38,032 nucleotides of DNA from Ramlibacter sp. (GTDB lineage: Bacteria > Pseudomonadota > Gammaproteobacteria > Burkholderiales > Burkholderiaceae_C): NCBI RefSeq assembly GCF_029866045.1, contig NZ_JARXAB010000122.1, forward strand, positions 1 to 38,032, given 5' to 3'. This document shows, one piece after another, positions 1 through 38,032 of the stretch. Made by a program: the position numbers and the translations under genes. The notes below the pieces were generated by a model. It ran no database searches. It was not told the origin of the DNA and worked only from the letters and a program-made list of their open reading frames with translations. Positions within the stretch are counted from its first letter, which is position 1; every line of letters starts with the position of its first letter.

Positions 1-73
1 CGACCGTTCCGAATGGCCCCGAGCGGTCGTTATCGGTCCGCGTGAAACGCTACGCCTAGAATACAAGGGCTCC

Positions 74-161
74 GGAGGCGTGGCAGAGTGGTCGATTGCA
101 CCGGTCTTGAAAACCGGCAACGGGAAACCGTTCGTGAGTTCGAATCTCACCGCCTCCGCCA
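74..161 (+). tRNA. tRNA-Ser (anticodon UGA)
   Basis: This is an 88-nt class II tRNA. The acceptor arms GGAGGCG (74-80) and CGCCTCC (151-157) pair exactly. They are followed by discriminator G and an encoded CCA (159-161). The anticodon stem CCGGT/ACCGG encloses loop CTTGAAA, giving anticodon TGA, which reads UCN serine codons. The variable arm between the anticodon stem and the T arm is long, as expected for tRNA-Ser. The T loop TTCGAATC is present. A TAGAAT hexamer at 57-62 could be the -10 box; I see no good -35. The 3' end (148-163) is repeated at 9281-9296, so this gene is a candidate integration target. Confidence 0.97.
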
Positions 162-163
162 GA
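148..163 (+). repeat. tRNA-Ser 3'-end copy, left member of a 16-bp direct repeat
   Basis: The last bases of tRNA-Ser including CCA, plus two following bases (CACCGCCTCCGCCAGA), occur again in the same orientation at 9281-9296. A repeat of a tRNA 3' end in direct orientation is the usual mark of attL/attR left by a tyrosine recombinase. No integrase gene lies between the two copies, so the att assignment is an inference. Confidence 0.6.
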
Positions 164-175
164 TCGCAAAAAAAA

Positions 176-197
176 ACGCGCCAGCTGGCGCGTTTTT
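176..197 (+). terminator. Rho-independent terminator of tRNA-Ser
   Basis: A perfect 18-bp palindrome (176-193; arms ACGCGCCAG/CTGGCGCGT) is followed by a T run and preceded by an A run. It begins 15 bases after the tRNA CCA end. The flanking A and T runs would let it work in both directions, so it could also stop transcripts of the minus-strand gene that ends at 221. Confidence 0.85.
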
Positions 198-220
198 CAT
201 TACCTGGCGCAAGACCGCTC

Positions 221-1213
221 TTAGTCGACCTGCAGCTTTGCAAGGGTCACGATGCCGCGCCACTTCTCGATCTCACTGCGCGTGAAGGCGGCGAATTGCG
301 CGGGGGTGGTGTTCTCGACCTCAAAACCCATCTTGGCGTATTGCTCGCGAACCTCGCGCAGTTGCAGGACGCGGTTGATGTCTGCGTTGAGCTTTTCGAC
401 GATGGCTGCAGGCGTGGCAGCAGGCGCGTAGACGCCATACCAAGTTTGCACCTCATAGCCTTTGAGACCGGACTCTGCGATGGTGGGCAGCTCCGGGGCC
501 AAGGAAAAGCGCTTGTTTGTCGTGACGGCGAGCGCGCGCAGTCTGCCGCTGCGAACATGTTGCAAACCTTCGAGGCCGCCGAAGTGCACGTGCACGTCAC
601 CGGCCATCAGCGCGGTGTAGGCGGGGCCGCCGCCGCTGAACGGCACGTGCACGATATCGGTTTCTGCAATCTGGTTGAACAGCCCAGCGGCCAGGTGCGT
701 GGAGGTGCCGCTGCCCGAAGAGGCATAGTTCAGCTTGCCCGGCTGCGCCTTGGCCAGAGCGATCAATTCGGAGATGGACCGCGCTTGCACCGACGGATGG
801 ATGTACACGATCAAGGGCGAGGAGGTGAGCTGCGCCACGGGCGCAAAGGCCTTCTCCGTGTCGAATGGCAGCTTCTTGTACAAGGTGGCGTTGATGGCGT
901 GCGCCGGCGATGCAATCAAGAAGGTGTAGCCGTCTGCCGGCGCCGATGCGACAAACCCGGCCCCGATCGTCGAGCCAGCGCCCCCCTTGTTGTCGATCAC
1001 GACCGTCTGCTTCCAAAGTTCGGAGAGCTTGGGGATGATCACGCGCGCATTCGCGTCAACCGCGCCGCCCGGCGGGAAACCGACGACGCAGCGCAGCTGG
1101 CGCGAGGGATAGCCGGCTGCAGGCTGTGCTGCGCCCGGCAGCCAGGCAAACGCCGGCGCAAGTGCCGCAGCCTTCATTAGCTGGCGGCGGTATGGATCGT
1201 GCGAAAGGCTCAT
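221..1213 (-). CDS. Bug/TctC-family periplasmic solute receptor 1
   Basis: This 330-aa protein belongs to the tripartite tricarboxylate receptor (Bug) family of periplasmic receptors for organic acids and other small carboxylates. The N-terminus has twin arginines (YRRQLMK) and a hydrophobic stretch ending near PGAAQPAAG, so export may be through Tat or Sec. After it come the family marks: YPSRQ, the VVGFPPGG loop, VIDNKGGAG and ADGYTFL. The C-terminal IEKWRGIV segment is also typical. The ATG at 1213 follows a GGAGA Shine-Dalgarno. A longer reading frame upstream was not used because it lacks a signal-like start. It is the last gene of a minus-strand set behind the dioxygenase (61 bp) and CoA-transferase, so it probably binds the substrate of that pathway. 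No TctA/TctB membrane partners are present. Confidence 0.93.
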   Translation of the reverse strand: MSLSHDPYRRQLMKAAALAPAFAWLPGAAQPAAGYPSRQLRCVVGFPPGGAVDANARVIIPKLSELWKQTVVIDNKGGAGSTIGAGFVASAPADGYTFLIASPAHAINATLYKKLPFDTEKAFAPVAQLTSSPLIVYIHPSVQARSISELIALAKAQPGKLNYASSGSGTSTHLAAGLFNQIAETDIVHVPFSGGGPAYTALMAGDVHVHFGGLEGLQHVRSGRLRALAVTTNKRFSLAPELPTIAESGLKGYEVQTWYGVYAPAATPAAIVEKLNADINRVLQLREVREQYAKMGFEVENTTPAQFAAFTRSEIEKWRGIVTLAKLQVD

Positions 1214-1274
1214 GGTTGTCTCCAGATCATTAGAAGAATGGCGGCGCCAAGCCGCAGGGGTGAGATCGTCAAGG

Positions 1275-2282
1275 CTAGGTCGATGGCACATCACGCGAAA
1301 GCGTCACAGGCACACCCCCATAGTCACCAAAATGCGGCCCGACCGGCCGCTGCAGGTGGGTGCGTATCCAGCCGCGGACCATGCAGCGCTTGCGGTCGGC
1401 CTCGGGCCAGTCCTGGTACGCCGTGCGCGAATGCAGCGTGGTGTAGTTGTTGATCAACTGCATGTCACCTCGCTCGAGCTCCATGTCGAGGCGCAAGGCT
1501 GGATCCTCCGCGAGGGCATCCACCGCGGCCAGTGCTGCGATCTCGGCCTCGGTGTAGGGCGCACCATGCTGCATGGACGTCTGGTAACTGTTTCGGGAAT
1601 AGCGCACCGACAAGACGCCGTCCTGAATGTGAAATACCGGCACGCGCTTGATGCTCGAATCACCGCCCTCTTCCAGGTTCAGGTAGTTCATGCCCTCCAG
1701 CAGCGGCGCCACCCGCTCGGGCTGGCGCTCGATCAACTGGTTGTAGGCCGACACGGCGCTGGCAATGCTGCTGCGCCCACCCGACATGGCCGGCCGCAGG
1801 CACAGCAGCCCCACCAGGTCGCAGCGGTCGGTATGAAATTTGAGTTCGGCGTTCGTCTGGTAACCGCGCACGCGGCGGCCCCCCGCCGGGCGGCCGGTAT
1901 CCATCACATCGCACAAGCGATCGCCATAGGAGTTCTGGCTGATCGGGCGCCCCAGCAGGTTGACGATCAACCAGTAACAGGCCCGCAGCATGGCGTCATC
2001 CAGATCGTGCGAGAGGCCGCGCAGGAGCACGAAGCCACGGCCCTCCATCACCTCGCGCTCAATGCCCGCCAGGTAATTGCGGGCAGCAGGCAGGCGAGAC
2101 AGGTCCAGCGCGGTCCCCGTGAGCGCGGTCAGACTTTCATTGCGAATCGCGCGCGCAGCGGCCTCGATCTCTTGGCGCACCTCGGCTGGCAGTACCTGAA
2201 TCCATTGGTCGGTACGCGTGGCAACCTCGGATGCAAGCCAGGCACTGGGGTGTGAGATGGTGGAACGTGAAGGTGCGTTCAT
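1275..2282 (-). CDS. TauD/TfdA-family Fe(II)/2-oxoglutarate dioxygenase
   Basis: This 335-aa cytosolic protein resembles TauD/TfdA dioxygenases, which hydroxylate an organic substrate with Fe(II), O2 and 2-oxoglutarate. The 2-His-1-Asp facial triad is visible: HTD within LKFHTDRCD, and a distal His in NYTTLHSRTAY. The Arg of the following VRGWIRT segment is the likely 2-oxoglutarate anchor. The length is slightly above classical TauD (about 280-300 aa). I chose ATG 2282; a TTG 24 bases upstream is possible. It lies 54 bp after the CoA-transferase and 61 bp before Bug 1 in the same orientation, so the three are probably co-transcribed. The substrate cannot be read from sequence. Given the neighbours, hydroxylation of a carboxylic acid is more likely than sulfonate cleavage (inference). 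Confidence 0.88.
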   Translation of the reverse strand: MNAPSRSTISHPSAWLASEVATRTDQWIQVLPAEVRQEIEAAARAIRNESLTALTGTALDLSRLPAARNYLAGIEREVMEGRGFVLLRGLSHDLDDAMLRACYWLIVNLLGRPISQNSYGDRLCDVMDTGRPAGGRRVRGYQTNAELKFHTDRCDLVGLLCLRPAMSGGRSSIASAVSAYNQLIERQPERVAPLLEGMNYLNLEEGGDSSIKRVPVFHIQDGVLSVRYSRNSYQTSMQHGAPYTEAEIAALAAVDALAEDPALRLDMELERGDMQLINNYTTLHSRTAYQDWPEADRKRCMVRGWIRTHLQRPVGPHFGDYGGVPVTLSRDVPST

Positions 2283-2336
2283 GTCGGGGAAGCCTCTGCG
2301 GGACAAATCAAGGAGCGGCAGGTCAGCATCGTTTCA

Positions 2337-3644
2337 TCAACGCACGACGCCTGCGTTGACGAGTTGTGCCGTTTCGGACTCACTCACACCGAGCTCGCGC
2401 AGAACCTCGGCGGTGTGTTCGCCCAGTTGCGGCGGCTGCAAGCGCAAACCCGGCGTACGCCCTTCGATCTCGATGGGCAGTGTGGGAAGCCGGGTGTGGC
2501 GGCCATCCTGCAAACGGGTGTCCAGCATGCGCCCGCCGGCATTGAGCTGCGGGTCATCGAACAAATCACCTGGTCTGCGCACAGGAGAAAACGGAATGCC
2601 GATGCGGTCGAAAAGCGCGAGCAGGTCGGACGCGCTCCGCCCCGCGATCAGGTCCTTGATGAGGGGCCGCAGCGTCTCTCGGCGCTGGACGCGGTCCTCG
2701 TTGCTGCGGTACTGAGGATCCTCGCGCAAGTCGGGCCGACCGAACTCGGTACAGAAAGCCTTCCAGTGCGCATCGGAAGTGAGGCCGACAAAAATGGGCA
2801 CACCCTCGCGCGAGTCGAAGGTTTCATAAATGCCCCACGCGCTGTCGCGATTGGGCATAGGCGGCGCCGGCTTGCCAGTGATCGCCTCGCCGGCCATGTG
2901 TTGTGCCACCAGCATGGCCGAGGTCTCGTACAAGGAACTCACCACCTTGCGGCCGCGTCCGTCTGCATCCCGCTGGCGCAGCGCAGCCAGGATGCCGACC
3001 GTTCCCATCACGCCCCCCATGATGTCCACGACAGAGGAGCCCGCGCGCAGCGGCCGCCCTGGCGGGCCGGTCATGTAGGCGAGCCCGGTCATGTACTGGA
3101 CGATTTCGTCCAAGGCCGGGCGGCGCTCATAAGGTCCGCTGAGAAAGCCCTTGAGCGAGCAGTACACCAGGCGCGGGTTGATGCGCTGCAACTCTTCCCA
3201 GCCCAGGCCCGCACGGTCCATCGTTCCCGGACCGAAGTTCTCGATCAGCACGTCTGACTGGGCGATCAGCCGGCGCACCAGCGCCAGGCCCTCCGGGGAC
3301 TTGATGTCCATCGAGGCGCTGCGCTTGTTCCGGTTGAAGTAAGAGAAGAAGCCGCTGGCAAAGCCGCGCAGGCGCCGTGTACGGTCGCCTTCGATCGGCT
3401 CCACCCGGGTGACGGTGGCTCCCAGATCGGCCAAGACGAGCCCGCAGCAAGGTCCCATGACCGTGTGCGTCATCTCCAAGACACGGATGCCGGCCAGAGG
3501 GAGCGGCCCGGCCGCATCGGGCTGTTTCGATGTCGATGGACTGCCCGTTGGACTTGCTGTCTGGCTCTCAGTTGGGCTTTTTACTTCTGCGGCAGTCAAG
3601 TCTTCTCCGGTGTGTGCTTGTCGATACGGTTCACGCGCGCCCAT
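2337..3644 (-). CDS. CaiB/BaiF-type (family III) CoA-transferase
   Basis: This 435-aa protein moves CoA between acids. The core starts at LPLAGIRVLEMTHTVMGP, with the family signatures LADLGATVTRVEP, FNRNKRSASMDIKS and LIENFGPGTM. The Asp of ALDEIVQ is at the position of the Asp that forms the acyl-aspartyl anhydride in family III. Before the core is a Ser/Thr/Pro-rich stretch of about 48 residues that is not part of the family. The ATG at 3644 has no clear Shine-Dalgarno. A TTG at 3599, with GGAGAAG just upstream, is an alternative that removes part of the tail. It is the first gene of the minus-strand arm, divergent from the MmgE/PrpD gene. It would activate a free acid to its CoA thioester for the lyase on the other arm (inference). 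Confidence 0.93.
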   Translation of the reverse strand: MGAREPYRQAHTGEDLTAAEVKSPTESQTASPTGSPSTSKQPDAAGPLPLAGIRVLEMTHTVMGPCCGLVLADLGATVTRVEPIEGDRTRRLRGFASGFFSYFNRNKRSASMDIKSPEGLALVRRLIAQSDVLIENFGPGTMDRAGLGWEELQRINPRLVYCSLKGFLSGPYERRPALDEIVQYMTGLAYMTGPPGRPLRAGSSVVDIMGGVMGTVGILAALRQRDADGRGRKVVSSLYETSAMLVAQHMAGEAITGKPAPPMPNRDSAWGIYETFDSREGVPIFVGLTSDAHWKAFCTEFGRPDLREDPQYRSNEDRVQRRETLRPLIKDLIAGRSASDLLALFDRIGIPFSPVRRPGDLFDDPQLNAGGRMLDTRLQDGRHTRLPTLPIEIEGRTPGLRLQPPQLGEHTAEVLRELGVSESETAQLVNAGVVR

Positions 3645-3676
3645 TGCGGTTGAGTGTGTCCGCGCGAGTGTACTTG

Positions 3677-3690
3677 AACTGGATCCAGTT
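3677..3690. promoter_or_regulatory. 14-bp palindrome in divergent promoter, candidate GntR operator
   Basis: AACTGGATCCAGTT is a perfect 14-bp inverted repeat in the 143-bp gap between the divergent CoA-transferase and MmgE/PrpD genes. A TTGAAC at 3674-3679 overlaps its left edge and could be a -35 box, but no convincing -10 was found. FCD-type GntR proteins usually bind short palindromes of this size in the promoter of the operon they belong to. The GntR gene is second in the plus-strand arm. The assignment is an inference from location and symmetry. Confidence 0.5.
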
Positions 3691-3787
3691 TTAGACTCAG
3701 TATTGCATCTAGTAGTAGACTCCGGCTCAGCCCGCTATCGGACTGAGCGCTGCCCCCCTCACCCCACCCCCCCACTCGCCTGCCTAC

Positions 3788-5233
3788 ATGTCATTGCAAC
3801 CCTCTGCCGAGCTCATCCCCGGTGGCTTCGCCGCTGAAGCGGCCGCCTTCATCGAGACCCTGAGGTCGGACGCACTGCCGACCCTGGCCGTGGAGCGTGC
3901 GGTCGACGCGGTGACCGACACGCTGGCCTGCATGGTGCTGGGCGCCAGGCAGCCGCTCGAGGCGCCACTGCGTCGATCCTTGTTCGGCGGCGCACGGGCG
4001 GAGGCCGGCGGCCAGGTGCTGGGACGGGTGCTCGCCCAAGAAGGCTGGGCCGATGCAGGCGCCGAGACCCTGGGCACAGCGGCCCTGTACTTGGGCACCC
4101 TGGCCCACGCCGCAGATTTCGACGACATCAGCCACCCGGCCTACTGCCACGCCACCGCACTCCTCTTGCCGCCGCTGCTGGTGCGCGCGGCCGCAGCCGG
4201 CCAGGGCGGCCCCGCGCTGATACGGGCCTATCTCGTCGGGGTCGAAACCATGGGGCAGCTCGGACGTCGGCTGAACACGGCGCATTACGAAGCGGGCTGG
4301 CATGCCACCTCCACCCTGGGCACGCTGGCCGCAACGGCGGCGATCGCAGCACTGGATGGACTGACACCGGCGCAGACTGTCACCGCCCTGGGTATCGCGG
4401 CATCCCTGGCAAGCGGCGTGCGGCAGAACTTCGGCAGCATGACCAAGCCGCTGCATGCCGGTCTTCCCGGGCGTTCGGCCATCCTGGCCACGCGGCTGGC
4501 GGCGGAGGGCTTGACCAGCGCGGCCCAGGCGGTCGACGGGCGCTTCGGGTTTTTCCGCACCTTCGGCGGCGAAGCCGAAGCGGGCCATGCCAAGCCCTGG
4601 GGAGGCCCGCTGGAGGTGCTGACCGAAAACGGGCTGGCGCTCAAGGCCTATCCCTGCTGCGCGGCCACGCATGCGGCCATCGACGCGGCGCGCGCGCTGG
4701 CGGGGCGTCATGCGCACCAGGCGCTGCGACACGTGCGCGTGGGCGTCTCGCGCTTTGCCATCGAGCCGCTGATTTACCTGCGCCCAACAACGCCGCTGGA
4801 AGCCAAGTTCTGCATGCCCTATTGCATCGCTGTCGCACTGCATGACGGCAACGTCACGCTGGACAGCTTCACGCCGGAGGCCATCCAACGCCCGCAGATC
4901 GCCGCCCTGATGGACCGCATCGTGATGGAGGTGGACGAACGCGTCGCCAATGACCGCGAATTCGCCAGCGTGCTCGATGTGTCGCTCGAAGGCGGCGGCA
5001 CCGATGTGGAGCGCGTCGACGTCGCCAGCGGAAAGCCGGCACGCTGGATGACGGCGTCAGACCTGGCGCACAAGTTCTTCTCGTGCTGCGGGCAGGGCCG
5101 CGAACACGCACCCACCCGCGCCCTTTTTGACCAAGCGCGGCAACTGGCTGGCGCCGCTTCCCTGCGGCCCTTGCACACCGCGCTGACCGAGTCGCTCGCA
5201 CTGGCCGTCGACGCGGGCGGAGGCGCAAGGTGA
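3788..5233 (+). CDS. MmgE/PrpD-family protein
   Basis: This 481-aa protein belongs to the family that includes 2-methylcitrate dehydratase PrpD, cis-aconitate decarboxylase and related cofactor-free (de)hydratases. Family marks are the N-terminal helical start with DTLACMVLGA, the HAADFDDISHPAYCHAT segment, GIAASLASGVRQNFG, KPLHAGLPGRSA, the LKAYPCCAATHAAIDA segment and a C-terminal domain ending near KFFSCCGQGREHAP. The ATG at 3788 has no obvious Shine-Dalgarno. It is the first gene of the plus-strand arm, and its stop overlaps the GTG of the GntR gene (GTGA). It probably hydrates, dehydrates or isomerises a branched dicarboxylic acid or related compound. Decarboxylation is also possible in this family. 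The substrate is not deducible. Confidence 0.92.
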   Translation: MSLQPSAELIPGGFAAEAAAFIETLRSDALPTLAVERAVDAVTDTLACMVLGARQPLEAPLRRSLFGGARAEAGGQVLGRVLAQEGWADAGAETLGTAALYLGTLAHAADFDDISHPAYCHATALLLPPLLVRAAAAGQGGPALIRAYLVGVETMGQLGRRLNTAHYEAGWHATSTLGTLAATAAIAALDGLTPAQTVTALGIAASLASGVRQNFGSMTKPLHAGLPGRSAILATRLAAEGLTSAAQAVDGRFGFFRTFGGEAEAGHAKPWGGPLEVLTENGLALKAYPCCAATHAAIDAARALAGRHAHQALRHVRVGVSRFAIEPLIYLRPTTPLEAKFCMPYCIAVALHDGNVTLDSFTPEAIQRPQIAALMDRIVMEVDERVANDREFASVLDVSLEGGGTDVERVDVASGKPARWMTASDLAHKFFSCCGQGREHAPTRALFDQARQLAGAASLRPLHTALTESLALAVDAGGGAR

Positions 5234-5985
5234 CAGCCAAGCGGCCGCTGGAAGCCGAACGCGGCTTTTTCATCGAGGAGACCTACGAGCGGATCCGGCA
5301 AGATATCTTGCGCCACCGCCTCAACCCTGGGGTGAAACTGGTGCCGGACCACCTGGCCACTTCACTCAAGGTCTCTCGCACGCCGGTACGGCAAGCGCTG
5401 GAGCGCCTTTGCCAGGAAGGCTTTGTGCAGCACATCCCGGCGCGCGGCTACTTCGTGGCCGAGCCGCCCCGCAGCGAGATCCGCGACCTCTATGACGTGC
5501 GCTTCGCGCTGGAGGTACGCGCGCTGGAGCTGGCCTTCGAACGTGGGTTCGCGCCCGAAGCGGTCGACGCGCTCGAGGTCATCCACGAACGATACAAAGC
5601 CTTGATCGAGAACCCGAGCGCGGCGTCGCGCTCGCGCATCGACCAGGAGTTTCACCTCGCGCTGGCCGGCCTGACCGACAACGAGTTGCTGGTGGAGATG
5701 TTGCGAGGCATCTACGACCGTCTGAGTTTTCGGCGCCGCAGCGACGGCTACTGGTTCTGGGCGGACCGTGGCCTGCGAGGCGCCGCCGGAGCGCGCGAGC
5801 ATTCGGCGCTGCTGGCCTCCCTGCGGGCCGGCGACCGTGAGACCGCGCTGGCGGCGCTGCGCAGCCACCTGGCGGAGGCCCAGGCCAATTACGAGCAATT
5901 CATTGCCTCGGTCGCCGCCGAAGAGAACGACCGCTTGCTGCCCGGCCCGCGGGCCGCTGCGCCGCATCCCCAGGAAACGCAATGA
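5230..5985 (+). CDS. GntR-family regulator, FCD subfamily
   Basis: This 251-aa one-component transcription factor has a winged helix at about residues 14-78 (YERIRQDIL, SRTPVRQALERL, the wing ARGYFV). A C-terminal all-helical FCD domain follows (DVRFALEVRALELAF, DQEFHLALAGLTDN, REHSALLASLRAGD). The Asp and His residues spread through it are those that usually bind a metal and a carboxylate effector. The start is GTG 5230, inside the stop of the MmgE/PrpD gene, preceded by GGAGGCG. Its end overlaps the next start by ATGA, so it is inside the operon it likely controls. The probable target is the palindrome at 3677-3690. Members of this subfamily are mostly repressors released by the pathway substrate; that role is inferred here. 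Confidence 0.93.
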   Translation: MTAKRPLEAERGFFIEETYERIRQDILRHRLNPGVKLVPDHLATSLKVSRTPVRQALERLCQEGFVQHIPARGYFVAEPPRSEIRDLYDVRFALEVRALELAFERGFAPEAVDALEVIHERYKALIENPSAASRSRIDQEFHLALAGLTDNELLVEMLRGIYDRLSFRRRSDGYWFWADRGLRGAAGAREHSALLASLRAGDRETALAALRSHLAEAQANYEQFIASVAAEENDRLLPGPRAAAPHPQETQ

Positions 5986-7079
5986 CCCCCAAGACCTACC
6001 CCCGCATCCTGATCACGGACGAGACCCTTCGAGACGGGCTCCAGATCGAGCGACTCGGCGTCACTGTCGATGAGAAACTGGAGTTGCTGGACAGGCTCGC
6101 AGACGCCGGCCTCGCACGCATCGTCGTGGGCGCCTTCGTCAATCCGAAGTGGAGCCCACAGATGGCCGAGACCACGGAGCTGGTGCGGCGCATCCGGCCC
6201 CGGGAGGGCGTGCAGTACTTTGCGCTGGCACTGAACGACCGAGGACGCGAGCTCCGGGCCGCCTGGGCCCCGCCTCTGACGGTCGAATCCTTGCCCATGA
6301 CACTCCTGCACTTGTGCGAGACCTTTCTGCGCCGTAACACCAACCGCAGCCTGGAAGACCAGGAGCGCAATTGGCGACGGCCGGTGGAGTTGGCCGCAGC
6401 AGCCGGCGTCACCGAGGGCATCATGGGCATTTCAGCCGCTTGGGGATCCAACTGGCACGGCCCATTCAGCCACCAGGAGCGCATGGACGCGCTGCAGCGA
6501 CAGTGGGACGCATGGCACGCGGCTGGCATTTCGGTGCGGCGCATCGAGCTGGCGGACCCGATGGGTTGGAACCGTCCCGATGCCGTGGCTCAAGACCTGC
6601 AGGCCATACTCGCGCGCTTCCCGGAGGTCACCGAATTCAGACTGCACCTCCACAACGCGCGCGGCATGGCCATGCTGTCCGCTTGGGAAGCGGTCAAGGT
6701 GCTTGACCAGCGCCACACGCTGCTTCTGGACAGCGCAGTGGGAGGTATTGGCGGCTGCCCCTATTCGGGCAATGGTCAGGCCAATGGCATGCTGCCGACC
6801 GAGGACTTGGTCCACCTGTTGCATATGCTGGGCATTCCGACCGGCGTGGACCTGGACCGCCTGATCGGCGCTTCACACAGGTTGGCAGAGATCCTGGGTC
6901 GTCCGCTGCATTCGCAGGTCGCACTCAATGGCCCCTTTCCGCAGGGCGATCGGCTCTATCCTGAATCAGTCCCAGCGGTCTACACCTTCCGCGAAGCGCA
7001 GCATTTCCGGCTGGGTCCGTCGGTCTATGAAGGCAACCCGACACCCTGGCTGAGGGCACCCAAGGGAGAGGCGTCATGA
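5982..7079 (+). CDS. HMG-CoA-lyase-like enzyme (HMGL/DRE-TIM family)
   Basis: This 365-aa TIM-barrel lyase is expected to cleave a 3-hydroxy-3-methylglutaryl-CoA-like thioester. The start TDETLRDGLQ carries the catalytic Arg-Asp pair, RLHLHNARGMAM holds the two metal-ligand His, and GGIGGCPYSGNGQANG holds the mobile-loop Cys and the Asn ligand. There are two departures from true HMG-CoA lyase. The protein is about 40-60 residues longer. The Glu before the FVxPKW motif (E72 of the human enzyme) is Val here (VVGAFVNPKWSPQM). The acyl group is therefore probably not plain HMG. ATGA overlaps join it to the GntR gene and the SDR. With the CoA-transferase it could form an activation-and-cleavage pair like those for itaconate or citramalate (inference). 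Confidence 0.88.
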   Translation: MTPKTYPRILITDETLRDGLQIERLGVTVDEKLELLDRLADAGLARIVVGAFVNPKWSPQMAETTELVRRIRPREGVQYFALALNDRGRELRAAWAPPLTVESLPMTLLHLCETFLRRNTNRSLEDQERNWRRPVELAAAAGVTEGIMGISAAWGSNWHGPFSHQERMDALQRQWDAWHAAGISVRRIELADPMGWNRPDAVAQDLQAILARFPEVTEFRLHLHNARGMAMLSAWEAVKVLDQRHTLLLDSAVGGIGGCPYSGNGQANGMLPTEDLVHLLHMLGIPTGVDLDRLIGASHRLAEILGRPLHSQVALNGPFPQGDRLYPESVPAVYTFREAQHFRLGPSVYEGNPTPWLRAPKGEAS

Positions 7080-7861
7080 GCCAGGCTACTCAGGAGACCA
7101 GTGCGCGCCCGTTCGCGGGGCGCACGGCCATCGTCACCGGCTCGGGCCAAAACATTGGCCGCGACATCGTGCTCGCCTTTGCCGCAGGAGGGGCGAACGT
7201 GGTCGTCAACGGTTCGCGCAACCGCGAAAGGGTCGATCGCGTGGTGGCCGAGGCGCGCGAACTCGGGGCACAAGCGCTGGGTGTGATGGCCGATGTGGGT
7301 GACCCGCAAGCCATGCAGGACATGGTCGACCAGAGCATCGCAGCCTTCGGGTCGGCTGATATCGTGGTGTCCAACGTGTCGGTTCGCCACCACCGGCCCT
7401 TGCTAGAGATCACCCCAGAGCAGTGGGACCAGACGCTGCGCACCAACCTGGGCAGCTGTTTCTACCTGGCACGCGCGGCCATCCCGCACATGCAAAAGCG
7501 AGGCTGGGGCCGCATCGTCCACATCTCCGGACGCGACGGGTTCTTCGTGAAGGAGCACCGCGCCCACAACGTCTCCGCCAAGGCGGGCATGCACGCGCTG
7601 GCCAAGGCGATCGCCCTTGAGTTCGGTCCGTATGGCATCACGGCCAACACCGTGGCGCCCGGCCTCATGGACACGGTGCGCAACATGAGCGACTACCCGG
7701 ATTTCGACTACATGATGACCCAGCGACTGCCTGCCATCCCGGCGCGCCGAATCGGTACCGGAGGGGATATCGCAAGCGCCTGTCTCTACCTGTGCTCCGA
7801 TGGCGCAGGCTTCGTGACAGGCCAGTTGCTGCAGGTCAATGGTGGCGAGTTCATGTACTGA
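7076..7861 (+). CDS. Short-chain dehydrogenase/reductase, atypical active site
   Basis: This 261-aa protein has a classical SDR Rossmann fold. The dinucleotide motif is TGSGQNIGRD, followed by ANVVVNGSRNRE. The catalytic Ser is in RIVHISGRDG, and the C-terminus ends GAGFVTGQLLQVNGGEFM. The YxxxK motif is unusual: the Lys is present in NVSAKAG, but the place of the Tyr is Asn (codon AAC, about 7569-7571). Two His residues stand nearby (EHRAHN). It may use another general acid, act poorly as a dehydrogenase, or belong to a known divergent SDR group. It overlaps the lyase gene by ATGA and is followed 13 bp later by a 59-aa ORF. Its role in the pathway would be oxidation or reduction of a hydroxyl or keto intermediate. 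Confidence 0.88.
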   Translation: MSQATQETSARPFAGRTAIVTGSGQNIGRDIVLAFAAGGANVVVNGSRNRERVDRVVAEARELGAQALGVMADVGDPQAMQDMVDQSIAAFGSADIVVSNVSVRHHRPLLEITPEQWDQTLRTNLGSCFYLARAAIPHMQKRGWGRIVHISGRDGFFVKEHRAHNVSAKAGMHALAKAIALEFGPYGITANTVAPGLMDTVRNMSDYPDFDYMMTQRLPAIPARRIGTGGDIASACLYLCSDGAGFVTGQLLQVNGGEFMY

Positions 7862-7874
7862 AGGCCTACCGCCC

Positions 7875-8054
7875 ATGACCGATCCCAGGGAACCCTCCGC
7901 CGAAGAAATCATGCAACTGAAGCAACATCTGAACCGGTTTTTCGATCGGCTGGATGAACGCCATACATGGCGGCTGCTGGAGCAGCAACTGGTGAGCGAG
8001 TTCAAGTTCGAGGGCTTGCCTACCGGCCGTGAAGCCGAGAGAGGGTCCGCATGA
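7875..8054 (+). CDS. 59-aa hypothetical protein in the MmgE-FAH operon
   Basis: This small ORF lies between the SDR and the FAH-family gene. It starts ATG 7875 and its stop TGA overlaps the FAH ATG (ATGA at 8051). It reads MTDPREPSAEEIMQLKQHLN and continues as a charged amphipathic helix (RFFDRLDERHTWRLLEQQL) with a short polar end. There is no signal peptide or membrane segment. The packing, in the same coupled style as the other operon genes, supports real translation. By eye the FFDRLDERHTW-x-LLEQQL pattern recalls the first helices of SnoaL-like/NTF2-fold proteins, but it is far too short for that fold. It could be a truncated relative or a small accessory protein. I do not recognise a function. 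Confidence 0.6.
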   Translation: MTDPREPSAEEIMQLKQHLNRFFDRLDERHTWRLLEQQLVSEFKFEGLPTGREAERGSA

Positions 8055-8977
8055 AGTTCGTCGCATTTGCGCAAGCCGGGAGCAGCCGGCGCACCGGGGT
8101 GCTGCAAGACGACTCGGTGGTCGACGTCACCGACCTGCTGGAGCGAATCGCACACGACCCCCAGACGCTGGCGGCGCTTGAAAGCCGCGGCATTGAACCT
8201 GCGCCAGGAGGGCTGCTCCGTTGGCTGCAGGCAGGCGACGCGGCACGCGGGCTGACCCAGCAACAAATTCATGAGCGCCTGGCCTCGAGCAAGGCGGCGC
8301 GCCTGGAGCTCACTGCGCTGCAACTCCTGCCGCCGGTACCCCGCCCGGGCAAGATCATCGGCGTGGGCCGCAACTACGCAGCCCATGCGAAAGAAACGGG
8401 CGTGGATCCCTTCGAAAAGCCGCGCATCATCTTCAAGGTGCCGTCGTCGATCGCGGCGCCCGGAGCCACAGTCGCCAAACCCCCTCTTGTCCAGAAGATG
8501 GACTTTGAAGGTGAGCTCGCGGTGGTCATTGGCCGCTTCGCTTCGAATGTAGAGCCGCATGAAGCGCTCGCCTGCGTCGGTGGCTACTCGCTGGTCAACG
8601 ATCTGAGTGCTCGCGAGTTCCAGTTTGACGTCAACCCCGCGCAGACAACCTTCGCGAAAAGCGCGGACGGCTTCTGCCCTTTCGGGCCCACACTCGTCAC
8701 GGCGGATGAAATTCCTGACCCGCAATCGTTGCGGCTGCGAACCTGGGTGAACGGAGCTCTCATGCAGGAAGCCTCTACACAAGAGATGCTGTTTCCGGTG
8801 GCCTCCCTCATCAGCTACCTGAGTCAGTACATCACGCTCGAGCCTGGAGACGTGCTGGCAACCGGCACGCCGGCGGGTATCGGCGCATTCCGCTCGCCGC
8901 CGGTATACCTGACCCGCGGTGATTGCATCGAGGTGACCATCGAGGAAATCGGATCGCTCGTCACCACCATTGGGTGA
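8051..8977 (+). CDS. Fumarylacetoacetate hydrolase (FAH) family protein
   Basis: This 308-aa protein belongs to the FAH superfamily of metal-dependent C-C hydrolases, isomerases and decarboxylases. The N-terminal part (about 1-95) is variable. The core starts at GKIIGVGRNYAAHAKE, with the His of YAAHAKE. The metal-binding Glu pair is in DFEGELAVVIG and the Asp in SLVNDLSARE. The Lys of TFAKSADGFCPFGP and the C-terminal GDVLATGTPAGIG complete the family pattern. It may hydrolyse an acylpyruvate-like or 2-hydroxy-dienoate intermediate, or decarboxylate oxaloacetate. It is the last gene of the plus-strand arm and is coupled to the 59-aa ORF. No hairpin terminator was found after it; the next 341 bases hold remnants only. 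Confidence 0.92.
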   Translation: MKFVAFAQAGSSRRTGVLQDDSVVDVTDLLERIAHDPQTLAALESRGIEPAPGGLLRWLQAGDAARGLTQQQIHERLASSKAARLELTALQLLPPVPRPGKIIGVGRNYAAHAKETGVDPFEKPRIIFKVPSSIAAPGATVAKPPLVQKMDFEGELAVVIGRFASNVEPHEALACVGGYSLVNDLSAREFQFDVNPAQTTFAKSADGFCPFGPTLVTADEIPDPQSLRLRTWVNGALMQEASTQEMLFPVASLISYLSQYITLEPGDVLATGTPAGIGAFRSPPVYLTRGDCIEVTIEEIGSLVTTIG

Positions 8978-9033
8978 TGCGTCTTGCGCTGCGCACTGAT
9001 CTACGGAATGGACCGGGTCAGATCGCTCTTGAA

Positions 9034-9141
9034 CCGGTCACGCTCCCACTGCGCAAGCCGTACACTTTCCGTAAAGCGTGATCTGCTACGCCCCCAAGCA
9101 GCTAGCCTTCGGACATCAACTTGCTCGAGTTCCAGAGACAC
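9034..9141 (-). pseudogene. Decayed copy of the zur/fur 3' end
   Basis: This stretch matches the 3' end of the Fur-family gene at 15087-15461. By hand I count about 92 identical of 108 aligned columns against 15083-15189; the first 52 positions differ at only two. It still encodes the Fur C-terminus QITLYGKC-TACAVGA with the stop at 9038-9040. An in-frame TAG at 9086-9088 and a one-base length change show it is dead. Nothing of the rest of the gene is present. The 341-bp interval 8978-9318 holds only this remnant, the 16-bp tRNA copy at 9281-9296 and some AT-richer sequence without a clear promoter. It marks a rearrangement boundary. Confidence 0.82.
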
Positions 9142-9280
9142 TGACCTGAAGACAGACCATCCCTACCGAAATCGTATGATGTAGCGCGCAATGCCGTGAC
9201 ACAAGGCCGCAGCGTCTCTCACAATAGAAATTAGCCTGATTGATGTTTCTTGACCCGGCTAGACACATAAAAAGAACAGG

Positions 9281-9296
9281 CACCGCCTCCGCCAGA
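9281..9296 (+). repeat. 16-bp copy of the tRNA-Ser 3' end, candidate attR
   Basis: The sequence CACCGCCTCCGCCAGA is identical to 148-163, in the same orientation, and no more of the tRNA is present to the left. It sits between the end of the catabolic cluster and the start of the rhodanese gene, where the right boundary of an element inserted at tRNA-Ser would fall. The bounded segment is about 9.1 kb (164-9280). A chance 16-base match in intergenic DNA at a cluster edge is unlikely, but GC-rich sequence makes it less improbable than in random DNA. Confidence 0.55.
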
Positions 9297-9318
9297 CAGA
9301 ACCAGGGCGACTGAACTT

Positions 9319-10932
9319 ATGACCCCCTCCCTCCCCCACTGGCCAGACCTGCCGGGTCTGATCTTTTGGGATGCTCACCAGGTCGCCCATTGCCTGCGCG
9401 GTTCCATGGAGCATGTCCTGATGGACGTGAGGGAAGAAGGTGTCTTTGCCCAGGGCCATCTGTTTTATGCGGCCTCGCTGCCTTTGTCGCGGCTGGAGCT
9501 GAGGCTGCCACAGTGTGTTCCGCGGCGAGATACCGCGATCGTGCTGGTGGCCGACGACTTCTCGAGCATTGAACGAGCGCTAGCCGTCCTGCATCAGGGC
9601 GGCTACAGGCAGGTCCACGCGCTGCGGGGAGGTAACCAGGCTTGGCTTGAAGCGGGCTATCGCCTGTTTTCGGGCATCTACGTTCCGAGCAAGGCTTTTG
9701 GAGAGGTGGTCGAACACCAAGCCCAGACGCCACATATGCCGGTGGGTGAGGCGAAAACGCACCTGGCTGATTCCAAGCAGCACATTTTTGTCGATTGCCG
9801 GCCCGAATCGGAGTACCAGGATTTCACCTTCGAGGGCGCCCTTAACTGCCCGGGGGCCGAACTTGTGCTGCGCCTGCCCCCACAGAGCCAGGCGCGTACA
9901 GTGGTGGTCAATTGCGCGGGGCGTACGCGCAGCATCATTGGTGCCCAGTCGCTGATCAATGCGGGCTACCCCCACACGGTGTATGCGCTCGAAAACGGCA
10001 CCATGGCCTGGCATCTGGAGGGCGGGGCCTTGCAACCGGGGCGGTTACCCGTATTGCCCATGCCGTCAGCGGCCGAGATCGAGAAAGCCTCGCAGCGGGC
10101 CTGCGCCTTGGCCGAGGCACTGCAGATACGCTGGATCGACGCCGACCAACTGCAGGCCATGAGAGAGCAACAAGACCGCACAACCTATTGCTTTGACGTT
10201 CGACTGCCCAGCGCCAGCGCACAAAGTCCCTTTCCAGGCTGGGTATCCGCCCCGGGCGGGCAGTTGGTACAAAGCACTGATCTCTATGCGCCCGTGCGCC
10301 GTGCACGTGTGGTGCTGCGCGACACCGAGAAGGTACAAGCGCCCATGACTGCTCATTGGCTGGCGCAAATGGGGTGGGAGGTTTATTGCTTCTTACCCAA
10401 TGGTGCATCGGTTTCATCGCCGCCAGCGCCCGCACCTGCGCGCTGGCCCGTGTCCCCAGCGGCTCGCGCACTGGACTTGCCGGCTTACCGGGCACTCGCA
10501 GCCCAACACCCAGTGATGCTGATCGACTGCGACGATAGCCGCGCCTATCGCCGGGAACATTTGCATCAAGCCCATTGGCTCACGCGCTCACGCATCCCCG
10601 AATGGGCTAAAACAGCCGATGCCAAGAGCTGGCATGTTTTCACCTCCTCGGATGCCCGATTGGCGTCCTGGGCGGCGGCCGACGCTCAGGCGGCAGGCCT
10701 TGCGGCTGCCTACTTGCAAGAGGGCAGCCAGACAGCGGCCGCAGTGCTGGGGACCGAATCGCAACTGCGACTGCTCTGCCCCACCGATGATGCTTGGTAC
10801 AGTCCTTACCAGCTGGACACGGGTGTCTCCGAGGCCATGCGGCAGTACATCGAGTGGGAAACCGATTTACTGGCCCAACTCGATCAGGAGCCCGGAGTCC
10901 AGTTCCAGATTTATCAACGCGACACCGCATGA
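9319..10932 (+). CDS. Four-domain rhodanese-like sulfurtransferase
   Basis: This 537-aa cytosolic protein is built of four rhodanese-like domains, at about residues 15-120, 138-240, 265-365 and 385-490. Repeated marks are VLMDVREEGVFAQGHL, FVDCRPESEYQDFTFEGA, YCFDVRLPSA and LIDCDDSRAYRREHL. Only domain 2 has a catalytic-loop Cys (Cys199 in VVNCAGRTRS). The equivalent loops of domains 1, 3 and 4 read VADDFS, LRDTEK and FTSSDA. One domain would carry persulfide and three would be structural or substrate-binding. Most known sulfurtransferases have one or two domains. The start is ATG 9319; the stop overlaps the next gene by ATGA. Being first in a C-S lyase/thiol dioxygenase operon, it probably handles sulfane sulfur from an organosulfur compound. 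Confidence 0.9.
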   Translation: MTPSLPHWPDLPGLIFWDAHQVAHCLRGSMEHVLMDVREEGVFAQGHLFYAASLPLSRLELRLPQCVPRRDTAIVLVADDFSSIERALAVLHQGGYRQVHALRGGNQAWLEAGYRLFSGIYVPSKAFGEVVEHQAQTPHMPVGEAKTHLADSKQHIFVDCRPESEYQDFTFEGALNCPGAELVLRLPPQSQARTVVVNCAGRTRSIIGAQSLINAGYPHTVYALENGTMAWHLEGGALQPGRLPVLPMPSAAEIEKASQRACALAEALQIRWIDADQLQAMREQQDRTTYCFDVRLPSASAQSPFPGWVSAPGGQLVQSTDLYAPVRRARVVLRDTEKVQAPMTAHWLAQMGWEVYCFLPNGASVSSPPAPAPARWPVSPAARALDLPAYRALAAQHPVMLIDCDDSRAYRREHLHQAHWLTRSRIPEWAKTADAKSWHVFTSSDARLASWAAADAQAAGLAAAYLQEGSQTAAAVLGTESQLRLLCPTDDAWYSPYQLDTGVSEAMRQYIEWETDLLAQLDQEPGVQFQIYQRDTA

Positions 10933-12152
10933 CCCGTCCCAAGGACTTCACGCCGCTCGAAAGACAACGCATCCCGCATGTCGGGACCGAACACGTGCAG
11001 ACCCGGCTGTTGCATGCGGGCGCTCCCCAGGGCGCGCTGGCGGGTACCGTCGCACCACCCACCTACCATTTTTCAACCGTCATTTATCCGAGTGTGGCAG
11101 CCTATGAGGCGGCTCATCACGATCGGTTCGGGAGGCTCATTTACGGGCGAGTGGGCTCACCCACCTTGTGGGCTCTCGAAGACGCGCTGTGCGAACTTGA
11201 GGGGGCTGGCGATGCGGTATTGGTGCCGTCTGGCCTAGCCGCCATCCACCTGGCGCTGGCCAGTTCCTTGTCGGCCGGAGACCATGTGCTGGTGACCGAT
11301 GCGGTCTACCCGCCTGTCAAGCAGTTGTGTCACAACGTGCTGGCCAGGTGGGGCATCGAGGTGGAGTTTTACGATCCACTCGATATGAGCGCACTGGCCT
11401 CGCGATTCAAACCGCACACGCGTGTGGTCTATGCCGAGTCGCCAGCTTCACACACGCTTGAAATCCAGGACCTGCCCGCCTTGTGCGCCCTGGCGCATGC
11501 TCGCGGGGCGCGGGTGATCGTGGACAACACCTGGGCCACGCCGCTTTTTCAAAAGCCCCTGGCTCTGGGGGCAGACATAGTGGTGCATGCGGGTACGAAG
11601 TACTTGGTGGGACATTCGGACGCCATGATGGGCGTGGTGCTCAGTCGCGCAGATATGGCGTCGCAGGTACGCAGTCACTGGTCGGACACCGGCAGCTGCA
11701 TGGGCCCCGATGACGCGGCCCTGGCCTTGCGGGGCCTGCGGACCCTGGATGTGCGCCTGCAACGGCACCAGGCCAACGCCCTGCGCGTGAGCCAGTGGCT
11801 GGAGCAACGCGCGGAGGTGGCCCGCGTCTTCTACCCCGCACTGGCTTCACATCCCCAGCATGCCCTATGGCAGCGCGATTTCAGCGGCGCAACTGGCCTG
11901 CTGACTTTTGTGCCGCAGCCCAGCGCCAAAATGAAGGTGGATGCTTTTGCAGACGCTCTCCAGCTGTTCGGCATTGGGGCGAGCTGGGGCGGCTTTGAGA
12001 GCCTGGTGCTCACCGCGCTGCCCCAGCGCAGGGCAGCATCATTGCCCTGGCCGGCGGGCCAGTACGCAGTGCGTCTACACGTTGGCCTCGAGCATGTCGA
12101 TGATTTACTCCGAGATCTGGACCAGGCGTTTGAGGCGTGGCGGCGCGCCTGA
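10929..12152 (+). CDS. PLP-dependent C-S lyase, cystathionine beta-lyase family
   Basis: This 407-aa enzyme is of the Cys/Met-metabolism PLP family (fold type I), which cleaves or forms C-S bonds in sulfur amino acids. Landmarks are TRLLHAGAPQG, the phosphate-binding YGRVGSPTLWALE, DAVLVPSGLAAIHLAL, the Asp in VIVDNTWATP and the Schiff-base Lys in HAGTKYLVGHSD. The C-terminal GASWGGFESLV segment is typical of cystathionine beta-lyase (MetC) rather than gamma-synthase. The start ATG 10929 overlaps the rhodanese stop. A longer frame starting at 10794 runs inside the rhodanese gene and was not used. Beta-elimination would give a thiol plus an unstable enamine, which fits the Rid protein and thiol dioxygenase downstream. 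The substrate may be a cysteine S-conjugate or cystathionine-like compound. Confidence 0.92.
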   Translation: MTRPKDFTPLERQRIPHVGTEHVQTRLLHAGAPQGALAGTVAPPTYHFSTVIYPSVAAYEAAHHDRFGRLIYGRVGSPTLWALEDALCELEGAGDAVLVPSGLAAIHLALASSLSAGDHVLVTDAVYPPVKQLCHNVLARWGIEVEFYDPLDMSALASRFKPHTRVVYAESPASHTLEIQDLPALCALAHARGARVIVDNTWATPLFQKPLALGADIVVHAGTKYLVGHSDAMMGVVLSRADMASQVRSHWSDTGSCMGPDDAALALRGLRTLDVRLQRHQANALRVSQWLEQRAEVARVFYPALASHPQHALWQRDFSGATGLLTFVPQPSAKMKVDAFADALQLFGIGASWGGFESLVLTALPQRRAASLPWPAGQYAVRLHVGLEHVDDLLRDLDQAFEAWRRA

Positions 12153-12185
12153 GACTCTCCCGCAGTACAAGCCGAAGGAAAGACC

Positions 12186-12581
12186 ATGAGCTCGTTTATC
12201 TTGCATAACCCGGCGGATATCCTGGAGCCTCAAGGCCCCTACTCGCACGGGCTGGAGGTGCCACCGAATTCGCGACTGCTGTTCATCTCCGGGCAAACCG
12301 CGGGGCGTCCTGACGGCACCATCCCCGATACGATCGAGGAGCAAAGCCTGATCGTGTGGACACGGATCATGCATGTCCTGACGTCTGCGCGTATGGACAT
12401 GGCCGACGTGGTCAAGATCAGCAGCTACCTGCGTCACCGCGAGCATGCGGCCGCCTACGCCAAGGTACGGGCGCAGTTTTTGGGAACGCACCGGCCCGCG
12501 GCCCTGGGCCTAGTTGTCAGCGAGATGTTTCGCACGCAGTACCTGGTGGAAGTTGAAGTGATTGCCGCCCAGGCGGTCTGA
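12186..12581 (+). CDS. Rid-family (YjgF/YER057c/UK114) protein
   Basis: This 131-aa protein has the chorismate-mutase-like fold of the Rid family. RidA itself hydrolyses reactive enamines and imines released by PLP enzymes. Marks are SHGLEVPPNSRLLFISGQT, the DVVKISSYLRHREHAAAYAKV helix and LVEVEVIAA at the end. The Arg that binds the substrate carboxylate in RidA (in FPARS) is replaced by Ala here (HRPAALG), though an Arg stands two residues earlier. The closing Glu is kept. It may therefore be one of the Rid subfamilies without imine deaminase activity. The start is ATG 12186 with GAAGGAAAG upstream. Its place right after a C-S lyase supports a job on the lyase product. Confidence 0.9.
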   Translation: MSSFILHNPADILEPQGPYSHGLEVPPNSRLLFISGQTAGRPDGTIPDTIEEQSLIVWTRIMHVLTSARMDMADVVKISSYLRHREHAAAYAKVRAQFLGTHRPAALGLVVSEMFRTQYLVEVEVIAAQAV

Positions 12582-12606
12582 CACCTTAAAAAAGCAGGAG
12601 ATCGAT

Positions 12607-13581
12607 ATGACCACTAACCGCCGTATTTTCTTGGCTGGCTCGCTCGCAGCATGGGGTGTGCGCCCCTTGCAGGCGCAAGAGGCCTACCCCTCACGTCCGA
12701 TCCGTCTGGTTGTTCCCTTTGCCCCAGGTGGTTCGGCCGACGCCATGGGGCGACTGATTTCCGAGCGGTTCGGCGCTGGCCTGGGCCAGCCCGTGGTGGT
12801 CGATATCAAAACCGGTGCGGGGGGCGTGATCGGCTCCGACATCGTGGCCCGGGCGGCACCCGACGGCTACACCTTGCTCTTGGGTATTGCAGCCACGCAC
12901 GCTATTCAGACCGCCCTCGGTCAAAAACTGCCTTACGACGTCGTGAAAGACTTCACCCCCATCGGTCAGATCAGCACGGGTGTGATCGCAATCTCGGTGC
13001 CGGCCTCCATGCCAGTGAACAACCTGAAAAGCTTCATCGACTATGCCAAGGCCCATCCCGGCAAGGTGAGCTACGGTACAGGTGGTCACGCCTCCGGCGG
13101 ACATCTCGTGGGCGAGGGCCTGAGCGCATTAGCCAATATCCAGATGACGCATGTACCCTACAAGGGTGGTGCTCCAGCTTTCAACGACCTCGTGGGCGGG
13201 CAATTGCAGGCTGTGATGACCGACACCACCACCACGGGATCGTTCAACCGACTTGGAAAGATACGGGTGATCGCCGTCGCTGGCCCGCGGCGCAGCCCGG
13301 CGTTCCCCGACGTGCCCACCACCACAGAGCAAGGCGTGCCTTTTGAACCCGGCAGCTGGTTTGCGTTGTTTGCACCGGCGGGAACGCCTGCGACAGTGGT
13401 CAAGCAGCTCAATACCGAGCTCAATAAAATGCTGACCAACAAAGATGTTCAAGACCGAATGCAGGTCATGGGCATCATCCCCACCCCCGGAGAGCCCGAG
13501 GCTTTTCGCAGGACCCAACAGAGAGATATCGAGGTCTGGACTCGCGTGGTAAAGACAGCCGGCATCAAGGTTGATCCATGA
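12607..13581 (+). CDS. Bug/TctC-family periplasmic solute receptor 2
   Basis: This is a 324-aa Bug receptor. The N-terminal RRIFLAGSLAAWGV and cleavage near LQAQEA give the signal peptide. YPSRPIRLVVPFAPGG, VVVDIKTGAGG and APDGYTLLLG follow in order. The substrate loop after SYGTGGHASGG is typical. ATG 12607 with AGGAGA in front is clearly the start. The stop overlaps the dioxygenase start by ATGA, so the receptor is embedded in the sulfur operon. It probably binds the thio-acid degraded there. No TctAB permease is in the window. The inner-membrane partner must be shared or encoded elsewhere. Confidence 0.93.
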   Translation: MTTNRRIFLAGSLAAWGVRPLQAQEAYPSRPIRLVVPFAPGGSADAMGRLISERFGAGLGQPVVVDIKTGAGGVIGSDIVARAAPDGYTLLLGIAATHAIQTALGQKLPYDVVKDFTPIGQISTGVIAISVPASMPVNNLKSFIDYAKAHPGKVSYGTGGHASGGHLVGEGLSALANIQMTHVPYKGGAPAFNDLVGGQLQAVMTDTTTTGSFNRLGKIRVIAVAGPRRSPAFPDVPTTTEQGVPFEPGSWFALFAPAGTPATVVKQLNTELNKMLTNKDVQDRMQVMGIIPTPGEPEAFRRTQQRDIEVWTRVVKTAGIKVDP

Positions 13582-14195
13582 CACCCGAGCAGCCCGGTGC
13601 ACGCCGTGAGCGTAGCGATCGAGTCCATGCTCTGATCACCGCCTTGCGCGCCCTGCGCCAGCAACACCCGGCCGATGCCCCCGAGTTCCAGCAGGCGGTC
13701 AGCCGGCATCTGAGCGCGCTGGCCGCTTACTCATCGCTGTGGAAGCTGGAAGATTTTCCGATTCTGGACGGCCAGCGCTGGGGGGTCTACCAACTGCATG
13801 AAGAAGCAGACGGTAGCCTGGGGCTGTACGCCTCGGCGGCACGCCCGGGCCACGCACAGCCCCCTCACAACCACACGACCTGGGCGTGTATCGCAGGGGT
13901 CAGCGGGATAGAACGCAACCGCTTTTACCAACGCGAGGAGGCTGGCCAGAGCCCGGGGCCTGCGCGCTTGATCCGCTCTGGTACCCAAGACATCGGCGCA
14001 GGCGGAACCTGCTTTCTCCTGGCCGATGACATCCACGACATTGAGGTAATCCCCCCTGGCGATGCAATGCACTTGCACCTGTACGGACAGGGGCTGCCGC
14101 ATTTGCATCAGCGCTTGCGCTTTGACCTGACGCTCGAGCGCTGCGAGTACTTTCCCGCTTTCACAGGCATACCCGTTTTTGACCTCACCCCATGA
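13578..14195 (+). CDS. Cupin thiol dioxygenase (cysteine dioxygenase type I-like)
   Basis: This 205-aa protein resembles the CDO/3-mercaptopropionate dioxygenase family, which adds O2 to a thiol to make a sulfinate using a 3-His iron centre. His97 and His99 (PPHNHTTW) and His153 (DDIHDIEV) are the likely ligands, and HLHLYG closes the barrel. The HNHTTWACIAGVSGIERNRFY block looks more like bacterial mercapto-acid dioxygenases than mammalian CDO. Family members from Variovorax oxidise mercaptosuccinate and 3-mercaptopropionate, so a thio-carboxylate is a reasonable guess. It is coupled by ATGA to the Bug gene before and the hydrolase after. Which thiol it takes cannot be settled by reading. 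Confidence 0.85.
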   Translation: MTPEQPGARRERSDRVHALITALRALRQQHPADAPEFQQAVSRHLSALAAYSSLWKLEDFPILDGQRWGVYQLHEEADGSLGLYASAARPGHAQPPHNHTTWACIAGVSGIERNRFYQREEAGQSPGPARLIRSGTQDIGAGGTCFLLADDIHDIEVIPPGDAMHLHLYGQGLPHLHQRLRFDLTLERCEYFPAFTGIPVFDLTP

Positions 14196-15061
14196 CACCT
14201 ACCCACGACGGATTTGTACAAACATCCCAGCTGCGTCTTCACTACGAGCAGTGGCGCTCCGACGGACCCACCGTGGTGTGCCTGCATGGGACGTCCTTGA
14301 ACGGAAAGGTCTGGTCCTGGCTGGCAGATAGCCTGCACCCGCAGTTCAACCTGATTGGCCTGGATCAACGCGGGCATGGTGATTCAGGGGTGGCGCCTTT
14401 GGGCCAGTACACCGTGGACCATTACTGCGCGGATCTGGTCGAGTTCATGGACGCCATGGCTTGGCCGCAGGTGAGCTTTGTGGGCTCGTCACTGGGGACG
14501 CGTGTGGCTTTGCAATATGCGTCGCTACATCCGGATCGGGTGCGCAGCCTGGTGTTTCTGGACCTGAGTTTCGAGATGCCCAAGCATGCATCGGACGAAA
14601 TGATTCATGTGCATCGAACCCGGCCCCGAACTTTTGCCGATATGGACGAGGCCATGGCGTTTTCAAGGACGATGCCGCAGCGTTTGAGGTTCACCGAAGA
14701 CACTCACCGGCTGACCTTGCAAGGGGATCTGCGGCTCAACGCGCAGGGTCGGCTTGAGTGGCGCTACGACCGAGACGCCGCCATCGAAACATTGGCTGTT
14801 GCCGCGCGCGACATGTGGGAGCACGTGCGGCGCGTCAAATGCCCGACTGCAGTGCTGCGGGGTGAGCTCTCCAATGTACTGACCCCCGAAACGTCGGCGC
14901 GCCTGAACCGGGAGTTTCAAAACGGTCAGGTGCTCACCATACCGGGCGCTGGTCATTCGATTTGGGGCGACAACCCCGGGGCAACGCAGCGGGCCATCGG
15001 GACTTTCTTGCAAACCACCAATTTCGAACAAACGCAGGCGGCTATCTCACCAAAGGGGTAA
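14192..15061 (+). CDS. Alpha/beta-hydrolase-fold protein
   Basis: This 289-aa enzyme has the oxyanion-hole motif CLHGTSLNG, strand and turn LIGLDQRGHGDSG, nucleophile elbow GSSLGTR and the late His in GAGHSIWGD. These are the fold's usual Ser and His. In many relatives the acid of the triad lies in a short segment like RG-x-x-S-D-V-L. Here that segment is RGELSNVLTPE, with Asn at the place I would expect Asp, so the acid may be the nearby Glu or lie elsewhere. It is the last gene of the sulfur operon and overlaps the dioxygenase by ATGA. It could cleave a C-C bond, an ester or a thioester of a pathway intermediate. It ends 25 bp from the convergent zur-like gene, with no visible terminator. 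Confidence 0.85.
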   Translation: MTPTHDGFVQTSQLRLHYEQWRSDGPTVVCLHGTSLNGKVWSWLADSLHPQFNLIGLDQRGHGDSGVAPLGQYTVDHYCADLVEFMDAMAWPQVSFVGSSLGTRVALQYASLHPDRVRSLVFLDLSFEMPKHASDEMIHVHRTRPRTFADMDEAMAFSRTMPQRLRFTEDTHRLTLQGDLRLNAQGRLEWRYDRDAAIETLAVAARDMWEHVRRVKCPTAVLRGELSNVLTPETSARLNREFQNGQVLTIPGAGHSIWGDNPGATQRAIGTFLQTTNFEQTQAAISPKG

Positions 15062-15086
15062 GCCACGGGCTGTCCGACTTGACCGG

Positions 15087-15461
15087 TCACGCTCCCACTG
15101 CACAAGCCGGACACTTTCCGTAAAGCGTGATCTGATGCTCCTCGAGCAGGTAGCCCTTGGGCATCAACTTGCTCAAGTCACCGGGACACGCATCAATATC
15201 CGTGACTTGCTCGCAACTGCTGCAATGGAAATGATGGTGGTGGTGCCTATGGATCTCATAACGATCTGTTTCACCCGGAAGGCACACCACATCAACCACA
15301 CCGTCAGCGATCAGGCCCTTGATATTTCTGTAAATCGTGGCGAGGCTGAGGTTGGGCACTGACTTCTGCGCCTCTGCCAGCAACTCATGGGGCAAAAGCG
15401 GTCGCGCCAATTTCTTCAAAGCGCCTTCGATGGCGGCGCGCTGCTTGGTCGATCTTTCCAT
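15087..15461 (-). CDS. Fur-family metal regulator, probably Zur
   Basis: This 124-aa transcription factor has a winged helix (TKQRAAIEGALK, LATIYRNIKGLIADG) followed by a dimerisation domain. The His-rich linker RHHHHHFHCSSC and the second pair CPAC give the two CxxC motifs of the structural zinc site. Genes for zinc uptake start on the other strand 95 bp away, so zinc rather than iron is the likely signal (inference). ATG 15461 was chosen; a TTG two codons upstream is possible. The Shine-Dalgarno is weak. A decayed copy of its last 35 codons lies 6 kb away at 9034-9141. Its 3' end therefore seems to be a rearrangement boundary. Confidence 0.88.
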   Translation of the reverse strand: MERSTKQRAAIEGALKKLARPLLPHELLAEAQKSVPNLSLATIYRNIKGLIADGVVDVVCLPGETDRYEIHRHHHHHFHCSSCEQVTDIDACPGDLSKLMPKGYLLEEHQITLYGKCPACAVGA

Positions 15462-15489
15462 GGGCAAAGGCTACACCAAATACAGCCTC

Positions 15490-15519
15490 TTGCTAATGCG
15501 AATTCGTTTGCAATAGAAT
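15490..15519 (+). promoter_or_regulatory. Promoter of the zinc-uptake genes with overlapping Fur/Zur-like box
   Basis: TTGCTA (15490-15495) and TAGAAT (15514-15519) with an 18-base spacer form a reasonable sigma-70 promoter for the outer-membrane gene at 15556. The spacer contains AT-rich sequence centred on CGAATTCG (15499-15506), flanked by TTGC on the left and GCAA on the right. The symmetry is imperfect, but its form (AATGCGAATTCGTTT) resembles Fur-superfamily boxes. A Zur dimer here would cover both promoter boxes and could also control its own gene on the other strand. The box assignment is an inference. Confidence 0.5.
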
Positions 15520-15555
15520 CCGGCCATTTCTCCATCCCTATCACTCAGGCACAAC

Positions 15556-16719
15556 ATGTCCCACAGCAACTTCTCCCTCCTGTCTGGCATCGCGGTCACT
15601 TTGTTGTCCACCATGGCCTCGAGCCATGCACAGACCCCGGCCGGTACCGCCAACTGGCAAGCAGGCGTCGTGCTCGATGGCGCTGTGACTTCAAAGGGGC
15701 TGGAGCTGGGCGCCCGAGACAAGGGGCTGGGGCTGGGGCACAGTGACCTGATGGTGCGCGGCGCCTTCAACGAGCATTTCAGTGGCGAAGCCATCTTGGG
15801 CTTTCACACCCAAGACAAGAAGCTTGAGCAGCATGTCGAGAACGCCTGGGTGCAGACCCGATCGCTCCCGCATGGCCTGCAGGTGCGGGCAGGACGCTTC
15901 GCCTCCCAAATCGGCTATCTCAACGAGCTGCACCCCCACGCGGACGACTTCACCGAGCGGCCCCTGCTGTATCGGGGCTTGCTCGGCGGGCATTGGTATG
16001 ACGATGGCGTCCGCTTGAACTGGACAGCGCCGACTCCCTTTTATCTGCGATTCGGTGCTGAAGTTTTCAGCGGCAAAAAATTGGTCCGCGAGGCTACCCC
16101 CGATTCCACATCACTCGTCAGCACCTTGAACATGAAGATGGGCAATGACATCGGCCCATCCAGCAGTTGGCAATGGGGTCTGTCACATGTCCAAAACAAG
16201 CGCGAAGCAGAGGTAGAGGTTCACGATCCGGCGGCCGAAGCCCACAGCCATTCGGCAAGCTTCAGTGGCAAGCGAATGTGGATCAGCGACCTGGTGTGGA
16301 AATGGGCGCCCGAGGGAAACAACAGAAATCAGCAGGTGCGCCTCAACTGGGAGTACGCGCAAGTCAGTGGAATCAATCGCTATGCCGACAGCACCATGCG
16401 CCATCGTGCTTCGTCGCTGGGCGCCGTGTGGAAGTTCACTCCGGCATGGGAGGTGGGTCTCCGGACCGACTGGTTGCGGGTGGCCAAGCCAGAAGACCAC
16501 AGTGGCACCATCGAGTTCGGCAACGGACGACTCACCGAAAACGCCATCATGCTGGCCTATAAGCCAAGCCATATGCAGACCTTGCGCCTGCAACTCACGC
16601 AACAAAGAGCCTCTGGCGCGAACGATGACGGTGAGCCCGTCTTTGCAAAGCCCGCCGGACGCAGCATTCAGCTGCAATATGTGATCGCATTCGGAGCACA
16701 CGGTGCGCATTCTTACTAA
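15556..16719 (+). CDS. Putative outer-membrane beta-barrel protein of a zinc-uptake cluster
   Basis: This 387-aa protein has an N-terminal signal peptide ending near ASSHA-Q. Many alternating strands with aromatic girdle residues follow (VQVRAGRF-type strands, VRLNWTAP, WQWGLSHV, VRLNWEYA, WEVGLRTDWL, IQLQYVIAF). The C-terminus is close to an aromatic residue, as in outer-membrane barrels. There is no TonB box or plug domain, so it is not a TonB-dependent receptor. Several His clusters stand in loops (HPHADD, AEAHSHSAS, GAHGAHS), which could bind zinc. It is the first gene after the candidate Zur box and overlaps the receptor gene by 17 bases. It may be a zinc-specific porin or surface binder. 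The family is not one I can name, so the function rests on context. Confidence 0.72.
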   Translation: MSHSNFSLLSGIAVTLLSTMASSHAQTPAGTANWQAGVVLDGAVTSKGLELGARDKGLGLGHSDLMVRGAFNEHFSGEAILGFHTQDKKLEQHVENAWVQTRSLPHGLQVRAGRFASQIGYLNELHPHADDFTERPLLYRGLLGGHWYDDGVRLNWTAPTPFYLRFGAEVFSGKKLVREATPDSTSLVSTLNMKMGNDIGPSSSWQWGLSHVQNKREAEVEVHDPAAEAHSHSASFSGKRMWISDLVWKWAPEGNNRNQQVRLNWEYAQVSGINRYADSTMRHRASSLGAVWKFTPAWEVGLRTDWLRVAKPEDHSGTIEFGNGRLTENAIMLAYKPSHMQTLRLQLTQQRASGANDDGEPVFAKPAGRSIQLQYVIAFGAHGAHSY

Positions 16720-17605
16720 AGCAATCCTGGCGCTCTGCTTGGCTGCAGCGGGTCAGGCACAAGCCATCACGGTTTTTGCCTGTGAACCCGAATGGGCATC
16801 ATTGACCCGGACGCTGCTGCCGGAGGTGAGCGTACGAACAGCGACCACGCACCTTCAGGACCCCCACCACATCGAGGCACGGCCCTCACTCATTGCACAA
16901 ATTCGTGGCGCAGACTTTGCGATCTGCACGGGCGCTGAACTGGAAGCAGCTTGGCTGCCCATGCTTCAGGCAAGAGCTGGCAACCCCAAGGTGCAAAACG
17001 GTCAGCCCTCGATGTTTTTTGCCGCCCAGCATGTGGAACTGATTGACCCCTTCAAGGGCACCATCACACCGTATTCCGGGGATGTGCACGCAAACGGCAA
17101 TCCGCATTTCCACACGGACCCCCGCAGGGTCTTGCAAGTGGCCAAGGCATTGGCCGCGAGGCTTGGCAGCTTGTACCCAGAGAAAAAGTTGCTAGTTAAT
17201 CAAAACCTGGCCAATTTCGAGTCTGAATTGCAGGCCAAGATCGCCGTTTGGGAAAAGCAGTTGCAGGCCCTCAGAGGTCGATCGGTCATCACGCAGCACG
17301 CCTCGTTTGGCTACCTGTGGCCGTGGTTGGGTCTCAAGCCCGTGGCAGATCTGGAGCCCAAGCCGGGCATGCCGCCCACGGCCGCCCACCTTGAAAAAGT
17401 GCTTGCGATCAGCAAAACACAACCGCCCATCGGCATCATCATTGCCCAGCACCATGACCCCAAGCCCGCGCGCTGGCTGGCGGGCAGCATGGGGATGCCA
17501 TCGAAGCTGTTGATCATTCCTGCCACTGTGACAGACGATCAGCCGGGAGCGATCACCCGATGGTTCGATCAGCTCGTGACGCAGGTGACTGGCCTGGCGA
17601 AGTAA
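16703..17605 (+). CDS. ZnuA-like periplasmic metal-binding receptor
   Basis: This 300-aa cluster A-I substrate-binding protein of a metal ABC transporter has a signal peptide (MRILTKAILALCLAAAGQAQA) and the fold marks of ZnuA/TroA. Candidate metal ligands are the His residues of LQDPHHIEARPS, GNPHFHTDPRR and VITQHASFGYL, with an acidic or His residue in AQHHDPKPA. The His-rich flexible loop of E. coli ZnuA is absent. The start is GTG 16703, which overlaps the preceding gene by 17 bases; GGAGCACAC lies in front. The permease gene starts 6 bases after its stop. Zinc as the metal is inferred from the neighbouring Zur-like regulator; manganese is the main alternative. Confidence 0.88.
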   Translation: MRILTKAILALCLAAAGQAQAITVFACEPEWASLTRTLLPEVSVRTATTHLQDPHHIEARPSLIAQIRGADFAICTGAELEAAWLPMLQARAGNPKVQNGQPSMFFAAQHVELIDPFKGTITPYSGDVHANGNPHFHTDPRRVLQVAKALAARLGSLYPEKKLLVNQNLANFESELQAKIAVWEKQLQALRGRSVITQHASFGYLWPWLGLKPVADLEPKPGMPPTAAHLEKVLAISKTQPPIGIIIAQHHDPKPARWLAGSMGMPSKLLIIPATVTDDQPGAITRWFDQLVTQVTGLAK

Positions 17606-17611
17606 AACACG

Positions 17612-18334
17612 ATGGAGACCTGGTTCATCTTCCCCGCCCTTGCGCTGATTGCAGGAATCATGGCGCTCACACCCTTGGGAACCCAGGTTCTGAGGCGGGG
17701 TGTCGTGTTCATCGATCTGGCCGTTGCACAAGCTGCCGCTGCAGCCGTGATTTGGCTCAATTTCGCCCTCCACATTGATTCGCCTCTCGTCGACCAGCTT
17801 GCCGCCACCTTGGGCGCAGTGGTGGTGAGCCTGGGTGTCGCCTGGGTCGCGCGAAAGTGGAGCCAGCAAAGAGAAGCGCTGATCGGTTTGATCTATGTCG
17901 CAGGGGCGTGTATGGCCCTGTTGGGCGCAAGCCTGCACCCACATGGCCGCGAAAAGCTATTTCACTTGTTGGCTGCGGACGTTCTTTGGGTGGACTCGTT
18001 CAGCATCGGCGCGCTCTTGCTGGCCGCGCTTGCCGTCCTTGCGCTGCGGCGAAAGGGCTGGCTTGCCCATGATGTTTTTTTCTATGCCGCCTTTGCTGTC
18101 ATTGCGAGTGTCGCGGTACCAGCCTTGGGCCTGTTTCTTGTCTTCGCCAGCCTGATAGCACCCGCGCTTTGGATCGAGCGAGGGTTGAGGCCCTGGGCGG
18201 CCATGGTGGCAGCCTCAGTTTCTTGCCTGCTCGGTCTGCTTTTTTCTTGGGTGGCCGACACACCGAGCGGGCCCACGGTGGTGATGGCACTGGCTGCTTT
18301 TGGAGTCTGCGCCCTGTTTCGTCGGCAGGGCTGA
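17612..18334 (+). CDS. ZnuB-like metal ABC transporter permease
   Basis: This 240-aa integral membrane protein of the ABC-3 family has about seven hydrophobic segments. Marks are the start FPALALIAGIMALTPLGTQVLRRGVVFIDLAVAQAAA and the central QREALIGLIYVAGACMALL. The later KLFHLLAADVLWV and ALGLFLVFASLIAPAL correspond to the coupling region and metal path. It is somewhat shorter than E. coli ZnuB (about 260 aa). It starts six bases after the receptor gene. No ATP-binding ZnuC gene lies before or after it in this window, so the ATPase must come from elsewhere. The gene ends 143 bases from the convergent HupE-like gene, with no clear terminator hairpin. Confidence 0.88.
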   Translation: METWFIFPALALIAGIMALTPLGTQVLRRGVVFIDLAVAQAAAAAVIWLNFALHIDSPLVDQLAATLGAVVVSLGVAWVARKWSQQREALIGLIYVAGACMALLGASLHPHGREKLFHLLAADVLWVDSFSIGALLLAALAVLALRRKGWLAHDVFFYAAFAVIASVAVPALGLFLVFASLIAPALWIERGLRPWAAMVAASVSCLLGLLFSWVADTPSGPTVVMALAAFGVCALFRRQG

Positions 18335-18477
18335 GCGTCTGGGTCTGGAGATTTGCCCTCTGGCTTGGCCCCCGCACCCGCCCCCGACCCGCACCCTGAG
18401 CGAAGGTCTGAAACCTGAGCAAGCGCATACGATGCTAGGCAGCAGCAGCGATTCGCGGATGAACCGTTCGGTCTGAA

Positions 18478-19680
18478 CTACCCCAGCCAACCCAGGCGCT
18501 GCAGCGTCCAAAAAAGGCCCAGCACCACAATGACCATCGACCCGCCTGAGACCAACACCCAGCGGTAAAACCGTGTCTGGCGAAGGATCCAGGCCAGGGG
18601 AAAGAACACCGCGACGATCGCCAGCTGCCCCAACTCAACTCCCAGATTGAAACCACCCAAGGCAGCCACCAGTGCGCTGGCGGGCAGTCCCAGGTCCAGC
18701 AGCACGCTGGCAAAACCAAAGCCATGTACCAGGCCGAATAAGAAGGCCAGACGCCAGCGCTTGACGGCACTGAAGCCCAAAAGGTTGTTCAAGGCGGCCA
18801 GCACCACCGACAAAGCAATTGCCGGCTCCACCAGATCGGCGGGCGGTGTGAGCCAGCCGGTGATGGTCAAGCCCAGGGTGATGGAGTGGGCCACGGTGAA
18901 GGCGGTGACGACTGCCAGCACGTCCAGCACGACGGGGCGGGCTTGCGGCGCCGCTTGCCAGTGCACAACCCTTTGGCGAGACGGTTGCAAGGGCGCCAGC
19001 AACAGCAAGCTGAGCAAAAAAACGATGTGATCGATGCCGATCCAGATGTGCCAAACCCCCTCGACGACATAACGCCCGAAGACCCGCCAGGGATGGCTAT
19101 CGGAGGCACTGATCTCGACCTCGGGTCTTTCGGGGCTCAGCAAAGCACTGCTCTGGTAGCGGGAGAAATCCACCTTGAGCAAGCCACGGTGCAGGTTGTC
19201 CTGGGAAAAAATCAGGTCGTAGCGAAGCGTCAAGCGGGTATCGTCCAAGGAGCTCGACGCGCCAGGACACAGCGGCGTCCACAAGGCGCTCAAGTAGGTA
19301 CCGTCGGCATGCTGGCTCGCCTTCAAGTCGACCGGGCCCAAGGTGCAGCGCTGGCCCGATGCGCCCAGCGAAATTCCTTGTGCCAGCCAAGCACTGAGCT
19401 CGGCACTGCGCGCCTGCGTCTCGGCCCATGTGACTTGGCCATCACGATCGCGGTCGAGATCGAACAGCAGGTCCAGGTCACGCACATGCAAATCCGCGCG
19501 CAGCGTCAATTGCTGCGACGGCATGCTGAGGGTGAGGTAGCTGTTGCTGCTCGAGTGTGCCCAGGCCAGACTGCCAAAGAGCAGGCTCACGAGCGCCACA
19601 CAGGCAAGGGCCACCTGGTGCCATGAGAGAAGACGGCTCCGGAAAGGCCAGCGCGCGGTCAAGGGCCAGCGCGCGCTCAT
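18478..19680 (-). CDS. HupE/UreJ-family membrane protein with an EF-hand loop
   Basis: This 400-aa protein has a signal peptide (ALVSLLFGSLAWA, cut before HSSS) and a periplasmic N-terminal domain to about residue 200. The C-terminal membrane part is of the HupE/UreJ_2 type, with HIWIGIDHIVFLLSLLL, VAHSITLGLTITGW and LFGLVHGFGFASVLL; the spaced His/Asp are the family's putative metal ligands. HupE proteins carry nickel or cobalt, but many such fused homologues have no proven substrate. In the soluble part, residues 76-87 (DRDRDGQVTWAE) match a full EF-hand calcium loop. ATG 19680 overlaps the stop of the upstream TPR gene by ATGA, so the two are co-translated. The nearby zinc genes face it and may be unrelated. 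Confidence 0.85.
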   Translation of the reverse strand: MSARWPLTARWPFRSRLLSWHQVALACVALVSLLFGSLAWAHSSSNSYLTLSMPSQQLTLRADLHVRDLDLLFDLDRDRDGQVTWAETQARSAELSAWLAQGISLGASGQRCTLGPVDLKASQHADGTYLSALWTPLCPGASSSLDDTRLTLRYDLIFSQDNLHRGLLKVDFSRYQSSALLSPERPEVEISASDSHPWRVFGRYVVEGVWHIWIGIDHIVFLLSLLLLAPLQPSRQRVVHWQAAPQARPVVLDVLAVVTAFTVAHSITLGLTITGWLTPPADLVEPAIALSVVLAALNNLLGFSAVKRWRLAFLFGLVHGFGFASVLLDLGLPASALVAALGGFNLGVELGQLAIVAVFFPLAWILRQTRFYRWVLVSGGSMVIVVLGLFWTLQRLGWLG

Positions 19681-20930
19681 GAGCGACCTCCCTTCCAACT
19701 CGGGTGAGCCCGCAGTTGCCGCAGGAGCGGGCTCAATTGCGGGTCGGTGTAGCCGGATTTTTCAGCCCACTCCACCACGGGCGCTGCCGCCTGCGCCTGC
19801 CCCAGCGCCAGAGCGGCCTGTGCAAACAGCACTGCGTCGGGAGGGTCTTTTTGCAGCTGCCAGTTCTCGATAGAGAGCGCAAGGCCTGCCGCCAGGTCCT
19901 GCCCGTAGGCAATTTGATAAATCAATTTGGGCCGCTCGATCAGGGCCTCTTGGCGCAGCGCTTGAGCGCGCAAGCGCGCATCCATCTGGCTGGCCAGCCG
20001 GGCTTCATCCGCATCTTTCAGGCCGCGGCTCGCCAGCAGGGCCTGCATCAGCAGGGCATCGGTCAAGCTGCCCATGTCGGCTTGATTCATGGCGACCGCC
20101 TTCGCCTGCCGGTACTGGCCTTGCTGATTGAGCAGGTCGGCCATGGAGAGCCTGAGCAGGTGCGACCGCGGACTGGCCTTCAAACGACCCTCCCACACGG
20201 CCAAGGCCTGCGCAGGCTGCCCGGCCACGCGGTGCGCCTCGCCCAAGTGAAATCCGATCCAGTCTTGGGACGAACCGTCCTGGTAGTTCGGCGACCGGAT
20301 CGCCCGCATCAGCATCTGCACCGCAGGAAGCGGCTGCCCTGTGCGGTATTGCAAAACCGCGCGGTAAACATCCGCTTCTTCTTTGCCAAGCAGCCGGGCC
20401 ATCTCTTCGCTGTCTTGCCTGGCGGACGCCAGATCTGCCTGCAGCAAATGCAGGGCAAAGCGCCAGGACCAGAACTCGGCTCGACGAGGCTCCAGGGCAA
20501 TGGCCCGATCGATGTCGATCAAGCCCGCCTTGAAGTCATGAAAACCCTGCTGGACCAGGCCGCGCAAAAAGTACCCGTCGGCGGGCAATTCTGCCGCCTG
20601 CCACCAGGGACCCAACGCCGCTTTGGCCGAGCCGAACCAGCGCAAATCGCCTTCGGTGAGCCCCAAGGTGAACACGGCGCGGGCATAGGCCAAAGCGGCA
20701 TTGAGGTCTTGGGGCTGCGCACGGCGGGCCTGATCGAGCGAACGCAACTGAGCCTGCTGTCCGCCCTGCGCGTGCACCGATGCAGACAGCACCACCGCCG
20801 CCGCGGGCGGCAAATACCTATCTTGTGCTGCGGCCGGTGCGGCCATGCCTGCAGCCCCCAGAAACCAAACGATCCCCAGCAGCCAAGTGGGTCGGGCGGG
20901 CGCATTCGCTGGCAGCTCTGGCTTTTCCAT
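19677..20930 (-). CDS. Exported TPR-repeat protein
   Basis: This 417-aa protein has an N-terminal hydrophobic export segment (WLLGIVWFLGAAGMAAPAAAQ) followed by helical repeats. Several TPR-like units are visible (ALAYARAVFTLGLTEGDLRW, YFLRGLVQQGFHDFKAGLID, AIALEPRRAEFWSW, LGEAHRVAGQPAQALAVWEG, LLNQQGQYRQAKAV). TPR proteins are protein-interaction scaffolds, so this one may assemble or support the HupE-like protein, to which it is translationally coupled. I chose ATG 20930 because the signal sequence follows it. A longer frame to 21107 would run through the promoter and start of the divergent small gene. No enzyme motif is seen. Confidence 0.78.
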   Translation of the reverse strand: MEKPELPANAPARPTWLLGIVWFLGAAGMAAPAAAQDRYLPPAAAVVLSASVHAQGGQQAQLRSLDQARRAQPQDLNAALAYARAVFTLGLTEGDLRWFGSAKAALGPWWQAAELPADGYFLRGLVQQGFHDFKAGLIDIDRAIALEPRRAEFWSWRFALHLLQADLASARQDSEEMARLLGKEEADVYRAVLQYRTGQPLPAVQMLMRAIRSPNYQDGSSQDWIGFHLGEAHRVAGQPAQALAVWEGRLKASPRSHLLRLSMADLLNQQGQYRQAKAVAMNQADMGSLTDALLMQALLASRGLKDADEARLASQMDARLRAQALRQEALIERPKLIYQIAYGQDLAAGLALSIENWQLQKDPPDAVLFAQAALALGQAQAAAPVVEWAEKSGYTDPQLSPLLRQLRAHPSWKGGRS

Positions 20931-20971
20931 GATTTGAGTGTGCCTAAATTGCTTGGTAATATATGTGCGTG

Positions 20972-21000
20972 CTGTCAAACGTTGGCACTTCGCCCATAAT
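20972..21000 (+). promoter_or_regulatory. Sigma-70-like promoter of the small secreted protein gene
   Basis: CTGTCA (20972-20977) and CATAAT (20995-21000), with a 17-base spacer, match four and five of six consensus positions. Transcription would start near 21007 and run into the 50-aa gene at 21036. The surrounding DNA is AT-richer than the window average. The TPR gene starts the other way at 20930, so this is a divergent promoter region. No promoter for that gene stood out. Confidence 0.5.
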
Positions 21001-21035
21001 TTCTTTGACAGCCCCCCCACCTCAAGGAAATCCCC

Positions 21036-21188
21036 ATGAAATTCGTGATGACCCTGATAGCTTCCGCTTTCGTGCTCGTGTCGGCACCCTCTTTCGCAGG
21101 CAGCCATAGCGGCGGCAAGATGGGCGAGACCAAAGTTGACTGCACCAAAAAGGAAAACGAAAAGAACGCCGCCTGCGTCAAGAAGTAA
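21036..21188 (+). CDS. 50-aa secreted protein with two cysteines
   Basis: This small gene starts at ATG 21036 with AAGGAA eight bases upstream and stops with TAA at 21188. It begins MKFVMTLIASAFVLVSAPSF followed by A, a standard signal peptide with likely cleavage after SFA. The mature part is about 29 residues (GSHSGGKMGETKVDCTKK, then a short Lys/Asn/Glu-rich run to ACVKK). It has two Cys twelve residues apart that could form a disulfide, and many Lys. A promoter (20972-21000) and a strong terminator (21208-21232) make it a complete single-gene unit. I do not recognise a family. Envelope stress or metal-related roles are possible but unsupported. Confidence 0.8.
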   Translation: MKFVMTLIASAFVLVSAPSFAGSHSGGKMGETKVDCTKKENEKNAACVKK

Positions 21189-21207
21189 TCTTCTTGCACA
21201 GGGTCAA

Positions 21208-21232
21208 AACCCCCTCTCGAGGGGGTTTTTTT
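21208..21232 (+). terminator. Rho-independent terminator of the small secreted protein gene
   Basis: The stem AACCCCCT (21208-21215) pairs with AGGGGGTT (21220-21227) around a four-base loop and is followed by a run of T to 21232. It lies 19 bases after the stop codon at 21188. This is the clearest protein-gene terminator in the window. Confidence 0.88.
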
Positions 21233-21282
21233 ATGGACGAAGGTCCGAAGCGCTGGGCCTGAGGATCGATCGGGGGACTAGG

Positions 21283-21373
21283 CGATGTTCGCCCGCTCAG
21301 TTCAACCGACCGCGTCCATCTCTGCAGGCCCTTGCGCCAGCACGCGGGGAAATTGGCGTAGCCCATGCCCACG
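21283..21373 (-). pseudogene. Decayed 3' end of a Bug/TctC gene
   Basis: This stretch aligns without gaps over 21301-21373 to 23161-23233, the 3' end of the Bug gene at 23137-24111. By hand I count about 61 of 73 identical. The match continues to 21283 with one missing base. On the minus strand it still reads GMGYANFPACWRKGLQRWTR then SVELSG, against GMGYANFPEYLRQDLQRWKR and SVELSG in the intact gene. The shift beyond SVELSG removes the normal stop. No upstream part of a Bug gene is present. Together with the intact tail it flanks phoD. The rest of the 21233-21408 gap shows nothing I recognise. Confidence 0.82.
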
Positions 21374-21408
21374 CATCGGCATTGTGCAGTGCGAATGCGT
21401 ACGCGAGC

Positions 21409-23028
21409 TCAAATGCGCTCGACAGCCGGTTTCCCGATCTGCACAGCGAAGCTGGCGAGCGTGCTGATCCCGGAGTCGCTCTTGGTGACATCGTCCACCA
21501 CTCGCAGAGTCGTTTTTAGCCCAGCGGGTGTCAGTTCGCAGACGCCGTAGCCGCGCTTCTCGTTTTCTGCAAAAACATAGTGCGGATTTTTGGCCAGTCT
21601 GGCGTCCATCACTTCACGCGTGGCAGGGGTCGGTCGGGACGTGATGCTGGTGCCACAAAACTCCGAGGCCAACACTTTGCTGCGTGGCTTCGAATAGTCG
21701 GCCTTAACGTGACCGACCCAATTGGCGTGGACATCACCACCCAACACCACATTGCTGGCGCTGCTATTGGCCAAGCTGGCCAGAAGGCGCTCGCGAGCGG
21801 CGGGATATCCGTCCCAACCATCATTGGAGATTCGGTTGCTGGCGGCGAAGGGACCGATCAAGGTGGCTTGGCCGAGCACCTGCCAGGCGGTGCCTTTGTC
21901 ACTGAGTTGCTGGGCCAACCAATTTTCCTGGGCCTTGCCCAGCATGCTTCGAGCGGGGTCGTTGAGCGGAGCGCAGGCTTTGGGATCGATCACAGCGGAA
22001 CCCGGACGGTCTGCTTGATTGCAAACCGCAGGATCTTTGTACTGGCGAGGGTCGAGTAGCATCAGGTTGGCCAATTGCCCCCAGCGCACGCTCTGGTAGA
22101 CACGCACCTCTGCCGGCTGGGCGGCTCGATCGACCAGGCCGGCGAGCGCTTTGGTGAGTACGCTGGCGCGCACGGGCATGTGCTCGTACCACGCTTGGTA
22201 GGCGGCCGCGCGACGTTTGGGGAAATCGGTGCTGGGTTCAGCGGCACGGGAAAAGCCCACGGTTTCACCGGCATAGTCGTTCTGCACCTCATGATCGTCC
22301 CAGGTGAAGAGCCATGGGCAGGCCGAGTGCGCGGCCTGCAGGTCAGCGTCGCTTTTGTGCAGCGCGTAGCGCTGGCGGTAGTCGCTCAAGCTTTGCACCC
22401 AGTTGCCGCTGGCCGTGCGCAGGGCATTGGGCGTGCCGGGGTACTCATAGATGTAGTCGCCGAGGAACAGGACCAAGTCCAGCTGCTCTTGGGCCAAGTG
22501 GCGGTAGGCCGAGTAATACCCGTGCTCCCAATGCTGGCAGCTGGCATAGGCCAAGCGCAACTTATCGACTTTGGCGCCCGGAGCAGGGAGAGTACGGGTG
22601 CGACCGGTCTGGCTTGTGAAGTCGCCAGCATGAAAGCGGTAGAAGTACCACCGATCAGGCTCCAGGCCCGTCACTTCCACATGCACTGAATGCGCCAATT
22701 GCGCTGTGGCTTGGCTGGTGCCTTGCTTCACCATGCGCTGAAATTTGTCGTCGTGCGCAACTTCCCAGCGCACGGAGGCGCTTTCTACCCCCAAGGCAGC
22801 AAAAAGCCCGCTGGGCAAAAGGCGAGTCCATAGCACGACGCCATCTGGCGTGGGCGAGCCGCTGGCGACGCCCAGCGTGAACGGATTGGCGCTGATTCTG
22901 GCTTGGGCCCAACTGGCGCCGGGCCACCACACGCCTGACGCGCCGGCCGCTGAGGTGGTGGCGAGCTTGAGCAGGTCTCTCCGGGAGAGCGGAGTGCTTG
23001 ACCTCTTGCTTGGAGAATATTTATTCAT
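21409..23028 (-). CDS. phoD: PhoD-family alkaline phosphatase/phosphodiesterase
   Basis: This 539-aa secreted metallophosphatase carries a Tat signal at its start (SRRDLLKLATTSAAGASG), in line with export of a folded metalloenzyme. An N-terminal PhoD domain (FTLGVASGSPTPDGVVLWTR) comes before the catalytic domain. That domain has ASCQHWEHGYYSAY, LFLGDYIYEY, FTWDDHEVQNDYAG and LGGDVHANWVG, which hold the Asp, Cys, Tyr and His residues used to bind calcium and iron in PhoD. Such enzymes release phosphate from mono- and diesters. ATG 23028 was chosen because the Tat motif follows closely; a GTG at 23085 is possible. The gene is a single unit between an intact and a decayed Bug 3' end, which suggests it was inserted there. 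No Pho box was identified. Confidence 0.92.
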   Translation of the reverse strand: MNKYSPSKRSSTPLSRRDLLKLATTSAAGASGVWWPGASWAQARISANPFTLGVASGSPTPDGVVLWTRLLPSGLFAALGVESASVRWEVAHDDKFQRMVKQGTSQATAQLAHSVHVEVTGLEPDRWYFYRFHAGDFTSQTGRTRTLPAPGAKVDKLRLAYASCQHWEHGYYSAYRHLAQEQLDLVLFLGDYIYEYPGTPNALRTASGNWVQSLSDYRQRYALHKSDADLQAAHSACPWLFTWDDHEVQNDYAGETVGFSRAAEPSTDFPKRRAAAYQAWYEHMPVRASVLTKALAGLVDRAAQPAEVRVYQSVRWGQLANLMLLDPRQYKDPAVCNQADRPGSAVIDPKACAPLNDPARSMLGKAQENWLAQQLSDKGTAWQVLGQATLIGPFAASNRISNDGWDGYPAARERLLASLANSSASNVVLGGDVHANWVGHVKADYSKPRSKVLASEFCGTSITSRPTPATREVMDARLAKNPHYVFAENEKRGYGVCELTPAGLKTTLRVVDDVTKSDSGISTLASFAVQIGKPAVERI

Positions 23029-23136
23029 CTCGTCAGTATATTTATTTTGACCACTGTACGAGGATGGCTTGCCGCGCAAGTCCACGGCCTAGTGAGCACT
23101 CCCGCCTGAAGCCACTACGGGTCACCGCGAGAGCGG

Positions 23137-24111
23137 TCAGTCGATCTTCGCCCCGCTCAGTTCAACCGACCGCTTCCATCGCTGCAAGTCCTGGCGCAGA
23201 TACTCGGGGAAATTCGCGTAGCCCATACCCACGATCTCGGTGCCGTCGGACTGCACCCGCTCCCGGAACGCCGGATCTGCCAGGATCTTTTGAACCTCCT
23301 GGTCAATTCGACGACCCAACTCCGGCGGGAACTTGGCCGGGGCGATGATGCCGAACCAGGACACCACCTCGAAACCCGGGACGGTCTCGCCCACGGTGGG
23401 GACAGTGGGCAGGGCGTTGTTACGCTTAGGGCCGGTCACCGCAAGGGCACGGATCTTGCCGCCCTTGACCACGCTCACCGCGGTGGAAAGGGTCGGGAAT
23501 CCGAACAGCGCCGAACCGCCCATGACCGAGGTGATGATTTCTGGCGCCCCGCGATAAGGGACGTGCACCGCGTCCACGCCGGCCATTTGCTTGAACATTT
23601 CTGCACACAGGTGGGCGCCACTGCCATTGCCGCCCGATGCGTAGTTGTACTTGCCTGGCTCCGCCTTCAGGGCCCGAATCAGATCAGCCACCGTCCGCAA
23701 AGGCGAATCGGCCTGCACCACCAGCGCATGCGGGAGCGCGTAAGTCAGATTGACGGGGGTGAAGTCATTGACCGGGTCGTAGGGGACCTTGCGGTAAAGC
23801 GCAGGGTTGATCGACAAGCTGCTGGTACCCAAGCCAATGGTGTAGCCGTCACCCGCGGACTTGGCGATTGCCTCCAGGCCGATATTGCCGCCTGCGCCGC
23901 CTTTATTGTCGATGACCACGGGCTGACCCAGCACCTGCGTGAGGCGCTCGCTCAGGCCCCGTGCCATCACATCAGGCGCGCTGCCGGGGATGAAGGGCAC
24001 GATGAATTTGATCGGCCGGTTGGGCCAGGCCTGGGCTTGTGCCTGGGCACCCGGCACCACAGTGGCGCCCAACAGGGCAGCTCCGGAGGCGATGAAATCG
24101 CGTCTGATCAT
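23137..24111 (-). CDS. Bug/TctC-family periplasmic solute receptor 3
   Basis: This is a 324-aa Bug receptor. The N-terminal IRRDFIASGAALLGATV is a Tat-like signal with cleavage near AQAQA. WPNRPIKFIVPFIPG, VVIDNKGGAGG and SAGDGYTIGLG follow, then YASGGNGSGAH and the terminal QRWKRSVELSGAKID. ATG 24111 with GGAGACAAT in front is a firm start. It lies 35 bases downstream of the sulfatase gene on the same strand, so the two are probably co-transcribed. Its ligand may be an organic acid taken up for the same pathway. Its last 90 bases are repeated in decayed form at 21283-21373. Confidence 0.93.
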   Translation of the reverse strand: MIRRDFIASGAALLGATVVPGAQAQAQAWPNRPIKFIVPFIPGSAPDVMARGLSERLTQVLGQPVVIDNKGGAGGNIGLEAIAKSAGDGYTIGLGTSSLSINPALYRKVPYDPVNDFTPVNLTYALPHALVVQADSPLRTVADLIRALKAEPGKYNYASGGNGSGAHLCAEMFKQMAGVDAVHVPYRGAPEIITSVMGGSALFGFPTLSTAVSVVKGGKIRALAVTGPKRNNALPTVPTVGETVPGFEVVSWFGIIAPAKFPPELGRRIDQEVQKILADPAFRERVQSDGTEIVGMGYANFPEYLRQDLQRWKRSVELSGAKID

Positions 24112-24146
24112 ATTGTCTCCTTGGTTATCGCGAGGGTCTTGAAAAT

Positions 24147-25598
24147 TCAGTCGAGGGTCGCTTCGGTGCCGGGCGCAGGTGTAAAGCCCAGATCGCCACG
24201 CGCCAGGGCCACCTCACGCCCGCCATGCGCAGCAAGCAGGGCCTGCTGGCGCGCCTTGGCGCGGTCGTCCACCTCGTCGGGGTCGAGCAGGGCCCGCAAG
24301 GCCCGCTCGCAATCGGCAAGTGCCTCTCGGTGCAGCGGGTCAGCGGCGAGGTCGTTCAGTTCCTCAGGGTCTGTGATCAGGTCAAAGAGCTGAGGCGGGT
24401 TCCCAACAAAGTGGCAATACTTGAACCGCCCGTGCCGCAGCATGGTGGCGCCACTGGTGGAGCCGATGGCGTGGTATTCACACAGTACCGGCCGGGTGGG
24501 AGCGGCGCCATTTGCCAGGTCAATCAGCGACTGCCCGCTAGCCTTTGGCAGCGCGGGCGCACCGGCCGCTTGCAAGATCGTGGCAGCGCAGTCCACATGG
24601 CTCACGGGCTCTCCCGTCACATGCCCTGCACGAACACCGGGGCCTACGACGATCATGGGCACACCGGCGGACTCCTCGTACATCGTCGACTTTCCCCACA
24701 AGCCCCGCGCCCCGAGGTTGTCACCGTGGTCGCTGGTGTAGATCACCAAGGTATCGCCCGTCATGCCAGAAGCATCCAAAGCGGCGAGCACCCGGCCCAT
24801 TTCCTCATCCATGAAGGAGACCAGCCCGCTGTAGCCGGCGACAGCCCGCTTCACGTCAGCGGGGCTGTGAAAGTGGGTGTCGTAGTCCACAACACGCCCG
24901 TATTCATCGGTGAAGGGGTGATGGGGTCGGACCTCTTTGCCATAGAGCTTTGGCATCGGCAGGTCCATCGCCGCGTAATAGTTGAACCACAAGGTGGGCG
25001 CCGTCAGCGGGAAGTGCGGCGCAACCATCGACACGAACAAGACCCAGGGCTTGTCGCTGGGTTGTTTGCCTCGTTCGCCTAGCCAGTTGCAAGCGGCGTC
25101 GCCAATGCTTCGGTCGTATTGCGTGTAGGTGGACTCGCCTGGCCCGGCCAGCTTGGCCATCTTGTCGCCGCCCTTGCGCACCGGAATGTCGGTGCGGACC
25201 AGCCCTTTGATGTCACCGGTGCCGTCGATGACGTGCATGGGCAGGATCTCCTCGGACAAGCCATGGTCGTCACCCGGGAGGCCCCTGAAATGAAGCTTGC
25301 CGATCGACACCGCCTCATGGCCGGCCTGGCGCAGCACATGGTGCCAACTCGGAACGCTGCCGTCGTAGGCGTCTGCGTTGTCCCAAAACCCGATTTCATG
25401 AACATAGCGCCCGGTGGCAAAGGCTGCACGCGCCGGTACGCAGATCGGGCTACAGGTATACGCCTGGGTGAAACGGGTGCCGCGCTTGGCGAGGCGGTCC
25501 AGGTTGGGCGTCTTCACGAAAGGATGCCCGGCACACCCCAGAAACTTGGGGTTGTGCTCGTCGGACATTAGCACCAGAACATTGAGAGGCCGGGGCAT
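24147..25598 (-). CDS. Sulfatase (formylglycine-dependent type)
   Basis: This protein of about 483 aa belongs to the alkaline-phosphatase superfamily sulfatases. The metal-binding start is LVLMSDEHNPKFLG. The signature CSPICVPARAAFATGRYVHE contains C-V-P-A-R, whose Cys would be oxidised to formylglycine by a separate enzyme not seen here. TSDHGDNLGARGLWGKSTMYEE holds the later metal ligands. The YDGSVPSWHHVLRQAGH segment is like that of choline-sulfatase-type enzymes. No signal peptide is seen, so it probably acts in the cytosol. Starts at 25628, 25604 and 25598 are all possible; I favour 25598 because CAGG lies at normal spacing. It leads an operon with Bug 3 and is divergent from a LysR gene. 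The sulfate ester is unknown. Confidence 0.9.
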   Translation of the reverse strand: MPRPLNVLVLMSDEHNPKFLGCAGHPFVKTPNLDRLAKRGTRFTQAYTCSPICVPARAAFATGRYVHEIGFWDNADAYDGSVPSWHHVLRQAGHEAVSIGKLHFRGLPGDDHGLSEEILPMHVIDGTGDIKGLVRTDIPVRKGGDKMAKLAGPGESTYTQYDRSIGDAACNWLGERGKQPSDKPWVLFVSMVAPHFPLTAPTLWFNYYAAMDLPMPKLYGKEVRPHHPFTDEYGRVVDYDTHFHSPADVKRAVAGYSGLVSFMDEEMGRVLAALDASGMTGDTLVIYTSDHGDNLGARGLWGKSTMYEESAGVPMIVVGPGVRAGHVTGEPVSHVDCAATILQAAGAPALPKASGQSLIDLANGAAPTRPVLCEYHAIGSTSGATMLRHGRFKYCHFVGNPPQLFDLITDPEELNDLAADPLHREALADCERALRALLDPDEVDDRAKARQQALLAAHGGREVALARGDLGFTPAPGTEATLD

Positions 25599-25658
25599 GT
25601 GCATACCTGAGGATTGACTCCCACCCATTGTTGGCAGGCAAAATGGATAAGAGAATGG

Positions 25659-25683
25659 GGAATAGAAATAAATCAGCTATTCC
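25659..25683. promoter_or_regulatory. LysR-type inverted repeat in divergent promoter
   Basis: GGAATAG (25659-25665) and CTATTCC (25677-25683) are perfect 7-base arms with an 11-base spacer. This is the T-N11-A type geometry of LysR binding sites. The site lies between the divergent sulfatase and LysR genes and 20 bases before the LysR start, the place for autorepression and activation of the other arm. AATAAATCAG also occurs twice (25667-25676 and 25691-25700), the second just before the start. Confidence 0.6.
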
Positions 25684-25702
25684 CTGGAGGAATAAATCAG
25701 TG

Positions 25703-26614
25703 ATGACCCTGGACGTGCTCAAGCTTTTTCTGGCGGTGGCCAATACAGGCAGCTTTTCAAGAGCGGCGCAGGTCTCGGACATTTCGCAGTCGGCCATCAG
25801 CAAGCGCATCCTTCACCTCGAGTTGCACCTGGGCCATCGCCTCTTCCAGCGGCATGGCCGGGGCGCCACCTTGACGGAGGCAGGCAAGCTTTTGGTCCAC
25901 CATGCAGAAACCCTGCTGCGAGATGCCGACCAGCTCCCGCAGGTCATTGGCGATGAACTCTCGCAGCCGCAAGGCACCGTCCGCATGGCGCTGCAGGCAT
26001 CGATTTCATGGCCCCTGCTCCAGCACCTGTACCCGGCGATTACCAAGCACCATCCGCTGATCAATCTACAGATCACCGAGGCCCCCACACGCCAGATCGT
26101 CGACCTCATTCAAGACGGCCGGGCCGACCTGGCCGTGCTGTCCGACTGGGGGCACGACGTACTGCCCCAGACGGAGCCCCTGTTCACCTCACGCCTGCTG
26201 CTGGTGGGGCCAGGCCAGGACGACTGCCTGGGGCGCAGAAGTGTCTCGTTTGAAAAGCTCTCCACCCTCCCCCTCATCGTGTCCCCCATGCCCAACGGCG
26301 CACGCATCCTGCTTGAAGCGGCGGCCAAGGAACGCGGCCTCAACCTGAACGTTGCGATGGAAGTTCACTCGGTCCACCTGATCAAGAAAATGGTGGCAGC
26401 TGGCTGGGGCTACACCGTCTCTTTGCGCGAGTCTTTGCAGGAAGACCTCACGCCGGGGCAACTGTCTGCGCGTCCGATCGTCGACCCCGCCATGTCGCAG
26501 AACTTCTACCTGTCGGTGGTCAACCAGCGCAAGGGATCCGGCGCTGCCGATGTCGTTGCCCAATTGATCCGCGATTGGTCTGCTGCCACCCGACGGTACC
26601 GAGCCAAGCCTTGA
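25703..26614 (+). CDS. LysR-family transcriptional regulator
   Basis: This 303-aa regulator has an N-terminal winged helix (LDVLKLFLAVANTGSFSRAA, SQSAISKRILHLE, LFQRHGRGATLTEAG), a linker helix and a type 2 periplasmic-binding fold for the effector. The start is ATG 25703, or GTG 25700, which is better spaced from GGAGG at 25686-25690. The longer frame from 25628 would cover the operator and was not used. It is divergent from the sulfatase-Bug operon and is followed 33 bases later by the galactonate-dehydratase-like gene. It could control both. The palindrome at 25659-25683 is the likely site. Confidence 0.92.
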   Translation: MTLDVLKLFLAVANTGSFSRAAQVSDISQSAISKRILHLELHLGHRLFQRHGRGATLTEAGKLLVHHAETLLRDADQLPQVIGDELSQPQGTVRMALQASISWPLLQHLYPAITKHHPLINLQITEAPTRQIVDLIQDGRADLAVLSDWGHDVLPQTEPLFTSRLLLVGPGQDDCLGRRSVSFEKLSTLPLIVSPMPNGARILLEAAAKERGLNLNVAMEVHSVHLIKKMVAAGWGYTVSLRESLQEDLTPGQLSARPIVDPAMSQNFYLSVVNQRKGSGAADVVAQLIRDWSAATRRYRAKP

Positions 26615-26647
26615 AGAAACCCAACCACACCAAGCACTGACCCACCC

Positions 26648-27796
26648 ATGAAAATCACCCAACTCACCACCTACCGCGTAGCGCCGCGCTGGATGTTCCT
26701 CAAAATAGAAACCGACGAGGGAATCACTGGCTGGGGCGAGCCCGTGCTCGAAGGCCATGTCCGCACCGTGGAGGCGGCCGTCCACGAACTGAGTGACTAC
26801 CTGGTCGGGCAAGACCCATGCCGCATCAACGACCTGTGGCAGGTGATGTACCGAGGCAGGTTCTACCGCGGCGGCGGAGTCCAGATGTCTGCCATAGCCG
26901 GCGTCGACCAGGCCCTTTGGGACATCCTGGGCAAATCTATGGGCAAACCCGTGTACGAGCTTCTAGGCGGACGCTTGCGGGACCGAATGAAGACCTATTG
27001 CTGGGTGGGCGGTGACCGCCCCGCTGAAATTGTTGAAGGCATCCACAAGGCACGCGCCATGGGCTTCGACACGGTCAAGATGAATGGCACCGAAGAATTT
27101 GCGATGGTCGACACGCATGCGGCTGTCGACCGCGCACTCGAAAAGTTCGCGCTGATCCGCTCGACCTTTGGCAACACCATCGACTTCGGCATTGATTTTC
27201 ATGGGCGCGTGTCCATGCCCATGGCCAAGGTGCTGCTGCGCGAACTCGAGCCGCTACGGCCTTTGTTCGTGGAGGAGCCGGTCCTGGCCGAACAATGCGA
27301 GTACTACAAGCCGCTGGCTGAGGCCACCTCTATCCCCCTGGCGGCTGGCGAGCGCATGTTTTCGCGCTTCGAGTTCAAGCGCGTGTTTGAGGCCGGTGGC
27401 ATTGCGATCCTGCAGCCCGACGTCTCACACGCCGGCGGCATCACCGAATGCGTGCGCATTGCCGCCATGGCCGAGGCCTACGACGTGGCCCTGGCACCGC
27501 ACTGCCCGCTGGGCCCCATCGCCCTGGCCGCCTGCCTGCAGGTCGACATGGTGTCGCAAAACGCGGTGTTCCAGGAGCAAAGCATGGGCATCCACTACAA
27601 CCAGGGCGCTGATCTTCTGGACTACGTCCTCAACCCGGAGGATTTCCGCGTGCAGGACGGCTTTGTCGCCGCCAACACGCGGCCGGGCCTGGGCGTGCTG
27701 GTTAACGAAGAACGTGTGCAAGCTGCCAGCCGCAATGCGCCGGACTGGCGCAACCCGGTGTGGAGACACCGGGACGGCAGCGTGGCGGAGTGGTGA
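26648..27796 (+). CDS. dgoD: Enolase-superfamily acid-sugar dehydratase, D-galactonate dehydratase-like
   Basis: This 382-aa protein has the same length as E. coli DgoD and looks close to it. The capping domain is about residues 1-115 and the barrel follows. The key residues are in place: Asp and His in GIDFHGRVS, Glu in [10 protein letters not shown], Glu in [13 protein letters not shown], Asp in [12 protein letters not shown] and His in [15 protein letters not shown]. The reaction would be loss of water from galactonate to 2-dehydro-3-deoxygalactonate, with Mg2+. The start is ATG 26648, without a strong Shine-Dalgarno. It lies right after the LysR gene. No DgoK/DgoA kinase or aldolase is next to it. 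A DapA-family aldolase 8 kb away could be a partner (inference). A related acid sugar is possible as substrate. Confidence 0.88.
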
Positions 27797-27804
27797 GTAA
27801 AGGC

Positions 27805-27839
27805 CCAGCGAGTGCGCTCGAGAGCTCAGGACTCGCTGG
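27805..27839. terminator. Hairpin between convergent genes, possible terminator
   Basis: CCAGCGAGT (27805-27813) and ACTCGCTGG (27831-27839) pair perfectly over nine bases around a 17-base loop. The hairpin lies between the dehydratase gene (ends 27796, plus) and the flavoprotein gene (stop at 27826, minus), and overlaps the last codons of the latter. There is no T run, so it may be a Rho-dependent or bidirectional barrier rather than a classic terminator. Confidence 0.45.
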
Positions 27840-29553
27840 CCGCGATGTGCTCGATCGCCCGGTACGCAAACACCAGCCCCGGCCCCAGCGTGGCCCCGCC
27901 CCCGGGGTAGTAGCCACGAAACACGGAGGCCATGTCGTTGCCGCAGGCGTACAAGCCGGGGATGGCAGCGCCGCTGCCGTCCAGCACCTGCGCGTCGGCG
28001 CTGGCCTGGATGCCCATGGCAGTGCCCAAACTCGCCGGGTAGATGCGCAGCGCAAAGAAGGGGCCGTGCTGGATCGGCGCCAGGTTCGGGTTCGGGCTGG
28101 CCACTGAGGGGTCACCGAACTGCCAGTTGTAGGGGTCCTCGCCTTTGGCGTAGTCCAGGTCAACGCCGGTGCGGCAAAACTCGTTGTGGCGCGCCACGGT
28201 GCGTTCGAGGGCCTGGGGCTCGATGCCAATGCGTTCAGCCAATTCGGCGATGGTGCGGCCGGAGACGATGTAGCCATTGCGCAGGTGACGGCGCAGCGAG
28301 GGCTGGAAGGGGCGGATCATGCCCAGCCCGCGGCGCCAGAGGAAGCGGCGGTCGCACACTTGATAAAAGCGGCTGTCTGCGTCGACCCCGCGATCGAACA
28401 TGCCAGCGACTATGTGGTGGTACGAGTTCGACTCGTTGACGAAGCGATTGCCCCGGGCGTCGACCGCAATCATCCCTGGCCGGCCTCGGTCAAGGTAGCC
28501 GTAGAGAACGGTGCGCGCGGTGCCATCGGGCTGATGGAGCTTGGAAGTCGGTGTCCATAAGCAGGGTCCGCACATGGCGTTGTCGGCCACTGCGCCCAGG
28601 CGCCTTGCCTGCACCATGGCGTCGCCCACATTGCCTTGAAACGACACGGTCTGGTCATGCGGGAATTTCGGGGCCAGTTCCTTGAGCAGATCGGGGTTGC
28701 GTGGGAAGCCTCCGGTAGCCAGCACCACGCCGCGCCGCGCCCGCACACGCAGCAGGCGGCCGTTACGGCGAATCACAGCGCCCTGCACGCCCTGTTTGGC
28801 ATCGCCAATCAGTTCGACCATCGGCGAGTCCAGCCAGAAGGCAATCTTGCGCCTCCGAAAACTGAGCAGCATGGACGCAATGAGCGCATTGCCCGCGCCG
28901 ACATCGGTCCCGCGGCTGTAACGAAGCCGGTCGAAGGCATAGCGCACCAGCGTGCGCAAGGTACCTGCAAAGTTACCCCAGGAAGCGAAGGGATTGAGAA
29001 ACTCGTCGACCCGGCGCTTGTCGACATACAAGCCACCCAGGAGCATCAGTTGCGCGATGGGCGGACGCACGAGTTCGAAGTCCGCGCCGAGACGTCGCCC
29101 GTCAAAGCGAACAGGCTCGAGCGAGCGACCAATGGCCATCCCTCCAGGCAGGGAGGCCTCGTAGTCGCCCATGGTGGTCATTAGCTTGAGGCGGACCTCG
29201 GTGTCCTGCTGTATGGCTGCAGCAGCCGCCGGGGCGCTTTGCAGGTAGGCCGCAGCGATGTCTTCACGGAAATGCTCGCCGAGCATGCTACGCAGGTAAC
29301 GGGCGGCCTCTTCGGGAGAATCCTGGACACCGGCACTGCGTGCCTCGTCCGAGCAGGGAATCCAGAGCACGCCGCCCGAGCTGGCCGTCGTGCCGCCCAA
29401 GTGCGAGGACTTCTCGCACAGCAGCACGTCGAGTGATTTCTTCGAGGCAAAAAGAGCCGCGGCCATGCCCGCGCAGCCGCTACCCAGCACGATCAGGTCA
29501 CGCTCTTCGTCCCACGGCTCTTCGCCATGCCGCTCTTCGCTGTTGCCAAGCAT
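27826..29553 (-). CDS. FAD-dependent KstD/fumarate reductase-like flavoprotein 1
   Basis: This 575-aa protein has an N-terminal FAD-binding motif (DLIVLGSGCAGMAAALFASK) and the following EKSSHLGGTTASSGGVLWIP. GVVLATGGFPRNPDLL is the central dinucleotide segment. The C-terminal YACGNDMASVFRGYYPGGGATLGPGLVFAYRA is typical of 3-ketosteroid delta1-dehydrogenase-like flavoproteins. RFVNESNSYHHIV resembles the KstD segment that carries a catalytic Tyr. Such enzymes remove hydrogen next to a ketone, or reduce an enoate. The start is ATG 29553, preceded directly by GTG. It is the third gene of an operon with Bug 4 and a paralogue. The true substrate need not be a steroid. Confidence 0.9.
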   Translation of the reverse strand: MLGNSEERHGEEPWDEERDLIVLGSGCAGMAAALFASKKSLDVLLCEKSSHLGGTTASSGGVLWIPCSDEARSAGVQDSPEEAARYLRSMLGEHFREDIAAAYLQSAPAAAAAIQQDTEVRLKLMTTMGDYEASLPGGMAIGRSLEPVRFDGRRLGADFELVRPPIAQLMLLGGLYVDKRRVDEFLNPFASWGNFAGTLRTLVRYAFDRLRYSRGTDVGAGNALIASMLLSFRRRKIAFWLDSPMVELIGDAKQGVQGAVIRRNGRLLRVRARRGVVLATGGFPRNPDLLKELAPKFPHDQTVSFQGNVGDAMVQARRLGAVADNAMCGPCLWTPTSKLHQPDGTARTVLYGYLDRGRPGMIAVDARGNRFVNESNSYHHIVAGMFDRGVDADSRFYQVCDRRFLWRRGLGMIRPFQPSLRRHLRNGYIVSGRTIAELAERIGIEPQALERTVARHNEFCRTGVDLDYAKGEDPYNWQFGDPSVASPNPNLAPIQHGPFFALRIYPASLGTAMGIQASADAQVLDGSGAAIPGLYACGNDMASVFRGYYPGGGATLGPGLVFAYRAIEHIAASES

Positions 29554-29598
29554 CACCGTCCCAGAAAACTCACGCTGCGCGCCTCGGGGTGGCCCCGC

Positions 29599-30591
29599 TC
29601 ACTCCGGCATGAGGTTGAGGGTGTTGAACAGACGCTGCCAGACACGCGCCTCTTCCTGGTACTCGCGTGCAAATTCAGCAGGCGAGGAGCGCAGCACGGT
29701 GCCGGTGACCCGGGTTTCCAGCTGCTTCTTGAATTCGGCATCGGACAGCACGGTCAGAACATCACGGCCGATACGGTCAACGATGGGAGTCGGCAGGCCC
29801 TTGGGGCCGAAGAAGCCAGCCCACGAGGTCGGGATGAAGCCGGTGTAGCCACCGACCTCGCGCAGCGAGGGCACATTGGGCAGGTTCGGGTAGCGCTCGG
29901 CGTTGATCACCGCCAGGGCGACCAGTTCTCCGGAGTCGAGCTGGCCCTTGATCGAGCCCGGGGTGTTGACCATCAGCTGCGTGTCGTTGCGCATCAGCGC
30001 CAGGTTCATCGCCGGCACGCTGCCGTAGTCGATCTCGGAGTACTTCACATTGACGGTCTGGTTCACCAGCGCCATCGCCAGGTTGAAGATGGAGGTACGA
30101 CCCGTGCCAGACAAGAACAGCGGGTTGGCCTCGCTGAGGGTGGCCACTTCTTTGAGCGTCTTGGCCCTCTGCGCCGTCTTGGCGTTGGTAGCGATGACCA
30201 ACTGGTAGTTGATGACGCGGTAGATCGGCACCAGGTCAGTCACCGGGTCAAAGCGCAGGTTCTTGGTCGTGTACTTGGGCAGCAGGCTGCTCAGCGTGCC
30301 CAGGATCAGGGTGTGGTTGTCGGTCGCCCGCGCCACATATTCGGTGGCAATCACCATATTGGCGCCCGGACGGTTTTCGACGATCACCGGCTGCCTCCAC
30401 AAAGCCTCCAGATGCGGCGCCATGGAACGCGCCACGGTGTCGCCGGCCGAGCCAGCGGCCAGGCCGATCACGATCTTGACCGGGCGGGTGGGCCACTCCT
30501 GCGCCCAGGCGCTGGCGGGCAGGCAGCAAACCGCTGCGGCAGCAAACAGGCCGCGCGTGAGGGTGCGGCGAAGGTTGAACAGGTGGGTCAT
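29599..30591 (-). CDS. Bug/TctC-family periplasmic solute receptor 4
   Basis: This is a 330-aa Bug receptor with a signal peptide (RGLFAAAAVCCLPASAWA-Q). It then shows WPTRPVKIVIGLAAGSAGD, VIVENRPGANM and the family core. The first loop is Ala/Gly-rich (GLAAGSAGD), unlike the PFAPGG form of the others. The residue after NRPGAN also differs, so the ligand probably differs. ATG 30591 with AGGAGACACACC in front is the start. It sits between two paralogous flavoprotein genes in the same orientation (77 and 45 bases apart), so it likely serves the pathway of those enzymes. Confidence 0.93.
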   Translation of the reverse strand: MTHLFNLRRTLTRGLFAAAAVCCLPASAWAQEWPTRPVKIVIGLAAGSAGDTVARSMAPHLEALWRQPVIVENRPGANMVIATEYVARATDNHTLILGTLSSLLPKYTTKNLRFDPVTDLVPIYRVINYQLVIATNAKTAQRAKTLKEVATLSEANPLFLSGTGRTSIFNLAMALVNQTVNVKYSEIDYGSVPAMNLALMRNDTQLMVNTPGSIKGQLDSGELVALAVINAERYPNLPNVPSLREVGGYTGFIPTSWAGFFGPKGLPTPIVDRIGRDVLTVLSDAEFKKQLETRVTGTVLRSSPAEFAREYQEEARVWQRLFNTLNLMPE

Positions 30592-30668
30592 GGTGTGTCT
30601 CCTCGTACGGGTGGATGGGTTGGCGGCAGTTGTCTGCTTCTATGAAACTTCGTTGAATCGTGTGCGCG

Positions 30669-32378
30669 TCAATCGGCGGGTCGGGTTAATTTGGTAATGT
30701 GCTGGGCAGCCAGCGCGCCGAAGACCACGGCGGGCCCCAGCGTCGTGCCACCGCCGGGGTAGCGGCCACGGAAGGCGGCGGCCAGGTCATTGCCACAGGC
30801 ATAGAGGCCGTCGATCGGCTGCCCATCGACGCCCACCACCTGCGCGTCGGCGGTGGTCTTGAGGCCGATGGTCGTTCCCAAAGAAGCCGCATGAATGCGC
30901 AGCGCCAAATACGGCGGTGCCCCGATCGGGGCCAGGTTGGGATTGGGCTGGCCGGTCACGTGGCCGAACATCCGGTTGTAGGCGGTTGCGCCGCGGCCGA
31001 AGTCGACGTCGACACCGGTCTTGCAGTTGGCGTTGTGGCGTTGCACCGTCTCCGTCAACGTCGCCTCGTCGGCGCCAATGGCGCGGGCGAGCTCGGGCAG
31101 GCTGGAGGCCATGGTCAGATAGCCCGAGCGGACGAAGGACGACAGCGAGCGGGTCCAGGGCCAGGGGCGAACCGCGCCCAGGCCGTGCCGGCGCGCAAAG
31201 GCCAGGTCGCAGACAAAGTGGAACGTACCCTCGCCGCCACTGTGCTTGAACATCGCAGACACGATGTCATGGTACGAGCTTGATTCGTTGACAAAGCGCC
31301 GGCCCTTGGCGTCCACCGCAATGACGCCGGGGCGTCCGCGGTCCAGATAGCCGTAGATGACCGGTATCTCACGGCCCTGGCGGTCTCGCATGACGGAGGC
31401 CGGCGTCCAGTTGGCCACGCTATTCAAGTCGGTGTCCATCGCGGCGCCCACGGCCAGTGCAGACTTGATGCCCTCGCCCACATTGGCCTCGCAGCCCAGG
31501 CTTTGCTTGTGCGGGAACTTCGGGCCGTAGGTGCGCAGCATGTCTTTGTCATGCGGAAAGCCGCCGGTGGCCAGCACCACCGCGCGGCGCGCGCGGATGC
31601 GGCGGGTTCCGGCGCTGCCCTGCACCACGGCGCCCACAACGCGCCCGTTTTCCTTGAGTAGCTCGACTAGCGCATGCTGGGTGCGCAGAGAAACCCGATC
31701 GCGCGGCATGCTGTACATCATGCTGGCGATCATGGCGTTGCCAGATCGCAGGTCGGTGCCGCGACCGAAGCGAAGCCAGTCCAAGGCGTAACGCGCCAGC
31801 TTGGCGAACACCCGTTTGAATGCACGGACCGATGACAGCGGGCGCAGGAAGTCTGGCACCTCGTCGGGACCGAGCATGAGCCCGCCGAGCACCATGATGC
31901 GGTGCATGGGCGGCTGCAGCAAAGCAAAGTCGCGGCCCAAGCGCTTGCCGTCAAACGGCGCCGGGAACAGCGTGCGTCCCTTCTTGGCGCCGCCGGGCTC
32001 GTCAGAGTGGTAGTCGGGCCAACTCGAGAGCTCAAACTTCACATCGGTTTGCGTGTTGAGCGTCTCGACGATGCCAGCGCCCTGGGCCAGGAAGGCATCG
32101 ATGATGTCGGAGCGGTAGTGGTCACCCAGCTCCCAGCGGAGGTATTCCCGCGCACGCTCGATGGTGTCGCCAGCGGCCAGACCCCCGGGGGTTCCTGGCA
32201 CCCAGATGCCGCCGCCCGAGGTGGCGGTGGTGCCGCCCAGGTACTTCCGCTTTTCGCAGACCATGACCTGCAGGCCCGCGCGCGCCGCGAACAGGGCAGC
32301 AGACATGCCGCCGCCGCCGCTGCCGAATACCAGCACGTCGCACTCTTCGTCCCAGGCTTGCTGAGTTTGTTCAACCAA
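30669..32378 (-). CDS. FAD-dependent KstD/fumarate reductase-like flavoprotein 2
   Basis: This 569-aa paralogue of the protein at 27826-29553 has the same order of motifs: DVLVFGSGGGGMSAALFAAR, EKRKYLGGTTATSGGGIWVPG, AVVLATGGFPHDKDM, RFVNESSSYHDIV and the terminal GNDLAAAFRGRYPGGGTTLG. Where protein 1 reads ALRIYPASLGT, this one reads ALRIHAASLGT. The two probably act on different intermediates or positions. The start is TTG 32378 with AAGGGAC about nine bases upstream; no better start is available. It is first in the operon and is divergent from the LLM oxidoreductase. The 292-base gap holds a palindrome at 32584-32596. Confidence 0.9.
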   Translation of the reverse strand: MVEQTQQAWDEECDVLVFGSGGGGMSAALFAARAGLQVMVCEKRKYLGGTTATSGGGIWVPGTPGGLAAGDTIERAREYLRWELGDHYRSDIIDAFLAQGAGIVETLNTQTDVKFELSSWPDYHSDEPGGAKKGRTLFPAPFDGKRLGRDFALLQPPMHRIMVLGGLMLGPDEVPDFLRPLSSVRAFKRVFAKLARYALDWLRFGRGTDLRSGNAMIASMMYSMPRDRVSLRTQHALVELLKENGRVVGAVVQGSAGTRRIRARRAVVLATGGFPHDKDMLRTYGPKFPHKQSLGCEANVGEGIKSALAVGAAMDTDLNSVANWTPASVMRDRQGREIPVIYGYLDRGRPGVIAVDAKGRRFVNESSSYHDIVSAMFKHSGGEGTFHFVCDLAFARRHGLGAVRPWPWTRSLSSFVRSGYLTMASSLPELARAIGADEATLTETVQRHNANCKTGVDVDFGRGATAYNRMFGHVTGQPNPNLAPIGAPPYLALRIHAASLGTTIGLKTTADAQVVGVDGQPIDGLYACGNDLAAAFRGRYPGGGTTLGPAVVFGALAAQHITKLTRPAD

Positions 32379-32554
32379 GTGACTAGTCCCTTCAAGGGTG
32401 GCGGTGAGGGCTGGCCTGCCTGGGCTTTCCCGAGCGAGGTCAGTCCTTTAACTCGCCAAACAGCGTACGGCGTTGCGCACAGTGCGTCTAATGGGGAATT
32501 CGAATGCGGCGCATCAACGGCTCGAATGAGCGACCAACACGAACACATTGGCTT

Positions 32555-32596
32555 TTGACTACTTTTTATTAATATTGTCTATGATGCATGATGCAT
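32555..32596 (+). promoter_or_regulatory. Putative promoter with ATGCAT-G-ATGCAT palindrome
   Basis: TTGACT (32555-32560) with TATGAT (32580-32585) at 19-base spacing is a loose sigma-70 promoter for the LLM gene. ATGCAT (32584-32589), a central G, and ATGCAT (32591-32596) form a 13-base symmetric site at its -10 and start region, where a repressor would block it. Short palindromes of this form are bound by FCD-type GntR regulators, but no such gene lies within this cluster, so the factor is unknown. The region is the most AT-rich part of the 32379-32670 gap; the rest shows nothing I recognise. Confidence 0.45.
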
Positions 32597-32670
32597 ACTA
32601 GCCGATAGTGGCCCTTGCCAGCGGCCTGCGTCCCGCCGTTTCAGCCTGTGCTGACTTTCCAGGAGCCGCC

Positions 32671-33582
32671 ATGAACACCCAGCCTCCCATCCCCGTGGGC
32701 GTCCGCCTGCCGATGTGCCACGAGACACTGCCACCGGCCGACATGCTGCGGGTGTGCACCGCGGCCGCCGAGATGGGCTACCGCTCGATCTGGGTGGGCG
32801 ACCACCTGCTGCTGCCCGCGGCGAGCAAATCGGTCTACCCGCATACCCACGATGGCCAACGCCCTTTTGACGCCACCACGCCCTGGGTCGATCCGCTGCT
32901 TTTGCTCACCTGGCTGTCGGCGCAGATGCCCGGCACGCACTTTGGCACCAGCGTCCTGATCCTCACCCTGCGCCACCCAGTGCTGATCGCCAAGCATATC
33001 GCCAGCATGTCCTGGCTGACCCGGCGGCCGATCTCGATCGGGGTGGGCACTGGCTGGCTGCGCGACGAGTACGACGTGGTGGGGCTGCCTTTCGAAAAGC
33101 GGGCCACGCGCGCCAAGTTGGCGCTGGCGGAGATCCGGGAGTTGATCACGCGCGGCGGCAAGACCTACACCGTGCGGGGCGACGACGACCAGCCGGTGGA
33201 CAAGCACTTCGAGATGAAGCCCATCGCCCCGGCGCCAGTCGAATTTCTGTGGGGGGGCTTCAGCCCCCTGGCCCTGCGCCTAGTGGCGTCGTCTTGCGAC
33301 GGCTGGCTGCCGGCCAAGCAGGACATCGAGCAACTGCGACAACTGCTGCCCCAGCTACGGGCAGCGTGTGACGACGCCCAGCGTGACTTCAAGGAGCTTC
33401 GGCTCGTGGCCAAGGTGGGGCCAGGTCCCGACCCGGAGACCGGCCGCGTGGACCGCGACAACCTGCGCGGCTACGCGGAGCTGGGCTTTCACGAGGTGAT
33501 CATGGAGTTGCCACTCGACCCCGGCAGCTCGAAGGCCGCAATCGACACGCTGGAGCGGGTGGCCAAGCGCAGCTGGCTCTGA
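32671..33582 (+). CDS. LLM-class flavin/F420-type oxidoreductase
   Basis: This 303-aa protein is a luciferase-like monooxygenase-family TIM barrel. Marks are AAEMGYRSIWVGDHLLLP, the FGTSVLILTLRHPVLIAKHIASM segment, RPISIGVGTGWLRDEYDVVG with KRATR, and VEFLWGGFSPLALRLVASSCDGWLP. Members use FMN or F420 to oxidise or reduce organic compounds, some by inserting oxygen next to a ketone. The ATG at 32671 has AGGAG in front, a better start than the frame at 32608. It is divergent from the flavoprotein-Bug operon and 88 bases before the alcohol dehydrogenase gene. With them it could open or modify a ring (inference). Confidence 0.88.
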   Translation: MNTQPPIPVGVRLPMCHETLPPADMLRVCTAAAEMGYRSIWVGDHLLLPAASKSVYPHTHDGQRPFDATTPWVDPLLLLTWLSAQMPGTHFGTSVLILTLRHPVLIAKHIASMSWLTRRPISIGVGTGWLRDEYDVVGLPFEKRATRAKLALAEIRELITRGGKTYTVRGDDDQPVDKHFEMKPIAPAPVEFLWGGFSPLALRLVASSCDGWLPAKQDIEQLRQLLPQLRAACDDAQRDFKELRLVAKVGPGPDPETGRVDRDNLRGYAELGFHEVIMELPLDPGSSKAAIDTLERVAKRSWL

Positions 33583-33670
33583 CATTTGGAGACCAAGCCG
33601 CAATTTGCGGCTCGGGCGGCAGGCCTCGATAAGATGCCGCAGAGCCCGGTAAAAGCGAGGAGACACCGAC

Positions 33671-34732
33671 ATGCAAAGCTATGGCGTGACCGAATGGGGC
33701 AAGCCCCTGCAACAAATCGTCCGGGAAACGCCCGCCCCGGGCCCGAACGAGGTGCTGATACGCATGTCGTATTGCGGCGTATGTCACTCCGACCTCCATG
33801 TGCGGCAAGGCTATTTCGACATGGGCGGCGGGGTGAAGAACTCGCTGGCTGACCGCATCCCGCTGCCGGTGGTCCTCGGGCACGAGCCCATCGGCGTGGT
33901 CGCGGCAGTCGGCTCCGAGGTTAGCGGTGTGCCGGTCGGCGCCACCTACCTGGTGAACCCCTGGATAGGCTGCGGAAAGTGTCCGGTGTGCCTGCAGGGT
34001 CAGGACAATCTGTGCGAGCGAATGGCGTCGCTCGGGATTGCAAGGCCAGGTGGCTTTTCCACCCATTTGATGGTGCCCGACAAGCGCTATTTGGTGGATG
34101 TGGACGGCATCGATCCGGCACGCGCTGCGGTGCTTGCCTGCTCGGGGGTCACTGCGTATTCGGCGGTCACCAAGCTGGGGCCACCGTTGCCCGGTCACTG
34201 GCTGGCCGTGATCGGCTGCGGCGGGCTGGGCCTGATCGGAATCGCCATCCTGCGGGCACTCGGCTACACCGAAGTGATTGCTTGCGACATCGACGACAGC
34301 AAGCTGGAGGCCGCCCGAGCGGCTGGCGCCCAGCAGGTGCTAAACCTGCAGCGCGGCGGAGGCAAGGAACTGGTGGCGATGGCCCAGGGTGGCCTCGCCG
34401 GGATGATCGACTTCGTCGGCGCGCCGTCCACCTCGGCACTGGCGGTGCCCGGGCTGCGCAAAGGCGGACGCTTTGTGACGGTGGGCCTGATCGGCGGAAC
34501 TGGCACCTTCCCGCTGGTGGCCCTGGCCCTGCGCGAGATTGCGCTCATGGGATCGGCCATGGGAAACACCGCCCAGATGCGTGAACTGGTCGAACTGGTG
34601 CGCTCGGGCCGACTGACCCTGCCGGCGGTTCAGGTCCGCCCGCTGGCCCAGGCCGAGGAAAGCCTGCAAGCCCTGGAGGCGGGTCAGGTCACCGGGCGCA
34701 TCGTGCTTGATACGCAGACGCCTGCAGGGTGA
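33671..34732 (+). CDS. Zinc-dependent medium-chain alcohol dehydrogenase
   Basis: This 353-aa NAD(P)-dependent MDR enzyme has its catalytic zinc ligands in SYCGVCHSDLH, VVLGHEPIG and LACSGVTAYS. The structural zinc Cys cluster is in GCGKCPVCLQGQDNLC. The Rossmann motif is VIGCGGLGLIGIAILRALG, and ACDIDDSKLE marks the cofactor loop, whose Asp points to NAD. The start ATG 33671 has AGGAGACACC upstream. It lies in the same direction as the LLM gene and likely oxidises an alcohol in the same route. It ends in a short gap with a GNRA-type hairpin before the convergent Bug 5 gene. Confidence 0.93.
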   Translation: MQSYGVTEWGKPLQQIVRETPAPGPNEVLIRMSYCGVCHSDLHVRQGYFDMGGGVKNSLADRIPLPVVLGHEPIGVVAAVGSEVSGVPVGATYLVNPWIGCGKCPVCLQGQDNLCERMASLGIARPGGFSTHLMVPDKRYLVDVDGIDPARAAVLACSGVTAYSAVTKLGPPLPGHWLAVIGCGGLGLIGIAILRALGYTEVIACDIDDSKLEAARAAGAQQVLNLQRGGGKELVAMAQGGLAGMIDFVGAPSTSALAVPGLRKGGRFVTVGLIGGTGTFPLVALALREIALMGSAMGNTAQMRELVELVRSGRLTLPAVQVRPLAQAEESLQALEAGQVTGRIVLDTQTPAG

Positions 34733-34737
34733 GGTCT

Positions 34738-34753
34738 GGGCTGGCGACAGCCC
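34738..34753. terminator. Short hairpin between convergent genes
   Basis: GGGCTG (34738-34743) and CAGCCC (34748-34753) pair around the GNRA-type loop GCGA. The hairpin fills the 27-base gap between the alcohol dehydrogenase (plus) and Bug 5 (minus). There is no T run on either strand, so it is at best a weak or Rho-assisted stop. Confidence 0.35.
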
Positions 34754-34759
34754 CTCCGC

Positions 34760-35719
34760 CTAGAAACCCCCGGGGACCATGCCCACTTGCTTGGCAATGG
34801 CCCTCCACTGCTCGGTCTCCTTCTTGATGAAGGCGGCGGCCATAGCGGGGGTGCCCGTCTGGGGCATGACGCCGTCTTGCATCAGGCTCTTGATGACGTC
34901 GGGCGAATCGACCGTCTTGTTGATGGCCGCGTTGAGCGTGTCGATCACGGTCTGAGGCGTACCCGCGGGCGCCATGATCACGACCCAGGAGGTCATGGTC
35001 ATGTCCTTGAGCCCGAATTCCGTGTAGCTGGGAACGCTTTTGGCAGCGTCGCTGCGGGACGTGGCGGTGACGGTCAAGGGGCGCACCTTGCCCGAATTGA
35101 GCACGGGCACCATGGCGCTGATGCTGCCCAGAAGGAAGTCGATATGCCCTCCCATCAGGTCATTCATCGCAGGCGCCGTACCCTTGTAGGGCACATGGGT
35201 CATCTTGATGCCCGTGCGGTTACCGAACAACTCTGTAGCCAGGTAGATAGAGCTTGACTGCGCGCCATAGGTGTACTTGCCAGGGTCCTTCTTGGCCAGG
35301 GCAATGAACTCGGGCAAGTTGTTGGCGGGGATCGCGTTCTTGATCGCGATCACATAGGGCTGCACGGACACCATGGCCACCGGCACCAGGTCTTTCTCCG
35401 CGGAATAGGGCAATTCCTTGAACTCCAACTGGTTGATGGAGAGCACCGGCAGGTTCGCCACCAGCAGGGTGTAGCCGTCAGGCGCAGCCTTGGACACCAA
35501 CTCCGCCCCCAAGATGGCGCTGGCGCCGACCTTGTTCTCGATCACCACCGGCTGCCCCAGGTTGGCTCCCAGCTTGGTGTTGATGATGCGGGCCACGATG
35601 TCGCCCGGGCCGCCGGCCGGGAACGGGACGATCAGCTTGACCGGCTTGTTGGGATAGCTTTGCGCCCACAGGCTAGACGAGAGCACACACAAGGCAAGAA
35701 ATTGCAGCAGACGGTTCAT
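34760..35719 (-). CDS. Bug/TctC-family periplasmic solute receptor 5
   Basis: This is a 319-aa Bug receptor with a plain Sec signal (MNRLLQFLALCVLSSSLWAQ). It continues YPNKPVKLIVPFPAGGPGD, VVIENKVGAS, APDGYTLLVAN, and KYTYGAQSSSIYLATELF as the ligand loop. The ATG at 35719 has GGAGATAACC in front; the longer frame to 35941 runs into the aldolase gene and was rejected. It lies 37 bases downstream of the DapA-family gene, so the two form an operon. Its ligand is probably the acid or precursor handled by that enzyme. Confidence 0.93.
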   Translation of the reverse strand: MNRLLQFLALCVLSSSLWAQSYPNKPVKLIVPFPAGGPGDIVARIINTKLGANLGQPVVIENKVGASAILGAELVSKAAPDGYTLLVANLPVLSINQLEFKELPYSAEKDLVPVAMVSVQPYVIAIKNAIPANNLPEFIALAKKDPGKYTYGAQSSSIYLATELFGNRTGIKMTHVPYKGTAPAMNDLMGGHIDFLLGSISAMVPVLNSGKVRPLTVTATSRSDAAKSVPSYTEFGLKDMTMTSWVVIMAPAGTPQTVIDTLNAAINKTVDSPDVIKSLMQDGVMPQTGTPAMAAAFIKKETEQWRAIAKQVGMVPGGF

Positions 35720-35756
35720 GGGGTTATCTCCGGATGGTTCGGTCAGTCGAAGGAGG

Positions 35757-36716
35757 TCAGCGTGCGAGGAGGCCAGCGCGTTGCAGGCCTGCGCGAATCT
35801 CCTGCTTGCGCGCGGCGTTGATCGACAAGGCCGGCGGGCGTACCCACGACGACTTGATCTCGCCGAGTTGCACCAGGGCCTCTTTATTGGCGCTGGTGGT
35901 GCTAAAGGGTGTGCGCTGGAGCTGGTACTCGTACACAGCATTCATCAGGGGCACGGCGAACTCGTTGTGCAAGGCCTTGGCCTTGTCGGCCGAACCGGTG
36001 GTGGCTTCGCGAATCAGTTCGACCCATTTGTCGGTACCGGCCACGCTGATTCCCAGCAGGGCGCCCGGCGCGTTGTGCATCAGCATGCCAAGCAGCGCGG
36101 GCGCATCGCAGGCGGCCAAAATGGCCAGCCGGTCGCTCAGTGCGTCGTTGAGTTCGGCGTATTTGGTGGGCGTGACCGAGGAGGCCTTGACGCCCACCAC
36201 ATTGGGCAGGTCGGCAATGCGCTCGAGCGCAGCGACCGAGTAGGCGCAGCCGGTGGCGTCGGGGTACTGAAAAATCAACATCGGCAGGTCAATCTCGCGA
36301 TCGAGCCGCTCGTAGACCGAATAGACTGCGTCGGGGTGATGCGCGAGGTGACGGTAGGGGCGGTGGTCAAACAGGGGCAGCACCAGCAGCATGTCCGCGC
36401 CAGCCTCCTTGGCGATCAGACCCTCTCGCACCAGGGCCGCGATAGACTGACCATGAATCCCGGCCACCAGCTTCTTCGAGCGCGGGACCAGCTCCCGGGC
36501 CGCCTTGATGACCTGGGCGTTTTCCTCGGAAGTGAGGGCCAGAACCTCCCCGGCATGGCCGCTCACGCACACGCCATAGAGACCTGGGGTGGAGGCAACC
36601 CGATCCAGGTGCTGCCTGAGGGATGGGAAGTCAATTTGCCCCTGGTCGTCAAACGGGGTGACGGTCGCTGAGATCAAGCCCCGTATTTCACGGGGGTCGA
36701 TGCGGGTGTTTGGCAT
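35757..36716 (-). CDS. DapA/DHDPS-family aldolase or dehydratase
   Basis: This 319-aa TIM-barrel class I enzyme of the dihydrodipicolinate synthase/N-acetylneuraminate lyase family forms a Schiff base. GLISATVTPFDDQGQID is the start, YGVCVSGHAGEVLALTSEE the substrate loop and the Tyr of LIFQYPDATG the proton shuttle. The Lys of VVGVKASS forms the imine. The common GTTGE motif is changed to SGHAGE, so it is not DapA itself. It more likely cleaves or forms a 2-oxo acid such as 2-keto-3-deoxy-aldonate. The start is ATG 36716 with AAGGAGACACC in front. It is co-oriented with Bug 5. If it acts on 2-keto-3-deoxygalactonate it would link to the dehydratase at 26648 (speculative). Confidence 0.88.
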   Translation of the reverse strand: MPNTRIDPREIRGLISATVTPFDDQGQIDFPSLRQHLDRVASTPGLYGVCVSGHAGEVLALTSEENAQVIKAARELVPRSKKLVAGIHGQSIAALVREGLIAKEAGADMLLVLPLFDHRPYRHLAHHPDAVYSVYERLDREIDLPMLIFQYPDATGCAYSVAALERIADLPNVVGVKASSVTPTKYAELNDALSDRLAILAACDAPALLGMLMHNAPGALLGISVAGTDKWVELIREATTGSADKAKALHNEFAVPLMNAVYEYQLQRTPFSTTSANKEALVQLGEIKSSWVRPPALSINAARKQEIRAGLQRAGLLAR

Positions 36717-36851
36717 GGTGTCTCCTTGTTGTTATTGACTGACCTCAGGGGCGCCAGGTCTGCCCCAGGGCCCAGCATGTCGCGCAGGGCTTGGGCCAGC
36801 GCCATCTTAGGTTATTGAGCAAATGGCCACGCCGCGTGCGCCGGGCAGCGC

Positions 36852-37594
<743 letters not shown>

Positions 37595-37598
<4 letters not shown>

Positions 37599-38032
37599 AG
37601 GTCACCCCCTAGGTAGGCCTGTTGCACCGCGGGGTTGTTGCGGATCGCGTCGGGCGTGTCGCTGGCCAGCACATGGCCGGCGGTAAGCACCGAGATGCGA
37701 TCGGCCAGAGCGAACACTGCGTGCATGTCGTGCTCGACCAGAAGAATGGTGTAGCGATGCTTGAGGCCCTGCAGCAGTTCGACCATCTTGCGGGTTTCGT
37801 CCTCGCCCATGCCTGCCATGGGCTCATCGAGCAGCAGCACCTGGGGCTCGAGGGCCAGGGCGATGGCGATTTCCAGCTGCCGCTTTTCGCCATGCGACAG
37901 GGTCTCGACGCGCTCGCCCGCGCGGTGGGACAGCCCCACCTGCGCCAGGGCGGCTTGCGCTGGTTCGGTGAGCGCGCGGTCGGCGGCCGCCGACCGCAAG
38001 AACTGGAATGAGGTCCGAAGCCGCCCCTGGAC
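37595..38032 (-). CDS. livG: Branched-chain amino acid ABC transporter ATPase, LivG type (5' part outside window)
   Basis: The frame is open from the window edge to the stop at 37595, so at least 145 residues of the C-terminal part are present. The Walker A motif lies outside. Visible are FQFLRSAAADRALTEP, the signature LSHGEKRQLEIAIALA, Walker B QVLLLDEPMAGMGE and the switch VEHDMHAVFALADR, with the LivG end NNPAVQQAYLGGDL. The stop overlaps the LivF start by GTGA. Membrane and periplasmic partners are expected upstream, beyond the window. Confidence 0.88.

Follow-up and report, generated by a model that had tools for sequence, protein, structure and literature searches.

Investigating a stretch of 38,032 nucleotides (positions 1-38,032, hereafter the window) from the freshwater bacterium Ramlibacter sp., we found that three genes, tRNA-Ser, zur and a gene of the Bug/TctC family, each possess a displaced second copy of their own 3' end; these tails are real, but they represent more than one phenomenon. 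The explanation that we prefer, at a probability of about one half, places two known kinds of insertion side by side: a genomic island (island A) at the 3' end of tRNA-Ser, and insertions of single genes or modules anchored in the tail of a protein gene. As described in the initial annotation, all three copies lie downstream of their gene and in the same orientation, and the coordinates given there for the three pairs were correct within a few bases. The single process that it proposed for all of them does not agree with the repeats, which measure 16 bp at the tRNA gene versus about 100 bp at the protein genes. The source genome (G000) is metagenome-assembled (93% complete, 5% contamination, 182 contigs), and both this genome and its sister genome, G006, are incomplete.

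The island behind tRNA-Ser and the zur remnant

The target of the island is a tRNA-Ser gene with anticodon TGA (74..161, + strand; ARAGORN, 59.9 bits with the Rfam tRNA model). Its last 14 bp together with the dinucleotide GA form the 16-bp repeat CACCGCCTCCGCCAGA (148..163, +), which recurs as a tRNA-Ser tail at 9281..9296 (+); the window contains this 16-mer twice, and all 100 shuffles lack it. The repeats bound a span of 9,133 bp, and island A itself (164..9280) carries, according to Pfam, TctC/Bug, TauD, CoA-transferase III, MmgE/PrpD, GntR, HMGL-like, SDR and FAA-hydrolase genes. In G006 (contig C263), the homologues of window positions 2-163 and 9281-21368 adjoin each other and 164-9280 is absent, which makes an exact empty site. 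This site demonstrates a present/absent difference, the direction of which we infer to be a gain; G006 may instead have lost island A by deletion between the 16-bp repeats. In the 0.7 to 15 kb downstream of tRNA-Ser in 20 other genomes of the genus (including G006) no tail copy of this gene was found, and the first 4 kb downstream are common to 18 genome pairs, versus 34 for the upstream side. A second match of window positions 132-201, present in C41 of G000 and C38 of genome G072, was rejected as a tRNA-Ser tail, both places being a tRNA-Asp with a similar terminator.

Island A is the footprint of a genomic island without an integrase: Pfam identified none among eight ORFs of 164-9280 (a 59-codon ORF near 7876-8054 was left out), the three PF00589 matches in G000 (C67, C98 and C152) all lie outside the window contig, and PF00239 recombinases had no match in G000, G006 or G072. 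The island resembles those known from tRNA 3' ends in its direct repeat of the tRNA 3' end, the exact empty site in a relative and its accessory metabolic cargo; it differs from them in the missing integrase and in a zur fragment within its right end. A search with its HMGL-like protein among 398 other genomes of the family gave three matches at E<=1e-60 (42-46% identity) and revealed no donor of the island.

The zur fragment is a broken copy of the 3' end of zur (9028..9141, -) lying inside island A, displaced from the intact gene of the FUR family (15087..15467, -). It is 84% identical to the zur 3' end over 114 columns (E 3e-27), contains two in-frame stops and a frameshift, and its homology runs 9 bp past the end of the stop codon. 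A filler of 139 bp (9142..9280, 48% GC) separates it from the right repeat; this filler has no other match in its own genome or in 60 genomes of the genus, which counts against the preferred explanation. Beyond the repeat follows block B (9297..15061, +), encoding a rhodanese, a Cys/Met PLP enzyme, a RidA-like protein, a TctC/Bug protein, an unknown protein and an alpha/beta hydrolase. In G006, block B stands directly behind tRNA-Ser, block B and zur occur without the remnant, and no second copy of the zur tail was found; the zur pair was therefore rejected as a simple insertion boundary. The proposal of the initial annotation that such tails mark insertions holds for the tRNA pair and for the MFS tail outside the window (see below), both with empty sites in G006, but the zur pair does not bound an insertion of block B. 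From the interlocking of the tRNA and zur pairs, at least two events had also been deduced, whereas 164-9280, zur remnant included, is absent from G006 as a single unit bounded by the tRNA tails. Because the zur tail lies inside island A and G006 has no remnant, the history of the window can be corrected: one island event can account for both interlocking pairs.

Displaced tails of protein genes

The intact Bug/TctC gene (23137..24111, -; one of four in the window by Pfam) is followed by a phoD-like phosphatase gene in the same direction (21409..23085, -; Pfam PhoD) and by a displaced 98-bp Bug/TctC tail (21280..21377, -), which is 84% identical to the Bug 3' end (E 8e-22; 95 columns in the survey alignment). 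The flank of this tail is shared with C263 of G006, in which the tail occupies the same place (17036-17135), with different genes beyond it and no DNA match to the phoD cargo at the corresponding position. Window positions 23137-27024 are colinear with C223 of G072 at 90%.

For a survey of further tails, 80 of the other 181 contigs of G000 (1.06 Mb) were sampled at random, genes were called with a codon-model caller, and pairs with both copies on one contig, inside the 20 kb taken, were covered; the choice and the rules were fixed after the MFS pair had been examined, the contigs hence being random and the rules not blind. Three tails, of which one lacks gene cargo, stood against one weak head-like pair and one repeat array. 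This is no significant excess of tails over heads in the 80-contig sample and does not demonstrate the genome-wide excess expected in the initial annotation. A pair at metK (L181; 62 bp, 98%, copies 188 bp apart, no gene called in between) is doubtful and was left out as a cargo insertion, and L064 of genome G073 was rejected as a tail case, inspection showing an intergenic repeat next to apparently miscalled ORFs.

Two further clear cases of gene, cargo and tail came from the sample: hrcA, a GST gene and an hrcA tail (106 columns), and an MFS gene, an RHH/ParE pair and an MFS tail (120 columns). For the MFS insert there is an empty site in G006, and the displaced tail adjoins the same flank as MFS itself does there; both the insertion and the native position of the tail are directly visible in this case. 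The hrcA stretch was matched in 56 of 59 genomes of the genus, with the GST gene and the tail covered only in G000 and G072; G006 contains hrcA with a differing flank and with neither GST gene nor tail in the 550 bp examined. The insertion is supported for hrcA, as is the native position of the tail for Bug. The tails of Bug, hrcA and MFS are about 95-120 bp long, 83-90% identical to the gene and end near the stop codon, the homology stopping 2 to 20 bp short of its end, and in 3 of 3 cases a single gene or module, oriented like the host gene, makes up the cargo. No restriction-modification genes are among the three cargos, which are PhoD, GST and RHH/ParE instead.

Over the last ~250 bp of the intact genes, differences from G006 fall on third codon positions in 11 of 11 (hrcA) and 7 of 9 (MFS) instances. 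Between the two hrcA tails, displaced and intact, there are 4 first-, 6 second- and 5 third-position differences as well as indels, a pattern suggesting that the intact copy was kept under constraint and the displaced copy is decaying. The MFS tails, with 2, 2 and 6 differences, are nearer to constrained divergence than to decay, which speaks against the preferred explanation.

Possible origins of the tails

According to the preferred explanation, island A would have entered the 3' end of tRNA-Ser with duplication of 16 bp and with the broken zur tail at its right end, the latter presumably brought along from a close relative having A between tRNA-Ser and zur. At the protein genes, the mechanism was probably recombination anchored in the tail of the host gene: incoming DNA consisting of the host tail and the next gene would pair with the tail of the recipient, and its other end would be joined within the recipient's own tail; alternatively, a circle of the same content could enter by one crossover. 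The host gene would remain whole and the old tail of the recipient would be left to decay. A donor for hrcA-GST did not emerge from 398 drawn genomes of the family, as none of the seven others with the GST gene (E<=1e-40) has hrcA within 1.5 kb on either side. The window's zur shows 8 differences from G006 in its last 111 bp, somewhat above the level of the gene body, which likewise counts against this explanation. Moreover, a repeat of 16 bp located precisely at the 3' end of a tRNA gene is what tyrosine integrases classically leave, and only by chance would tail recombination strike this spot.

A broader generalisation, which we regard as possible but rather unlikely, would be an integrase-free add-on route by which a resident gene, hrcA and other core genes included, acquires a single gene or module after its stop codon and in its own direction, with duplication of about 95-120 bp of the gene end; the decaying tails would then be countable scars of recent gains in any genome.

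Among the rivals, integrase-type elements that lost their integrase survive best, tentative as this account is: all tails would be attachment sites at gene ends, and the element would supply a replacement 3' end, as e14 does at icd. According to the accessible part of one report (PMC8409611), trmE and yicC serve as island sites at their 3' ends and dusA at its 5' end. The exact 16-bp repeat and empty site at tRNA-Ser, the end of homology close to the stop codon (before its end at Bug, hrcA and MFS, after it at zur) and the downstream position of the displaced tail every time all agree with such elements. Against them, the insert genes scanned include no integrase, the junctions have no common motif by eye, and in their last ~250 bp the intact copies of hrcA and MFS do not diverge from G006 more than the longer alignments do. 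Inserts of one gene are also small for elements of this type.

That the zur pair nevertheless is a true boundary appears unlikely. An ancestor with the order tRNA-A-zur would have received block B, together with a tRNA tail, in the 3' end of zur, the tail being left at 9028-9141, and G006 would then have lost A and this tail between the 16-bp repeats. The remnant is indeed similar to the other displaced tails, being about as long and as diverged as they are and likewise ending close to the stop codon. At locus L082, tRNA-Ser and zur are convergent and adjacent, about 340 bp apart. Such a history, however, requires two steps, a gain and then a loss, where one gain would do, island A is rare (as judged by its HMGL-like protein), block B is oriented against zur while the other cargos run with their host gene, and at 7 of 9 sites the remnant sides with the window's own zur against that of G006.

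Deletion of former tandem paralogues, named as a refuting alternative in the initial annotation, is improbable as the general source of the tails. Bug/TctC genes are numerous, with four in the window, so that a second Bug gene may have been lost; at MFS the empty site in G006, with its flank in place, refutes such a deletion, and it is unlikely for hrcA, which has one strong match per matching genome of the genus (six candidate places scored in each) and an insert in G000 and G072 only. An assembly artefact, suggested by the quality of G000 and by the restriction of the island A and MFS junctions to this genome, is very improbable, since the hrcA insert and tail occur in G072 too, 9281-21368 with most of the Bug tail is colinear with G006, and the displaced tails have diverged from their genes rather than being identical copies.

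Relation to known insertion systems

The island at tRNA-Ser looks ordinary, and footprints like that of the gene tails have been reported before, in other bacteria. Nobusato et al. (2000) and Furuta et al. (2010) reportedly described insertion with long target duplication, and in the literature searched we recognised no closer match. In the portions available, one source ascribes insertions with long and variable target duplications, on the order of 100 bp, to some restriction-modification systems (PMC3874152), and another names the pattern in Helicobacter pylori (PMC1643837). As far as these portions go, target-derived direct repeats of ~100 bp flanking the insert and a relative's allele lacking the insert (MFS in G006) are shared with our cases, whereas the cargo here is GST, phosphatase and RHH/ParE rather than restriction-modification genes. 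In the present cases the duplicated stretch is a gene end, with the cargo next to it and in the same direction. If displaced tails of resident genes do record recent additions, insertion with long target duplication would extend from restriction-modification to ordinary metabolic genes, and such tails would provide a simple scar of gene gain without transposases or integrases, readable in a single genome and roughly dated by decay.

Two further processes come close in parts of their published accounts. In homology-facilitated illegitimate recombination (PMC3240628, in the text available), a homologous join at one end and an illegitimate join at the other could yield the order gene, cargo and tail, although the donor molecule was not found here. 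In merodiploid formation by transformation, the transforming DNA may leave the target gene whole and repeat-bordered duplications arise, yet these span about 100 to 900 kb in the section at hand (PMC3784515). The ComEC family, in itself no proof of competence, is present in G000, G006 and G072, which is compatible with uptake of linear DNA.

Displaced gene ends and the island at tRNA-Ser

The three displaced tails described in the initial annotation, i.e. second copies of the 3' ends of tRNA-Ser, zur and a Bug gene, are real. The last 14 bp of the tRNA-Ser(TGA) gene (74-161) recur together with GA at 9281-9296, and this 16-mer was contained in none of 100 shuffles; the second copies of the zur end (9028-9141) and of the Bug end (21280-21377) are each about 84% identical to the respective gene. 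The window makes up the entire contig C54 (38,032 bp) of the source genome (G000; 3.85 Mb in 182 contigs, 93% complete, 5% contaminated), which presumably is a metagenome-assembled genome.

In a sister genome of the same genus (G006), the tRNA-Ser gene is directly joined to a colinear homologue (95%) of window positions 9281-21368, thus representing an empty site: the 9,133 bp between the 16-bp repeats (148-163 and 9281-9296) are absent as one unit. The genes of this island (164-9280, island A) are catabolic and regulatory, and no integrase was found among the eight ORFs scanned. Relatives of its HMGL-like protein at E<=1e-60 occur in only 3 of 398 other family genomes drawn, with 42-46% identity, and this rarity speaks for a gain of the island in G000, a loss in G006 being the less probable, though still tenable, explanation. 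Extra copies of the tRNA-Ser tail were not found in the examined downstream DNA of 20 other genomes of the genus. In two genomes (G062, contig C7 near 330114; G023, contig C17 near 338793) a match to tyrosine recombinases lies about 1 kb downstream of a tRNA-Ser-like stretch (78-79% to the query).

The zur remnant and its neighbouring block

It had been proposed that the zur pair bounds an insertion of block B (9297-15061), located between the right repeat and the intact zur gene (15087-15467, minus strand). The comparison contradicts this. Window positions 9000-9318 have matches only in G000 and G006 (60 genomes of the genus searched), and those in G006 are confined to the zur gene and the tRNA junction; since block B and zur are arranged alike in G006, with no remnant besides the zur gene itself, B did not part zur from its tail. 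Likewise, the interlocking tRNA and zur pairs do not demand at least two events, as had been stated: the zur remnant lies inside island A, the unit absent from G006, and one event can account for both.

The simplest history would involve a donor closely related to G000 and carrying island A between its tRNA-Ser and zur genes; the zur tail would then be the ragged end of the DNA brought in along with the island, and a single event would account for both pairs. The remnant matches the zur gene of G000 in 90 of 111 columns, that of G006 in 87 of 113 and that of the next relative (locus L082) in 61 of 104; of the nine sites differing between G000 and G006, seven show the G000 state in the remnant, one the G006 state and one neither. 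In L082, about 340 bp separate zur from a tRNA-Ser (anticodon CGA) that faces it. This single-event history leaves unexplained the 139 bp separating the remnant from the right repeat. The reverse history, in which block B entered at zur and G006 lost island A, is kept as a rival, but requires two events.

Block B also encodes a 205-residue ORF (13578-14195), found in G006 too, without a Pfam match. The zinc cluster linked to zur (15556-18334) comprises a porin, ZnuA and ZnuB, with no ATPase gene among the adjoining ORFs scanned; matches to these three genes stand in the same order in loci L082, L083, L085, L086 and L088.

Protein-gene tails with single-module cargo

The Bug pair differs in kind from the tRNA and zur pairs. 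A sole gene, phoD, lies between the intact Bug gene and its tail, in the same direction as Bug. In G006 (contig C263) a Bug tail is found at the corresponding place (17036-17135), next to the shared flank; past this tail the gene content of G006 differs, and window homology restarts at the 3' end of a FAD gene (27842). No changes common to both tails against the intact copies were seen in an alignment judged by eye, so that the Bug gene perhaps was whole at this place in the common ancestor and was displaced independently in each lineage. Window positions 21378-27841 and C263 positions 17136-24288 share no DNA match, and both borders fall at gene 3' ends. Neighbouring FAD-binding paralogues (27826-29556 and 30669-32378) are the source of several other direct repeats in the window.

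Two further cases were found elsewhere in G000. In stretch L174, hrcA is followed by a GST-like gene and then by a 106-bp repeat of the hrcA end; in L192, an MFS gene is followed by an RHH antitoxin gene and a ParE toxin gene, and these by a 120-bp repeat of the MFS end. The hrcA stretch was matched in 56 of 59 genus genomes searched, the GST gene and tail only in G000 and another genome of the genus, G072; in G006, hrcA has neither GST gene nor tail, and a different flank. Next to the MFS gene of G006 stands the flank found beyond the displaced tail in G000, an empty site, and the displaced MFS tail is, by this comparison, the one in native position; the MFS gene is also present in G072, where a divergent flank makes it uninformative on the insert. 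Between G000 and G006, the final ~250 bp of intact hrcA differ at 11 sites, all of them third positions. Differences between displaced and intact tails fall at first, second and third positions as 4, 6 and 5 (hrcA, plus indels), 3, 4 and 4 (Bug), 6, 4 and 6 (zur) and 2, 2 and 6 (MFS); to judge from these positions, the pattern is that of decay in hrcA, Bug and zur, and less clear in MFS.

In the Bug, hrcA and MFS cases, the cargo is one gene or module in the host gene's direction, the duplicated end measures 95-120 bp, and homology stops 2 to 20 bp short of the stop codon's end. No shared junction motif was visible by eye at the compared junctions, the recombinase family PF00239 has no match in G000, G006 or G072, and ComEC was found in all three. 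Taken together, these features favour insertion by recombination anchored in the host gene tail over a dedicated enzyme. A search for a donor found none: of 398 other genomes drawn from the family, seven have the GST gene at E<=1e-40, and hrcA lies within 1.5 kb of it in none of the seven.

The phenomenon is of a known kind, and the earlier interpretation of the tails is supported in part. Some restriction-modification systems are described as inserting with long, variable target duplications of the order of 100 bp (PMC3874152); the pattern is mentioned in PMC1643837, PMC4978471, PMC3154945 and PMC3031569, and is present as a reference only in PMC2654758 and PMC2614495. Among 19 papers found on long target duplication, no title mentions this lineage or the 3' ends of genes. 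The regular 3'-end position together with ordinary cargo in host direction may be the new part, pending a full count.

Survey for displaced tails and heads

The survey of G000 covered 80 random contigs of the other 181 (at most the first 20 kb each; 1,062,312 bp; run as 60 and 20 contigs) and looked for direct repeats (40-400 bp) that pair a gene end with a copy lying outside called genes. Three tails were found, those of hrcA, the MFS gene and metK (L181), the last without gene cargo; with the window included, the tails total five. Of heads, the equivalent for 5' ends, a single repeat array (L245) accounted for two rows, and L304 contained one weak head-like pair (75% over 72 columns). An earlier run on 40 of these contigs also gave one gene-internal pair (L182). 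As to a general route of gene gain, tails do outnumber heads in G000, but three against one or two are too few for an excess.

Among the controls, G081 and G063 (20 stretches, 400,000 bp) yielded neither tails nor heads and one internal pair, and two overlapping stretches of G006 (38,766 bp) yielded no pairs of any class. Zur loci picked by hand from titles as Betaproteobacteria or close (47 loci, 740,846 bp) had no tails and two head rows, both in a single locus. The 32 other zur loci (545,923 bp) contained three raw tail rows (all L139), one head and one internal pair. In nineteen stretches around tRNA-Ser in other genomes of the genus (314,161 bp), the only tail row did not stand up to closer inspection. 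A repeat in L064 (G073; 12512-12645 and 17061-17195) was discarded as a tail, being an imperfect palindromic repeat of ~130 bp with both places apparently intergenic. Dense short repeats spaced by roughly 67 bp in L229 (1-4476; G063 contig C1, 3700001-3704476), excluded from two survey runs, perhaps represent a CRISPR array.
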